DNA of 54,726 nucleotides from Nevskia sp. Its GTDB lineage: Bacteria; Pseudomonadota; Gammaproteobacteria; Nevskiales; Nevskiaceae. The stretch spans positions 1-54,726 of the forward strand of contig JADHNH010000011.1 of assembly GCA_016779605.1 (NCBI GenBank), read 5' to 3'. A program made the position numbers and the translations under genes. Position 1 is the stretch's first letter. The number at the start of each line of letters is the position of its first letter. This document shows, in pieces, positions 1-54,726 of the stretch. A model generated the notes under the pieces. It ran no database searches. It was given only the letters and a program-made list of their open reading frames with translations, and was not told where the DNA came from.

Positions 1-1
1 G

Positions 2-133
2 GCTCTGGAAACCGCAATTCGCCAGTACCTGGATACCTACAATAAAAATCCGCGGCCATTCGCTTGGACAAAATCCGCCGACGACATCCTGGCTTCGATT
101 AAACGGTTTTGTCAACGAACTTCTAACTCATGA
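2..133 (+). CDS. IS630-type transposase, C-terminal end (cut by window edge)
   Basis: Only the last 43 codons and a TGA stop are present; the gene starts before the window. The residues (ALETAIRQYLDTYN, then PFAWTKSADDIL) match the C-terminal helix region of IS630-family DDE transposases, where a 'YN...P.PF.WT' motif follows the last catalytic acid. The catalytic residues themselves lie outside the window, so activity cannot be judged. The element's right terminus should lie within a few tens of bases after position 133, but I could not identify an inverted repeat without the left end. Confidence 0.75.
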   Translation, partial: ALETAIRQYLDTYNKNPRPFAWTKSADDILASIKRFCQRTSNS

Positions 134-235
134 CACTAGTCTTGCGCAGGCAGAGTCGTGTCTGCTTGGACACTTTCGCTCCTCTCGTCGCTCTCGCCAT
201 CGCCCACCCCTGCGTCACAAACGGGTCAATATCAC

Positions 236-258
236 TCAATTTGTGATTTACAAATTGA
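236..258. repeat. AT-rich perfect inverted repeat between transposase and sulP
   Basis: Nine-base arms TCAATTTGT and ACAAATTGA surround a five-base GATTT loop. The AT-richness stands out from the surrounding GC-rich DNA. It lies 27 bases downstream of the sulP stop codon (sulP is on the minus strand), so it could be a weak terminator, a protein-binding palindrome or part of an IS end. No strong T-run follows on the minus strand. Confidence 0.45.
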
Positions 259-284
259 ATTAGAGAACTACCTGCCGGCGCAGA

Positions 285-1973
285 CTAAATTGGCCGCGAG
301 GCGATCGCACTGATCGCGGCTGCCGCCGAAGCATGCAGGCGCCCGCGCCCGACTTGCTGCAGCAGCCGGGTGCTCTCCAGACGGTCCCTGACTGCAGCCT
401 TCACCTCGGCCAGGTGAACCACCACCCCGCCCTGTCCAAGTGAATCGACCAGGTCTTCGAGCATGTGCAAGGCACTGGCATCGATTGCATTGACCGCGCT
501 GCAGATCAGGATGATGTCGGTCACGCTCGGGCGGGTGCTGATCTTGTGCACCAGAAAGTTCTGCACCGCCGAAGCGTTGCCGAAAAACAGGCTTTCGTCG
601 ATGCGCACCAGCGGCAGCTGGGGCCAGATGTTCAGCTCGTGGTGGCGCTCGACCTCCACGAACAAGTCCGAGTTCGGCGGGTTGCCGACCTCCACGATAT
701 GCGGATTGGCGGTGCGCCAGATGTACAGAAGCAGCGACACCGCCAGCCCGGCGACGAGACCGGCCTCGGCACCGACCGCCAGTACGCCCAAGGCGGTGAC
801 GCACCACGCCATGCCGTCGGCGCGGTCTTAGCGCCATACCTGCCGCTGACCCCGCCAATCCAGCAGGCGCAGCACGGCGACCATGATGATCGCCGCCAGC
901 ACGGCGCGCGGCAGATGCTCGAGAAGCGGCGTCAGCGTCAACGACGAAACGGCGATGAAACCGACCGCGATGACCCCCGCAAGCCGGGTGCGGGCGCCGG
1001 CCGAGTCGTTCACGACCGAACGGCTCAGGCTGCCGGCCACCGGCATGCTGATCGTCAGCGCGGCGACGACGTTGGCCAGGCCGATGGCGACGAGTTCGCG
1101 ATTGGCGCGCACCTCGTGCCGGTGCCGTCGAGCCAGGAGCTGGGCGATCGAGATGCCTTCCAGGTAGCCCACCAGCCCGATGAGGGCCGCGGGCCCCGCG
1201 AGCGTACGGCACTGGTCCCAGTCGGCGGCCGGCAGCCGCAGTGCCGGAAGTCCGCCGGCCAAGTGGCCGACCAGTTGCACGCCGTGACCGTCCAGCCGCA
1301 GCCCGATGGCACCGGCCGAGCCCGCAACCACCAGCAGCAGCGGCATGGTACTGGGAATCGTCACCGCGAACCGCCGGGGCACGCCCAGCGCCAGCAGCCA
1401 GCGCGTCAGCGGCCCGCGTGCGGCCAGAAGGCTGCCGATGGATATTGCGGCGATCCCCAGCGGAATGGCCGAGCTGCTAGGGAGCGCTTCGAGCAGTTGC
1501 CGGCCCTGGTGCAAGGCGCCGCCCGACGCGGCCAGATGCAGGCCCAGCATCTGCGGCAGCTGGCTCAGGATGATCAGCAGCGCAGCGCCCATCGCAAATC
1601 CGGAAATGACGGGGAAGCTCAGGAAGTTGACCAGTACACCCAGCCGCAGCAGACCCAGCGCGAGCAGCATGACGCCGCTCAGCAGCGCCAGGGTCGTGGC
1701 GTCATGCGCATATTCCGCGCTGCCGGCCGCGTGCAAGGGGCCCAGCGTCGTCGCAACCATCAGCGACACCACCGCCACCGGGCCGACCGACAGCGCCGGG
1801 CTGGTGCCGAATACCGCATAGATCAGGGGCGGGGCCATTGCCGCAGAGAGCCCGGCCTCGGGCGGCATCCCGGCGAGCAGCGCGTAGGCCAGCGCCTGCG
1901 GAATCAGCAGGACGGCCGTCACCGCGCCGGCCACGGCGTCGTGCGCCAGGTCGTTGGGTCTGACGGGAATCAT
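285..1973 (-). pseudogene. SulP-family anion transporter interrupted by an in-frame stop
   Basis: Two consecutive open segments in the same frame (828-1973 and 285-812) together encode a full-length SulP permease of about 560 residues. The first holds the multi-spanning membrane domain, including the segment LLIPQALAYALLAGMPP typical of sulfate permeases. The second holds the last membrane helix and a C-terminal STAS domain. They are separated only by TAA at 828-830 followed by in-frame D-R-A-D-G-M, so there is no frameshift and no loss of sequence. In relatives a residue such as Tyr would fit at this spot, and TAC to TAA is one base change (inference). Either the gene is a recent pseudogene making a STAS-less transporter, or this is a sequencing error. 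The 27-base gap behind the TAXI gene suggests one operon. The ATG at 812 has no visible ribosome binding site, so independent translation of the STAS part is unlikely. Confidence 0.85.
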
Positions 1974-2000
1974 CGGGCGGCGCGTGGGATTCAGGGGGGC

Positions 2001-3374
2001 TTACGCACGGGGCGCACCCGCCGCCGGCACCAGCCTGTCCCGGACAAACTTGATGTGCTGACGCAGGATGTAGAGCTGGTCGGCGTACGCGCCTGGGATC
2101 TTGCCGGTGATCACCGACTTTTCGATGTCGCCGAGCCGATCGAGCAAGGCGGCGCGCTGCTCCGGCGACATGTCTTCGAGAGCGGCGCGCTCCAACGCCA
2201 TGAGTTCGCCGTACCGGCGGTATATGCGGCTGTTGACGCGCCAGCGATACAGTGCCGGAACCAGGCGCAGGCCGGGAATGAGCACCACGATGACCGGCAC
2301 CAACACCACGAACGCGCGGTTGACCAGGCTGGCGAGCCAGAACGGCAGCAGGCGGTAGACGATGCTCTTGCCGGACTTGTAGTAGCGGGCGGCGTCGTCG
2401 CTGATCGGGAACTCGTGCTTGAGGGGAGTGGGGAATTCCCCGGCATCCTGCAGCAGCGAGGCTTTGCCGTGCACCTCGCGTGCGGCGTCGATCAGCAGGT
2501 CGGACAAGGCCGGGTGGAGTTCCGAGCGCGCCACCAATTCCACCGTCGGCGCGAGCATGGTCAGCGGCTCGCGCGGCAGGTTTTCGCCCAGGTCGAAGGC
2601 GCCTGCCGGCAATACCAGCTTGCTCAGGTAACGGAAGCGGCGCTGGTATGCATCCGCCTGCGGAAAGCCGTAAAGGCGCACCCCCTTGGTGTGCAGCATT
2701 TCCCTGACCGTGGCGGGACCGGCCGAATCACCGCTCAGGAAGATTGCGTCGGCCTGGTCTGCGACCAGCGCGCTGCGCGCCGCCTCCCCTTCCAGCGCCA
2801 AGAGCTGGGTGGGCGACCGCCCGTCGATCCCGTTGGCCTTGAGCAGCGCCAAGGCGAGAAATCGCGTGCCGCTGCCCTCGGAGCCGACGGCAATACGCTT
2901 GCCCAGCAGTTCCGACAGGCGGTGGATCGGTTTGCGGCTGCGATAGAAGACTGTCAGCGGCTGATAGAACACGCTGCCCAGGGAAACCAGGTCGCCCGTA
3001 TCGCCGGCGCCGGTCACGCCGGCCTGCACGAAACCGATGTCTACACTGCCGTTCGGATCTGTCAGGCGGTTCAGGTTGTCGAGCGAACCATGCGAGGGCA
3101 GGATCATCAGCTTGACGCCGCTGCGCGCCAGGATCTTCTGGTATCGCTCCGCCGCGGAATGGAATGTGCTGCCTTCCGGGCCGCTGGCGATGGTCAGGGT
3201 ATCCGGCGGCGCGGGACGCACGAAGTGAAATGCCACCGCGATGGCGGCCGCACTGAGCAGCAGCACCAGGCCAAGCGACCCGGCCAGATCACGCCAGGAG
3301 ATCCGTGATATCCGCTGCAGCCGGAGCTTGAACGTCGCCTTGCGGCTTTCGGGCTTGTCCTGCGTCACTGCCAT
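2001..3374 (-). CDS. TAXI-family (TRAP-type) solute-binding protein, membrane-tethered
   Basis: 457 residues. After a basic N-terminus there is one membrane segment (about residues 32-52). It is followed by the TAXI solute-receptor fold: TIASGPEGSTFHSAAERYQ, a GFVQAG motif, and GKRIAVGSEGSGTRFLA, typical of the TAXI branch of TRAP binding proteins. A second hydrophobic segment near residues 345-370 (AFVVLVPVIVVLIPG) is followed by a charged cytoplasmic tail with helices. That architecture belongs to a TAXI subfamily anchored at both ends rather than a freely soluble receptor. No TRAP DctQ/DctM membrane subunits are nearby; the immediate downstream partner is the SulP gene, 27 bases away. The ligand is not predictable from sequence. 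Confidence 0.85.
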   Translation of the reverse strand: MAVTQDKPESRKATFKLRLQRISRISWRDLAGSLGLVLLLSAAAIAVAFHFVRPAPPDTLTIASGPEGSTFHSAAERYQKILARSGVKLMILPSHGSLDNLNRLTDPNGSVDIGFVQAGVTGAGDTGDLVSLGSVFYQPLTVFYRSRKPIHRLSELLGKRIAVGSEGSGTRFLALALLKANGIDGRSPTQLLALEGEAARSALVADQADAIFLSGDSAGPATVREMLHTKGVRLYGFPQADAYQRRFRYLSKLVLPAGAFDLGENLPREPLTMLAPTVELVARSELHPALSDLLIDAAREVHGKASLLQDAGEFPTPLKHEFPISDDAARYYKSGKSIVYRLLPFWLASLVNRAFVVLVPVIVVLIPGLRLVPALYRWRVNSRIYRRYGELMALERAALEDMSPEQRAALLDRLGDIEKSVITGKIPGAYADQLYILRQHIKFVRDRLVPAAGAPRA

Positions 3375-3672
3375 TCCTGTGGTTCCGAGTCCCCGGCGAT
3401 GATCTTACACGCCTGAGGGCGGCAGGCACGCCGGCCTGTGTATGGCTTCGATTGCGGCGCTTTTTGCCCGATTGAGCGGCGCACCGGTTGCAGCTCGGCC
3501 GGCGCGTACGTGGGGCGGCCCGTGGCACGGCAAAAACTTCATTTGCATATGATCTCAGCCGATTTCAATTGTCGCCGAAACAACGCTACAATCGGGCGTC
3601 CGCCAGCGTCTTGAGAACCGGCGCTTCCGGTTCCCTGGCCTGTGATGCGCGGACCGGCAACTCGGCACTGGA
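3375..3672. promoter_or_regulatory. Divergent intergenic region between TAXI gene and AraC-type regulator
   Basis: About 300 bases with no coding candidate. It must contain the minus-strand promoter for the TAXI-sulP pair and the plus-strand promoter for the regulator. An AT-richer patch around 3530-3590 is the most promoter-like part, but I could not define convincing -35/-10 pairs. Confidence 0.4.
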
Positions 3673-4704
3673 ATGAAACTCGATTCGCTTGCGTCCATCC
3701 GGCTGACCAATCAAAGCGTCCGCATCATGTGCGACGTCCTGGACGAGGAAGGAATCGACTGGCTGCCGCTGGCGGCGGAAGCGGGCATCGATCCGGCAGT
3801 GGTCGAAGATCCGCAAGGCCGCATCAGCGGTCTGAACGAATTCAATTTCCAGCAAGCCTTCGCACAGGCCACCAGGGCGATTCCCGATCTGTGGTTCCGC
3901 ACCGGCCTGCGTTACCGGGCCACGTCGTTCGGCCCACTGGGCCTGCTCACGCTGGCCGCGGAAACGGTGGAAACCGCCCTGCACCGCGTCAGCGGCTCTT
4001 TGCAGGACCTCACATACTCGCTGGCGAACTACCAGCTCTTTTACGAAGCCGGCGAACTGCGCGGCATGGAAGCGGACAGCAGCGCACTGCCTGACGGCTT
4101 CCGCGAATTCTCCCAGCAGCGTGATCTGGCCGCCGCCACCATGCTGCTCCACGACCTGCTCCAGCATCCGTTTCCGCTCGAGTACATCGAATCGAACCTC
4201 GAGCGTCCGCGCAACTGGTCGGAGTGGGAAGATCATCTGCAGGTCCGCGTGATCTTCAACGCGCAAGCCACGCGCTGGCTGTTCCAGCCGGGCGCCGGCG
4301 CCCTGCGGCTGCCGATGGCCAGCCAGATGCTGGAAGCCGCCTACTCCAGGCTATGCATGGAAATCGTCGAGCAGGCGCGCGCAGTGGATAACTTCGTCCA
4401 GCGCGTTTCCAGCCTGCTGCTGCGCCAGGAAACCGGCGTGCACTCGGCGGCGGAAGTGGCGCGGCTGCTGGCGATGTCGGAGCGCACGCTGCACAGAAAA
4501 CTGGCGCAACGGGAGCTGAGCTTCGGCAAGCTGGTGGATCAGACCCGCGAAAAGCGCGCACGCGAACTGCTCAAGAGCTCGCAACTGCCGATCGACCGGA
4601 TTTCGGAAACGCTGGGCTTCGCCGAGACAGCCAGCTTTTCACGGGCTTTCAAGCGCTGGACCGGCCTGCCTCCCCTGCAGTTCCGCAAGCGCAACGCCGC
4701 CTGA
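3673..4704 (+). CDS. AraC-family transcriptional regulator with arabinose-binding-type N-terminal domain
   Basis: 343 residues. Residues about 10-200 resemble the N-terminal sensor domain of the OruR/ArgR-like AraC branch (PF12625 type). Residues about 240-340 form the double helix-turn-helix: SAAEVARLLAMSERTLHRKL is the first HTH, and the second ends with ISETLGFAETASFSRAFKRW followed by TGLPP, a textbook AraC signature. The start ATG at 3673 has only a weak upstream GGA. The gene converges on the DUF1302/DUF1329 pair, and such pairs are frequently accompanied by AraC regulators, so control of that pair is a reasonable but untested inference. The effector is unknown. Confidence 0.9.
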   Translation: MKLDSLASIRLTNQSVRIMCDVLDEEGIDWLPLAAEAGIDPAVVEDPQGRISGLNEFNFQQAFAQATRAIPDLWFRTGLRYRATSFGPLGLLTLAAETVETALHRVSGSLQDLTYSLANYQLFYEAGELRGMEADSSALPDGFREFSQQRDLAAATMLLHDLLQHPFPLEYIESNLERPRNWSEWEDHLQVRVIFNAQATRWLFQPGAGALRLPMASQMLEAAYSRLCMEIVEQARAVDNFVQRVSSLLLRQETGVHSAAEVARLLAMSERTLHRKLAQRELSFGKLVDQTREKRARELLKSSQLPIDRISETLGFAETASFSRAFKRWTGLPPLQFRKRNAA

Positions 4705-4783
4705 CCCTCAACGCGGAGCAACCGCCAGGGTCCCGGCCCGTCAGGCGGCGCCGTTGCGTGCGCCTGTCCTCCGGGCTTGCCGC

Positions 4784-4817
4784 AAAAAAGAACCGGTGGC
4801 GCATGACGCGCCACCGG
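4784..4817 (-). terminator. Rho-independent terminator for the DUF1302 gene
   Basis: A perfect 10-base stem (CCGGTGGCGC / GCGCCACCGG, 4793-4802 and 4808-4817) has a five-base loop. On the minus strand it is followed by a T-rich run (TTCTTTTTT). It lies between the convergent AraC gene and DUF1302 gene. The T-run is only on the minus-strand side, though the hairpin may also slow plus-strand transcription. Confidence 0.85.
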
Positions 4818-4891
4818 CTTCAAGCAACGTGCCCACAGGAGAGACGGAAATCAAGGACACGTCAGGGGTCCGGTGAGAATGCTGAGAATGC

Positions 4892-6883
4892 TCAGAACTG
4901 GTAGCCGATGCGGAGCGTCACTTCCTTGTCGTAGTCGACGGTGGAAACGATGTTGTTGTTCCGGCCGCCCAGGTTGCCGTTCAGGTAGTTGTAGAACGCG
5001 TTGACCGTCCAGTTGCCGTCCGGCTTCCAGCGAAGGGCCGGCTGCACCAGGAGACCTCCGCGGACGTCCCCCAGGATCGACATGTCGAAGCGCCAGATCA
5101 GGTTCGGGAACGGCTGCTGGAAGGCGAACACCAGGTAGTTGTTGCCACCTCCCTGGCCATTGGCGGCCTGCGCATCGCTGCCGCCCATGCCGCCGCCGTG
5201 ATCCCCGCCCGCATACCGTCCGTACAAGTCGCTCTGCGTGCGATGCTCCCACTGGAACACCATGTAGGTCGCCGGCAGGTTGATGAAGAAGCGCTGATAT
5301 TTCTCCATCACCAGGGCCGTCACCCATTCATGCTTGTGGACGTAGTTGTTCGGATCCAGATCCGGGGCGGTGAAGGTACGGTTGGGCGTGTAGGTAGCTT
5401 CGACGTTGATGATCAACTGGTCCAGCAACGAGCCGGGTTCGGCCGAGATCACGTAGCCGATGCCGCCGCCGTAGTCGTTCTCCGCGCGGTAGTCGCGGTC
5501 GAGATGGCCGCGCAAGCCGCCCGACAGGGCGAAGAACGAGTTCAGCTCCTTGGTCGCGCAGTTGTAGGCGTCCAGGCTGTGCGAATTGTCGGCATCGTTG
5601 CCGGCCGGCAGCGCGCCGACCGCCGCGCAGTTGGCGGAGTTCACGGCAAATGCGCCGGCGGCCATCGCATCCGGGAAATTCGTGATCGCCGTGTTCAAGC
5701 CGGTCACGCCGTTGAGGCGCGAAGCCGCCGCGAAGTGGAACCACTCCTGCGCCGCCTGCGTGCCGGTGGAATCCTGCTGGAACGCCGTGCCGGCCATGTC
5801 CGGCCCGCCGGCCGGGTTCAAGGTGCGGTGAACACCCGACCGGGTCCACTTGAATACCCCATCCGGATTCCAGCGATGCACCGCGATGGCTTGCATGCTC
5901 AGGTCGCCGAACTGCGCCTTCAGGCGCAGGCCGTAGTCGCCGCGGTTGTCGTAGTCGGCGTACTTGTCGTGCACCGTGAACTCCGAAGCGATCACGTTGT
6001 ACGGCGTGTTCGGGTTCGGCAGCACGCTCGGCTGGAATTTCTGGAAGAACGCATCGGCCAGGATGTTGTCGTTGATCTGGTAGTTGATCCGCAGGGCCGG
6101 CGCCGGCACCCGCTTGTCGGAGAACTCCTCGGCGCCCAGATCCAGCGCCGAGTGGCGGCGCAGGTCCAGGCCGTCAACCACGTCCAGGACGCGGAAAAAC
6201 AGCGCCTGGCCCCAGGCGATCTGCTGCATGCCCAGGCGCACGTCGAGCGGGCCGGCGTTGTACTCCATGAACAAGGCCGGGAAGTAGACCTGGTAGTTGC
6301 GGCCGGTCCACTCCATCGGCTGCGGATTGTGCAGCCCGTCGACCTGGTACTTGAAGTAATTCGGCCGCCCGTACAGCCCGCCCGGATTCGAGCGCGAGGC
6401 GGACAGGCCACCCGGGTCGCCGCCGGGCGCATTGGCCGGATTTTCAACCGCGCTGTGTACCTGGCCCGGGCTGAACTGATCGTACCAGCCCGGGTCCACC
6501 ACGCCGCGCAGCTTGGCCTGCAAGGTCCAGTACTGGTTGAACTTGACCTGCGACTCCAGCTCCACGCGGAACATCTGCATGTTGATGACGTTGTTGGCCC
6601 GCTGGCCGCTGCGGCCGCCGCCCGGGTTGTCCGAGAGTTGCGACGTGCAGTAGGTTCCCGCGGGTACGAACGCCACCACCGTAGGCCCGCAATACCCATG
6701 ACCGATGAAGGGATTGCCGCCCTTGATGTTGTTGAACTCGTTTTCCGTCTCGTTGGCCTTGAACGCGGTTTCCGAGCGGACGAAGCCGTCGAAGCTGTAG
6801 TTGATCTCCGCATTGGCCGATCCGGCCACGGCGCCGGCGAGGCCGAGCCCCGCCAGCCAGCACAGCCTGGTTTTGTTGACCAT
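4892..6883 (-). CDS. DUF1302-family outer-envelope protein
   Basis: 663 residues from the ATG at 6883, preceded at good spacing by GGGGAGA; the in-frame TTG 12 bases upstream overlaps that ribosome binding site and is rejected. An N-terminal signal peptide ends in AGSANAE. The mature protein opens with INYSFDGFVRSETAF and ends in RIGYQF, that is, a terminal phenylalanine preceded by alternating hydrophobic residues, as in outer-membrane beta-barrels. It matches the DUF1302 family as I know it, including the motif LGMQQIAWGQALFFRVLDVV. The gene lies 31 bases downstream of the DUF1329 gene. DUF1302/DUF1329 pairs are often found in lipid, steroid or hydrophobic-compound degradation loci beside RND exporters. 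No RND gene is visible here. Exact substrate unknown. Confidence 0.85.
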   Translation of the reverse strand: MVNKTRLCWLAGLGLAGAVAGSANAEINYSFDGFVRSETAFKANETENEFNNIKGGNPFIGHGYCGPTVVAFVPAGTYCTSQLSDNPGGGRSGQRANNVINMQMFRVELESQVKFNQYWTLQAKLRGVVDPGWYDQFSPGQVHSAVENPANAPGGDPGGLSASRSNPGGLYGRPNYFKYQVDGLHNPQPMEWTGRNYQVYFPALFMEYNAGPLDVRLGMQQIAWGQALFFRVLDVVDGLDLRRHSALDLGAEEFSDKRVPAPALRINYQINDNILADAFFQKFQPSVLPNPNTPYNVIASEFTVHDKYADYDNRGDYGLRLKAQFGDLSMQAIAVHRWNPDGVFKWTRSGVHRTLNPAGGPDMAGTAFQQDSTGTQAAQEWFHFAAASRLNGVTGLNTAITNFPDAMAAGAFAVNSANCAAVGALPAGNDADNSHSLDAYNCATKELNSFFALSGGLRGHLDRDYRAENDYGGGIGYVISAEPGSLLDQLIINVEATYTPNRTFTAPDLDPNNYVHKHEWVTALVMEKYQRFFINLPATYMVFQWEHRTQSDLYGRYAGGDHGGGMGGSDAQAANGQGGGNNYLVFAFQQPFPNLIWRFDMSILGDVRGGLLVQPALRWKPDGNWTVNAFYNYLNGNLGGRNNNIVSTVDYDKEVTLRIGYQF

Positions 6884-6914
6884 TGTTCTCCCCAAGGTTG
6901 ATTGCGCGCGTGGA

Positions 6915-8300
6915 TCAGGCCGAGCCGAGGCGCGCGATGGCCTGCACCGTCAGATACTTGTTGTAGACGTCCTCGCCATCCTCGGCGAAGCGCGTCTTGA
7001 AGCCGCCGGCGCACTGCTTGCCGTTGTAGAAACGGCTCATGCGGTTGCTCTGGATGTCGTGGCTCATCACGTACACCCAGGACCAGTCCGGGTTGCCGTC
7101 GGCATCCTTCAGCACCGCCTTGTCGTTGGCGTATTGCGCGAATGCCGGCTCGAAGGACTTCCAGATCTCGCCGCGGCGGTCGAAGGTGATGTAGGCGACG
7201 AACATGCCGTTGCGCGCGTCGATCCAGATGCGCTTCTTCGACACCGGCGCACGCGGATAGCCCACCGGCTCGGCCTCCAGAACGATGACTTCCGGCACCA
7301 GCTCGAACCAGGATTCCCAGAAGGTCTGGCCCTTGGGTCCGCCGTGCGCGGTGTGGCCCCAGTTGTCGTCGTAGCCGCCGCGCCAGTTGATGCCGCCGAT
7401 GGCGCCGAGGAACGGCTTGCGCTCGACGATCTTGTAGTTGCCCCAGGTCAGCATCGGGTCACCCGCCGCCCAGGCGTCGGACAGGAACAGCGTGATGCCC
7501 GGCACCAGCGGCTCGAAGCGCTGGTTGGTGGGGAACTGGCGCACGCGCTTGAACGCCGGCAGGTAGCCGTAGAGGTCGGGGAACTTGCGCTGGTCGTAGT
7601 ACCAGGTGTTGAGGAACGAACTGCCGGCGGCATCCTGCGGCGCGGTGAACCACACGGACTGCAGGCGCAGCAGATCCTTCTTGCCCTGCCACACCTGGCC
7701 GTCCGGGCGCGCGGTGACGTTCAGCTCCGACCACACGAAGCTGTACTGGTAGGCGACTTCGCCGTCCGGGCCGATGTCCCAGTCCGGGATGGCGTACTGC
7801 GAATAGGTATGGCGGCCCCAGGACAGCGTCAGGTTGGACATCGCCTCGTTGCCGTTCCTGGGCTCCGGGAACGGATTGCCGCCGATCCAGGGCTCGCCGG
7901 TGTCGGTGAAAACATTGCCCGCGTCGTCGAGCTTGGCGCGGCCCTTGTTCTTCAGGGTGGCCTGCATGTACTTGTGCGGGAACAGCTTGGTGGCATCCTT
8001 GGTCGAGTCGATGATGTTGATGCGCCGCCCCATCGTCTTGACCTGCTGGAACGCGATCGGGTCGAGCATGTCCTTGACCACGTCGACGTTGTCCGCCGTG
8101 ATCACGTCGCCGGGCTTGATCCTGCCCTTGGTCAGCGCTTCGATCGACAGCAACTCGTCCGGGTAGGCCTTGGTGATGTCGGCGGTGTTGCCGATCAAGG
8201 GCCACAGCGGCGCCAGCACGCCCGCCGTGGAAATGCCCTTGGCGGTCTTTTCGAGCAGCGCACGCCGCCCGTAGTCGAAGTCGTATTTCTTGATGCGCAT
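6915..8300 (-). CDS. DUF1329-family periplasmic protein
   Basis: 461 residues from the ATG at 8300, chosen because AAAGGAGAAACAGCG precedes it; the longer in-frame extension to 8402 has no such site. The N-terminus (YDFDYGRRALLEKTAKG followed by a hydrophobic stretch) contains a twin arginine and could be a Tat-type export signal, although the consensus is imperfect. The body carries recognisable DUF1329 features such as GRRINIIDSTKDATKLFPHKY, NGNEAMSNL and WIDARNGMFVAYITFD. DUF1329 proteins are thought to have a LolA/LolB-like fold and to shuttle a hydrophobic cargo together with the DUF1302 barrel (family knowledge, not shown here). Confidence 0.85.
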   Translation of the reverse strand: MRIKKYDFDYGRRALLEKTAKGISTAGVLAPLWPLIGNTADITKAYPDELLSIEALTKGRIKPGDVITADNVDVVKDMLDPIAFQQVKTMGRRINIIDSTKDATKLFPHKYMQATLKNKGRAKLDDAGNVFTDTGEPWIGGNPFPEPRNGNEAMSNLTLSWGRHTYSQYAIPDWDIGPDGEVAYQYSFVWSELNVTARPDGQVWQGKKDLLRLQSVWFTAPQDAAGSSFLNTWYYDQRKFPDLYGYLPAFKRVRQFPTNQRFEPLVPGITLFLSDAWAAGDPMLTWGNYKIVERKPFLGAIGGINWRGGYDDNWGHTAHGGPKGQTFWESWFELVPEVIVLEAEPVGYPRAPVSKKRIWIDARNGMFVAYITFDRRGEIWKSFEPAFAQYANDKAVLKDADGNPDWSWVYVMSHDIQSNRMSRFYNGKQCAGGFKTRFAEDGEDVYNKYLTVQAIARLGSA

Positions 8301-8763
8301 CGCTGTTTCTCCTTTATGTATGAGTATCCGCAACGAGCCGCCACGCGCGAAAAGCACCCGCGCGGCGGCAGGCAAACCGGGAATGCATGGACCTGTCAGC
8401 AATCATCGGCAAGGCTTTGCCGATCGCATGGAACATCGGCGGGTCGCCGGCGGCAGCAAGGACAGACCGGCGCCAGCCGCCCTGCGCCACCTGGTCTGCT
8501 TGTACACCGCATTTCTTTCCTCCCCTGCTGTCGCCGACTCCCGGCCATGCGCCGCGTATTCAAACCGTCACGCGGCGCAACCTGAGTGGCGCCTTTGTTG
8601 ATTGCCGCGGCCGCTCGCAAACAGCGCGCGGCCAAGCCGATTTTTATGGTGCGGCGACTCTATACGCGGAGCAGGTACGGATTAATGATCGCGTGCGCCA
8701 CGTTTTTGACTTTCAGCGCCACCGCTGCACGCATGGCGCAAATACGGCGCCGCGCCGGCCCGC
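8301..8763. other. Intergenic region, with one GC-rich hairpin
   Basis: 463 bases between the glycosyltransferase stop and the DUF1329 start, both on the minus strand. No believable ORF. It should contain the promoter of the DUF1329-DUF1302 pair. A hairpin at 8609-8633 (arms GGCCGCTCGC and GCGCGCGGCC, 9 of 10 pairs, loop AAACA) is followed on the plus strand, 7 bases later, by a short T-run, but no plus-strand gene ends there. It may instead end or stabilise the upstream minus-strand transcript. Confidence 0.5.
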
Positions 8764-10713
8764 TCAGTCGATGAACGTGTGCAGCGTCGAACCCTGTGCG
8801 AGCCTTGCAACCAGTTCCGCGTCGAAACGCCCGGCGTAGGCGCGCAGCACGGCGCTGCGCGCTCCTTCCTGGTCGCGCTTGCGCCACTTGCGGTCGGCTG
8901 CCTGCAGATCGCGGGCATAGCGGATCGCCGGCTCCTGCAAGACCGCGATCCGCAAGCCCGCGGCCTGCGCCTTGGCCAGGAACACCCAGTCCAGGGCCGG
9001 CGCCGACGCCGAATCAGCGTCGAAACCGCCCAGATCCAGGAACGCGCGCCGGCGGATCGCCAGCGCCGTGTCGCCGAAGCCGTTGAAGAACAGGCCGGCG
9101 GAGCCCGCCTCGCCCATGAACACGAGACGCGCCGAAGGCAGTGCGCAGCCAGCGTCGTCGCAAAGGTCCAGGCAGGTGACGACGATGTCGATCGCACTGT
9201 CGCGAAAAGCGTGCGCGAACCGCGAAAGGCCGCGCGGTGCAACGACGTTGTCGTCGTCCAGGAACACCAGCACCTCGGCGGCGGCGGCCCGTGCAGCCAT
9301 GTTGTATGCCGCCGCCTGTCCGACCGGCTGCGCCAGGCGGATCAATTGAAAGCCGGACCCGGACTGCAAGCCGTTCAGCACGGCCTGAACGCGCACGGAA
9401 GTGCTGCCGTCGTCGACAACCACGATCTCCGCCGCTGCGTCGCGGTCCTTGGCGACGCTGGCCAGCGCGCGGCGCAGGCAGTCGGGCCGCTCACGATGCG
9501 TGACGCAGACGGCGATGGACGCAGTCGGGCGTTCCTGGCGATTGCGGGCGCCGCGCTGACGATGCGCCTGGAGCAGCAAGCCGGGCCAATCACCCGCTGC
9601 GGCGGCGAACTGCGGCACGCCCGGTGCGACGGCGGCTCGCTGCAGGGCCTGGGCCAGGGGTTCGCTTTGCATGTCCCAGAGGTGCCCCCCGCACTTCAAG
9701 GTCTGCGCGAGCGGGTGGCCGGAAGCGATCACGAAGGGAATATCTGCCGCGACCAGTGCGGCGATCAGGACGTCGTCGTCAACCATGGTGCCGGCGAATA
9801 CCGGCAGCACGCCCGGCCGGAGCAGATACCGCCACACTTGCAGCGGAGTCGTCACTGCGGGCACGGTGAAGGCAAACGGCCAGCTTTGCGCACGCACGCC
9901 CAGGAGCGTCTTGCTCAATCCCGGGGCATCCGTGCGCAGCGGGCCCAGGAAGCTGACGCATCGCCCGTTCATCTGGCCGCAACGCGCGAGTTCCTCGGCT
10001 GCGTCCAGGAATGCCGGCAGCCCATGGCCACGGGAGCCGCAGCCGCAGAGTGCGAATTCACGGGTCGGCGCAATCCCGCCGCGGTCACCGCCCCGGACCG
10101 CCCAGCCCGGGGCAGGAAGCCGTGCGATACCGCTCTTGCCCCCGGCCCGCGCCGTTTGCAGCGCCATCTCCAGCCGGCGCCCACTGCCTCCGATGATCGT
10201 GTCGGCATAACGCAAGACGGCCCGCTCCATAGCATCGTCGACCAGCGGCGAAGGATCGGTGACCGCGGCATCATCCGAACGCAAGCGGACATGCGCTGGC
10301 GCGTCGGCCCAGATGCAAACGGCGGTTTCGGCGAAACCCTCTCCGGTGGCGCGTGCCATCAGCAGGGGCTGCGCCATGCCCCGTGAAAGCGGGGCGAGGA
10401 CGATATCCGGCGGCTCGCGCTTCAGGTACTGCGCCATGCAGTATCCCCGCCGCAGCACCTCGGTCATTGAGCCGGGCCCAGGGCCGGCCACCACCGCCAC
10501 GCCCGCAGGTTCGATAATCGGTCGCAGGATTTGAGGATGCCAGTCGTCCGCTTCTTCGGCATCGGCCTCGCCGCGCATTCGTGGAACGATCAGCCGAAAA
10601 CCCGCCCGTACGAGCAAATTGCCTAAAGCCGCAAAGCCGGACCGCAGGTTTGCCCCATACCAGGCATTGTCGTCCGCGCCTGGCAAGAGCAGGCACACCT
10701 GCAAGCCGCTCAT
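8764..10713 (-). CDS. Two-domain glycosyltransferase with C-terminal GT2 domain
   Basis: 649 residues from the ATG at 10713, which overlaps the previous gene's stop as ATGA and so indicates translational coupling; the extension to 10836 is shadow. Residues about 1-390 look like a GT-B-type or nucleotide-sugar-related region (a P-G-A-D-D-N-A-W-Y-G-A-N-L-R-S-G-F start typical of polysaccharide glycosyltransferase N-termini) but are divergent. From about residue 396 a GT-A/GT2 domain is clear: SIAVCVTHRERPDCLRRAL, IVVVDDGST, and the metal-binding FLDDDNVV, with LDLGGFD further on. Probably adds one sugar to the capsule or exopolysaccharide; donor and acceptor are not predictable. It forms a two-gene unit with the module protein upstream. 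Confidence 0.8.
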   Translation of the reverse strand: MSGLQVCLLLPGADDNAWYGANLRSGFAALGNLLVRAGFRLIVPRMRGEADAEEADDWHPQILRPIIEPAGVAVVAGPGPGSMTEVLRRGYCMAQYLKREPPDIVLAPLSRGMAQPLLMARATGEGFAETAVCIWADAPAHVRLRSDDAAVTDPSPLVDDAMERAVLRYADTIIGGSGRRLEMALQTARAGGKSGIARLPAPGWAVRGGDRGGIAPTREFALCGCGSRGHGLPAFLDAAEELARCGQMNGRCVSFLGPLRTDAPGLSKTLLGVRAQSWPFAFTVPAVTTPLQVWRYLLRPGVLPVFAGTMVDDDVLIAALVAADIPFVIASGHPLAQTLKCGGHLWDMQSEPLAQALQRAAVAPGVPQFAAAAGDWPGLLLQAHRQRGARNRQERPTASIAVCVTHRERPDCLRRALASVAKDRDAAAEIVVVDDGSTSVRVQAVLNGLQSGSGFQLIRLAQPVGQAAAYNMAARAAAAEVLVFLDDDNVVAPRGLSRFAHAFRDSAIDIVVTCLDLCDDAGCALPSARLVFMGEAGSAGLFFNGFGDTALAIRRRAFLDLGGFDADSASAPALDWVFLAKAQAAGLRIAVLQEPAIRYARDLQAADRKWRKRDQEGARSAVLRAYAGRFDAELVARLAQGSTLHTFID

Positions 10714-11360
10714 GTCGCGATCCAGTTGATCGCAGCCAGCGGCATACCCGCGTCCAGATCGACGATGTGCAACGGCGCCGTTGCCGCGACGCGGCAACGC
10801 AACACAAATCCATGGAATCCGTCGCTGCCTGGGCATTCGCAGTCGGGGCGGTACAGACAGGCGCGCGCCCGGTCGAGGTCGCCGTTTGGCCCCGACAGAC
10901 CCAGCCGGAGCCGGATGCCGGGCCGTGCCAGATCAACGGCGTAGCCGGACAGGCGACAGTCGCCAGGAGACGGCGCATCTACGCGCAGACGCCATCGGCC
11001 GCGCCTGATGAGCGCCAACGGCTGCGCGCTGCCGTCAGCCCGAGGCGGACTGCCCTCCAGCAGAACGCCGCTGTCGGCCCAACGGCACCGCACCAGCGCA
11101 ATGTCGCCCAGGCGTCCGGCCGGCACACTGAACCCGTAATGGCCATCGCCGTGACCGGCCAGATGCACGTCGGCGCGGAATCGGTCCGCGGTGACACGCA
11201 GTTCCATCCCGCTGGCCCCGCGCAGGACGACACGCTGGCGTACGTCGGGGGCCGAAGGGTCGAATGCCCAGCCGCAGAGCATCGATCCCCTTTGACCTTC
11301 GTAGCGACCCAGGCGGCACGACGTGCGCCGCACCAGCGGGAGAACGGGGAAGAGCCTCAT
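10710..11360 (-). CDS. Stand-alone protein of two 'GWxxDP' carbohydrate-locus modules
   Basis: About 216 residues from the ATG at 11360; an ATG at 11384 is also possible, and neither has a strong ribosome binding site. The protein is essentially two copies of a 60-70-residue module: residues about 19-82 (GSMLCGWAFDPSAP ... ADRFRADV ... GDGHYGFSVP) and about 124-190 (DCRLSGYAVDLARPG ... DGFHGFVLRC), the second degenerate. The same module occurs twice at the C-terminus of the 1042-residue glycosyltransferase at 17402-20530. I have seen such segments in polysaccharide glycosyltransferases but cannot name a family. No signal peptide or catalytic motif. Its stop overlaps the next start (ATGA), so it is likely made together with the downstream glycosyltransferase. 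Function unknown; a binding or scaffold role is inference. Confidence 0.6.
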   Translation of the reverse strand: MRLFPVLPLVRRTSCRLGRYEGQRGSMLCGWAFDPSAPDVRQRVVLRGASGMELRVTADRFRADVHLAGHGDGHYGFSVPAGRLGDIALVRCRWADSGVLLEGSPPRADGSAQPLALIRRGRWRLRVDAPSPGDCRLSGYAVDLARPGIRLRLGLSGPNGDLDRARACLYRPDCECPGSDGFHGFVLRCRVAATAPLHIVDLDAGMPLAAINWIAT

Positions 11361-11969
11361 GCGACCTATGATCCCCGATCGCATGCGCAGGCGGAAGCCG
11401 CCCGCACGTTAATGGCCAGGGGCGTCACGGCATTGTCGGGTGCAGCCATGCGGATGAAATGGATCTGTCATTTTGTGCCGGTACGATCGGCGGCGGTGCT
11501 GGGAGATTCCGATGCTTTTTCCGGGTGGGGCGCCTTTCATCACGATCATCAGCGTCGCCGGGAGCCGGACAGGCTGGACGGCTGCGCAGGCGGTCGGCCC
11601 AATTCGCCAAAAATGCCTGAAGTGGGGCGCGGATCCAGCACCATACCCGGCGGTTGCAACACTGCAGCAGTCGCCATCGGTATCTATCGGGCCAATATCA
11701 ATGCGCGCCTGCGGCATCGCGCGCTGAATTTTCCGCAAACCGCACGAGAAGCACTGGAACACGTTAAAGACGGCGCCGCCTTGAAAGACAGGCAGCCCGC
11801 CGATTGGGACGCTGACGGAATCGCTGGGGAACCATGGAGGCTGACCCGTCGCAGCGGCGATGAGCCGGCACGACCGGCAGCGCACGATTCGCGGCGACCA
11901 CCCGGGCGATGCCGAATTCGCGGCGACACGCCGCACTAACAATGCCTGCACAAGGTGGGGGTCAACAGC
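11361..11969. promoter_or_regulatory. Divergent intergenic region upstream of the sulfoquinovose-synthase-like gene
   Basis: About 600 bases between a minus-strand gene pair and a plus-strand gene. ORFs are present in every frame here but none has protein-like composition or a ribosome binding site. Patches of lower GC near 11455-11520 and 11680-11790 are candidate promoter regions for the two directions. No clear promoter consensus could be assigned. Confidence 0.4.
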
Positions 11970-13178
11970 ATGTCCACGGTAATCGTTCTGGGCGGAGACG
12001 GCTTTTGCGGCTGGCCTACGGCGCTCCACCTTTCCAGCCTCGGATACGAAGTTGTGATCGTCGACAACCTTTCGCGCCGCAAGATCGGCGTCGAACTGGA
12101 AGCGGAGTCGCTCACGCCGATCGCACCGATCGGCGAACGCCTGCGTGCGTGGCGGGAACTGACCGGCAAGAGCATCGGGTTCCGCAACCTGACGCTCGGT
12201 CAGGATTACCGCTGCCTCGTCGACCTGCTGCGGCAGACCCGCCCCGCCGCGATCGTGCATTTCGCCGAACAGCGCGCCGCGCCCTATTCCATGAAGTCGC
12301 CGCGGGAAAAGCGCTATACGGTCAACAACAACCTCAACGCAACGCACGACGTGCTCTGCGCCATGGTCGAAAGCGCAGTGGATACCCACCTGGTGCACCT
12401 GGGCACCATGGGAGTCTACGGTTACGGCACCGCCGGGATGAAGCTGCCCGAAGGCTATCTGCAGATTTCAATCCAGACGCCGTGCGGCGCCGCAGAGCAG
12501 GAGATCCTGTACCCCGCCAATCCGGGCAGCATCTATCACATGACCAAAGCGCAGGACCAGCTCTTTTTCCAGTTTTACGCGAAAAACGACGCCCTGCGCA
12601 TCACGGACCTTCACCAGGGCATCGTCTGGGGCACCCAGACCAGGGAGACCGCGCTCGACGAACGGCTCATCAACCGCTTCGATTACGACGGCGACTATGG
12701 CACCGTGCTCAACCGGTTCCTCATGCAGGCCGCGGTCGGTCATCCGCTGACCGTACACGGCACCGGCGGGCAGACCCGTGCGTTCATCCACCTTCGCGAC
12801 TCGGTGCGCTGTATCGAGCTGGCTATCGCCAACCCGCCGCAGCGTGGGGCCCGCGTCAACATCGCCAATCAGATGACCGAAACGCACCGGGTCATCGACC
12901 TTGCCAGGATGGTTTCCGAACTGACCGGCACGCCCTACCGCATGGTGGCGAATCCGCGCAACGAAGCGTCCGACAACGAACTGGAGGCGCTCAACGAGCG
13001 TCTGCTGAACCTCGGGCTGGCGCCGACGCGCCTGCGCGAAAATCTGCTCGACGAGGTCACGCAGATCGCCAGGCGATACGCGCACCGCTGCGATATGAAC
13101 AAGATTCCGTGCGTGTCGATGTGGCGTAACGGACCCACCCCGACGGAATTGGTGCCGCCGATGTCGGCCGCTGCCTGA
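11970..13178 (+). CDS. sqdB: UDP-sulfoquinovose synthase-like NAD-dependent sugar epimerase
   Basis: 402 residues from the ATG at 11970, with a GGGGG run upstream; a GTG at 11955 is in frame but less likely. It is an extended short-chain dehydrogenase. The Rossmann motif VLGGDGFCGW, AIVHFAEQRAAPYSM, the LGTMGVYG strand, the catalytic YHMTK, and AVGHPLTVHGTGGQTRAFI match SQD1/SqdB proteins closely in order and wording. SQD1 makes UDP-sulfoquinovose from UDP-glucose and sulfite. The residue after LGTMG is Val where I recall Glu in plant and cyanobacterial enzymes, so a related product is possible. In a capsule locus the product would feed a sulfonated polysaccharide rather than, or as well as, sulfolipid (inference). 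No sulfolipid synthase SqdD/SqdX is recognisable beside it. Confidence 0.75.
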   Translation: MSTVIVLGGDGFCGWPTALHLSSLGYEVVIVDNLSRRKIGVELEAESLTPIAPIGERLRAWRELTGKSIGFRNLTLGQDYRCLVDLLRQTRPAAIVHFAEQRAAPYSMKSPREKRYTVNNNLNATHDVLCAMVESAVDTHLVHLGTMGVYGYGTAGMKLPEGYLQISIQTPCGAAEQEILYPANPGSIYHMTKAQDQLFFQFYAKNDALRITDLHQGIVWGTQTRETALDERLINRFDYDGDYGTVLNRFLMQAAVGHPLTVHGTGGQTRAFIHLRDSVRCIELAIANPPQRGARVNIANQMTETHRVIDLARMVSELTGTPYRMVANPRNEASDNELEALNERLLNLGLAPTRLRENLLDEVTQIARRYAHRCDMNKIPCVSMWRNGPTPTELVPPMSAAA

Positions 13179-13554
13179 CCCGGCCAAGGGCGCAGCGCAG
13201 TGGTGCAAGGCGGCGCATCCCGGGCTGGTCGCCGACTTTGCGCCGACGGCATAGTCCGCGCACAACTGGGCCGCTGAAGACCCCGCTGCACCGACCCAAG
13301 GCGGCGCCGGCCGGGAAGCAGGCGATATACCCTGGGACAACAGCCCCGCCAGCACGGCGGTTCCCGGCACGCAGCGGCTGCGTCCACGTCAGCGCGTCCG
13401 GGATGGAGTAGAGCAAGGAGCTGCTCTTGCTGTCATGGGCCGGTGGTAACTCGACATAAGGCGGTTCCCGGGCACCCCGGTCCGCGCGGATGTCCTGAAA
13501 TGAGTCTGTCATCTTTTGGTATTACCCTCCAACGCTTATCCAGGAGCCGGAAAA
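13179..13554. other. Intergenic region, no gene seen
   Basis: 376 bases between two plus-strand genes. An imperfect hairpin around 13411-13430 (AGCAAG ... CTTGCT) lacks a T-run. The last 60 bases are AT-richer and are probably the promoter and leader of the downstream small gene, whose ribosome binding site CAGGAG is at 13541-13546. Confidence 0.4.
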
Positions 13555-13923
13555 ATGATGTTCTTTGTCGATCAGCCGAACATTATCAAGATCATACGGG
13601 TTACACCGGATGCGAACGGCAAAAATACGAGAACGCGCGTCGGTACTTTTTTCAAGAACACGCTGGAGCGGAAACTTGAAGAAAAGGTGAAATTCACCAA
13701 AGCCGAGCTGGAAGAGATCGATAACGCAATAGAAACCTTCAACCGTTCCAAGCAGGTGCGGCGCCAGCACTATGCGCTGAGCTTTCCCGAAATTGTCCGG
13801 GAAGTGATGGCCTATTTCGAAACTGATGCGAACGAAACGGAAAAGGAGCTGATCGCGATGGCGGTCACCGAGGCGCTGCGCAAAATCAGGAAGCTGGACC
13901 GGCAGGCCCCGGCGGCCGCGTAA
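13555..13923 (+). CDS. Small cytoplasmic protein of unknown function in capsule locus
   Basis: 122 residues. Two adjacent ATGs (13555 and 13558) follow CAGGAG at 8-11 bases, so this start is secure; the longer reading from 13516 has none. There is no signal peptide or membrane segment. The protein begins MMFFVDQPNIIKIIRV and has a strongly charged helical middle (NTLERKLEEKVKFTKAELEEID). It ends in a Lys/Arg-rich helix and an Ala tail. Composition is clearly protein-like and lower in GC than the neighbours. I recognise no family. It lies between sqdB and the kpsE-like gene on the same strand, so it may be a locus-specific regulator or an assembly factor, but that is only positional inference. 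Confidence 0.75.
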   Translation: MMFFVDQPNIIKIIRVTPDANGKNTRTRVGTFFKNTLERKLEEKVKFTKAELEEIDNAIETFNRSKQVRRQHYALSFPEIVREVMAYFETDANETEKELIAMAVTEALRKIRKLDRQAPAAA

Positions 13924-14202
13924 GGCGACATCCGGTCGACGCCGGCCCGATATCAGGCAACTTGTATTACCCGTGCTCTCGATCGTGTGCTGACCTGGGT
14001 TTGCGGAAGATTTGCGTCGGCTTGCCCTGTGCCGTCGCCGCCTCCCGAACAGGAATCCGTCGGGATCTTGATGACCCCCGACGGCGTGAAGCCCATGTAT
14101 GTCGTGACGGTCGCAAGGGTGCGTGGCGGCGCTGACGGCATGACCCAATAAAGCCCATGCACGAAATCCGAGTGCTCCGAGGGGCGGAGGTTTGAGGTTC
14201 AA

Positions 14203-15675
14203 GTGGAAGATAAGCGGCCGGATGGCGCCCCTCCCCCGTTGACGGGCGATTTGCTGATGCCGAAAGCCCGCTACAGCGGCGGCGCGCCGCGTGTGCTGCC
14301 ACCACCGCTGCGCCCGGAAAGCGAGGGGCAACGGCCGGACACCGAATCGAGCATGGCCGATGCCGACGCCGCGCCGAACCAGGAAGGCGCCGCCGAAGAT
14401 CATGGCCGGTCCGCCGCGGAGTGGTCCGCTCCGGAAATGCCGTCCGCCGCACGTGGCGCGCGATTGGACACCGTGGCCGCGCTGCGCGAACGTCCCGGGC
14501 TGATTTCCATCATGCCGCGCAGCCGCGGACGCACCCCTGTTGCGCATTGGATCTGGTTTGCCGTCGCCGTGGCGATCCCCGGGCTGATCGCCGCCAGCTA
14601 CTTCGGCTTCATCGCCACGGGACAGTACACCGCCGAGTTGCGTTATTCGGTGCGCTCACAGCAGGGCAGCGCCAGCTTCAGCGGCCAGAGCAACGGCCCC
14701 GCGCAGGGCTCGCCATCGCTGATGTCGGCCGCATTCGGCTCCAGCCCCGGCGGGGTGGACGTACTGGACAACTACACCGTCTCCGACTACGTCCTGAGCC
14801 GACAGGCCCTCGCCGACGTCGGTCGCAGCGTCGACTTGCGCAAGATGTTCGGCCGCCCGGCGGTGGACCGCTGGTCCCGTCTGGCACCCGACGTGCCGGC
14901 AGAACAGCTGGAGCGATACTGGCAGCGCATGGTCTATTCGAGCTTCGACCCCTATACCGGCTTGGCCATCGTGCGCGTGCGCGCCTTCACGCCGGAAGAT
15001 GCTTTCGTCATCGCCAACGGCCTGTCCAACAGCATCGTCGAGCTGGTGGACCGGATCGGCGGCGACGCGCGCCGCAAGACCGTCGAGGTGGCACAGCACG
15101 AGCTTGACCTGGCACAGCAGAAAGTGCTGGATTTGCGGCGCCGCGAGAGGCTGCTGCGCGAACGCGAGCAGGTCATCGATCCCGGCAGCGGCAACAGCGT
15201 GGTGGCGGGCAACGTCGCACTGTCCAACAATCTGCGCGCCAACCAGGCGCAGATCGAGACCAGCATCGCCGCACTGGCGCAGCAGCTGCGCAATCCGGAT
15301 GCGCCGGAAATCCAGGTGCTCAAGGCCCAGTTGGCGGCGACGCAGCGCCAGTTGCAACGGGTCGACGCCACCATCGGCAGCCATCTCAACGGCAATACCG
15401 GCCTGGCGCAGGTCGTTGGCGAATTCGAAGACCTCGACCTCGAGCGCTCCGCCGCGGAGCAGGTGCTGCTGGGCTGCGTGCTGGGCCTGCAGCAGGCCAA
15501 GGCGGATGCCGACGCCCTGCACCTGTACGTATCGTTCTACGAAAAGCCGCTGAAGCCGGAGAGCGCCACCTACCCCCGGCGGCTGCTGTCCACCCTCATT
15601 GTCATTCTCGCCGGGCTGATGATCTGGATCATCGGCATCCTGATCGCGAATTCCGTCGTTCAGCATGGGCGCTGA
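14203..15675 (+). CDS. kpsE: Capsule export inner-membrane protein, KpsE/CtrB/BexC type (PCP-3)
   Basis: 490 residues from a GTG at 14203, 12 bases after GGGGCGGAGG; the ATG at 14257 is an alternative. The N-terminal ~115 residues are a Pro/Ala-rich cytoplasmic tail, longer than in the classical family. Membrane segment 1 is near 118-140 (WIWFAVAVAIPGLIAASYFGF). A periplasmic domain with a long coiled coil follows (DLAQQKVLDLRRRERLLRERE and onward). Membrane segment 2 is at the C-terminus (LIVILAGLMIWIIGILIA), preceded by the family's proline-containing YEKPLKPESATYPRRLL segment. It would connect the KpsM/T transporter to the outer-membrane export protein. Its end overlaps kpsM by 11 bases. 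Confidence 0.9.
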   Translation: MEDKRPDGAPPPLTGDLLMPKARYSGGAPRVLPPPLRPESEGQRPDTESSMADADAAPNQEGAAEDHGRSAAEWSAPEMPSAARGARLDTVAALRERPGLISIMPRSRGRTPVAHWIWFAVAVAIPGLIAASYFGFIATGQYTAELRYSVRSQQGSASFSGQSNGPAQGSPSLMSAAFGSSPGGVDVLDNYTVSDYVLSRQALADVGRSVDLRKMFGRPAVDRWSRLAPDVPAEQLERYWQRMVYSSFDPYTGLAIVRVRAFTPEDAFVIANGLSNSIVELVDRIGGDARRKTVEVAQHELDLAQQKVLDLRRRERLLREREQVIDPGSGNSVVAGNVALSNNLRANQAQIETSIAALAQQLRNPDAPEIQVLKAQLAATQRQLQRVDATIGSHLNGNTGLAQVVGEFEDLDLERSAAEQVLLGCVLGLQQAKADADALHLYVSFYEKPLKPESATYPRRLLSTLIVILAGLMIWIIGILIANSVVQHGR

Positions 15676-16513
15676 AGCCGGCCACAGCCTGCGGCCGGCA
15701 ACGGCAACGCCCCGCACGCCTGTTCGAACGCGCGGACGCAATCCCCTGCTGGCCCAATGGCAGGTGCTGTCGGCTTTGGTGCGCCGCGAATCGGAGTCGC
15801 GGCATGGGCGTCGATTCAACTTCGGCTTCGCACTGGGGATGCTCGAGCCGCTGATCATCATCGGAGCGATCTGCCTGCTGTTCTGGCTGATCAACCACCC
15901 GCCGATCTACGGCAGCAGCATGGTGCTGTTCGTGGCCACGGGCGTATTCCCCGTTTACCTGTTCATCCATACGGCGGGCAAGGTTCACGAACCCCTGCAG
16001 TCGGCCCACCTTGGCCGCTACACGCTGGAGCTGCCGATCGACAACGTGGTCGCCCACGCCACGCTTCATGCCCTGTCCAGTGCCGCAGTGGCGATTGCCT
16101 TCTTTTGCATCCTGTACTTCATCGGCGAGCGTCAGGCATCGCCCTACGAGCCTGGGCGCGCGCTCGCCGCGCTGCTGATGATTTACGCGCTGGGTGTCGG
16201 CATGGGGCTGTTCAACGCCGTGCTCGGGCGCGTGCTGCCGATCTGGGGCTTGGCGTGGCCGGCGCTGTCGCGCGCGTCCGTGCACTTTTCCGCCATTTAC
16301 TACGTCGTGGATTCGTTGCCGCCGCGGATTCGCGGCTGGTTCGCCCTGAATCCAATCCTGCACGCAGTGAACTGGTTTCGCACCGCATTTTACCCCTTTT
16401 ATCCTACACTTACGCTGAACCCCGGCTACCTGGGCTGGTGCGTGCTGGCGACCCTGACGGTCGGCCTGTGCCTTGAGCGCCGCTTCCGGCCCCTGCTGCA
16501 AAGTGGAGCCTAG
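15665..16513 (+). CDS. kpsM: Capsule ABC transporter permease, KpsM type
   Basis: 282 residues, ABC-2 type permease with about six membrane segments. After a basic N-terminus (SALVRRESESRHGRR, the conserved pre-TM amphipathic segment) come LEPLIIIGAICLLFWLI, then VLFVATGVFPVYLFIHTAGKV, and the C-terminal NPILHAVNWFRTAFYP. These are characteristic of capsule polysaccharide exporters such as KpsM, CtrC and BexB. It overlaps the end of kpsE by 11 bases and is followed after seven bases by the kpsT-like ATPase, giving a tight three-gene unit. Confidence 0.92.
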   Translation: MGAEAGHSLRPATATPRTPVRTRGRNPLLAQWQVLSALVRRESESRHGRRFNFGFALGMLEPLIIIGAICLLFWLINHPPIYGSSMVLFVATGVFPVYLFIHTAGKVHEPLQSAHLGRYTLELPIDNVVAHATLHALSSAAVAIAFFCILYFIGERQASPYEPGRALAALLMIYALGVGMGLFNAVLGRVLPIWGLAWPALSRASVHFSAIYYVVDSLPPRIRGWFALNPILHAVNWFRTAFYPFYPTLTLNPGYLGWCVLATLTVGLCLERRFRPLLQSGA

Positions 16514-16520
16514 CAATCCG

Positions 16521-17198
16521 ATGATCGTCCTGGATCGGGTCGACAAGCACTATGGCAGCGGCGCCGAGGCCTGCACGGTATTCCAGGGGCTGAGCCTGCA
16601 CCTGCCCAGCGACCGGCGCCTGGCAGTGCTGGGCGCGGCCGGCTGCGGCAAGAGCACTTTCATCCGGCTGCTCGCCGGGCTGGAGGAACCCAGCACGGGC
16701 AGCATCGAGCGCCATGCGCGGGTGTCGTTTCCGGTCGGCTACGGACGCGGCCTCAAGTACCACTTGTCGGCGCGGCAAAACCTCGCCTACGCCGCCCGGA
16801 TTTACGGCGCCGATGTCGACGAGGTCGTCGGATTCGTCGAGGGCATCGTCGGCCTGGGCGATGCGTTCGATGCGCCGCTACGCGGACTTGGCGGCCAGCA
16901 GCTCGCCAGCGTGCGCTTTGCAATGGCCTACGCCATACCATTCGACACTTACCTGTTCGACAATTTCATTGCCGCGGGCACAGCGGAATTCCGCGAGAAG
17001 TGCATCGCCATGTTCGAAGCCCGCGCAGCCGAATGCGGGATCATCATGGCGGTGCGCGACCTGCGCACGGCGCGGCGTTTCTGCGACGCGGCGCTGGTGC
17101 TCGACAACGGCGGGGGCACTTTGTTCGATACGCTGGACGAAGGGATTCGGTTCCTGGCGGCGCGGGAGCGCCGGCTGACACTGCCGGATGCCGCCTAG
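16521..17198 (+). CDS. kpsT: Capsule ABC transporter ATPase, KpsT type, with degenerate catalytic motifs
   Basis: 225 residues from ATG 16521. Length, order and wording fit KpsT: Walker A GAAGCGKST (38-46), RQNLAYAARIYG (85-96), and FDTYLFDNFIAAGTAEFREKC (141-161), which aligns with the usual 'FD.YL.DE..A.GD..F..KC'. Three hallmark positions differ. The Walker-B glutamate is Asn148. The D-loop reads AAGTA rather than a GD form. The switch histidine expected in a 'VSH' context is replaced in AVRDL (Arg179). The signature region is LGGQQLASVRFA rather than the KpsT-type 'SSGM' form. ATP binding should persist but hydrolysis by this subunit is doubtful. See findings. Confidence 0.85.
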   Translation: MIVLDRVDKHYGSGAEACTVFQGLSLHLPSDRRLAVLGAAGCGKSTFIRLLAGLEEPSTGSIERHARVSFPVGYGRGLKYHLSARQNLAYAARIYGADVDEVVGFVEGIVGLGDAFDAPLRGLGGQQLASVRFAMAYAIPFDTYLFDNFIAAGTAEFREKCIAMFEARAAECGIIMAVRDLRTARRFCDAALVLDNGGGTLFDTLDEGIRFLAARERRLTLPDAA

Positions 17199-17401
17199 TT
17201 GCCAAACCGCGCAATGCCGCGGGTCTTCCAGTGCAAGGTGCCGGCTCGATCAGACTTGGCCCGCCGCGGTCCATGGAATCCGGCACCCCGCTATCGCTTT
17301 TTTAATTGGGTTCGCCGGCGCATCTCTGCCGCCGCGGAATCCGGCCGATCGGGAGACGCGAAAATGCCTCCGCCGGCCGCGCAAGCAATGATGACCCCTG
17401 C
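17199..17401. other. Intergenic gap between kpsT-like gene and large glycosyltransferase
   Basis: 203 bases without a gene. A short AT-rich patch (GCTTTTTTAATTGGG, about 17297-17311) interrupts GC-rich DNA and could be a promoter element for the downstream glycosyltransferase. No hairpin terminator seen. Confidence 0.35.
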
Positions 17402-20400
17402 ATGGCAAAACTGACCTCCATCGACGAACTCCTGGCCGATGCAATGCTGGCCGGGGGCGCGCAAGGCCTGATGCAGCGCGATCCCGACGGCTGGAACGCG
17501 CGCTTCCCGGACCTGCGCGCGCTGCCCCAGCCGACCGGCCCCGGCCGCCCGCTGCGCATTTGTATCGCCACCGAGGACATCGTGGGCCCGGTGCGCAACG
17601 GCGGCATCGGCACGACTTACACGGCGCTGGCCAAGCTTCTGGCCAGCCTCGGCCAGGAAGTGACCATCCTCTACCTGGGCGGCCAGGAAATCGAGAACGG
17701 CAGCCTCGAGCAATGGGTGAAGTACTACGCCGATTTCCGCGTTAAGTTCGTACCGGCGCCCGATTATGCGGCGGTTGACCGCTTCCGCTCCGCTTCCGAC
17801 CGTTGGCTGCGCGCGCCTTACAACATGTTCCGCTACCTGCAGGACCATGCCATGGACGTCGTGCACGTCTCGGAGTGGCGCGGCTCGGCATACCTGAGCC
17901 TGCTGGCCAAGCGCCAGGGACTGGCGTTCCGCGACACGCTGTTCGTGGTCAAGACATCGTCGCCCTGGTTGTGGAATCGCTATTACGGCGCCCAGCCGCT
18001 GGAGCGCGCCGACGACCTGGCCAAGGTGCATGCGGAACGCCAGAGCGTGGAGCTGGCGGACATGGTGGTCGGCGGCAGCCTGCACCTGATCCAGTGGATG
18101 CTCAGCAACGGTTATCGGGTACCGTTAGCACGCACGTTCGTGCAGCCCAACGTGGTCAGCTTCGAGGGCCTCGACGACCTCCTGCAAAGGCCGCGCGGGA
18201 AGCCCGGAACGCGCACGCCGATCGACGAATTCGTGTTTTTCGGCCGGCTCGAGGCGCGCAAAGGCGTGGTGGCGTTTTGCCAGGCGATCGACCGGCTGAT
18301 CCGCACCGGAGCGCCGCTGCCGGCGCGCATCACCTTCATGGGCAAGCCGGGCGCGCGCCTGCCGTTCCGGCCCCATCAAACGATCCTGGAATTCATCGCC
18401 GCGCAGACCCGTGCGTGGCCCGCAAGGGTCGAAGTGCTGACCGAGTTCCAGCAGCACGAGGCGCTGCAGTATCTGTTGGACGGGCCGCGCCTGGCGGTAA
18501 TGCCGTCGGTGATGGAAAATTCCTCGCTGGCGGTGTACGAGGCGGCGATGTGCTGCATCCCGTTCGTCGCCACGGCGGTTGGCGGCACGCCCGAGCTCGT
18601 CGCGGAAATCGACCACCCGCACGTCATTAGCCAGGCGCATCCCATCGCCCTGGCGGACAAGCTCGCCGAGGCCATGCGGCTGGGCGGATATATCGCCCGC
18701 CCCAGCTTCGACAACGACGAAAACCTGCGCACCTGGCGGGAGTTTCACATCAACCTGTCGCGCGGCCTGTTGCAGCACCTGCTGCAGCGCCCCGGCGCAG
18801 GCGACGGCGGCGCTCGTGAAACGCTGTCGGTATGCCTGTACTACACCGGCGACGACGAGGCCCTGAACGCGACGCTTGATTCGATGCGCGCGCAGAAATC
18901 GCCGGCCGACGAGGTATTGGTGGGCGTGGACAGCGACGACGCCGCGGCCCTGCAGCGCCTCGACGCGCGCCTTGCGGAACTGGGCCCGTCGTGGCGGGCG
19001 GTGGAATGCTTCGACCTCGACGCCGGCGCGGCCTTCAACCGCCTGGCGCAGCGGTGCACCGGCGATTTGCTGCTGTTGCTGTGGGAAGGCTCCACCCTGG
19101 TCGAACAGGGCCTGGGCACATTGCTCGAAACCCGCCGCACCTCCGGCGCCGACGTACTCAGCTATTTTCACCGCATGACACGTACCGCAGCGGATCACGA
19201 AGCCGCGCCGCTGAATGCCGCCATCATCGGCAGTGTCTCCGACGCTTTCTTCCACGACGACATCAGCGCCGTGCCACTGCTGGTGCGGCGGCAAGCGTTC
19301 CTGCGGCTGGGCGGCTTCACCGCCGATTACCGCGTGCTGTGCCACGAACGCGAATTGGTGGCGCGGGCACAGCTTGCCGGACTGAATTGCCAGACCGCCA
19401 TGGTCAACCTCGGCAGCGTGCGGCCGTGGGATCCGGCCTGGCTGGAACAGCGCTGCTACGACACATCGGTCAGCCGTTTCCGAGCCATCCGGCCGCTGCT
19501 CGCGGGCACGCCGCCGGCCCTGAGCGACCTGCTGCTGCTGAGCAAGGGCTTGCAGGCTCGCGGCGGCGGGCGGCAGCAGCCGCCCGGCCTGCGCGGCGGG
19601 CTGCTGCCGATGGACGGCGCCAACGAAGGCCGCCTGATCCGGCGCATCCTCACGTGGTTCGACAGCGGAAACGGCGCCGAGCCCGCCCAGCAGGCTGCGA
19701 AAACAGCGCTGCCGAAGTCTCCGCAACGTCCCGCTCCCGCGGCCCGGGCCACCGCGGCTGGCCCGGCACCCGCGACCGCGGCGCGCCGCAACGCGGCGGC
19801 CAAGGCGCCCGCCAGGAAGACGCCGGCGCTGCCGGCGATCCTGTCGCGCGGCATCGTGCTGCCGCGCAGCGGCGGTGTCGGCGGCCGCATCCTTGCGGTG
19901 CGCAACGGCACCATCTACGGCTGGGTGAACGACGAAAACCACCCGGAGCGGTTCGTCACCGTGGAATTGGTCCACGGCGGAGAGCCTCGGCGAGTCGTAT
20001 GCGCCGACGCCCAGTTGCCGCTGGCGGCGTCGGCCGCCAGCGCGGTCGCCGGCCACGGCTTCGTGATCCCGGTGTTTTCGCCGCTGCTGCCCTGGCGGCT
20101 GGGAATCAGCTACCGCCGCGTCTGCCTGCGCGCGGCGGGTGTCGATACCCCCTTGATCGAGGCACTGGCCGTCGCCGCACCCGGACTTCCAATCCGCCAC
20201 TCGGGCTTCCAGGGCTATTGCGACCCGAGCGACAACGGCGTCGTTCAAGGCTGGGTATGGGCCCCTGATGCGCCGGAGCGGGTCATCGACGTGGCGGTGT
20301 TCGTCGACGGCCGTCTGCTCGCGCGCCTGCCGGCGGATCGTTCGCGCGAGGACCTGCGCGCCGCCGGCATCGGAGCCGGCCACTACGGCTTCCACTTGCG

Positions 20401-20530
20401 GCTCGACGACCGCTATCGCGACTCCGTCACGCGGCGCATCGACGTGGTGATGGCCGATACCGGCGTCGCGCTGGCCCGCGGGACGCTCTACGCGACCGGC
20501 CAGCGGGTGGCGCCGCGGCGCGGAGCCTGA
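17402..20530 (+). CDS. Large multi-domain glycosyltransferase (GT4 + GT2-like + two C-terminal modules)
   Basis: 1042 residues from ATG 17402. Residues about 45-480 are a GT-B glycosyltransferase of the GT4 type: RICIATEDIVGPVRNGGIGT, and near 368-400 PSVMENSSLAVYEAAMCCIP with VGGTPELV, the donor-binding region. Residues about 473-705 resemble a GT2 fold (LSVCLYYTGDDEALNATLDS, with degenerate acidic motifs). A Pro/Ala/Lys-rich linker spans about 760-816. Two copies of the GW module follow, at about 826-889 (NGTIYGWVNDENHPERFVTV) and 935-1000 (GVVQGWVWAPDAPERVIDV ... ADRSREDL ... GAGHYGF). The gene abuts the next (stop TGA directly followed by ATG). Likely an initiating or chain-extending capsule glycosyltransferase; the specificity is unknown. 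Confidence 0.8.
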   Translation: MAKLTSIDELLADAMLAGGAQGLMQRDPDGWNARFPDLRALPQPTGPGRPLRICIATEDIVGPVRNGGIGTTYTALAKLLASLGQEVTILYLGGQEIENGSLEQWVKYYADFRVKFVPAPDYAAVDRFRSASDRWLRAPYNMFRYLQDHAMDVVHVSEWRGSAYLSLLAKRQGLAFRDTLFVVKTSSPWLWNRYYGAQPLERADDLAKVHAERQSVELADMVVGGSLHLIQWMLSNGYRVPLARTFVQPNVVSFEGLDDLLQRPRGKPGTRTPIDEFVFFGRLEARKGVVAFCQAIDRLIRTGAPLPARITFMGKPGARLPFRPHQTILEFIAAQTRAWPARVEVLTEFQQHEALQYLLDGPRLAVMPSVMENSSLAVYEAAMCCIPFVATAVGGTPELVAEIDHPHVISQAHPIALADKLAEAMRLGGYIARPSFDNDENLRTWREFHINLSRGLLQHLLQRPGAGDGGARETLSVCLYYTGDDEALNATLDSMRAQKSPADEVLVGVDSDDAAALQRLDARLAELGPSWRAVECFDLDAGAAFNRLAQRCTGDLLLLLWEGSTLVEQGLGTLLETRRTSGADVLSYFHRMTRTAADHEAAPLNAAIIGSVSDAFFHDDISAVPLLVRRQAFLRLGGFTADYRVLCHERELVARAQLAGLNCQTAMVNLGSVRPWDPAWLEQRCYDTSVSRFRAIRPLLAGTPPALSDLLLLSKGLQARGGGRQQPPGLRGGLLPMDGANEGRLIRRILTWFDSGNGAEPAQQAAKTALPKSPQRPAPAARATAAGPAPATAARRNAAAKAPARKTPALPAILSRGIVLPRSGGVGGRILAVRNGTIYGWVNDENHPERFVTVELVHGGEPRRVVCADAQLPLAASAASAVAGHGFVIPVFSPLLPWRLGISYRRVCLRAAGVDTPLIEALAVAAPGLPIRHSGFQGYCDPSDNGVVQGWVWAPDAPERVIDVAVFVDGRLLARLPADRSREDLRAAGIGAGHYGFHLRLDDRYRDSVTRRIDVVMADTGVALARGTLYATGQRVAPRRGA

Positions 20531-21607
20531 ATGGCGCTGCCCGCAGAAACGGCGCGGCGAAAATGGCTGCGCCCCTGGGGCGGCGCGCTGCTGGCCGCCT
20601 GCGGAACGCTGCCGGCCCATGCCGAAACCTGCTTCGACGCCGCGTCGAACCGCTCGCTGCAGTTCGAAGTCTTCCAGCAGGCGCCGCCGCCGGCCTCGGC
20701 GCAAGCCCGCTACGACTATTACCCGCTCAGCGCGGCCGCCAGCATGGACCTGGCACGCATCAACGCCGCCGCGGCAAGCGGCATCGGCATGTACTATTTT
20801 CTGTGGGCCAACCGCTGCCAGCCGGCCGATCGCGGCGGCGGCTGCGGCTGGGCGCGCAAGGGCAACGTCGTATTTCCGCCGCTGCGCGGTCCGGGCGGCG
20901 AAACGCGCACCTACTTCAGCGGACACGAGCAGGCGGACGCCTGCACCCTGGCCCAGGCCACGCGGGCGCTGGGCGCATCCGAGGCCGAGGCGGTAGCGGA
21001 GGCGGCCAAGTCACAGGTGCGCGCGTACGCGAACGGCCCGGGCGTGCCGGCGCTGCGTCGGGGCGAGCGCCTTGTCGACGTCTGCCCGCTGCCGGTTCAG
21101 CCGCTGCGTTCGGACGCCGCCGGCATCGTGCTGGATTACGAGGTGGCGGACGACCGCAGCCCGGCGCATACGCTGGCGTTCTTGCGGCGCTTCGCGGCGC
21201 TGGTGCACGCCCATGGCCGGCAGGCCATCCTGTTCATCGATCCCTGGGACGCGCCGTCGGCCCCGCACAGCGGCATCGACGCCACCAATGCGGCGAGCCT
21301 CTATGCGCTGTTCGACCGCTCGGCGCTGTTCCTGTGGCACCGCAACCGGCAGAACGACGTCAAGGCCAGCGCCGCGGCGCAACTGAGCCTGCTGGGCTTC
21401 AGCCGCGACGCGCCGGCCAAACGCCTGCTGGCGGTATTCGAGCTCGGGCAGACCTCGCTGGCGGACGCACGCGCCGTGCGCGAGTTCATCCTTGCGCGCA
21501 GCCTGGCCGGCGTGATGTTCTGGCGCAACGGCGCCGGGCAGGGCGGAAGCTGCGCCACCGACGTGAATCGCAAGATCGCCTGCGTGGCGTTCGGCCGTTG
21601 CGACTGA
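20531..21607 (+). CDS. Secreted protein of unknown function, possible TIM-barrel hydrolase-like
   Basis: 358 residues; the ATG directly follows the stop of the large glycosyltransferase, so translation is coupled. A signal peptide (WGGALLAACGTLPAHAE) predicts export to the periplasm or beyond. The mature part has eight cysteines. It also has an alternation reminiscent of a glycoside-hydrolase-like TIM barrel: IGMYYFLWANRC, AGIVLDYEVADD (a strand ending in acidic residues), GRQAILFIDPWDAP, ALFLWHRN, and LAGVMFWRNG near the end. I cannot assign a family and do not claim activity. In this context a capsule-processing or polysaccharide-binding role is plausible. Confidence 0.65.
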   Translation: MALPAETARRKWLRPWGGALLAACGTLPAHAETCFDAASNRSLQFEVFQQAPPPASAQARYDYYPLSAAASMDLARINAAAASGIGMYYFLWANRCQPADRGGGCGWARKGNVVFPPLRGPGGETRTYFSGHEQADACTLAQATRALGASEAEAVAEAAKSQVRAYANGPGVPALRRGERLVDVCPLPVQPLRSDAAGIVLDYEVADDRSPAHTLAFLRRFAALVHAHGRQAILFIDPWDAPSAPHSGIDATNAASLYALFDRSALFLWHRNRQNDVKASAAAQLSLLGFSRDAPAKRLLAVFELGQTSLADARAVREFILARSLAGVMFWRNGAGQGGSCATDVNRKIACVAFGRCD

Positions 21608-21652
21608 ACGAACCGCGCTGGCGTGCTGCAGCGGCTCCCCCTGGTTCAGTCG
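21601..21652. repeat. Inverted repeat between two convergent genes
   Basis: Nine-base arms CGACTGAAC (21601-21609) and GTTCAGTCG (21644-21652) flank a 34-base spacer. The left arm contains the stop codon of the secreted-protein gene, and the right arm ends five bases before the stop codon of the convergent methyltransferase gene. It may act as a bidirectional terminator, but no T-run is present. Confidence 0.45.
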
Positions 21653-21656
21653 CGTT

Positions 21657-22760
21657 TCAGTCGCGCGGCTTGCGCAGGATCAGGCGCTGCTTGACCGCAC
21701 TGACGTCTTCCAGGCGCATTTGCCTGAACTGCGGCAGCAATTGCGCGTGCTCCTCTTCCGTCATCGGCAGGGTATCGCGCGCATCCTTGACCACCGCGAA
21801 GCCCGCAGACTCGTGCGCCGCCGTGATCTGGTGCGCACGCAGGCGGTTGAGCGAGGCGGGCGGCTGCTCCTCCTGCAGGAAACTGAACGCGTTGAAACGC
21901 TTGTCGCCGCGGTACACGCGATGATCGGCCAGATCGACGAAGTGGAAGACGACGCCGCCGGGCTTGAGGATGCGGTACAGGTGGCGGCACACGTTGTCGA
22001 TGTCCGACACGTGCTCGAGCACGGCGAACGACACCAGCAGGGCGACGCTCTGGCCGACGATCGAGCTTTGCACGATATCCACCGCCTCGAAGTTGATCGC
22101 ACCGGCCAGCGGCGCAAAGCCCTCGCGGAAATCGCCGCGCTCGAACGCGGCGATGTCGAAGTGGCCAAGGCGCCGCCGGAACTCGTCCACCGGCGTCGAG
22201 GGGAAGCAGTAGCGCTCCGGAAACAGGTGCATGTTGGCCAGCACGTCGTACATCGACAGCGCCGAGTACAGCTCGTTGCGCGGCGGCTTGATGTCGATGC
22301 CGAACGCCGGATCGTGGCCGTTCAGGTAAAAGCACGCCGCCAGGGTCAGCGGGTCGTGCGCACCGCAGCCGAGCTCGACGAAGGCGCCGGGCGGCAGTGG
22401 TCCGCTGCCTGCGAGATGCGTGGCGATGCTTTGAAACTTGCGCAGCAGCTTGTGGTAGCCATACTTGGCGGTGGCGCCGCGCTCCAGCAGCCGTGCCGGA
22501 AACAGGGCGTGATTGAATTTTTCCTTGAGGTTGGTGTTGGACGCCGCAATGTCGGGCAGCGATTCGACGTAGTACCTGATGGCGGCGTCCGGCATGCCGG
22601 CTTCGAGCAGGCCGCGCAGGTAATTCAGGTATCCCTTTTCCGTGAATACCGCCGGGCGCCGCGGCGGCGCCGCGCCGCGCGACCGTGGGGCTGCAGGGCC
22701 GTCGTCCGCCGCCGCCGCGGCACCCGGCTTGCGCCCCGCAATCCGGGATATGGCTCTCAT
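21657..22760 (-). CDS. Class I SAM-dependent methyltransferase
   Basis: 367 residues from ATG 22760, preceded by GTGACGAG; the longer reading to 22880 runs into the previous gene and is rejected. The N-terminal ~100 residues are basic, then helical. The SAM-binding motif I is VELGCGAHDPLTLA, followed by the acidic strand end FGIDIKPP. Motifs resembling UbiE/UbiG-type enzymes are FAVLEHVSDIDNVCRHLYRILKPGGVVFHFVD. The gene lies 19 bases behind another methyltransferase-like gene. It probably methylates a sugar or an aminosugar substituent of the surface glycan, but the acceptor is not predictable. Confidence 0.8.
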   Translation of the reverse strand: MRAISRIAGRKPGAAAAADDGPAAPRSRGAAPPRRPAVFTEKGYLNYLRGLLEAGMPDAAIRYYVESLPDIAASNTNLKEKFNHALFPARLLERGATAKYGYHKLLRKFQSIATHLAGSGPLPPGAFVELGCGAHDPLTLAACFYLNGHDPAFGIDIKPPRNELYSALSMYDVLANMHLFPERYCFPSTPVDEFRRRLGHFDIAAFERGDFREGFAPLAGAINFEAVDIVQSSIVGQSVALLVSFAVLEHVSDIDNVCRHLYRILKPGGVVFHFVDLADHRVYRGDKRFNAFSFLQEEQPPASLNRLRAHQITAAHESAGFAVVKDARDTLPMTEEEHAQLLPQFRQMRLEDVSAVKQRLILRKPRD

Positions 22761-22779
22761 GCTCGTCACGTCTTGCCCG

Positions 22780-23826
22780 CTACAGCCGCTGGCACAGCTG
22801 GCGCACCGCGCGCAGGGCATTGTGCACGCGCTTGAGCTGCATTTCCTGGATCTGACGGGCATATTGCCGCTCGAGCGCATCCAGGTAGCGCTGCGCCACC
22901 TTGATACCCTGCAGCTGGTGGATCATGCGCACGCGCGACAGCGCCAGCATCATCCGCCGATAGGGATCTAGGGATCGCCGCATCGCCGCCGTGGCCAGGC
23001 GCAGCTGCGAATCGACGCTGAGCGGGCTGGAGAACAGTGCCTCGATATCGGCCTGGGTGATTGGAGCGGTGCAGCGGAAGATGGCACTGGACGCAATTTC
23101 ACCGAGGAATTCGAAATGCGCGCCGAAGAATTCCTGGTGGGTCCGGATATACGGCAGTTCGTCGATCAGGTAGTCCTGCTGCACCACCACCGAGCGGCCC
23201 GGCAGCAGCCGCGGGAAATACTGCCTGATTGCGTATTCGCTGATCGCGGGCAGCTTCAGCACGTCCAGGAACAGGATCTCGACCGGCTCCGAGACGGCGC
23301 CGGTAGCGCGGATATCGCCGACGCGCAAATCCACCAGGTCGCGCCACGGACTGATGTGCTTTTCCAATACCGGCACGAAGGACTCGCCGACGTTCAGGCC
23401 GGACGCCACCGAATGCCGCTTGAAAAAGGCGAGCATGCCGGGGTTGACGGTGCCCTGCTCCAGGGAAACGATCGGCCGCGGCCAGTGCGCGAGGATGTCG
23501 CAGGACCGCGGATTGGCGCGCAGGCCGGCGCCGAAGCAACAGGTCGAGGCGCCGAGGAAGAGGCCGGCGTCGACGATCCGGCCTTCGCCGAGATAATAGT
23601 TGCGGGCCAGGTTGAATATAAAGCGCCGCTCGTGCTCCGTCATCATCGACGGGATTGCCGCAACCTCCGGCGGCAGCGGTCCGAACAAACCGTCGAAAGG
23701 CGCGGCCAGCCGGACGTGCCGCATCGGCGCCCGGCGCGCCCTGGGACGATGCCCCACCACCGGGCGGGGCGCCGGCGCGGGTTTGCCGCGGATGGCCATC
23801 TTCCTGATTGCTTTGATCGTCGACAT
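22780..23826 (-). CDS. Methyltransferase-like protein (TylF/Methyltransf_24-like)
   Basis: 348 residues. After a basic 35-residue leader, the segment EGRIVDAGLFLGASTCCFGAGL fits a SAM-binding glycine-rich loop. EILFLDVLKLPAISEYAIRQYFPRLLPGRSVVVQQDYL resembles the strand-4/strand-5 region of TylF-like O-methyltransferases, where the metal-binding acid often lies. The C-terminal ~90 residues are helical and basic (LERQYARQIQEMQLKRVHNALRAV). I am fairly confident of the fold and less of the activity. It is the first gene of a two-methyltransferase unit and sits between the export-lipoprotein gene and the second methyltransferase. Confidence 0.65.
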   Translation of the reverse strand: MSTIKAIRKMAIRGKPAPAPRPVVGHRPRARRAPMRHVRLAAPFDGLFGPLPPEVAAIPSMMTEHERRFIFNLARNYYLGEGRIVDAGLFLGASTCCFGAGLRANPRSCDILAHWPRPIVSLEQGTVNPGMLAFFKRHSVASGLNVGESFVPVLEKHISPWRDLVDLRVGDIRATGAVSEPVEILFLDVLKLPAISEYAIRQYFPRLLPGRSVVVQQDYLIDELPYIRTHQEFFGAHFEFLGEIASSAIFRCTAPITQADIEALFSSPLSVDSQLRLATAAMRRSLDPYRRMMLALSRVRMIHQLQGIKVAQRYLDALERQYARQIQEMQLKRVHNALRAVRQLCQRL

Positions 23827-23936
23827 GGTTCAGTTCCGGAAAAATCGAAGGCTGCATCCGCCGGTCACCCAGATGGCTGGGACAAGGATCGCACGCCGCC
23901 GCCGACGCGCAAACCGTGCTGCGACCATGGGCGGGT

Positions 23937-25160
23937 TCAGTTGGTGACGAAGGCTCCCCGCGCCTGGAAAATCACGGCGGTGTTGCGCAGCAGCCCGATG
24001 AGCTTGATCAGCTGCACCGATTGGGCGTCGGCCACGTAAACGACGTCCTTGTCGTTCATGGCGAACGCCTGTGTGAGAAACAGCGTGCCGCCCTGGCCCA
24101 GGTTCGCGCGGAACACCACCGGCGTAAGCTCCGGCAGTTTGGCTTGCCCCGTCTGGGGGATAAGGTCCCGCACGACGTCGGCGGGTTCGAAACGGAACAC
24201 GAAGACGCCTTTGGCGTCGGCCTGGTTGTCGTTGAGGCCGCCGGATTTGGCCAAGGCCTCGGCCAGCGTCAGGTGCTCGGTATCGAACGGCACCAGTGCA
24301 TTGGTGCTGGTTGATCCCAGAACCGCCACGGTCTGCGGCTGCCGCAGCAGGTGCACCATGTCGCCACCCTGCAGAAAGATATTCTCCGCCGGATTGGCCA
24401 GAATCTCGCCCAACGGCACGCGCCGGCTCACGCCGTTGCGGGTCAGCTGCACGGTCGTGTCGTACGCCGCCCACTTGGAGCCGCCGGCCTGGGCGATCAC
24501 GTCGAGGATCCGCGAGCCTTGCAGAAATAGCGGGATCCGGCCCGGCTGGCCGACGTCGCCGGACACCGTGACGACATTGCTCTGGGTCTGCACCACGCTG
24601 AGCAGGACCTGCGGCTGCAGCGCCTTGCTGTTGAGCGCCGCCTCGATCCTCGCCTGCGCTTGCGCCGGATCCATTCCATTGACCACCGTGCGGCCCGCAT
24701 AAGGCACGGTGATCTGGCCGTCGAGATCCACCATCTGGTTGGGCAAGGTGACATAGCGGGCGCCCGCTGCCGGCGCACCGGCACCGCCGGCCGAAGAACC
24801 CGCCGCGGCCTGGCCGGGGGCGGCGGCCGCCTGGTTGAAGAACAACCCGCCGCTGCCGGCCTCCCAGATCGACACCGACACCGTGTCGCCGATGCCGATC
24901 CGCTGCGGCGCCGCCGGCGCGATATCGCCAAACGCCCGCGACAGCGTGCGGGGCTGCTGGTTCTGCAGCTTGCGTACGATCGAAGGCGTAAGGTCGATCA
25001 CCACGTAGGTGTTGTCCCGGGCGGAATCGGGGTCGACCACTTCCTGCGCCATCGGCCCATTCACCGGCATTTGCGAACACCCGCCCGCAAACAGGCCGCA
25101 AGTCCCGATGATCAGACCCAGCTTGAACGCGCCCCGGAAGCGGGGCTTCCCCTTCGGCAT
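23937..25160 (-). CDS. Polysaccharide export outer-membrane lipoprotein (Wza/KpsD/CtrA-like)
   Basis: 407 residues. The N-terminal signal is GLIIGTCGLFAGGCSQMP, with a Cys placed as in lipoproteins although the -3 residue is atypical. A Poly_export domain follows (QRIGIGDTVSVSIWEAGSGG ... YVTLPNQMVDLDGQITVPYAGRTVVNGM). SLBB-type repeats follow (VVTVSGDVGQPGRIPL; QTVAVLGSTSTNAL). The C-terminus ends VIFQARGAFVTN after an amphipathic segment. Wza-like proteins form the outer-membrane channel; with KpsE/M/T it would complete the export route. An Ala/Gly-rich insert near residues 110-135 is unusual. It is transcribed divergently from the GT2 gene. Confidence 0.9.
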   Translation of the reverse strand: MPKGKPRFRGAFKLGLIIGTCGLFAGGCSQMPVNGPMAQEVVDPDSARDNTYVVIDLTPSIVRKLQNQQPRTLSRAFGDIAPAAPQRIGIGDTVSVSIWEAGSGGLFFNQAAAAPGQAAAGSSAGGAGAPAAGARYVTLPNQMVDLDGQITVPYAGRTVVNGMDPAQAQARIEAALNSKALQPQVLLSVVQTQSNVVTVSGDVGQPGRIPLFLQGSRILDVIAQAGGSKWAAYDTTVQLTRNGVSRRVPLGEILANPAENIFLQGGDMVHLLRQPQTVAVLGSTSTNALVPFDTEHLTLAEALAKSGGLNDNQADAKGVFVFRFEPADVVRDLIPQTGQAKLPELTPVVFRANLGQGGTLFLTQAFAMNDKDVVYVADAQSVQLIKLIGLLRNTAVIFQARGAFVTN

Positions 25161-25388
25161 TTAGTGTGTTGTGCGCCAGACGGATGAATGGAAACAAGCT
25201 ATTTTCGGTGTCGTTTGCGTCATTTTTATTACCGGGGCGCAATCCGGAAGTCTGATCCGTCGATTGCAGGGTGGATTCCGCAGCGAACCGGCCGCTCCGC
25301 GGTTACCATGCGCAGGCGTTCGAACTTCCACGCCGGCTCGCCACCCCGGCCAGCCCACCGCATGCCCCGCCCCGTTTCCGGCACACAC
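25161..25388. promoter_or_regulatory. Divergent promoter region of export lipoprotein and GT2 genes
   Basis: The stretch 25161-25260 is distinctly AT-rich compared with everything around it (for example CAAGCTATTTTCGG and CATTTTTATTACC), as expected for back-to-back promoters. I could not assign exact -35 and -10 boxes. The segment 25308-25388 could be the beginning of the GT2 gene if an upstream ATG is used. Confidence 0.55.
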
Positions 25389-26576
25389 ATGGCGACAGAC
25401 CCGCGATGGTCGGGGCTGCAACCGCGCGCCGCAGGCCGCGCACCGGTCGACGTGGTGGTGCCGGTGTTCCGCGGCCTGGACGACACGCTCAGGGCGATCC
25501 ACCGCGTCCTGGCGGCACGCAACCGCTGCGGGTATCGCCTGGTGGCGATCGACGACTGCTCCCCGGAGCCGGGAATGAGCCGTGCGCTCGAGGCGCTGGC
25601 CGCCGACGGCCTGCTGCTGTTGCTGCGCAACCCGCGCAACCTCGGCTTCGTGGCCAGCGCCAATCGCGGTCTTCGGCTCAGTGCCGATGCCGACGTGGTG
25701 CTGCTCAATTCCGACACGCAGGTTTTCGACGGCTGGCTGGACCGGCTGCGCGCGGCCGCACACTCCGCCGCCGACGTGGGCTCGGCCACGCCGCTGTCCA
25801 ACGCGGCAACCATCCTGAGCTACCCGTATCCCCTGCTGGACAACGCCCAGATGCTGGAACTCGACGCCCGCGAGCTGGACCGCCTGGCGGCGGCGCAAGC
25901 GCAGCCACCGGTGGAAATCCCCACTGCCGTCGGATTCTGCATGTACCTGCGCCGCGATTGCCTGGATCGGACCGGCCTGTTCGACCATGCCGCATTTGGC
26001 CGCGGCTACGGCGAGGAGAACGACTGGTGCCTGCGCGCCGCCAGCTTCGGCTGGCGGCACGTGGCGGCTGCCGACACCTTCGTCTGGCATCGCGGCGCCG
26101 CATCTTTCGGTGCCGAGCGCCGGGCACGTATTGCCGAGGCCATGCGCACCATGGAGCGCCTGCATCCTGGCTATCGCCGCCGCATCCACGACTTCATTGC
26201 GCGCGATCCGCTTGCGCCGGCGCGCAGCGCACTGGATGTCGCGCGCGTGCGTCGGCACGCGGACAGCAACCGCCTGCTCTGCGGTGGACCGGTGCGGCTG
26301 GCGCGCCCCGCACCGCCCGGCTGGGGCACGCTGCTGCTGGGCGGCGGCCGGCTTGGACCGGCCCGCCTGGCGCATGCCGCACTGCGGCACTTGCCCAATT
26401 TGCCGCCGATCGACTTGCGCGGCGCAGGCGCTGCATCCATGCAGGCGTTGCTGCGGCTTGGGATCAAGCGCGTGGATGCCGGCTTCAGCGCCCGGTTGAG
26501 CGGCAATGGGGCAACCCTGGCCCTCGCGCAACGGCAGCTCGCGGCACTGCTGGCCGAACACCAAGGCCGCGCGTGA
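25389..26576 (+). CDS. GT2-family glycosyltransferase
   Basis: 395 residues from ATG 25389; ATGs at 25362 and 25308 are also in frame and none has a good ribosome binding site, so the start is uncertain. The GT-A fold begins at residue about 20 (VDVVVPVFRGLDDTL), with IDDCSPEPG and NLGFVASANRGL. The DxD-type LLNSDTQVFDGWLD is near 103-116 and the acceptor-side GYGEENDWCLRA near 206. This is the rhamnosyl/galactofuranosyl-like GT2 subgroup common in O-antigen and capsule loci. The C-terminal ~130 residues are an additional region without a recognised motif. Convergent with the epimerase gene. Confidence 0.85.
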   Translation: MATDPRWSGLQPRAAGRAPVDVVVPVFRGLDDTLRAIHRVLAARNRCGYRLVAIDDCSPEPGMSRALEALAADGLLLLLRNPRNLGFVASANRGLRLSADADVVLLNSDTQVFDGWLDRLRAAAHSAADVGSATPLSNAATILSYPYPLLDNAQMLELDARELDRLAAAQAQPPVEIPTAVGFCMYLRRDCLDRTGLFDHAAFGRGYGEENDWCLRAASFGWRHVAAADTFVWHRGAASFGAERRARIAEAMRTMERLHPGYRRRIHDFIARDPLAPARSALDVARVRRHADSNRLLCGGPVRLARPAPPGWGTLLLGGGRLGPARLAHAALRHLPNLPPIDLRGAGAASMQALLRLGIKRVDAGFSARLSGNGATLALAQRQLAALLAEHQGRA

Positions 26577-26587
26577 CCGGGGCGCAG

Positions 26588-26605
26588 GCGCGGGAATTCC
26601 CGCGC
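26588..26605. repeat. 18-base perfect palindrome between convergent genes
   Basis: GCGCGGGAA/TTCCCGCGC has no spacer and lies 12 bases after the GT2 stop and about 120 bases from the convergent epimerase stop. It is a possible transcription end signal or a protein-binding site, with no T-run. The remaining bases up to 26722 hold no gene. Confidence 0.4.
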
Positions 26606-26722
26606 GGCACCGCAAAGGCCTGCATGCCTCGGAAAGCGCGAACAGCCGGCGCCACGGCGGGGTCTGTCCACCTTGCGGCCCGCCCGGAATGAAGCCTGGC
26701 GCCCGGCTCCGGCGGCGCGCAG

Positions 26723-27832
26723 CTATCCGATCGCAAGACGGCTGAAGTCCGCGTCGGCCCCTGCCAGCGGCGGATTCCGGCTCCGCAGCGGCTCCGGGCG
26801 CTCGACCGCGGGGGCGTCATGCGCGGCAAACCACCGCCAGGTCCGTGCCAATCCCTCGGCCAGGCTGGTGCGCGGCTCGAATCCAAGCTCGGCGCGGGCC
26901 CGGCTGATGTCGCAATAGGTCGAGCGCACTTCGCCTTCGCGGAACGCGACGCAGGTGCGTCGCACGGGCGTGGGCGCCGCAACCCGCGCCAGTTCGTCGA
27001 GCAACTGGTTGATGCTGACCGGCACGCCGGAGCCGAGCTGGATGACACCGGTAACGTCGGAGTTGATTCCGGCCACGATGCCGTCGCACAAGTCCGCGGC
27101 GAAAACGAAGTCGCGCACCTGGCTGCCGTCGCCGAATATCGTCACCGGCTGGCCGGCCAGCACCCGCTTGATGAACGCCGCCACCGCGCTGCCCTTGTGG
27201 GACGAGCGCTCGCCGTACACGTTGGCGAAGCGCAGCGACAGCGTGCGAATGCCGAAGCTGCCGCAATAGGCGGAGCAATAGGCTTCCGCAGCCAGCTTGG
27301 AGGCTCCGTATGGGGAAATCGGGCGCGGCAGCATGCCTTCGTGGATCGGCGGTTCGGCCTCGCCCAGAATGGCGCCCCCGGTCGAGGCGTTGATCAGCCG
27401 CCGCACACCCGCCCGCCGCATCGCCTCCAGGACCTGCAAGGTGCCGCCCGCGTTGATCTCGAAATTGTGCTGCGGCTCGTCGATCGACTCCAGCACCCGG
27501 GTATGCGCGGCCAGGTGCACCACAGTGTCGACGCCTTCGAGCGCGGCATCCAGCGCCTTGGCGTCGCGGATGTCGCCCTTGACGAATTCCGCGCCCAGGC
27601 CGGCGATGTGCTCCCGGCGCCCGAGGCTCTCGTTGTCGAACGCCCTGACGCGGTAACCGCCGAGGTCCTGGAGCCGCCGCAGGAGATTCGCCGCGATGAA
27701 CCCGCAGCCTCCGGTCACGAGGACCGACTTCCGTCCCGCAAAAGCCTTGTGCACCCGCCTGATCCCCCGACAGTGACGTACCAGCCGGGTGCGAGACAAA
27801 AAGCCACCGGCCATTGCAGCCAGGTATCCCAC
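26723..27832 (-). CDS. NAD-dependent epimerase/dehydratase (GalE/WbpP-like)
   Basis: 369 residues; an internal ATG at 27814 is an alternative start. It is an extended SDR: SVLVTGGCGFIAANLLRRLQ (Rossmann GxxGxxA), VDTVVHLAAHTRVLESI, an NASTGGAILGE strand with the catalytic Ser/Thr, and YGASK (catalytic Tyr and Lys). LRFANVYGERSSHKGS and VTIFGDGSQVRDFVF are typical of UDP-GlcNAc/UDP-glucose 4-epimerases and related dTDP-sugar enzymes. A basic 35-residue N-terminal extension precedes the Rossmann fold. It likely supplies an epimerised nucleotide sugar to the glycan. It lies 59 bases behind the upstream glycosyltransferase. Confidence 0.85.
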   Translation of the reverse strand: MGYLAAMAGGFLSRTRLVRHCRGIRRVHKAFAGRKSVLVTGGCGFIAANLLRRLQDLGGYRVRAFDNESLGRREHIAGLGAEFVKGDIRDAKALDAALEGVDTVVHLAAHTRVLESIDEPQHNFEINAGGTLQVLEAMRRAGVRRLINASTGGAILGEAEPPIHEGMLPRPISPYGASKLAAEAYCSAYCGSFGIRTLSLRFANVYGERSSHKGSAVAAFIKRVLAGQPVTIFGDGSQVRDFVFAADLCDGIVAGINSDVTGVIQLGSGVPVSINQLLDELARVAAPTPVRRTCVAFREGEVRSTYCDISRARAELGFEPRTSLAEGLARTWRWFAAHDAPAVERPEPLRSRNPPLAGADADFSRLAIG

Positions 27833-27891
27833 GGCGCCCGGCGGCTCCGCGGGCGTGTATTTTGTAAGGCGATCGATGACAGTTTAATGAT

Positions 27892-28992
27892 TCAACCGGG
27901 CGTCGCCGGAGCAAGCAGAAGTTGCCAGCGTGCCGTGGCCGGTTGCTTCACGCACAACGCCTCGGCGGGCGACAGCATCGCCTCGGCCGCCAGCCACCGG
28001 CGGTTCAGCGCGGCCAGCAGGCGACACCTTTTGGGTTGCGCGGCGTGCTCCAGGATCGTTTCCGTCCATACCTCCGGGCACAGCGGCGCATACATGCCGA
28101 GCGCCCGTTCCTCCGGCGCGACGCGGTAAACCGATACGTCCGATACGAGCAGCGCCGCGGCCAGCCGCGCGGCGTCGATGCGCCGGGTCCAGGACCGTAC
28201 TGCGTTGGCGGCGGAAGGCAGCAATGGGGCAAGCAACAGATCCACCCGCCGGTCGGCCTGTGCCCGATATTGCGGCCATGGCAGCCAGGGGCCGACCACC
28301 ACGCCGGGGCAGCGCCGCCAGCTGCGCGCGATCCCGCCGTGGGCCGACACCTCGAAGCGCACCCTGCCGGCCGACCGCTTCACAACCTGGGCGGCGACCG
28401 CCTGCAGCCAGCGGTGTTCCGCGCGATGGATCGAACTGCCGTGGTATGCCACGACGAACGGACCGTCGGCGCTGGAGTCGCCGTCCGCGCCGGCGCTCCC
28501 GCCGATGGGCTTGAGCACGCGCGGATTGGCCTGCCGATAGCGTTGCGCCAGCGCCGGTGTCGACACCAGCAGGGTTCCGGCCAGCCGCCCCAGTCGCTTC
28601 CAGTGACATGTGCCGTGCCACCAGTAGCGCAGGCGCGCCAGCCGGGGAACCCCCGGATCGCGGCTCAGCGCCGCCAGATCGTCGTCAAGGAACAGGGCCA
28701 CGCCGGCGACGCGCCCGCCGAGCCGTTCGAGCTGCGCCAGCCAGCGCGGCGTGGCATACCGGCAGAACAGGACCAGGGCGTCGTCGAACTGTGCGGCCGG
28801 CAGCTGGCCCGGCCCTGTGCGCAACATTGCCGTCCGCACTTCCAGCCCGCCGCAAGCGGCAAGCCGCGGCGCCAGGTAATAGTCGAACGAAGGGTTTGCG
28901 CCGTCGATCACCGCGATCACGCGCACAAATGGCCGGATCGGCGGCCCGCCGGCGTGCGGCATCCGTGCGAGGCCAGGCAAGGTGCCGATCAC
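27892..28992 (-). CDS. Glycosyltransferase-like protein, GT-B fold
   Basis: 366 residues. The N-terminal half (FVRVIAVIDGANPSFDYYLAPRLAACG; ALFLDDDLAALSRD) and C-terminal half (GPFVVAYHGSSIHRAEHRWL; PLLPSAANAVRSWTRRIDAA) look like the two Rossmann-type halves of a GT-B enzyme of the type seen in O-antigen loci, without the strong GT4 E-x7-E motif. Its start overlaps the stop of the upstream glycosyltransferase gene (ATGA), indicating coupled translation. Donor and acceptor are unknown. Of the five putative transferases in the locus this is the most divergent. Confidence 0.65.
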   Translation of the reverse strand: MIGTLPGLARMPHAGGPPIRPFVRVIAVIDGANPSFDYYLAPRLAACGGLEVRTAMLRTGPGQLPAAQFDDALVLFCRYATPRWLAQLERLGGRVAGVALFLDDDLAALSRDPGVPRLARLRYWWHGTCHWKRLGRLAGTLLVSTPALAQRYRQANPRVLKPIGGSAGADGDSSADGPFVVAYHGSSIHRAEHRWLQAVAAQVVKRSAGRVRFEVSAHGGIARSWRRCPGVVVGPWLPWPQYRAQADRRVDLLLAPLLPSAANAVRSWTRRIDAARLAAALLVSDVSVYRVAPEERALGMYAPLCPEVWTETILEHAAQPKRCRLLAALNRRWLAAEAMLSPAEALCVKQPATARWQLLLAPATPG

Positions 28993-30515
28993 GCCGGCCG
29001 GCCGGCCGCTGCCAGCCAGGATGCACGGAACGCCAGCAGCGCGTGGAGCAGCGCGGCTTCATCCGCGCTCAGCGACGGCGGCAACAGGGTCGAGCGCCGC
29101 AGGCGCCGCAGCCGCTGCGCGACGGCGCCGTGGTCGAAGGCGAATACCGGCAGCGCCTGGCGCAAGGCGATGGTCTGCACAAAGGACCAGGTCTCCGGCC
29201 AGATCGCCGGGATGAATGCTGCATGCGCACCGCTTGCGCGCAGCAGGTCCTCGGCTTCGTTTTCGAGGTATCGGCCGGTCACTTCAACCCCCAGCCGCCG
29301 CAGCCGCCCGTCGTCGATCGAATGTCCAAGCAGGGACAGGCGCAGGGGCGCCTTGCGATGCGACGCAAGGCGCGCCAGCGCGGTCACCACGTCATAGCCC
29401 TTGGCGCGGTTGAGCGCCCCGATCACGGCCAGGTGCAGCGGCGCGTTCGGATCGATCGAGGGAATCCGCTCCGGCGGAAGCTGCGCATCGTCCTCCGGCT
29501 CCAGCACCTGGATTGCCACCCCGGGAAAATATGCGCCCAGCCGCCGTGCAAGGTCAGCGCTCGGCGCAACCACCCGCGCGGCGCCGCGCAGCAGCTCCCC
29601 CGCCCGGGCGCGCCACAGCGCCGCGTCGATCCCGCGCTGCGGCGCGCGCGCCTGCCCGAGGCAGGCACCGCAGCCGGCGGCCGTGCGCACGCCGCAGTAA
29701 CGTCCGTCCGTATCCACCAGGTCCACCCGTGGGCACAGGTAGTAGTAGTCGTGCAGCAGCAATTCGTAGCTTGCCCCGATCCTGCGCGCCAGCCGCGGCA
29801 GCGATGCGAAGGCCTGCTCCGGCAGGTCGATCAGGTGGTTGATCACCAGCTTGCCGACCCCGGCCTGCCGCGCGAAAGCCGCCAGCGCCTCGTCGCCGGC
29901 GAACGGCTCGAACCATCGCGGCGTCACTGCCAGGCTCGCCGGCGGATCGATCACGTACAACGGATTGCGGCCCGCCGCACGCCGCATGCGCACTACCGCG
30001 CCGCCGGCCAGGAGCAGGCGCCGGGCATAGAAATCCAGGAAGCGCGAACTGCCGCCGCCGCGGCCGTGTTCCAGCAGCAGCGCGACATCCCCCGCGGCCG
30101 CGCGCGCGACGGAACCGGGCGGCGGCGATGGTCCGGCCGCATGGGCGGGGCGGCCTTCGGCGCGGCCCTGCTGGACGTAATGCAGGAACGGACAGCTGCG
30201 CCCGGGAATGTCGCGGTTGGTCAGCCGGTAGTAGCGGGCGTCGAACGACGGCTGCGGCGAATAGTCCAGGTATTGGCCGAGCAGCAGGTAGTGCAGCTGC
30301 GGCGCCCGCGCGGCGCTGCGGCGCAGCCGCGGCGTGGCGACCTGGCGCAGGTAGAAGCCCACGTCCATCTCGCCGCGCAGGATTTCAATCGCCCCGGCGC
30401 AGCACTGTTCCAGCAGCGGGCGCAGCGGCCAGGTCAGCAGGATGGCGACCAGCGCGCGGCCCGGCCACAGGAGAAAGGAAAGCTTGCGCGGCTGGCTGCG
30501 TAAGTAGGCCCACAC
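28989..30515 (-). CDS. GT4-type glycosyltransferase with N-terminal 'HYLxxG' motif segment
   Basis: 508 residues. Residues about 75-125 carry the motif pair common at the N-terminus of large capsule glycosyltransferases: LHYLLLGQYLDY, PSFDARYYRLTNRDIPG and LHYVQQGRAEGRP. A GT-B fold follows: an N-terminal half with ASYELLLHDYYYLCP and a Cys-rich CGVRTAAGCGACLGQ patch; then LHLAVIGALNRAKGYDVV and FIPAIWPETWSFVQTIALRQ, the donor-side helix. First gene of the minus-strand unit 30515 to 26723 (two glycosyltransferases and the epimerase). Basic and hydrophobic N-terminus (LWPGRALVAILLTWPL) may associate with the membrane. Confidence 0.8.
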   Translation of the reverse strand: MWAYLRSQPRKLSFLLWPGRALVAILLTWPLRPLLEQCCAGAIEILRGEMDVGFYLRQVATPRLRRSAARAPQLHYLLLGQYLDYSPQPSFDARYYRLTNRDIPGRSCPFLHYVQQGRAEGRPAHAAGPSPPPGSVARAAAGDVALLLEHGRGGGSSRFLDFYARRLLLAGGAVVRMRRAAGRNPLYVIDPPASLAVTPRWFEPFAGDEALAAFARQAGVGKLVINHLIDLPEQAFASLPRLARRIGASYELLLHDYYYLCPRVDLVDTDGRYCGVRTAAGCGACLGQARAPQRGIDAALWRARAGELLRGAARVVAPSADLARRLGAYFPGVAIQVLEPEDDAQLPPERIPSIDPNAPLHLAVIGALNRAKGYDVVTALARLASHRKAPLRLSLLGHSIDDGRLRRLGVEVTGRYLENEAEDLLRASGAHAAFIPAIWPETWSFVQTIALRQALPVFAFDHGAVAQRLRRLRRSTLLPPSLSADEAALLHALLAFRASWLAAAGRPA

Positions 30516-30583
30516 CCGGATAGTTTAGGGTTTAGGCGGCGCGGAATCGAACGGGAAATCCAGGCGCGCCAAACGCGAATGGG

Positions 30584-30620
30584 TAAATAAAAAGCCCCCG
30601 CTTCCTAAAGAAGCGGGGGC
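30584..30620 (-). terminator. Rho-independent terminator of the PstS-like gene
   Basis: A perfect 11-base stem GCCCCCGCTTC / GAAGCGGGGGC (30594-30604, 30610-30620) has a five-base loop. On the minus strand it is followed by TTTTTATTTA. It lies 58 bases after the PstS-like gene's stop and insulates the adhesin/PstS region from the capsule glycosyltransferase genes. Confidence 0.95.
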
Positions 30621-30678
30621 GAGGTTGCCGCGATCTGCTATACGGTTGGGGAGCCGAGCGGCTCCCCGGCCGTCCTGC

Positions 30679-32568
30679 TTACTGCGTGATGCACTGCGCG
30701 ATGGTCTTCGAGCCCGACACCGACTTGGTCGGGTTGAAGCCGAGCAGCCAGGCGAAGCCGGTCTTGGAGCCGACCGTGGTGACCGACGTGCGCTGCGTGG
30801 CCGGGATGTACGGCATGGCGAACAGCGCCTGCAGGTTGACGGCGTCGGCACCGTTGCCGGTGTTGTAGCCCATCAGGTAGGTCACGGCCACGATCGGGTA
30901 GCTCGGGTAGTCGCCGGTGGCGGTGAGCGCCGGGGTGGCGATGCTCGACGGAATGACCAGGTTCATGCAGCCCGGGTGCGCCGGTGCGGCGGTGGTCGAC
31001 GGCGAGCCGGTGCTGCCGATCGCCAGGGTCGCCGGCGACAGCAGGTTGCCGTTGCTGTCCGTGTTCAGCACCGTGTCGGTCAGCACCGCGCCGGTTGGCA
31101 GGGTGTAGGTCGGCTTGAAGCTGGTCAGCGGATCGAACGCAACATAGGGCAGATTGCTGTTGCTGGGGTTGTTGCCCTGCGCGAGCGAAACCTTGGCCAG
31201 GCCGATCTTGCCGCCGCCCAGGGCGGCGCGCGTGGCGACGTCATACGACTCGACGTAGCCGATGGTGCCAGCGGTGGACTGCAGGGTGCCGACCACGCCG
31301 CCGTTGCCGCTGGAGCCGATGGAGCCGGCCGGGGCGTTGGCGTTGGCGGTGCCGGCGATGCCCTTGCCGTAGAACGTCTGGTTGACCGAGAACGACGGGC
31401 CGGTGGCGGTGGCGCCGTTCGGGCCCAGCGCCGTCGGGCAGACGTTGGCGAGGTGGTTGCTGAAGTTGAACGAGGTGCCGCTGCCGTCGCTGCGGTACAC
31501 CACCGTGATCGGCTGGCTCGGGAACACGCTGTTCAGCGTGTGCCAGTTGGTGATGGTGCCGGCGAAGATGCCGCAGATCTGCTGCTCGGACAGGGTGAAG
31601 CCCTTCGGCGCGTAGGCGTTCTGGTAGCCGACGGCGATCGACGCGGCCACCGTCGGGATCTGCACGGTCTCCGTGGCCTGGGCGGCCAGCGCGGTGTTGC
31701 CCTGGAAGTTGACGATGTCGGAAGCCGCCAGCGGCGCATCCGAAGCCGCGTACTGCGGGTAGTGGGTGGCGGCGCTGAAGCCCTCGACGATGGACGACTC
31801 GTTGGCGGCCGTGGTGTTGGAGCCGTAATCGCCGCACTGGCCGGTGGCGTCGCTGGCGGTCACGGCGTTGCCGTTGGCCGGATCCTTCCAGGTGAACGTG
31901 CCTTCCAGCATGTTGCGGCCGCCGCCGGAGCCGGTCTGGCAGTACGACACTGCCGGATACGCCGCGTAGCCGGGAGCCGGGCCGCTGGTGTAGGTGAAGC
32001 GCGCGCCGGTGCCGGTGGAGCCCACCGTGGTATCCACCGTGGCGTCGCCCGAGCCGGAGGCCGGCAGGGTCGGCAGGGCCGTATAGATCTCGGACTGGCT
32101 GAGCGTGAAGCCGGTGATCGGGCCGGTGGTCGAGGTCTTGGTGGTCTTGACCGAAGTCACCGTGATCAGGGTCTGGCCGGAGCCGGAGCCGCCGGTGAGC
32201 TGCAGGACGTCGCCCACGGCATAGTGCGCGCCGGCGAGCGGCAGGGCCGTGGTCGACGAGATCGCCAACGCAACGTTGGTGATGACCTTCGGCGTGTTGA
32301 CGCCGGCGGTGAACGCGCCGAACAGCGAGCCGGTGTCGGCCGGGTCGCTCAAGCGGTTGGCCGGGCTGCGCGCCGTGGTCGAATTCAATTCGATCCAGGA
32401 CTTGCCGACATAGGCCATCGCCGGCAGCGTGGCGCCGCCGCCGTACAGGGTGGCGCTCGGCGTGGAGGGCACCGGGTCAACCGGCGCGTAGGTGGTGGCC
32501 AGCGCCACCGGTGCGATGAACGCGGCCACCAGGGACGCGGTCGTGACGGACTTCAATTTGAAAGACAT
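30679..32568 (-). CDS. PstS-like periplasmic binding protein with an inserted module
   Basis: 629 residues from ATG 32568, after AGGAGAAGTC; the reading frame continues upstream but without a start signal. Signal peptide to about residue 24 (VAAFIAPVALA). The PstS-like fold is shown by LYGGGATLPAMAYVGKSW, YCQTGSGGGRNMLEG, AASDAPLAASDIVNFQ, and ITVVYRSDGSGTSFNF, the last being the phosphate-loop-like segment. PstS is usually 330-380 residues. Here residues about 92-195 interrupt the fold with a YAVGDVLQLTGGSGSG / ITGFTLSQSEIYTALPTLPA / GSTGTGARFTY stretch, resembling the repeats of phage tail and capsid-decoration proteins. It lies after tpsA with its own terminator and probably its own promoter. 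Ligand unknown; phosphate is not assured. Confidence 0.8.
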   Translation of the reverse strand: MSFKLKSVTTASLVAAFIAPVALATTYAPVDPVPSTPSATLYGGGATLPAMAYVGKSWIELNSTTARSPANRLSDPADTGSLFGAFTAGVNTPKVITNVALAISSTTALPLAGAHYAVGDVLQLTGGSGSGQTLITVTSVKTTKTSTTGPITGFTLSQSEIYTALPTLPASGSGDATVDTTVGSTGTGARFTYTSGPAPGYAAYPAVSYCQTGSGGGRNMLEGTFTWKDPANGNAVTASDATGQCGDYGSNTTAANESSIVEGFSAATHYPQYAASDAPLAASDIVNFQGNTALAAQATETVQIPTVAASIAVGYQNAYAPKGFTLSEQQICGIFAGTITNWHTLNSVFPSQPITVVYRSDGSGTSFNFSNHLANVCPTALGPNGATATGPSFSVNQTFYGKGIAGTANANAPAGSIGSSGNGGVVGTLQSTAGTIGYVESYDVATRAALGGGKIGLAKVSLAQGNNPSNSNLPYVAFDPLTSFKPTYTLPTGAVLTDTVLNTDSNGNLLSPATLAIGSTGSPSTTAAPAHPGCMNLVIPSSIATPALTATGDYPSYPIVAVTYLMGYNTGNGADAVNLQALFAMPYIPATQRTSVTTVGSKTGFAWLLGFNPTKSVSGSKTIAQCITQ

Positions 32569-32763
32569 GACTTCTCCTATAGGCGAAGCGCACAAGCAAA
32601 TCGGCGAAAGGGATCCCCAAAAAATTTCTGCCGCTTTAGGCAGCGCGTGCACTCTAAAGGGGCTTCGTTTCAATCGCTTTAAGGATTTAAGACAACTCCA
32701 CTCGGCGCCAAGAGCATCGCTCGGCAGCCTCGATTGCCGCCGTCCGAAGCGCGATCTCCAGGC
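32569..32763 (-). promoter_or_regulatory. Leader/promoter region of the PstS-like gene
   Basis: The region is AT-richer than its surroundings and precedes a gene with a strong ribosome binding site. A small hairpin (CTGCC / GGCAG, 32628-32643 area) is followed on the minus strand by AAATTTTTTGGGG. That could be a weak terminator or attenuator between the tpsA transcript and this gene. Confidence 0.4.
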
Positions 32764-32795
32764 GGCCGGGCAGCGCCCGCGGGCGCTGCCCGGCC
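32764..32795. repeat. 32-base perfect palindrome just after tpsA
   Basis: Two 16-base arms (GGCCGGGCAGCGCCCG and its exact complement) meet with no spacer, nine bases beyond the tpsA stop codon. In RNA this would be an extremely stable hairpin. There is no T-run, so it is more likely an mRNA 3'-end stabiliser or a Rho-assisted stop than a classical terminator. Confidence 0.7.
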
Positions 32796-32804
32796 GATGC
32801 CGCC

Positions 32805-35800
32805 CTAACGGATCTGGTCGGTCTCTTCGCCGGTGGGCTGTCCAAAGCCCACCGTCTCCACCGAGATGGTGGTGATCGCGGTGGCCGGCGGCTGGCTGGC
32901 CGCGACCTGGGTGGCGGTTTGCTCCACCGCCGCGCTGACCGCGCTGGCCACGCTCAGGGCGGCGGTGTCGACCACCCCGGTCGGCACGCCGCTCTCCTTG
33001 CCCTGCACCTGGATGTTGCTGGCATTGGCCACGCGGAAGGCGGCCACGTTCAGGCTGCCCGACACGCGGATGCCCGCCTCGCCGGCGTCCACCGTGCCGC
33101 GCGGGGCGACCAGGTCGGCGTTCCCGGAGGCCACGCCGGGCTTGGTCTGCAGCACGCCGATGCCGGCGCCGCTGACCTGCGACTTGGCGTCCACCACGCA
33201 GTAGTGGTCCAGGTCGCAGATGTACTGCGGCGGCGGGATTTCCGAGTTGGTCTTGGCGCCCTTGCCGGCGTTGATGTCGCCGTTGGAGCTCCAGATCAGG
33301 ACATCGCCGCCCTGCTCGGTGAAGATGCGGCTCTGCGCCAGCAGCGCGCTCTGGTCCGCGAAGATGCTGATGCTGCCCTGCTCCAGCGTCAGGATGCCCT
33401 GGTCGTTGGGGCCGATGCCGGAGGTGCTGACGCTGGCGGCCACCTGCGGCGGCGCCGCCGTGCTGCCGACCAGCACTTCGCCGCCCGGGCCCAGGATGTC
33501 GATGTTGCCGCCCTGCTGGGTCTGGATGGTGGAACCGCGCATGTCCAGGTAGCCGGTCGCCACCGGCGCCTTGGCGCCGTTGCTGCCGCCGGTCAGGTCG
33601 TTGGCGGTGTAGCCCAGCGCCGCGGGGAACAGCGTGTTGATCGCGGTGTAGCCGCGCGCGTACTGGCCGGCGTACGGCAGCGCCGCGTTGTTGAAGTCCA
33701 GGCCGGTGCGGTTGAGCACGTCGAGCAACACCTTGCCGGCGAACAGCTGCTGCTGCACCGCCGGCAGGCCCTGGAACACGCTCCAGGCGGCGGCCGGCGA
33801 CAGGTAGGGCGCGGTGCCGCCCTGGCCGCTCTGGGCGAGCTGGTCGGCCTGGTACTGCTCCACGAACGCGACAAGCTGCGGCCCGGTGCTGGAGGCGGGC
33901 GCGGTGACCGGCCTGCCCTGCGCGTCCTGGCCGACGATGGCCAGTCCGCCGGCGGTGAACGCGTAGCTGTAGTCGGGCACACCGGCGGAATCGACCGGCG
34001 ACGCCGCCACGTAGCTGTAGCTGCCGTCGGCGTTGCGGGTGATGCCCTCGACCGGGATCTGGCCGGCGCCGGAGCCGCGGTTGGCCGGGTCGATGTAGGC
34101 CTGCTCGAACCCGGTGACGGTCTGGCCGGCGGACTGGTAACCGCTCAAGTTCATGCCCGGGCCGATGCCGAACAGCACCGTGATGTTCGCCCCGGCGCGC
34201 TGCAGGTAGGGGTCGTAGAGGTTGCCGACCGTGTCGATGCCCGGATAAATCGCGCTGCTGCCCGCCGGCAGCAGGCCCAGGCCGAGCGCCTCGTTGGCCG
34301 AGGCGACCGGGCCCACGTCGCGCCCGGCCTCGACCAGCAGGTTGCCGATGCCGCCCACCGCGATCAGCGGCACCGGGTTGGCGGCCGACAGCGGCGCGTC
34401 GTAGATGTCGCGCCCGGCGGCGACCAGGGTGATGTCGGACGCGTACAGGTTGCGCCCGCGCAGGCTCAGGTTGACGACGTCGCGTCCGGCCTGGATTTGG
34501 ATCGGCTTGTCGCTGACCAGGGTGACCGGCTGCTGCAGCGCGGCATTGCCGTCCACGACGTCGCCGGCGAGGCTGTAGATGCGCGCCGGCTGCGTGTCCT
34601 GGGCGTGCAGCGGCGTCGCCGAGTTCAGCGTCTGCGGGTTGAACTCGCCCGCCGTCAGCGTGTTGAGATCCTGGATGTAGCTGCCCGGCAGGTTGCCCGC
34701 CGTGATCGGGTTCAAGGGCGAGGGCAGCACCGAGGCCGGCGCGTCGATCAGGCCGAAGAAGCTGGTCTGCTGGAACGGATTGACCGTGTGGTAGATCTGC
34801 ACGGTCTGGTCGGCGATCAGGCTCAGCTCGCCGGTCGCCGAGGGATAAAGTTCGCCGGCCTGCTCCACCGCGATGCCGCCGTTGAGCGCGGTCAGTTCCA
34901 GCGTCGCCGGCAGGATGAACGGGTCGCCGGTCAGGCTGCGCAGGCGCGCGGAGCCGAGCGAGAACTCGGCGGAAGGCAGCGCCAGGGTGTCGAAGGCGAT
35001 GTCGCCGCCGTTGGTCGACAGGCTGAACGAGGAGCTAGCGCTGTAGCTCTGCGAATCGAACCCGGCGTACAGGTAGGAAGGGTTGAACACCCCGCCGACG
35101 TTCGCGCCGCTGGCCGCGCTGACCTGCAGCTGCGCGTCCTGCAGCGCGAACAGCGTGGCCACCTGCCCGCCCTGCGGATTGACGATGTCCGCCGCGATGC
35201 TGCCGTGCGAGACGATGGTGCCGCTGCCCTTGGCGACGAAGTAGGTGCCGGACAGGATGCTGCCGCCGGCGGTGACGCTGAGGTTGCCGCCGCCGACGGT
35301 GACGACGGTGCTGCCGCCGCTGCCGTTGGAGCTCAGGTACCAGCTCGTCGGCAGCGATACGCCGAGGTCGCGGATGTTGCCGCCGGCGGCGATGTCGACG
35401 TTGCCGCCGACGCTCATCACGCCCTGGTCGAAGTTGCCGAAATTGATCGAGGAGCCGCTCGGCGTCGCCGCGCAGTTGGCGCCGCTGAAGACGCAGGCCG
35501 ACTGCAGCCAGGGCCACCAGTACTGGCTGAGGTTGGTGCCGGCGGTGCCGGTGCGGCTGCCGTCGTCGAGCACCTGCTCGATGCCGGTGATGTCGTTGCC
35601 GGCCTGGATCGAGACGTTGCCCGCGCCGTCGGCGTTGACGGTGCCGGAGTCGATCAGGTACGGCAGCTTGCCGGTGGCGGCGACCAGCGCGCTGGACATG
35701 GCCGGTGCCGGCGCGTTCGCGTCGGGCCTACCGGCGCTGTAGACCACGCCGGGCGCGACGGTGTCGAGCAGGGCGAAATCATGCGCCGCGGCGATGTCGA

Positions 35801-38800
35801 TGGAGCCCACGCCGGTACGCAGCAGGGTCGGCGTGTAGATCGTCACGCTGGCGCCGGTGCGCTTGTTCACTACGATGGTGTCGGCGCTGTGGCCGTCGAA
35901 GGTGACGTCGCCGCTGCCGGCCAGCGTTGCCGCGCCCGACAGCGCCAGCGGATCGGCGCTGGCCGAATCCGCGCCGGCGACGATGCGGTAAGACGTCGAA
36001 TCCGCGCCGGCGCCGTTCAGGCTGGCGCTGAGCAGGGACAGCGGATTGCCGCCGCTGTCCAGCGGCGAGATCGAGTTGCCGCCGCTGGTGGTCCTGTCGC
36101 CCACCGGGTTGCTGTACTGCCAGAAGCCATCGCTGATGCTGGCTTCGATGGCGACGTTGCCGGCGGCGCGCAAGCTCAGCACCGGCGCGATACCGCCCTG
36201 GTAGCGGTAGAACAGCTGGGTGTCGGAGGTGCCCGCGCCGAGGTTCCAGTTGGACAGCACGCTGATGTTGCCCGCCGGGTTCGACAGCTCGATGCCGGGA
36301 CGCGCGGTGAAGTGGGCGATGCCGAGCTGCGACAGCCGCGTGTCGAAGGCGAACGCAGCGCCGCCGTTCTCGACGAAGTCGACCAGCGTGGTCTGGTAGA
36401 AATTGAAGTGGTCGGCGTTGAACGCGACCGCGTTGCCGGCGGCGTCGAATGCGCCGGCCGGATCGACGATGCCGTCGAAGTGCAGCGCGCCCTGGCTGGC
36501 GTCGGTGGTGCTCCACTGCGCGTAGGCCTCCAGCGTGAACTCCCGCTGGCCGCCGATCTGCGCCGCCGGATCCACCCGCACGTTGACCTCGCCGTTTTCC
36601 AGCAGCGGCGCGATCAGGTGCACGGTACCGCCAGAAAGGCCGCCGGCGGAGCCGCCGCCAACGTCGATGCGCGCACCCGCGCCGATGGCGATGGTGCCGG
36701 AATTCGCCGCGGCGATGTTCTCATAGCCATAGGTGGCGTTGACCGCGCCGCCCGGGTCGCTGCCGGAAGTGCCGATGACGACGTTGCCGCCCAGCTGGTC
36801 CGGCGCCGATCCCGCGGCGTTCAGCGTGCCCTCGACATCGACGCCGCTGCGCCCGTAGAGCGAGATGTTGCCACCGGCCGCTCCCGAGGCGTCGATGGTG
36901 CCGAGGATAGCGACATTGCCGTCGCTCGCGGACGGCGCGCCGCCGCCGTCGGCGACCAGGGTCACGTTGCGGGCGGTCAGGCTGTTGCCTGCGGACAGCG
37001 TGAGGTTGCCCGCGCCGGTGCGCACATCGACGCTGTCGGTCACGCCGCCGGCGGTCAGCAGGGCGACCAGGGCGTCGAGGTCGGCGCTGCCGCCGACCTC
37101 GAGGCTGAACGAGCCGCCGAGGTAGCCGGCCGCGGCACCGCCCTTGAGCGTGCCCGCGAGCTGTGCCGAATGCTCCGGCGCCGCGATCTCCAGGCTGCCG
37201 GCGTTGCCGCCGGCGGCTGCCGCGAAGTCGAGCGTGGCGCCGGCCGGCACCACCACCTGGCCGTGATCCGCCACCAGGCTGATGGCGCCGGCATTGGCGT
37301 ACTGCACGGTGTCGTAGAACGTCTTGGCCAGCCCGTGCACGCTGATGCTGCCGGTGGCGCCCAGCCTCAGGTCGCCGGCGGTGGCGTGCAGCTTGACGTT
37401 GCCGCCGAGGGCCTCGACCGCGGTTTCCAGGTCCACCGTGCCGCCGGTCAGGCTGACCGAGCCGCCCAGAGGGGTTTCCGCCAGCGCAGCGCCGCCGGTC
37501 TGGCCCAGCACCGCCAGCGTGCCGGCAGTGCCCAGCGCGTAGGCGGAGCCGGCGTCGGCGATCAGCACCGGCGCCTTGAACGTGACCGCCGCGGTGCCGA
37601 AGTCGAAGCTGCCCCGGCCCTGCGTCACGATGCCGTCGGCCGCGGTGGCGGTGACGCTGCCGAAGCCTGCCGTGGAGGCCGCGCCGGCGGCGAAATCGAC
37701 CTGCTGCCCCTGCAGCGCCAGCGTGCCGGTGCCGGCGGTTGCCACAGGCGTGGGCGCCGCCAGCGCGTTGCCCAGGGTGAGGATGCCGGCCTGGATGCTG
37801 ACCGCCCCGCCGTCGCCGGAGAACGAGCCGGCGTTGAGCGTGAGGTTGCCGGCCAGGTTGATGTCCACGTTGCCGACGAAGTCCATGGCGCCGCGGCTGC
37901 TCAGGTCGATCACCTGGGCCTGCGCGAACTGCTTGAGCAGCTGCGGGCTGACCACCAGCCCGGGCACGCCGGCGCCGGTGCCGCCGAAGGTGATCAGCTG
38001 GCTGTCGGCGTCGATCTCGGGCGCGGCGAACTGCGCCGAGGCGTCGACCACGGTGTTGCCGCTGGAGTCCAAGGTCAGCGCGGCGCCGCCGCCGATCTGC
38101 GCGCCGGCGCCGATGCTCAGCAGGCCGGCGCCGGAGCCGCCGAGGTTGACGCGGCTGACGGTGACGGACGCACCGTCGGACACGCGCAGCAGGGCGCCGT
38201 TGCCGGTGGCGCCGCCGGTGCTGCCGATGACGATCGGCACATCCGCGGCCGCGGCGATGCTGCCCTTGGCCTGCACGATGCTGCCGGCGTCGACGGTCAC
38301 CCCGGCGCTGCCCACCGCGACGATCTCGGGAGCGGTCAGCGCATCGGCGCCGTTGTCGAACACCAGGTTGTCGGCCAGCGTGGTGATCTGGTCACCGCCC
38401 GCGGTGCGCAGGCGGGTGCCGCCCAGCAGCAGGCTGCTGGCATCCAGGCTGTCCAGTGCCGCCGCGCTGACCTGCACGTAACCCGCCAGCGGCGTGGCGC
38501 CGATGCCGGTGATCTGCAGGTCTTGCGAGGCGATGTCCACCTGCGCGCCAACGCCGCCGGGCGCGGCGCTGTCGAGCAGCGTTCCGCCCAGGGCGAGGGT
38601 GGCCGAGGCCGCCAGCTCCAGGTGTCCGGCGTCCTGCGGCAGCTGCGGCACCACGCTGGCGTTGTGCTGGGCAAGCTGGGTGAAGTAGTTGTCGGCGCTG
38701 GTCAGCGTGTATTGCGAATACTGCTGCCACACCGGCGACGACTGCACCATGAATGTGAGGTTGCGCGCCGACTTGGCGCCGTCCAGGGAGTCGACCAGCC

Positions 38801-41800
38801 GGCCCGCCAGCATCAGGGTGCCGTCGGCCAGCGTCTGCTCGGCCACCGGCACCATGTCGGTCGCCGCGGTGTCCTGCACCACGCGATAGGCGCCCGGCAG
38901 AGTCGCATACTTGCCCGGCAGCAGGGTGTAGACGCCGGCCGGCAGGCCGGGCGCGCCGGACAGGTAGACCGCCTGCCCGACCAGCGGATCGCCCGCAACG
39001 ATGCTCGGATCGTACGGCGCCAGGCCGCTGTAGCCGGGGATGATGGCGTAGACCCCGCGGGCGTCCGCGTACAGCGCAACCTGCTGCGCCGTGCCGCTGG
39101 CGTAAGACGTGTTGAACTGCGACAGCACGTCGCGCGAGCCGCCGGTGCCGGGCACCCACTCCTGCGCCTGCAGGTCGCCGCCGCCGGACAGGTCCACGGT
39201 GGCACCCTTGTCCAGGCTGACGCTCGCCGCGTCCACGATCACCAGCTTGGAGGGCGGCGCGGTGAGGTCGGCCGGCGTCGCGGTGGTGCTGGAACCCGAA
39301 TTGACGCCGCCGTTGTACAGCCAGTTCTGGCCGTCGACGGTCTGCCCGTACGGCACCGTGATGCCGTCGAGCGATACCGAGGTGACGCTGCCGGCGGTCA
39401 GCTCCACCGACTGCGTGGAGGTGACCGGCAGCAGCACCGTGGTTTCCTGGCCGCCGTTGCCGGTGGTCTGGAAGCTGAACAGCGACGCGGCCGCGGGATC
39501 GGAGGCGCTGCCCACGCCCAGCAGGATCTGGCCGTCGGGCGCGCGCAGCACGCCGCCCTGCACGATCTGGTCGGCGTCCACGATCAGGCTGCCGCCGGCG
39601 GAGATCGGCGTCTGCGCCGACGCCGAGTTGGCGTTGGACTGGAACGTCACCGTGGTCTGCGCCCCGCCGGTGTCGATGGCCTCGACGATGAACGTGTTGG
39701 CCGTCGCCGGATAGATCTGCGCGGCCTGGAACGTGAGGTTACCGGCGGTGAGCAGGAAGCCGGGGATCGCCACCTGCGGCGTGGTGTTGTTCGGGCTGTA
39801 GTAATCGTAAGCCGACGGGGTGACGAAACGAATGTCGTGGCTGGCGTCGAAGCTGGCCTCGCCGAAGTTGCGCAGCTCGAACTGGCCGCCGAGGTCGATG
39901 TAGTCGGCCTGCACCGTGAGCGTCACGCCGGCGGCGGTGGGCTGCAGCGTGGCCGGCTTATGGTAGATGCCCGAAGGCGCGTAGCCGTGCAGCGCCACGT
40001 AGGGCGCGTCCAGCACCACGTCGGAGGTGCCGGAAGCCGGCACGATGCCGCTCAGGGCCGAGGCGTTGATCGTGATCGAGCGGCCCAGGCTGAGGTCGAC
40101 GTTCGCGGCGAAGTCCACCGGCACCGGGGCGGCGGTGTTGCCGAGCGCCGGATCCACCCCCAGCACGAGGTTGTCGATGCCGGAGTTCTTCAGCACGGCG
40201 TCGTTGAAGCGCACCGTGCCGGAAGGCGCGCCCGCGCCGCCTTCGATCGACTGGCCCGGCTGCAGGGCGCCGGCGGGCAGCGCACCGCGGCCGTTCAGCA
40301 CCACCAGGTTCCTGGCGCCGCCGAAGCCGTTGCCCGGCTTGTTGGGCAGCGCGTTCTCCGCGAATACCGACAGGGTGCCGCCTTCGGCCTTGTCGCTGCC
40401 GCCCTTGGCGGACAGCCTGGCGTCGAACACCAGGCCGCCGCCGGCGCCGACGTTGATGCTGCCGGCGTTGCTCCAGACCTCGCGCCGGTTGTAGCGCGAC
40501 GAGCTGCCGGTGAACGGCAGGTCGAAAATGGCCTTGGCGCCGGACACGTCGATCCTTGCGCCGCGATCGCCGCCCGGCGTGCAGGTGCCGGCGTCGATGC
40601 AGCTCAGCGCGATGACGTAGCCGGTGTCGTCGGTCAGGGTGACGGTGCCGCCGTCGAGCACCTTGCCGGTCACGGGCACGGCGGATGTGCCGTCGACGTT
40701 CACCGGCGCCGCGTTGGGATTGATCAGGGCGATGCCGGACACGTCGAGCAGGCTGTCCGGACCCAGCCAGACCGATTTGCTGCCGCTGGAATAGCTCTGC
40801 GTCGCCGTCTGGCCGGGAATCGCCGCCAGGCCGCCCTGCGCCGAGTCCGCGGTCAGCGTGATCGAGCCGCCGTGGGCGACGATGGAGCCGTACACCGTGA
40901 CCTGGTTGAGCGAGCCCAGCGTCACCGCCGCGCCGGCATCGGCATCGATGGCGGCGTTCCGGCCGAGCAGCACCGTGCCGTTGACCGCATCGAGCCCGCC
41001 GAGGCTGGCGCTGCCCGCATAATCGGGGGCCGCCCCGCTGGTGGTGCGCCATGACAGGTAGTCGCCGGCATACAGGCTGAAGCCGGTGGCCTGGCGGTCG
41101 TAGGCGTCGAGCTGGCCCACCGTGACCAGCGCCCCGCTGGGGCTGGCCGTGCGCGTGCCGAACAAGCCGGTGCCGGTCGCCGCGGCGGCCAGCGCGTCGA
41201 CGTTGCCGACCAGGCTGGATTGGGTCGGGGTCACCACCGTGCCGGCGGTGATGGCGGCGTCGTATTCGGCGGTCAGCACGTAGGCGCCGAAGCCCTGGCC
41301 GGCAAAGAAATCCGCCGGGAGCTGCAGCGCCCAGTCGGGTGCGGCGGTCCCGGAGCCGCCGATCTGGATGCCCAGCGCGCGCAGGCTCAGCGTGCCGCCG
41401 CCGTCGAAGCCGAATCCGCGCAGCGTGCCGTCGAGCTGCAGGGTGCCGCCGGTGGGCATCGCCGTCGGCAGCGGCAGGCCTTCGGAGCCGAAGCCGGTGC
41501 CGTTGTTCGGCACATAGGTCTCCAGGGCGATGCTGCCGCCCTTGCCGGAGAGGACGCCGTTGGCGCTGGCCTGGAACTGCCCCGATGGCAGAACCCGTCC
41601 CCCGCTCGACACATCCAGCAGGCTGCCCTGCTGCAGGATCACCGAGCCGGTCGTATCCAGCACGCAGCCGGCGGCGGCGCCACAGGCCGGCGTGCCGGCC
41701 GGTACGGCGACCGAGTTTTGCAGCACCTGCAGGGCAATGCGGCCGCCGTTGATGTAAGCGGCGCCGGTCTGCTGATCGACGTCGAGGCCGGCGTCGTTGA

Positions 41801-44576
41801 CCCACAGGCCGCTGGCGTCCAGGGTGGCGCCGGAGCGCACCACGATGTTGCCGCCCGGCGGCTGGCCGGAGGCCGGCAAGGGCCCGAACGTCGGCACCGC
41901 CTCGGTGTTGCTGACCGCGGTGAGGTTGATCGCGCCGGCGCGCGCGCTGAGGTTCGCCTCGACCGTGACGGCGGCGCCGGTCAGGTTGATGGTGCCGCCG
42001 TGCTGCACCTGCAGGCCGCTGCCTGCGGCGACCACGATCTGCCCGGCCTGCCCGCTCTGGCCGGGATTGTCCGCCTGGATCGTCACCGTGGAAAAACCGG
42101 CGTTGGACAGGGCGACGCCGGACAGCGGCGTCCAGTACTGCAGGTTGTCCGGATCGGTGGCCGCCAGCTTCTGGTCGGGCAAGGCGGTGTCGGCGCCGAA
42201 GCCGGCCACCAGCTTGTCGAGGTCGGGAATCGAGTCCTCGATGATGTAGGAAGGCAACACGGCGCCGGCGCCGCCGCCGGCGAAGAATGTGCCGCCCGAC
42301 GGCATCTGCCCGCTCGACACCTGGTGGCGCCCGGCGAAGGCCTGGGCCGAAACGCCGCCGTCCAGCACGGCGGTGCTGGCCGTCACCTTGAGCGTGCCGC
42401 CGTTGCCGCCGCTGATGTAGTCGGTTTCGTAGCCGCCGAGCCCGGCGAGCAGCGGGTTGGTGTAAGTGGTGCTGAGGTTCCAGCGCGACTGGGCCTGCGT
42501 GCTCACACCGGCCAGGCAGGCGTAGACCGTGTTCGGGTCGGCGTCGGCAATGTCGACCAGCCCGCCGCTGGTGGTCATCAGGCGCGTGGTGGCGATCGAG
42601 CCGGCCAGGTAGTGCAGGTAGCCGCCGTCGAGGTCGATGCTGGAGCCGGCGTGCGACAGCACCTCCTGGCCGACCAGGGCCACCGAGCCGCCGTTCTGCA
42701 GCAGCTGGTCGATCTTGCGCGGCACCTGCTGGACGTAGCCGCTGACGTTGGCGAGCGGCGTGCCGACCCAGGAGGTGCCGTCGCTGCCGGTGCCGGAGTC
42801 CCGCGCATCGACCACGATGGAGGTGCCGAACAGCACGCTGCCGCGCTGCACCGGCGAGTCGGCCAGCTCGTTGCCGCCCAGCCGGGTGACGTCGACCAGG
42901 TTGTCCGACATCGGCAGCTCGATGTTGGCCAGCCCGGCCACGTCGATGGAGGTGTTGTTGTCGAGGTAGACCCGCCCGATCACCGAGCCGTCGGTGATGC
43001 CCGAGACGATGGTCGCGGCGGTCGGGATCATCGCGGTGACGCTGAGGTTCTCGCCTGGCGCCTCGACCTGCGCGCCGGCGCTGAACGTCACCGCGCCGCC
43101 GCTGATGGCGATGGTGCCGGTCTGGAAGGTCTGCGTGGCGGCGGCGCTGGAGGTGGTGGTCTGGCCGTCCTCCTGCGGCAGCAGCGCGGTGAGCGAGTCG
43201 GCGCCGAACTGCACCGAGCCCAGTCGCGCGATATCCGTTCCGGCCTGCCCGTCCTGCGCCTGGATCTTGATGCTGCCCGGAGTGGACACGCTGGTGGTGG
43301 CCACCAGAACGCCGTCGTCGACGACGTTGCCGCCGAGCAGGCTGATGTTGCCGCGCGGCGACACCACCAGGCCGGTGTTGCTGAGCGCGCCGAAGCCCGC
43401 CAGGGTGTCGCCGGCGGGCGGTGCATAGGTCAGCACCGGTGCCAGGTCCTGCGAGGAAGAGCTCGAGGTCTGGTTCAGGCTGCCCGGCTGCTGCAGCGTG
43501 ATGCCGGCGGCGAGGATGGCCTGGCCGTTGCTGGCGGTGACAGTGCCGGCGTTGCTGACGTTAGGCGCGGCGATCAGCGAGAAGCCCTGGTCGCCGGTGT
43601 CGATGCTGGCGCCGGCCTGGATCGCGATCGAGCCCGGCAGCGTGCCGGCGTTGGCCAGCGCCGACCCGTCCAGCAGCGGCTGGCTGGAGCCCACCGCGTC
43701 GCCGATGCCCTTGGTCAGGAAGAACTGGTTGCTGGCGGCGACGTCGCCGCTGAACAGCGGCAGCGAGGTGGCGATCAGCGAGTGCACGTTGACCTGGCTG
43801 GAGCCGCCGAAAATGATGCCGTTGGTGTTGATCAGGTAGACCGAGCCGTCGGCCTTGATCTGGCCGAGGATCTGCGTCGGGCTGGCGCTGGGGTCCAGCA
43901 CGCGGTTGAGCGCGATCCAGTTGTTGCTGCCGTTGCTCTGCGTGCCCAGGCTCTGGTCGAAGTCGACCGTGGTGTGCTTGCCGACGTTGAAGGTCTGCCA
44001 AGTCAGGATCGCCTTTTGCGCGGTCTGCGCCACGGTGACGGTGGTGGTGCCGTTGGCGGTGGCCTGCGTGGGCGTCTTGGCGTTCAGCCACAGGCTGGGG
44101 TCGGTTCCCACGCCAGGGGCGACCTGCAGGCCGTTGCTGGCCAGGCCGTCGGGCACGTCCGGAAGGTTCGGCGCCAGGTGATCCGCGCCGGTTTGCAGCG
44201 CCTGCTGCGCCGACAGCGCCTGCGCCGCCTGCGCGGCGGCGATGACCTGCGCCGCGCGGCTCAGGTCGGCGATGGAACGCCGCGCCTGGATCAGCGCCTG
44301 CTGCGGCGTGGTGACCGCGCCCGGCACGCCGGAGCTGGCCGGGGTGGACGAAGGAATCGCGGCAACACCGATGTTGGCGCTGCGCGCCGCGAACCAGGCG
44401 GTGCTGCCGAATTGCGCCGCGGCGGCTGCGCCGGGAACGAGCGACGCTGCCGCCACCGTCAGGCCCATGCCGCTGAGCAGGGCATAGCGCCGCAGGCGCC
44501 CCTGCATCGACAGCCGCGCGTCCAAGGTCTGGGGCTGTGCCCCGGCCTGGCGGCGGGGGGCGGGCAATCGGGTCAT
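32805..44576 (-). CDS. Giant filamentous-haemagglutinin-type exoprotein (TpsA)
   Basis: 3923 residues from ATG 44576, after AAGGGAGACCGCAGC. A long N-terminal export signal ends near AAAAAQFGS (about residue 54). A helical Ala/Gln-rich stretch (about 88-135) separates it from the haemagglutination-activity (TPS) domain, which carries TWQTFNVGKHTTVDFDQ and NTNGIIFGGSSQVNVHSLI near 250-270, the recognition domain for TpsB. The remainder is thousands of residues of Gly/Ala/Ser/Thr-rich beta-helix repeats (patterns such as 'GG.V.L.....V...A.LDVSG'). The last ~250 residues (QQGGNIDILGPGGEVLVGS; EQGGDVLIWSSNGDINAGKG) match the DUF3739 end seen in some FHA-like proteins. Probably a surface fibre or released adhesin. 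Last gene of the tpsB-exbBD-tonB operon. Confidence 0.9.
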   Translation of the reverse strand: MTRLPAPRRQAGAQPQTLDARLSMQGRLRRYALLSGMGLTVAAASLVPGAAAAAQFGSTAWFAARSANIGVAAIPSSTPASSGVPGAVTTPQQALIQARRSIADLSRAAQVIAAAQAAQALSAQQALQTGADHLAPNLPDVPDGLASNGLQVAPGVGTDPSLWLNAKTPTQATANGTTTVTVAQTAQKAILTWQTFNVGKHTTVDFDQSLGTQSNGSNNWIALNRVLDPSASPTQILGQIKADGSVYLINTNGIIFGGSSQVNVHSLIATSLPLFSGDVAASNQFFLTKGIGDAVGSSQPLLDGSALANAGTLPGSIAIQAGASIDTGDQGFSLIAAPNVSNAGTVTASNGQAILAAGITLQQPGSLNQTSSSSSQDLAPVLTYAPPAGDTLAGFGALSNTGLVVSPRGNISLLGGNVVDDGVLVATTSVSTPGSIKIQAQDGQAGTDIARLGSVQFGADSLTALLPQEDGQTTTSSAAATQTFQTGTIAISGGAVTFSAGAQVEAPGENLSVTAMIPTAATIVSGITDGSVIGRVYLDNNTSIDVAGLANIELPMSDNLVDVTRLGGNELADSPVQRGSVLFGTSIVVDARDSGTGSDGTSWVGTPLANVSGYVQQVPRKIDQLLQNGGSVALVGQEVLSHAGSSIDLDGGYLHYLAGSIATTRLMTTSGGLVDIADADPNTVYACLAGVSTQAQSRWNLSTTYTNPLLAGLGGYETDYISGGNGGTLKVTASTAVLDGGVSAQAFAGRHQVSSGQMPSGGTFFAGGGAGAVLPSYIIEDSIPDLDKLVAGFGADTALPDQKLAATDPDNLQYWTPLSGVALSNAGFSTVTIQADNPGQSGQAGQIVVAAGSGLQVQHGGTINLTGAAVTVEANLSARAGAINLTAVSNTEAVPTFGPLPASGQPPGGNIVVRSGATLDASGLWVNDAGLDVDQQTGAAYINGGRIALQVLQNSVAVPAGTPACGAAAGCVLDTTGSVILQQGSLLDVSSGGRVLPSGQFQASANGVLSGKGGSIALETYVPNNGTGFGSEGLPLPTAMPTGGTLQLDGTLRGFGFDGGGTLSLRALGIQIGGSGTAAPDWALQLPADFFAGQGFGAYVLTAEYDAAITAGTVVTPTQSSLVGNVDALAAAATGTGLFGTRTASPSGALVTVGQLDAYDRQATGFSLYAGDYLSWRTTSGAAPDYAGSASLGGLDAVNGTVLLGRNAAIDADAGAAVTLGSLNQVTVYGSIVAHGGSITLTADSAQGGLAAIPGQTATQSYSSGSKSVWLGPDSLLDVSGIALINPNAAPVNVDGTSAVPVTGKVLDGGTVTLTDDTGYVIALSCIDAGTCTPGGDRGARIDVSGAKAIFDLPFTGSSSRYNRREVWSNAGSINVGAGGGLVFDARLSAKGGSDKAEGGTLSVFAENALPNKPGNGFGGARNLVVLNGRGALPAGALQPGQSIEGGAGAPSGTVRFNDAVLKNSGIDNLVLGVDPALGNTAAPVPVDFAANVDLSLGRSITINASALSGIVPASGTSDVVLDAPYVALHGYAPSGIYHKPATLQPTAAGVTLTVQADYIDLGGQFELRNFGEASFDASHDIRFVTPSAYDYYSPNNTTPQVAIPGFLLTAGNLTFQAAQIYPATANTFIVEAIDTGGAQTTVTFQSNANSASAQTPISAGGSLIVDADQIVQGGVLRAPDGQILLGVGSASDPAAASLFSFQTTGNGGQETTVLLPVTSTQSVELTAGSVTSVSLDGITVPYGQTVDGQNWLYNGGVNSGSSTTATPADLTAPPSKLVIVDAASVSLDKGATVDLSGGGDLQAQEWVPGTGGSRDVLSQFNTSYASGTAQQVALYADARGVYAIIPGYSGLAPYDPSIVAGDPLVGQAVYLSGAPGLPAGVYTLLPGKYATLPGAYRVVQDTAATDMVPVAEQTLADGTLMLAGRLVDSLDGAKSARNLTFMVQSSPVWQQYSQYTLTSADNYFTQLAQHNASVVPQLPQDAGHLELAASATLALGGTLLDSAAPGGVGAQVDIASQDLQITGIGATPLAGYVQVSAAALDSLDASSLLLGGTRLRTAGGDQITTLADNLVFDNGADALTAPEIVAVGSAGVTVDAGSIVQAKGSIAAAADVPIVIGSTGGATGNGALLRVSDGASVTVSRVNLGGSGAGLLSIGAGAQIGGGAALTLDSSGNTVVDASAQFAAPEIDADSQLITFGGTGAGVPGLVVSPQLLKQFAQAQVIDLSSRGAMDFVGNVDINLAGNLTLNAGSFSGDGGAVSIQAGILTLGNALAAPTPVATAGTGTLALQGQQVDFAAGAASTAGFGSVTATAADGIVTQGRGSFDFGTAAVTFKAPVLIADAGSAYALGTAGTLAVLGQTGGAALAETPLGGSVSLTGGTVDLETAVEALGGNVKLHATAGDLRLGATGSISVHGLAKTFYDTVQYANAGAISLVADHGQVVVPAGATLDFAAAAGGNAGSLEIAAPEHSAQLAGTLKGGAAAGYLGGSFSLEVGGSADLDALVALLTAGGVTDSVDVRTGAGNLTLSAGNSLTARNVTLVADGGGAPSASDGNVAILGTIDASGAAGGNISLYGRSGVDVEGTLNAAGSAPDQLGGNVVIGTSGSDPGGAVNATYGYENIAAANSGTIAIGAGARIDVGGGSAGGLSGGTVHLIAPLLENGEVNVRVDPAAQIGGQREFTLEAYAQWSTTDASQGALHFDGIVDPAGAFDAAGNAVAFNADHFNFYQTTLVDFVENGGAAFAFDTRLSQLGIAHFTARPGIELSNPAGNISVLSNWNLGAGTSDTQLFYRYQGGIAPVLSLRAAGNVAIEASISDGFWQYSNPVGDRTTSGGNSISPLDSGGNPLSLLSASLNGAGADSTSYRIVAGADSASADPLALSGAATLAGSGDVTFDGHSADTIVVNKRTGASVTIYTPTLLRTGVGSIDIAAAHDFALLDTVAPGVVYSAGRPDANAPAPAMSSALVAATGKLPYLIDSGTVNADGAGNVSIQAGNDITGIEQVLDDGSRTGTAGTNLSQYWWPWLQSACVFSGANCAATPSGSSINFGNFDQGVMSVGGNVDIAAGGNIRDLGVSLPTSWYLSSNGSGGSTVVTVGGGNLSVTAGGSILSGTYFVAKGSGTIVSHGSIAADIVNPQGGQVATLFALQDAQLQVSAASGANVGGVFNPSYLYAGFDSQSYSASSSFSLSTNGGDIAFDTLALPSAEFSLGSARLRSLTGDPFILPATLELTALNGGIAVEQAGELYPSATGELSLIADQTVQIYHTVNPFQQTSFFGLIDAPASVLPSPLNPITAGNLPGSYIQDLNTLTAGEFNPQTLNSATPLHAQDTQPARIYSLAGDVVDGNAALQQPVTLVSDKPIQIQAGRDVVNLSLRGRNLYASDITLVAAGRDIYDAPLSAANPVPLIAVGGIGNLLVEAGRDVGPVASANEALGLGLLPAGSSAIYPGIDTVGNLYDPYLQRAGANITVLFGIGPGMNLSGYQSAGQTVTGFEQAYIDPANRGSGAGQIPVEGITRNADGSYSYVAASPVDSAGVPDYSYAFTAGGLAIVGQDAQGRPVTAPASSTGPQLVAFVEQYQADQLAQSGQGGTAPYLSPAAAWSVFQGLPAVQQQLFAGKVLLDVLNRTGLDFNNAALPYAGQYARGYTAINTLFPAALGYTANDLTGGSNGAKAPVATGYLDMRGSTIQTQQGGNIDILGPGGEVLVGSTAAPPQVAASVSTSGIGPNDQGILTLEQGSISIFADQSALLAQSRIFTEQGGDVLIWSSNGDINAGKGAKTNSEIPPPQYICDLDHYCVVDAKSQVSGAGIGVLQTKPGVASGNADLVAPRGTVDAGEAGIRVSGSLNVAAFRVANASNIQVQGKESGVPTGVVDTAALSVASAVSAAVEQTATQVAASQPPATAITTISVETVGFGQPTGEETDQIR

Positions 44577-44633
44577 GCTGCGGTCTCCCTTGGGCTCGGC
44601 GCTACCGCAAGTCGTGACACAGCCACGCCGCAG

Positions 44634-44648
44634 GCGTCCTTTGGACGC
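44634..44648. other. Short hairpin upstream of tpsA
   Basis: GCGTCC / GGACGC with a three-base loop lies about 60 bases before the tpsA start, in the 150-base gap after the small exported-protein gene, the longest gap inside the operon. It could affect processing or translation of the long tpsA message. No T-run. Confidence 0.3.
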
Positions 44649-44726
44649 TGATTTTCCGCCACGCCGTGTTACAGACGTTTGACGTTCCGATGACGCCCGC
44701 AGGCGCGCTGCGCTTCGCCGCGAATG

Positions 44727-45113
44727 CTAGTGGTGCGCAGGCGCAATCAGCGGATTGTTGTACTGGACCTGCGGCCGCTGCGGCACCACCGAGTGCCCGA
44801 ACGCATCGCCCAGGCGCTCGCGCGTTGCGGCCTGGGTATACAGCCCCTGTCCGGCCGGCGTTGCCGGCCTCGATCCGTCGACCACCGCCTGCAGCGCCGC
44901 GTTGCGCTGCGCCTGTTGGTCCGCCGAAGCGGACAGCTGCGCGTTGAGGCAGTTGAGGTCGGGGCCGCGGTGCCCGGCCGCTTCGACGCTGACGCAGCCA
45001 CGGCCGCCGGCAGCCGTTGCAGCGGAATCCGCGCCGCCGGCGAGCGCGGCCAGCGGCAACGCAGCGGCGGCCGCCAGTGCCGCCAGCCGCCGCTGCACCC
45101 GGCCCGCCATCAT
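44727..45113 (-). CDS. Small exported protein of unknown function
   Basis: 128 residues from ATG 45113, which overlaps the YbjN-like gene's stop (ATGA); a second ATG follows immediately. A signal peptide (LAALAAAAALPLAALAGG) is followed by a short region with two cysteines (GRGCVSVEAA, DLNCLNAQLS) that could form a disulfide. There is a Gln/Ala-rich middle and a C-terminus with PVQYNNP-like sequence (QVQYNNPLIAPAHH). I recognise no family. Its position directly before tpsA suggests a dedicated periplasmic or surface accessory for the exoprotein. Confidence 0.7.
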   Translation of the reverse strand: MMAGRVQRRLAALAAAAALPLAALAGGADSAATAAGGRGCVSVEAAGHRGPDLNCLNAQLSASADQQAQRNAALQAVVDGSRPATPAGQGLYTQAATRERLGDAFGHSVVPQRPQVQYNNPLIAPAHH

Positions 45114-45595
45114 TGCAAGCCCGGAGGCGCGGCGGGAGCCGCGCTGCGCCTTGCCGCGGCGGCGGCCGGCGCAGGCTGCTGCAGGTGCCGCACGAAATCG
45201 CGCAGGACGTGATCCCACAGTTCGATCTGTCCGCGCAGGAAGTTCTCGCTGACGCCGCCGGCCACCAGGGTGTCCATGGTCAGCACCAGCACGCGGTCGC
45301 GGCAATACAGCCGTGCGAAGCGCCGGTTCTGGTTCCACTGCTCGACCACCGCAGGCGACAGCTCGCCCTGCAGATCCACGCGGCAGTGGAAGGAGAAATC
45401 GAGGAAGCGCCCGGGCGCGCCCGGGGCCGCGTTGCCTAGCACCAGGAAGAAACCGATGCCCTGCGAGGCGCTGCGCACCTGCGGATGCTGCTCATGCTCG
45501 ACCACGGTGGCGCGGTAGCCGGCTTTCTGCAGCACCGCCGCCAGCTCCTCGGCGCTCACCGAAACGATCGCGGGAATCATCGTGGACTCGCTCAT
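45110..45595 (-). CDS. YbjN-domain (type III secretion chaperone-like fold) protein
   Basis: 161 residues from ATG 45595. No signal peptide. EELAAVLQKAGYRATVVEHEQHPQVRSASQGIGFFLVLGN, FLDFSFHCRVDLQGEL and VEQWNQNRRFARLYCRDRVLVLTMD fit the YbjN / PF10722 pattern (a type III chaperone-like fold) well. The C-terminal tail is Ala/Pro-rich. YbjN-type proteins are cytoplasmic and often bind partner proteins; here a chaperone for the giant exoprotein or for a secretion component is a plausible but unproven role. It is coupled to the next gene by an ATGA overlap. Confidence 0.75.
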   Translation of the reverse strand: MSESTMIPAIVSVSAEELAAVLQKAGYRATVVEHEQHPQVRSASQGIGFFLVLGNAAPGAPGRFLDFSFHCRVDLQGELSPAVVEQWNQNRRFARLYCRDRVLVLTMDTLVAGGVSENFLRGQIELWDHVLRDFVRHLQQPAPAAAAARRSAAPAAPPGLQ

Positions 45596-45618
45596 GGCCG
45601 CCTTGCGCACCCCGTCCG

Positions 45619-46296
45619 TCAGTGGGCCGCCGATGCCGGAGCCGGTGCGCCGCCGGGCGGCGCCACCGTGGCGTCGACGATGCGGCCATGATACGCCTGC
45701 GCGGCCTTCTCCAGCTCCACCCGGTGCAGCCCGGTGACCGGCTCGGCGTCGGCAATCGCCCCCCACAGCCCCTTGCTCTTGTAGCGTTGCAGCAGCTCGT
45801 TGCTGATGTCGACCAGGCTGGCGTTGTCGGCGCTGCAGGCCTTGAGCCGGGTGTCGGCGTCCTGGAACTGGGCCTCGAACTTCTTGGCGTCGGCGCCGCG
45901 CGTCCGCGCCGCTTCGGCCGCATCCTGGTAGCCCTTCTGCCACTGCGCCAGCGCCTGCCTGGCCGCATCGAGCTGCTGCTGCAGGGTCGCCGCCTGCTGG
46001 GTGCTGGCCGCGAGGTCCCGCTGCAGCGCCGCGAGCTGCTGCTGTTGCTGCGCGCTGGGCTTGGCGGCTTCGGCCTGCGCCTGCTGCGCCGCGGCCTGCT
46101 GCGCCTGCGCGTCCAGCTTGCCCTTGAGGTCTGCGTTGTCGTCCAGCGCCTGGCGCAGCTGCAGGGTGGTCTGGCGCAACTGGTCGCGCAGCCGCTCCTC
46201 GACGGTCTGGGCCGGCGCCGGCGCGCTGGTCGCGAGCGCCGCGCCGAGCAGCAGCACCCGGCAGGCGCGATGCATGAACAGTTTCACGTCAGCCAT
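45619..46296 (-). CDS. Periplasmic coiled-coil protein
   Basis: 225 residues; the ATG at 46275 (MHRACRV) is an alternative start. Signal peptide RVLLLGAALATSAPAPAQ, then a long heptad-rich helix (about 32-170) dominated by Gln and Ala (LDAQAQQAAAQQAQAEAAKP, LQRDLAASTQQAATLQQQLD). A C-terminal globular part (LVDISNELLQRYKSKGLWG, AEPVTGLHRVELEKAAQAY) follows. This end recalls a family of short periplasmic coiled-coil proteins in secretion operons, but I cannot name it. It probably spans part of the periplasm and may link the energy-transducing complex with the outer-membrane components. Confidence 0.75.
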   Translation of the reverse strand: MADVKLFMHRACRVLLLGAALATSAPAPAQTVEERLRDQLRQTTLQLRQALDDNADLKGKLDAQAQQAAAQQAQAEAAKPSAQQQQQLAALQRDLAASTQQAATLQQQLDAARQALAQWQKGYQDAAEAARTRGADAKKFEAQFQDADTRLKACSADNASLVDISNELLQRYKSKGLWGAIADAEPVTGLHRVELEKAAQAYHGRIVDATVAPPGGAPAPASAAH

Positions 46297-46311
46297 CCTC
46301 GCAGGCGCTTG

Positions 46312-48099
46312 CTAAAAGCGCGAATTCAGGTCGAGCTGCACCACATCGATCGCCAGCGGCGGCCCGGCGATCTCGGTGCCGCTGAACCAGCGCGCGCTGA
46401 ACCAGGCGTTGTGCGTGAAGCCCAGGTTGCCGACCAGGTGATAGCCCTTGGCGTTGGTGCCGCCGATATAGAAGTCCGGATCGTTGAAGGCGTCCACCAC
46501 CGAGTCGGACTCCACGTGCCGGTAGCCGCCGGTCACCGCCCACTGCCAGCGCTCGATCGTCGCCGGGTAGCCGATGCGCACCTGCACCAGGTAGGCCTGG
46601 TTGCCGCCGATGTAGGGCGCCTGGCAGCCGCTGCCGCTGCAGCCGCCGTAGTTGTTGACCGGATTGAGCGACAGCACGTGCCCTTTCTTGAAGGCAATGT
46701 TGTCGGCGAAATCGGCGTCGGCAACCAGGTGCAGCGGCCCGCCGAGGCCGTAATCGAGGTTGACCACCGCGTTAACGATGCGGAACGGGCTGGCCAGGCC
46801 GAAATACTGGAATTGCGGGTCGGTGGGCTGTTGCAGCAGCAGGTTGCGGATGGCGAACAGCGTATTGCCCTTCTGCATGAAGGCCGAGCGGCTGTCGTCG
46901 GAGTTGCACGAGAACGCGCTGGTCGGCGCCTGGCACGGCGAGGACAGCTCGCCTTCCAGGTGGTAGAAGTCGTAGAACGCCACGCCGCCCTTGCCCTTGA
47001 GCTTGTCGGCAACGCTCCAGTCCGCGCCCAGCTGCGCGGCGAACAGCCACTTGTCGCGGCTGCCGACCTTGACCGAATCGGTCTGCGGGAAGTCCAGCGC
47101 TGTGTTCTCCACCGAGAAGGCGCCGACCGTGGCGTACGGGCGCAGGTCGTCGGTCAGCTCGTAGTGGTACTGCGCCACGAAGCCGTCGAAGCCCAGGTCC
47201 CAGTACCACATCATCGAGGTGGACTGGAACGGATTGGGCATGCGGCCGCCCATCAGCACCAGGCCGTCCAGCGGACGGTAGCTCAGGTAGGCGCGGTCCA
47301 CCACGAAGGTGTACTTGTTGAAGTCGTTGCCCAGCGTCTGGTTGGTCGACACCGGGTTGACGTTGTTGCCGGTGGAGAAGCGCAGGCTGGCGGTGAGGTC
47401 GTCGGCCACCTTGGCGTCCATGCCGACGTGCAGACTGATGCGCGGCTGCTCGCGGTTGACCGTGGTGTCGAACAGCGGCGGCAGCGGCTGGTTGGTGGCG
47501 GTCTGGCTGACGTTGAACGGCGCACCGGTGTTGATCGCGGAAAAATTGATCAGGAACGGGTTGTTCTGCGAGTCGTACAGGTCGAACTCCTCGCGCAGCC
47601 GCAGGTCGCCGTAGAAGCTCAGCCGCTTGACCCATTCCGGGAAGGAGTTGGGCAGCGCCCAGTTTTCCGCCTTGGCGGTGGCGATCACCTCCTGCTTCAC
47701 CTCGTCGCGGATCTTCTGCTTTTCGCTTTCCGGCAGGTAGATCACGCGCACGCGGCCCTTGACGTCGGGCGCCGGCGCGGCGCCTTGCTGGGCGGTGGCG
47801 GTGGGGGCCGCGGCGGGCGCCGGCTGGCGAGCCGCCGCCTGCTCGTCCTGCAGCCGCTTGATCAGCTTGGCGGCGTCGTCCTTGGACAGCGCGTTGTGTT
47901 CGGCCAGCAGCCGGATCAGTTCTTCGGTCACCGTCTCCTGCGGCGCCGCCGCGGCTGGCGCGGCAGCGGCCGGCGGCGCGGCGGAAGGAACCGTGTCGGC
48001 CAGCGCGGCGCTCGCGCAGGCCCACCCGGCCGACGCGATCAGCGTGTGCGCGAGTAGACGCCGGCGCGAAGCGCCGGACCTGGGCCGGGGAAGGAACAT
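46312..48099 (-). CDS. Putative porin (Porin_5 type outer-membrane barrel)
   Basis: 595 residues from ATG 48099, with GGAG ten bases upstream. Signal peptide through about residue 35 (AGWACASAALAD). An Ala/Pro-rich linker and a helical segment (VTEELIRLLAEHNALSKDDAAKLIKRLQ) precede the barrel. The barrel begins RLSFYGDLRLREEFDLYDSQ and includes FVVDRAYLSYRPLDGLVLMGG and RMPNPFQSTSMMWYWDLGFDG, then VQLDLNSRF at the C-terminus. That layout matches the Porin_5 family, which is often annotated 'putative porin'. An SLH-like or helical N-terminal region is typical. It could be the outer-membrane partner of the TonB gene upstream. ETVTEE at residues 55-60 is only superficially TonB-box-like. Confidence 0.85.
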   Translation of the reverse strand: MFLPRPRSGASRRRLLAHTLIASAGWACASAALADTVPSAAPPAAAAPAAAAPQETVTEELIRLLAEHNALSKDDAAKLIKRLQDEQAAARQPAPAAAPTATAQQGAAPAPDVKGRVRVIYLPESEKQKIRDEVKQEVIATAKAENWALPNSFPEWVKRLSFYGDLRLREEFDLYDSQNNPFLINFSAINTGAPFNVSQTATNQPLPPLFDTTVNREQPRISLHVGMDAKVADDLTASLRFSTGNNVNPVSTNQTLGNDFNKYTFVVDRAYLSYRPLDGLVLMGGRMPNPFQSTSMMWYWDLGFDGFVAQYHYELTDDLRPYATVGAFSVENTALDFPQTDSVKVGSRDKWLFAAQLGADWSVADKLKGKGGVAFYDFYHLEGELSSPCQAPTSAFSCNSDDSRSAFMQKGNTLFAIRNLLLQQPTDPQFQYFGLASPFRIVNAVVNLDYGLGGPLHLVADADFADNIAFKKGHVLSLNPVNNYGGCSGSGCQAPYIGGNQAYLVQVRIGYPATIERWQWAVTGGYRHVESDSVVDAFNDPDFYIGGTNAKGYHLVGNLGFTHNAWFSARWFSGTEIAGPPLAIDVVQLDLNSRF

Positions 48100-48180
48100 G
48101 TCGTCAACGCTCCGTAGCTGCGATTCGATAATCCGGCTGCGGCACGCGCGCCGGGGGAAACAGGGCCTGGATGCAAGGCA

Positions 48181-48867
48181 TCACGACGAGGTGACCGTCA
48201 GCACCACCGGCTGCTGCATGTCCTTGGGCGGCGGCGTGGTGATCCTGGAGGCGCCGCCCAGGGTGTTCTTCAGCAGCTTGTCGAGGTCGGCGTTGCCGGT
48301 GGAGCGCAGCAGCTCGACGCGCTCCAGGCGCCCGTCGGCGGCGAGCCACACTTCGATCGGAACGCGGTACGGCTGGCTGGTCAGCTTGCGCTGCCGCTCG
48401 ATGGCTTCGCGCAGGTGGTTCTCGATCATCGCCGAGTACCAACCGAAGCGCGTGCCGCCGCCGCTGCCGTCGCCGCCGACGTAGTCGCCGCCGCCGGGGC
48501 GGCCCTCGAGGCCGAAGGCGTCGCCGGGGCCCTGCCCCTGCGCGTCCAGCGCCGGCGGACCGGGCGGCGTCTCGGTCTTGGGCGTCGGCGGCTGGTTGAT
48601 CTGCCGCTCGGCCTTGAACTCGGGCGGCTTTTCCTTGGGCTGCTGGATTTGCTCCTTGGGCGGCGGCGGGGGCGGTGGCGGCGGCAGCGGCTGGATCAGG
48701 CGCAGCTGCACCACGTCGGGCACGTTCTTCTTCGGCACGCCCGACATGCCGGTGACCAGGTTGTAGATCAGCGCGGCGGCGCCGCCGCCGACCAGCAGCA
48801 GCAACAGGCCGGTGCCGAATGGACGCCAGGGGCTGCGCTTTTCTTCGAATGCGAGTACTGCAGGCAT
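48181..48867 (-). CDS. tonB: TonB-family energy transducer
   Basis: 228 residues from ATG 48867, chosen because GAGGTGA precedes it by six bases; an ATG at 48873 overlaps the exbD stop. One N-terminal membrane helix (FGTGLLLLLVGGGAAALIYNLV). A Pro-rich periplasmic segment (PLPPPPPPPPPKEQIQQPKEKPPE) and a Gly-rich stretch follow. The C-terminal TonB-like domain reads YSAMIENHLREAIERQRKL ... VPIEVWLAADGRLERVELLRSTG. TonB links ExbB/ExbD to outer-membrane receptors. No TonB-dependent receptor gene is nearby, which is unusual and suggests a dedicated partner in this operon. Confidence 0.9.
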   Translation of the reverse strand: MPAVLAFEEKRSPWRPFGTGLLLLLVGGGAAALIYNLVTGMSGVPKKNVPDVVQLRLIQPLPPPPPPPPPKEQIQQPKEKPPEFKAERQINQPPTPKTETPPGPPALDAQGQGPGDAFGLEGRPGGGDYVGGDGSGGGTRFGWYSAMIENHLREAIERQRKLTSQPYRVPIEVWLAADGRLERVELLRSTGNADLDKLLKNTLGGASRITTPPPKDMQQPVVLTVTSS

Positions 48868-48872
48868 GGGCA

Positions 48873-49277
48873 TCACCTCACGAGTTTCTTGGTGACCAGT
48901 CCGAGCTGGGTGATATTCAGCTCGCCCAGCAGGGCGAGCACGTTGACGACGTTCTGGTACTGGGTTTGGCCGTCGCCGCGCACGATGACCGGCAGGTTCG
49001 GGTCCTGCGCCTTTTTCTGCCGCAGGCGGTCCGCCAGCTCGTCCATCGTCACCGGCACCGCGTCCATGAAGATCTTGCCGTCGTTGGCGATGGTGATCGC
49101 CACCGTCTTGGGCTTGGACAGGCTCGGCTGGTCGCTGGCCTGCGGCAGGTTCACCTTGATGCCCTGCACCGCCGCGGTGGTCATGATGATGAAGATCACC
49201 AGCAGCACGTAGGCCAGGTCCAGCATCGGCGTGATGTTGATGTCGTCGTACGGCTTGTCTTCGGACTGGGCTTGCAT
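48873..49277 (-). CDS. exbD: ExbD-family biopolymer transport protein
   Basis: 134 residues from ATG 49277, after GGAGCGCCCC; the extension to 49325 overlaps the ExbB fusion and is rejected. Single N-terminal membrane helix with the conserved proton-pathway aspartate (INITPMLDLAYVLLVIFIIM). A periplasmic domain with TVAITIANDGKIFMD and VIVRGDGQTQYQNVVNVLALL follows, as in ExbD/TolR. It lies 16 bases behind the ExbB fusion. Confidence 0.93.
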   Translation of the reverse strand: MQAQSEDKPYDDINITPMLDLAYVLLVIFIIMTTAAVQGIKVNLPQASDQPSLSKPKTVAITIANDGKIFMDAVPVTMDELADRLRQKKAQDPNLPVIVRGDGQTQYQNVVNVLALLGELNITQLGLVTKKLVR

Positions 49278-49293
49278 GGGGCGCTCCGGTGTC

Positions 49294-51204
49294 CTATTGG
49301 CCGGCCAGCTCGCCGAGCTCGGCAAGCTCGTCGGGCGAGTTGTAGCTTTCGGCCATGCGCGTCACCAGCGCGTCGACGAACACGTGCATCTGCGCGGTGA
49401 TTTCCTTGATGCGCGTGAGCAGGTAGTTGTAGCCAAACAGCGCCGGGATGGCGACGAACAGGCCGGCGACGGTGGCCACCAGGGCCGCGGCGATGCCGGG
49501 GGCGATGGCGTTGACGTTGACGTCGCCGGCGGCGGCGACCGCCGCGAAGGTGATCATCACGCCCACCACGGTGCCGAGCAGGCCGATGAACGGGCCGCCG
49601 CTGATGGCGATGGTCAGCAGCACCATCAGGCGGTTGAGCGCCTGGGTCTCGGTGATCAGCGTGGAATCGACCGACGCGCGGATCGCCTCGATGGACTGCT
49701 CCGACAGCACGGCCGGCGCCTTGCCGTTCTTCGGCGTCTTGCGCGCGTTCAGGCGCTGGCTCAGTTCCTCCGAGCCGGCGTTGAACAGCTTCAGCAGCGG
49801 CGAATTGCCCACCAGCCGCCGGGTGCGCTCGGAAATCTCGGTTCCGGCCACCGCGGCGGTGCCGCCCACCAGGTGGCGCAGCGCGCCGAAGTCGCCGCCG
49901 GTGGAGCGGAACATCTCCATGAACACCCGGTTGGCGCGGGTCACCAGCTGGATCTGCCCGGCCTTGCGCACCATCACGATCCAGCTGACCGCGGCCATCA
50001 CCAGCAGGATCGAGATGATCACCCAGCCGTCCAGCGTCACCGAGTGCAGGATGATGCCGACATAGCCGGAGCTCCAGGTCGACATCGCCTCGTCGCCGCC
50101 GAACTGCACCAGCTTGTCGGCGGTGCCCTGGTTGCCGGCGAACAGCTGGATCGTCGCCGGGTCCAGCGCCGCCTTGGCGATCTCCAGCTCGTCGATGCCG
50201 CCGCGGAAGCCGGCGGTCGCCGGCGTGCCGGCCTGCCCGCCGAGGCTGGCGGCGGCCGCCAGCGCCGGCAGCGGCCCGGCCAGCACCGGGCCGGGCTCGC
50301 CATCGACGTACAAAGTTGCCTGCGGGCTCGCCGGCGCCGCCGCGACCAGCGCCAGGTGGTGCCAGCCGCCGGCCGCCAGCGCCGCGCCGGCGGGCGACTG
50401 GCGCAGCGCGCCGGAATCGTCCGCCAGCGCCACGTAGGGCGCGCCCTTGGCCAGGCCGATCACAAGCGCGCGCGCGCCGTCGTGCAGCGCGTAGATCACC
50501 GCATCCTGGTCCGCCGCGGCCGGCTTGATCCAGGCGGACCAGGTCAGCGGCGACCCGGCCGGCACCGCCAGCGAGGGCGATGCCGGCAGGCCTATCGCGG
50601 TCTGCCCGTCGAACTTGGCGGCGTTGCCGATCAGGCCGCTTTCGTCGACCTGGAAAGCCGAGGTGGCGTTGTTGCGGTAGCCGGTGGCGTCCGCCGCCGG
50701 AGTGCCGCGCTCGCCGAAATGGTAGACCAGCGTCTGCGCCGGGCCGTAGGTTTCGCGGGCGTCGCCTTCGGCCACCGCTTTCGGATTGCCGTAATACAGC
50801 CACAGGCTGGTCGGCGCGCCGGCCTTCAGGCGCGGCACCTGCACCCAGACGAAGGCGAGGTTGAACACCGAGTCGAATTTTTCGACGTGGAACTTGAGCG
50901 GGGTCTTGTCGTCGTCGGCGACGAAGCGGATATCCGAGCCGTCGGGGTTGGCGTCGGAGAACTTGAACACGCCGTCATGCAGGCGCACCAGCACCGGCAC
51001 GTCGGCGAGGTCGGCCTTCAGGTCGGCGCCCTTGGGGCTGGCGTCCAGCGTGATCTGCTTGCGGTACGACCAGTCGTGGCTCCACCACGCCGAAGCCGAC
51101 ATCGGCGCCAGCAGCAGCCCGGCGGCCAGCGCCGCCACCGCAGCCGCGGGCCGCCGGAACATCCTGCCCAAGCGCGCAAAATCCAAAGCCGCCGGAAGTT
51201 TCAT
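49294..51204 (-). CDS. DUF2341-LamG-ExbB fusion (MotA/TolQ/ExbB proton-channel protein)
   Basis: 636 residues from ATG 51204 (AGAGAGCGAG upstream), 11 bases after tpsB. Signal peptide to about 39 (AALAAGLLLAPMSASA). DUF2341 spans about 40-140 (WWSHDWSYRKQITLDAS ... SLWLYYGNPKAVA). A LamG/concanavalin-like domain spans about 200-358 (PLTWSAWIKPAAADQDAVIY, GGIDELEIAKAALDPATI). Then come membrane helix 1 (about 390-410), a cytoplasmic loop, and the ExbB core with GGPFIGLLGTVVGVMITFAA and GIAAALVATVAGLFVAIPA. Topology agrees with ExbB (N-terminus outside), so the sugar-binding-type domains would sit in the periplasm on top of the proton channel. An ORF continues upstream to 53238 across tpsB but is shadow. 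Confidence 0.88.
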   Translation of the reverse strand: MKLPAALDFARLGRMFRRPAAAVAALAAGLLLAPMSASAWWSHDWSYRKQITLDASPKGADLKADLADVPVLVRLHDGVFKFSDANPDGSDIRFVADDDKTPLKFHVEKFDSVFNLAFVWVQVPRLKAGAPTSLWLYYGNPKAVAEGDARETYGPAQTLVYHFGERGTPAADATGYRNNATSAFQVDESGLIGNAAKFDGQTAIGLPASPSLAVPAGSPLTWSAWIKPAAADQDAVIYALHDGARALVIGLAKGAPYVALADDSGALRQSPAGAALAAGGWHHLALVAAAPASPQATLYVDGEPGPVLAGPLPALAAAASLGGQAGTPATAGFRGGIDELEIAKAALDPATIQLFAGNQGTADKLVQFGGDEAMSTWSSGYVGIILHSVTLDGWVIISILLVMAAVSWIVMVRKAGQIQLVTRANRVFMEMFRSTGGDFGALRHLVGGTAAVAGTEISERTRRLVGNSPLLKLFNAGSEELSQRLNARKTPKNGKAPAVLSEQSIEAIRASVDSTLITETQALNRLMVLLTIAISGGPFIGLLGTVVGVMITFAAVAAAGDVNVNAIAPGIAAALVATVAGLFVAIPALFGYNYLLTRIKEITAQMHVFVDALVTRMAESYNSPDELAELGELAGQ

Positions 51205-51215
51205 GAACTCGCTCT

Positions 51216-52868
51216 CTAATAGTTGGTCCAAACGCGGAAGACGATCCGGCTCGACCAGGCCCGGGTGGCCGAGCCGGCCAGCAGCGGGTCGGCCCAGTCG
51301 AGCACGCCGTTGACGTACGAAAACAGCCTGAGGTTCACGCCGGTGCCGACGCTCATCAGGTTGAACCGGCTCTGCTGGTCCGGCAGCGGATCGCGCAGCA
51401 GCAGCTGGCTGCCGTCGACGAAGGCGAACAGGCGGAAGTCCTGCACCGGGCTGCCCCAGCTGCCCAGCTTCAGGTTCTCGCCCCAAGACGGGCCGCGCAC
51501 TTCGGCGCTGGCGTTGAAGCCGTAGTCGCCGAGGGTCTCGGCTTCCAGGTAGCCGCGCACGGTATCCATGCCGCCGGCGCTGAACTGCTCGTTGGAGATC
51601 AGCGGCTGGTCGGTGATCTGGCCGGCGAAACGCACGAATCCCTGCACGCCGTGGGCGAAGTCCTCGGTGTGGGAAACGTCGCCGCGCAGGTAGAACATCT
51701 GGCCGCGCGCATTGGCGCGGTTGAGCTGGATGACCTCGGTGGAACTGCCCAGCCGCGGCGAGGCCAGCACCATGCTCAGGTCCGCCTGCGTCACCGCCCC
51801 GTCGGCGCGGAACAGGCCGGAGTACCCCAGGGTGAACGGGAAGTACTCGACCGGCGTGTTGAAGCTCGACCCGCCCAGCGACGTCAGGGTTTTGAAGTGC
51901 TTGTAATCCATGCCGAAGGTCACGGACGGGTAATAGCCCTCGCCGCCCGGCAGCTGCAGCACGCCGCGCACGCCGTACATCTGGCCGTTGCCGAGCACGT
52001 TGGTGCCGCCCACGGTGGCGACGTTGCTGTCCGACTTCAGCGCGTTGAACAGCAGGCTGAACCGGCTGCCGCCGAAGCGCGCCAGGTACGAGCCGAACAG
52101 GACGCGCGCGTCGCTCTGGTTTTGCGGCGCGGTCTGGTAGGACACCGACAGGCTGTGACCGCTCTGCCACAGGTTGTCGTAGGACAGCGTGCCCAGGGTG
52201 CGCAGCTCGCTGGTGTCCTGGCTGCGGCGGTTGTTGATTTCGGCCGATGCGTGCAGCGGCAGGTGGTCCTCCACCACCAGGTCGATGTCGACGGTGCCCG
52301 GAGTGGCGCCGGCCTTCAGCGCCGGGGTCACGCGGCGGTCCGGCTGCCCGTTCAGGGCGACGATGTCCTTCTGCACCCGGTTGAAGTCCGGAACCGAGCC
52401 TTCGGCCAGCGAAGGCGCTTCCAGCTTGATCTGGTCGATGGAGTGATACTTGGAGCCGACCACCGTCAGGTGCCCGACCCGCTCCTCGGTCACTTGCAGC
52501 ACGACCACGCCGTCGTGCACGGTCTGGCGCGGGATGGCCACGGTGACGGTCTTGTAGCCGTGGTCGCGATAGGCTTCCTCGAGCGCCGCGCGGGCGTCGT
52601 CCACGTCCTTGAAGGTGCGGCTTTCGCCCAGGAACGGCGCGACGATCGCGTCGATGGCGGCGGCATCGAGGACGGTGTTGCCGTCGACGTCGATTTCCCA
52701 CAAGTCGATGCGGCTGGCCGGCGTCGCTTTTGCCGCAGCCGGCGCAGCTTTTGCCGCAGCCGGCGGGTTGGCCGCCGGCGGCGCGGCGCGGGCGCTGCCG
52801 GCAGCCAGGCACATGGAGATGCCGGACACGGCGCATGCCATCACTATTGACAGACGGACCCGGCTCAA
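51216..52868 (-). CDS. Two-partner secretion outer-membrane transporter (TpsB, FhaC/ShlB type)
   Basis: 550 residues from a TTG at 52868, preceded by CTGGGGATAACGCGCT and giving a basic n-region before the signal peptide (MSRVRLSIVMACAVSGISM ... SARAA). An ATG at 52841 would leave no basic n-region. An Ala/Pro-rich stretch is followed by POTRA domains (IDLWEIDVDGNTVLDAAAID; VHDGVVVLQVTEERVGHLTV). The barrel begins near EDHLPLHASAEINNRRSQ and includes FSAGGMDTVRGYLEAE, whose VRGY is the lid-lock motif of TpsB/BamA. The chain ends in RIVFRVWTNY, where a terminal aromatic residue suits an outer-membrane barrel. First gene of the operon that ends with tpsA, 8 kb downstream. Confidence 0.93.
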   Translation of the reverse strand: MSRVRLSIVMACAVSGISMCLAAGSARAAPPAANPPAAAKAAPAAAKATPASRIDLWEIDVDGNTVLDAAAIDAIVAPFLGESRTFKDVDDARAALEEAYRDHGYKTVTVAIPRQTVHDGVVVLQVTEERVGHLTVVGSKYHSIDQIKLEAPSLAEGSVPDFNRVQKDIVALNGQPDRRVTPALKAGATPGTVDIDLVVEDHLPLHASAEINNRRSQDTSELRTLGTLSYDNLWQSGHSLSVSYQTAPQNQSDARVLFGSYLARFGGSRFSLLFNALKSDSNVATVGGTNVLGNGQMYGVRGVLQLPGGEGYYPSVTFGMDYKHFKTLTSLGGSSFNTPVEYFPFTLGYSGLFRADGAVTQADLSMVLASPRLGSSTEVIQLNRANARGQMFYLRGDVSHTEDFAHGVQGFVRFAGQITDQPLISNEQFSAGGMDTVRGYLEAETLGDYGFNASAEVRGPSWGENLKLGSWGSPVQDFRLFAFVDGSQLLLRDPLPDQQSRFNLMSVGTGVNLRLFSYVNGVLDWADPLLAGSATRAWSSRIVFRVWTNY

Positions 52869-53412
52869 AGCGCGTTATCCCCAGAATTCCACGTGCGACC
52901 CATCGACAATCCGGGTCGCTTGGGCGCTCAAATCCACAGTCGGCCGCCCCTAGCGGAAGCGTCGGCGGAACGCTGCCGCGTCCGTGTTGGTGCGGAAAGC
53001 CGCCGGCGTTTCCCTCCTTCGCCGCCCTTGTCGATTGCCAAGGACGCCCAAGGCCTTCCGCGGCAATGTGAACTGCCCGGGCAAGGTACCGGAGGGACAT
53101 TGCAGATCGATGAAACCGGGATTGCCGCGGGCGCCCGGCAGTGGTCTCGGGCGCGGCACCGTACCGGCGGAACCAGGCTTGTGAAAAAGCCCGATCCGGC
53201 TCAGGGGGATGGATCGAAACGACGCCCGGCCGCGGCATTGCACCGCGGCTGGCGGACGAGCCGGAGGCTATTTATTGCCGCAAAGCGACCGATCCCGATG
53301 CGAGCCGTCCCGGCGCATGACGCGGCCATGCGCCGGGGCGGTCGCAAAACTGCCTTCAGGCACGGCCGGCGCTCCCTGCCCGGGTAAGGCCGGCGGCCTG
53401 TGCTGCGCTATC
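52869..53412. promoter_or_regulatory. Upstream region of the tpsB operon
   Basis: 544 bases between the quinone-oxidoreductase gene and tpsB, both minus strand. ORFs in this stretch have unnatural composition (very high Arg/Ala) and no ribosome binding site. It should hold the operon promoter and the end of the oxidoreductase transcript. I could not define a promoter; a TTGAGC at about 52927-52932 on the minus strand lacks a convincing -10 partner. Confidence 0.4.
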
Positions 53413-54426
53413 TCAGGCCGGCACTTCGATCACCACCTTGCCGAAGTGGCGGGCGGCCTCCAGGCGGTCGTAGGCGGCGCGCGCCTGTTCGAACGGGAAC
53501 GCGCGGTCCACCACCGGCTTGATCTTCTGCGCGGTGACGAAGCGGTTCAGGTCCTCGAACATCTTGCGGCTGCCGACATAGATGCCCTTCATCGTCTTGG
53601 CGCCCATCAGCAGCGGCATCAGCTCGAACGGCCCGGCGAAGCCGGACACGCCGCCGATCACCGCCACGGTGCCGCCGTAGCGCGTGGCCATCACCGAGCG
53701 CTTCAGGGTGTCGGCGCCGCCGACCTCCAGCACCAGGTCCACGCCGCGGCCGCCGGTCAGCTTGAGCGCCTCGTTCTGCCACTCCGGCGTCGCCTTGTAG
53801 TTGATGGTGTCGTCGGCGCCGAGGTCGCGCACGCGCTTGAGCTTGTCGTCGCTGGACGAGGTCAGGATGACGCGCATGCCGGCCGCCTTGGCCAGCTGCA
53901 GGGCCCAGATCGACACGCCGCCGGTGCCTTGCAGCAGCACCGTGTCGCCGGGGCGGATGCCACCTTCGACGAACAGCGCGTTCCAGGCGGTCACCGCCGC
54001 GCACGGCAGGCAGGCCGCCTCGGCGTACGTATACGAATGCGGCACCGCGACCAGGCCGTTTTCGTCCAGGTGCACCTGCTGCGCCAGCATGCCGTCCACG
54101 CCGCCGCCGAGCGCGGCAGTGGTTTCGGCGGGACCGATGGGGCCGTCCAGCCAGCCCTGGAAGAAGATGCCGGCCACTCGGTCGCCCTTCTTGAAGCGCT
54201 TCACCGCCGAACCGACCGCCAGCACCTCGCCGGCGCCGTCCGAGCACGGCACCAGCGGCTTGGCCTCGCCGGCGTAGTTGAACTTCGGAATGATGGTGTC
54301 GCGGTAGTTCAGCGACACCGCGCGTACGCCCACCACCACCTCGCCGGCGGCCGGCGCGCGCGCCGCGCGCTCGACCGCCTTCAAGCCCGCAAGGCCTTCG
54401 CCCGGTGTGACCTGGTATGCCTTCAT
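53413..54426 (-). CDS. Zinc-independent MDR alcohol dehydrogenase / quinone oxidoreductase-like protein
   Basis: 337 residues from ATG 54426, after GGAGACGACG. Medium-chain dehydrogenase: N-terminal GroES-like domain (GEVVVGVRAVSLNYRDTIIPKFNY, VPCSDGAGEVLAVGS, KKGDRVAGIF). A Rossmann domain follows with DTVLLQGTGGVSIWALQLAKAAG and VILTSSSDDKLKRVRDLGADD. The usual structural and catalytic zinc cysteines are absent, as in quinone-oxidoreductase-type MDR proteins, and NYRD is typical of that branch. It is 55 bases behind an acyl-CoA-synthetase gene, so a fatty-acid or aromatic-acid metabolic link is possible. Substrate unknown. Confidence 0.9.
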   Translation of the reverse strand: MKAYQVTPGEGLAGLKAVERAARAPAAGEVVVGVRAVSLNYRDTIIPKFNYAGEAKPLVPCSDGAGEVLAVGSAVKRFKKGDRVAGIFFQGWLDGPIGPAETTAALGGGVDGMLAQQVHLDENGLVAVPHSYTYAEAACLPCAAVTAWNALFVEGGIRPGDTVLLQGTGGVSIWALQLAKAAGMRVILTSSSDDKLKRVRDLGADDTINYKATPEWQNEALKLTGGRGVDLVLEVGGADTLKRSVMATRYGGTVAVIGGVSGFAGPFELMPLLMGAKTMKGIYVGSRKMFEDLNRFVTAQKIKPVVDRAFPFEQARAAYDRLEAARHFGKVVIEVPA

Positions 54427-54481
54427 CGTCGTCTCCGATTGTTGGAATGTTGTTATCGGGATATTTTCAAGCTGCGCCGGC

Positions 54482-54726
54482 TCAGCCGGCGCGCGCGATC
54501 TTCTCGCGCTTGACCGTCACCCCGGCCTTTTCGCGATCCCACAGCTCCGCCTTCAAGGCGCCGCTGCGCAGCAGGTGCTTCTGCACCTTCTGCGTCGGCG
54601 TGCGCGGCAGCTCGTCCACCACCCAGACGTAGCGCGGCACCATGAAATGCGCCATGCGCGGCACGCAATACTGGATCAGCTCGGCCGGGTCCAGGGTGGC
54701 GCCTTCGCGCAGGGTCAGCACCGCCA
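54482..54726 (-). CDS. AMP-binding enzyme (acyl-CoA synthetase-like), C-terminal end
   Basis: The last ~80 residues only; the gene begins beyond the window, so the start is not available. VPRMAHFMVPRYVWVVDELPRTPTQKVQKHLLR contains the conserved A10-type lysine (TPTQK) near the C-terminus, essential for adenylation in acyl-CoA synthetases. Ends with a basic tail (TVKREKIARAG). Likely co-transcribed with the MDR enzyme downstream. Confidence 0.85.
   Translation of the reverse strand, partial: AVLTLREGATLDPAELIQYCVPRMAHFMVPRYVWVVDELPRTPTQKVQKHLLRSGALKAELWDREKAGVTVKREKIARAG

Follow-up and report, generated by a model that had tools for sequence, protein, structure and literature searches.

The nine genes read from the minus strand at 32.8-52.8 kb of the window (the whole stretch of DNA analysed, 54,726 nt) form, judging from their sequences, a Pdt-type (DUF3739-type) two-partner secretion (TPS) locus, one co-inherited envelope machine whose gene set is already known from Pseudomonas. 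Because gene order is kept, the genes co-occur and their ExbB proteins fall in one clade, a complete and dedicated motor of the Ton/Tol family belongs to this type of TPS, with TonB receptors outside it. All nine genes of the original prediction were found as open frames, in the order, place and strand it had given, and the gaps it had put at -4 to about 150 bases agree with the coordinates (-4 to 150 nt). The features are as follows.

51216..52841, minus strand: tpsB, ShlB/FhaC-type outer-membrane transporter (Pfam POTRA_2, PF08479, and ShlB, PF03865)
49294..51204, minus strand: exbB fusion, with signal peptide, DUF2341 (50713-50943), LamG (50146-50589) and MotA_ExbB (49387-49707) (Pfam)
48873..49277, minus strand: exbD (Pfam ExbD)
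48181..48873, minus strand: tonB-like gene, with TM helix, Pro-rich and Gly-rich linkers and TonB/TolA-type C-domain (Pfam TonB_2, PF13103)
46312..48099, minus strand: Porin_5 barrel, with periplasmic N-terminal part (about 47626-47943) including VRVIYLPE (47728-47751) (Pfam)
45619..46296, minus strand: exported coiled-coil protein, in place of PA0697 (sub-cut-off Pfam coiled-coil matches only)
45110..45595, minus strand: YbjN family protein, in place of PA0698 (Pfam YbjN)
44727..45113, minus strand: small exported protein, two Cys kept among relatives (no Pfam match)
32805..44576, minus strand: tpsA, 3923 aa, with TPS secretion domain (43440-44087; PF05860, TIGR01901) and DUF3739 (32979-33311) (Pfam)
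32841..32873, minus strand: TpsA C-terminal strand motif TTISVETVGFG, 11 residues before the end
30679..32568, minus strand: PstS-like secreted binding protein (PBP_like_2, PF12849), 629 aa, ATG at 32568

The laminin part of the exbB fusion matches Pfam Laminin_G_3, and the likelier start of tpsB is ATG 52841, not TTG 52868. From tpsB to tpsA, the frame coordinates leave gaps of 11, 16, -1, 81, 15, 23, -4 and 150 nt, and the PstS-like gene follows on the same strand, 236 nt beyond tpsA. That one transcript spans all nine genes is doubtful, because pdtA of Pseudomonas aeruginosa has a promoter of its own (PMC4971064, available text) and tpsA here comes after the longest gap, of 150 nt. A promoter scan found no sigma-70 site in 44000-53600, and the one terminator-like site on the minus strand of this stretch (53205-53190) is located upstream of tpsB. 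No hxc or vreAIR gene was found among the 30 frames, part of those flanking the locus, that were given to Pfam.

The arrangement, which the original prediction had taken to be unusual, has a published counterpart. The accessible portions of PMC2729926, PMC7035377 and PMC4971064 describe pdtB-exbB2-exbD2-tonB4-PA0696-PA0697-PA0698 together with pdtA in P. aeruginosa, which rules out an unprecedented arrangement, and call the TonB module "still uncharacterized"; Llamas et al. had already noted the association in other bacteria, according to the part of their paper available. By the table in PMC7035377 and the Pseudomonas loci, the core genes and the order from tpsB to YbjN are shared with pdtA-phdA-pdtB-exbB2-exbD2-tonB4-PA0696-PA0697-PA0698-PA0699 (the PUMA3/VreI regulon), and as is the case for pdt, a DUF3739-type TpsA accompanies the order tpsB-exbB-exbD-tonB-porin-coiled coil-YbjN in the window. 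The locus numbers of the DING-like lapA/lapB stand just before that of pdtA (PMC9769906, in part), as the PstS-like PF12849 gene adjoins tpsA here. The window differs from pdt: tpsA comes after the motor genes, phdA is absent from between the genes, a clear Pho box is lacking, and the small two-Cys protein takes the place of PpiC (PA0699).

The recurrence of this gene order exceeds chance. The original prediction had called for a survey of its conservation, and in the best 80 of 357 relatives 76 of 80 loci keep tpsB-exbB-exbD-tonB-porin-coiled coil on a single strand, the other four being cut by contig ends (a strict order test gives 74/80; L044 and L057, failing only through an over-long chosen start, were counted in). 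This sample is biased to close relatives, Pseudomonas and Burkholderia, and the locus profiles derive from these 80 loci themselves; the window proteins alone as queries return the same order. The TPS and motor gene groups, whose complete lack of linkage in relatives would have spoken against the original prediction, are linked. For chance linkage the control was other TPS in 25 genomes without DUF3739, where among the matches listed ShlB lies within 10 kb of ExbD on the same strand in 1/53 places, a comparison made by hand, mostly on genomes in many contigs, where links over contig ends would escape. The single case (G205) is next to an ExbB and two ExbD genes; in G429 ShlB and ExbD are within 10 kb on opposite strands.

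Co-occurrence points the same way. DUF2341, full-length Porin_5 and DUF3739 are found in the same 5 of 200 phylum genomes, and among 274 class genomes (a sample sharing members with the former) DUF3739 is over cut-off in 18, full-length Porin_5 is present in 19 and both in 18, ShlB being present in 121. One genome with the porin and no DUF3739 (G298) is 85% complete, another (G413) lacks the porin and has a sub-cut-off DUF3739 match (25.1 bits, one stop), and a further 18 class genomes have partial Porin_5 matches only (best 118.5 bits), none of those listed starting before profile position 142. In the sampled genomes, one TPS clade is never seen apart from a motor and a porin of its own. By their sequences, TpsB, the giant TpsA, the motor, the porin and the coiled coil stay together even where the tpsA or motor genes move. 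Distances between the cluster proteins are correlated (0.94-0.99), which, with synteny, is a sign of co-inheritance and not of mechanism. The genes could nevertheless belong to one regulon (low Pi, VreI in Pseudomonas) and be kept together for shared control only, such control being described in P. aeruginosa (PMC2729926, PMC7035377, PMC4971064, each in part). We consider this improbable, as the set is kept across classes with its order changing (at least five gene arrangements), in genomes without a visible Pho box, and DUF3739 and full-length Porin_5 are jointly missing from other genomes.

Pfam bears out the claim that there is no TonB receptor gene among the nine. The fetched flanks of the same best 80 loci contain one in 2/80, both on the opposite strand, as judged with a profile made from 9 receptor genes of this genome. 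TonB receptors do exist elsewhere in the genome, unlinked to the locus, and one of these could still be the client of the motor, acting at a distance.

In E. coli, the third helix of ExbB/TolQ has a Glu and the helix of TonB/TolA has SxxxH. The locus shares with Tol-Pal (TolQ-TolR-TolA) and ExbB-ExbD-TonB the subunit types, the ion-path residues (in loci from the best 80 of 357 relatives, ExbB Thr in 78/78, the second Thr in 78/78 and ExbD Asp in 79/79) and the fold of the arm's C-domain. It differs from both in its DUF2341-LamG part, in the third-helix position, which is Ala in 78/78 cluster ExbBs of those loci (Glu in 11/26 other family members), and in the TM helix of the arm, where SxxxH is found in 2/81. 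The cluster ExbBs form one clade of their own (support 100/100). The tonB gene of the locus matches TonB_2 (PF13103) over cut-off, the three PF03544 matches of the genome being all outside the locus. Its C-domain is predicted with high confidence (pLDDT about 95) to have a TonB/TolA fold, with TonB, TolA and HasB as fold matches (best Foldseek E 2.3e-3, none below 0.001). In the available part of a MotAB survey (PMC12505986), DUF2341 is listed as an additional domain of unknown role at the N-terminus of A subunits of generic ion transporters, placed ahead of the subunit as here and not tied to TPS.

The porin matches Porin_5 over profile positions 2-535 of 535 (563.9 bits) and is predicted to be an open barrel without a plug, on which ground the porin itself was rejected as TonB receptor. 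The cluster porins have an N-terminal part absent from other Porin_5 matches, with a stretch that reads VRVxYVPE across relatives. By fold the porin model comes closest to OmpM1, which goes by the name of outer membrane attachment porin. This name, the rank of TolA domains near the top of the arm's fold matches, and an A subunit that scores better with TolQ than with ExbB (113 vs 71 bits; in NCBIfam the ExbB part scores higher with tolQ than exbB and the ExbD part with tolR than ExbD, all under the model cut-offs) would suit a Tol-Pal-like tether, in which motor and TonB/TolA-like arm hold the outer membrane, by the porin N-terminus, to the inner one where the huge surface protein loads it, export and uptake both being unpowered. 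Neither tree nor scores tell function, however, the ExbB clade is apart from the TolQ-like rows of the tree, and no TolB or Pal is among the Pfam matches of the nine genes; we regard such a tether as improbable.

TpsB has POTRA domains and the ShlB/FhaC barrel, its best solved relatives being CdiB and FhaC, with very little before POTRA1: a median of 11 residues, from 76 of 77 cluster proteins, compared with 51.5 from 14 of 16 controls, lengths being taken by a crude cleavage rule and the controls being 16 plus-strand frames from 30 ShlB loci. The usual N-terminal plug helix before POTRA1, a typical and perhaps not defining trait, was not found in the cluster TpsB. At the other end of the system, 44 of 45 distinct TpsA proteins of this type have the C-terminal strand motif, and the remaining one (L210) runs off its contig; the pattern is loose, and the window protein and L220, which it missed, were counted by eye (tail rows L204 and L217 repeat L203 and L216). 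A C-terminal disulfide anchor is a feature of HMW1. Nothing similar is seen on the TpsA C-terminus, where no alignment column has Cys in at least 30% of 47 rows.

These observations can be accommodated by one envelope machine in which the proton-motive force acts on the TpsB/TpsA/porin assembly, a reading to which we give a nearly even chance, the part that is pulled being what we infer. TpsA would cross the outer membrane through a TpsB without the usual plug helix, and its C-terminus, a linker and short strand motif, would stay at or in the periplasm. There the TonB-like C-domain could take up a strand, either the TpsA tail or the porin's VRVxYVPE, which the ion-driven motor would pull or hold so that export is finished or the protein folded or retained at the surface; contact of TonB with the TpsA tail, TpsB or the porin is a conjecture, the models being single-chain. 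The product would probably serve, jointly with the PstS-like protein, in surface scavenging, for which phosphate may be the target. In its strongest form, a proton-driven TPS subtype where a separate Ton/Tol motor lineage replaces the TpsB plug, the arm grips the TpsA strand tail or porin N-terminus, and the inner membrane thereby powers and gates export, tethering or release of the giant protein, the proposal seems rather unlikely. Oar/PopC of Myxococcus xanthus, in which outward protein passage needs the Ton system (PMC6434023, in part), is a precedent for Ton-dependent secretion, although Oar, which has a plug and a TonB box, is a TonB-dependent transporter and not a TPS. Against powered TPS count a review in whose available text type V translocation is powered by no gradient (PMC5422565), the wild-type virulence that P. 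aeruginosa keeps in VreI-induced infection of zebrafish when tonB4 or PA0696 carries an insertion (PMC2729926, in part), and the PstS-like partner together with the control by Pi in Pseudomonas, which would fit uptake equally well. Literature searches found no paper testing the role of the motor in TPS.

The use of the proton-motive force for TpsA release, folding or positioning, as originally suggested, could still hold, and because of the PstS-like partner a role in scavenging is nearly as natural. Energised phosphate scavenging is the main rival to a powered TPS machine: TpsA would be a surface-held filament that gathers phosphate or phosphate-bearing molecules with the PstS-like protein, the porin would admit them and the motor power or gate the step, TPS export being unpowered. 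Of the 18 genomes that could be assessed, 17 have a PstS-like gene next to tpsA or tpsB (G265, G298, G342 and G411 were left out as not assessable). In P. fluorescens SBW25, the gene of a 4083-aa haemagglutinin comes next after psp (DING), both products being secreted in low Pi (PMC2225411, PMC5082522), and in P. aeruginosa PdtA, PA0696 and PA0698 are among the proteins most enriched in low Pi (PMC9769906), as far as the accessible parts of these papers go. There is also a precedent in HxuCBA of Haemophilus influenzae, where the exoprotein of a TpsA/TpsB pair (HxuA/HxuB) works with a Ton-dependent haem uptake step through HxuC (PMC5422565, in part); Hxu has a true TonB receptor and an operon without motor genes, whereas here there are a motor and a porin that, being plugless in the model, would not be such a receptor. 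Other evidence is less favourable to uptake. One genome with two copies of the system (G155) has no PstS-like neighbour, many PstS-like proteins are divergent (PF12849 matches in 4/10 neighbours, 2 over cut-off), and Pho boxes are convincing in L025, L026 and L027 only. In the window, the box before tpsA is weak (p 0.025 without correction) and there is none before the PstS-like gene (p 0.54). Outside those three loci, general Pho control of the gene set is unsupported. On balance energised uptake is a serious possibility, if a tentative one.

Type V secretion is described as needing neither gradient nor high-energy compound; if the powered reading is true, some of the secretion so described is powered after all. 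The locus makes the old question of what drives TPS export, and what ends it, open to clean genetic testing. It also offers a probable context for motor-borne DUF2341, for DUF3739 and Porin_5, and for ExbB2/ExbD2/TonB4 of P. aeruginosa, for none of which a tested function was found in the literature available to us. New here are the TpsB with almost nothing before POTRA1, the TpsA C-terminal motif, the plugless porin model with its special N-terminus, the ExbB clade with Ala and the PstS-like neighbour.

The PstS-like gene is seen in only 3 of the best 80 of 357 loci, a count unfavourable to the link, but these porin-centred stretches seldom reach the neighbour of tpsA (the DUF3739 end is reached in 26, the TpsA N-terminus in 11). 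G411 has a 44-bit PstS-like match on the opposite strand, and G295 a PstS-like fragment only, at a contig end.

The nine genes of the cluster (32805-52868, minus strand) were all found in place as open frames in the order first proposed, with the following Pfam/NCBIfam assignments.

tpsB: outer-membrane transporter, POTRA_2 and ShlB
exbB fusion: DUF2341-LamG-MotA_ExbB
exbD: ExbD
tonB-like gene: TonB_2
porin gene: Porin_5, full-length
YbjN gene: YbjN
tpsA: exoprotein of 3923 residues, TPS domain and DUF3739

The linkage asserted in the original prediction is kept in relatives. Among the best 80 of 357 relatives retained from a porin-anchored search, TpsB-ExbB-ExbD-TonB-porin-coiled coil follow one another on one strand in the same order at 76 loci (74 by a strict test, with L044 and L057 added by eye), the remaining four (L039, L056, L063, L070) being interrupted by contig ends. 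YbjN comes next in 71 of the 76 ordered loci (all except L042, L083, L094, L108 and L113). In this set the named porins nearest to the window's come from Hydrocarboniphaga effusa (53% identity) and a Sinobacteraceae MAG (55%). L094, from a MAG labelled Chthoniobacterales (Verrucomicrobia), combines the beginning of a TpsA with tpsB, motor genes, porin and coiled coil, reflecting either inter-phylum transfer or a binning error.

A second test, without the porin anchor, covered 200 phylum and 274 class genomes, the samples overlapping in members. In the phylum sample DUF2341 and DUF3739 were each found in 5 genomes and Porin_5 in 6; all three coincide in the same five, the sixth Porin_5 genome (G154) having a partial match only, of 19 bits. 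In the class sample 19 genomes have DUF3739 (18 over cut-off) and 19 have Porin_5 at full length (more than 400 bits); 18 have both. ShlB is present in 121/274, so that ordinary two-partner secretion (TPS) is far wider than this type.

The cluster belongs to the already published P. aeruginosa Pdt kind. The VreI regulon includes TPS genes PA0690/PA0692, exbBD homologues PA0693/PA0694 and PA0696-PA0699, the same TPS/exbBD association recurring in other bacteria (Llamas et al. 2009, PMC2729926); a single promoter serves phdA, pdtB, exbB2D2, tonB4 and PA0696-PA0701, and a separate one pdtA alone (PMC4971064).

The gene set survives rearrangement of its order. In the window, L037-L040 and both G155 loci, the porin-side genes are followed by tpsA; it lies between tpsB and exbB in G019, G217, G312, G342, G348, G428, G450 and G232 (in the last, tpsB is followed by other genes over ~13 kb), and ahead of tpsB in G094, G285, G403 and Pseudomonas loci with an upstream DUF3739 end. 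In G438 the tpsB-tpsA pair and the motor genes point away from each other; in G329 they point towards each other, about 14 kb apart. G208 has exbB-exbD-tonB, tpsB, tpsA, porin, coiled coil. We consider it very probable that the cluster genes make one machine. In L095 (Pigmentiphaga) a DUF3739 end precedes tpsB and a second TpsA begins downstream of it; we read this as one machine with two exoproteins. G155, which belongs to a different class of the phylum, carries the whole system twice (L030/L031 and L032/L033). A different ShlB-type transporter (667 aa) beside ExbB and two tandem ExbD in L234 (G205:C11) is perhaps a second, independent TPS-like barrel/motor pairing.

The motor is itself distinctive. 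In a tree of 54 rows (28 cluster rows, the window entered twice, and 26 others), cluster ExbBs form a single clade (support 100/100). Ala occupies the ExbB/TolQ Glu position in 28/28 cluster rows and in one non-cluster row, L246; Glu is found in 11/26 other rows. Among porin-anchored loci from the best 80 relatives this position is Ala in 78/78, and the ion-path residues (Thr, Thr, Asp) do not vary. The A subunit scores closer to TolQ than to ExbB, and its DUF2341-LamG part lies between signal peptide and motor helices; a pentamer would bear five copies as a periplasmic collar. The TonB-like protein has a C-domain of TonB/TolA fold, and SxxxH was absent from the first 60 residues in 79/81. Elsewhere the genome holds three TonB_C genes and nine TonB-receptor barrels, and its ExbD matches number six with the cluster's own; Ton function in general therefore need not depend on the cluster.

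Our preferred reading, not well supported, is that the motor would act on the TpsB/TpsA side, because marks of the clade are located there (a TpsA tail motif, and no plug segment in TpsB) and an open porin does not require energy. The distance from signal peptide to POTRA1, estimated with a crude cleavage rule, has a median of 11 residues in cluster TpsBs (range 0-44, 76 measured) and 51.5 in control transporters (33-77, 14 measured). The TpsA C-terminus has a low-complexity linker and then a strand motif, ~S-h-h-T/S-V-x-V-L-G-F-G, in 44/45 distinct proteins (the remaining one is cut), whose likeness to a TonB box is in pattern alone. The porin model (mean pLDDT 80.1; below 50 at residues 1-52 and 96-114) has N-terminal helices, 16 long strands by our own count and no plug, its top fold matches being OmpM1 and then other porins. 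The N-terminal part seems specific to the TPS-linked porin, since the weak Porin_5 matches listed from other genomes leave profile positions 1-141 uncovered.

That the motor instead serves energised uptake comes close behind, because of a PstS-like partner gene and the Hxu precedent (PMC5422565). The partner (window 30679-32568, minus strand) lies 236 nt past tpsA, and adjoins tpsA or tpsB in 17/18 assessable class/phylum-sample genomes; both G155 loci are without it. Its long and short forms are related (hhalign probability 93.8%), and PF12849 matches 4/10 such neighbours, two over its cut-off. In the literature, P. fluorescens SBW25 psp neighbours a 4083-aa haemagglutinin gene (PMC2225411, PMC5082522), P. 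aeruginosa lapA/lapB locus numbers adjoin pdtA, and low Pi strongly enriches PdtA, PA0696 and PA0698 (PMC9769906). Pho boxes were not evident in most loci tested.

A second exported protein, ~270 aa, adjoins the PstS-like gene in several genomes, with one PEP-CTERM match over cut-off and one weak; G428 has an exosortase-like gene close to its cluster.

L203:340-1209, L213:10906-11730, L228:9165-10025: exported ~270-aa protein
L202:5732-6529, L206:5893-6696, L208:10040-10825: the same
L227:2489-3043: grouped with these

A small exported protein (window 44727-45113), matching no Pfam family, has relatives at varying positions in 38 fetched loci; they keep two Cys and end in a PQRP-like sequence. 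In this branch the TpsA signal peptide is separated from the TPS domain by ~100 Ala-rich, probably helical residues (about 55-160 in the window, by eye); the stretch recurs in L025, L026, L030, L037-L040, L042, L083, L086, L094, L095, L101 and L108, and is absent by eye from L203, L206, L220 and L229. Polysaccharide genes (glycosyltransferases, ABC-2 exporter pieces, SLBB/Poly_export, epimerase) adjoin the operon at 8764-28000, and in G312 the cluster is close to a Poly_export gene and to a weak match for Wzz.
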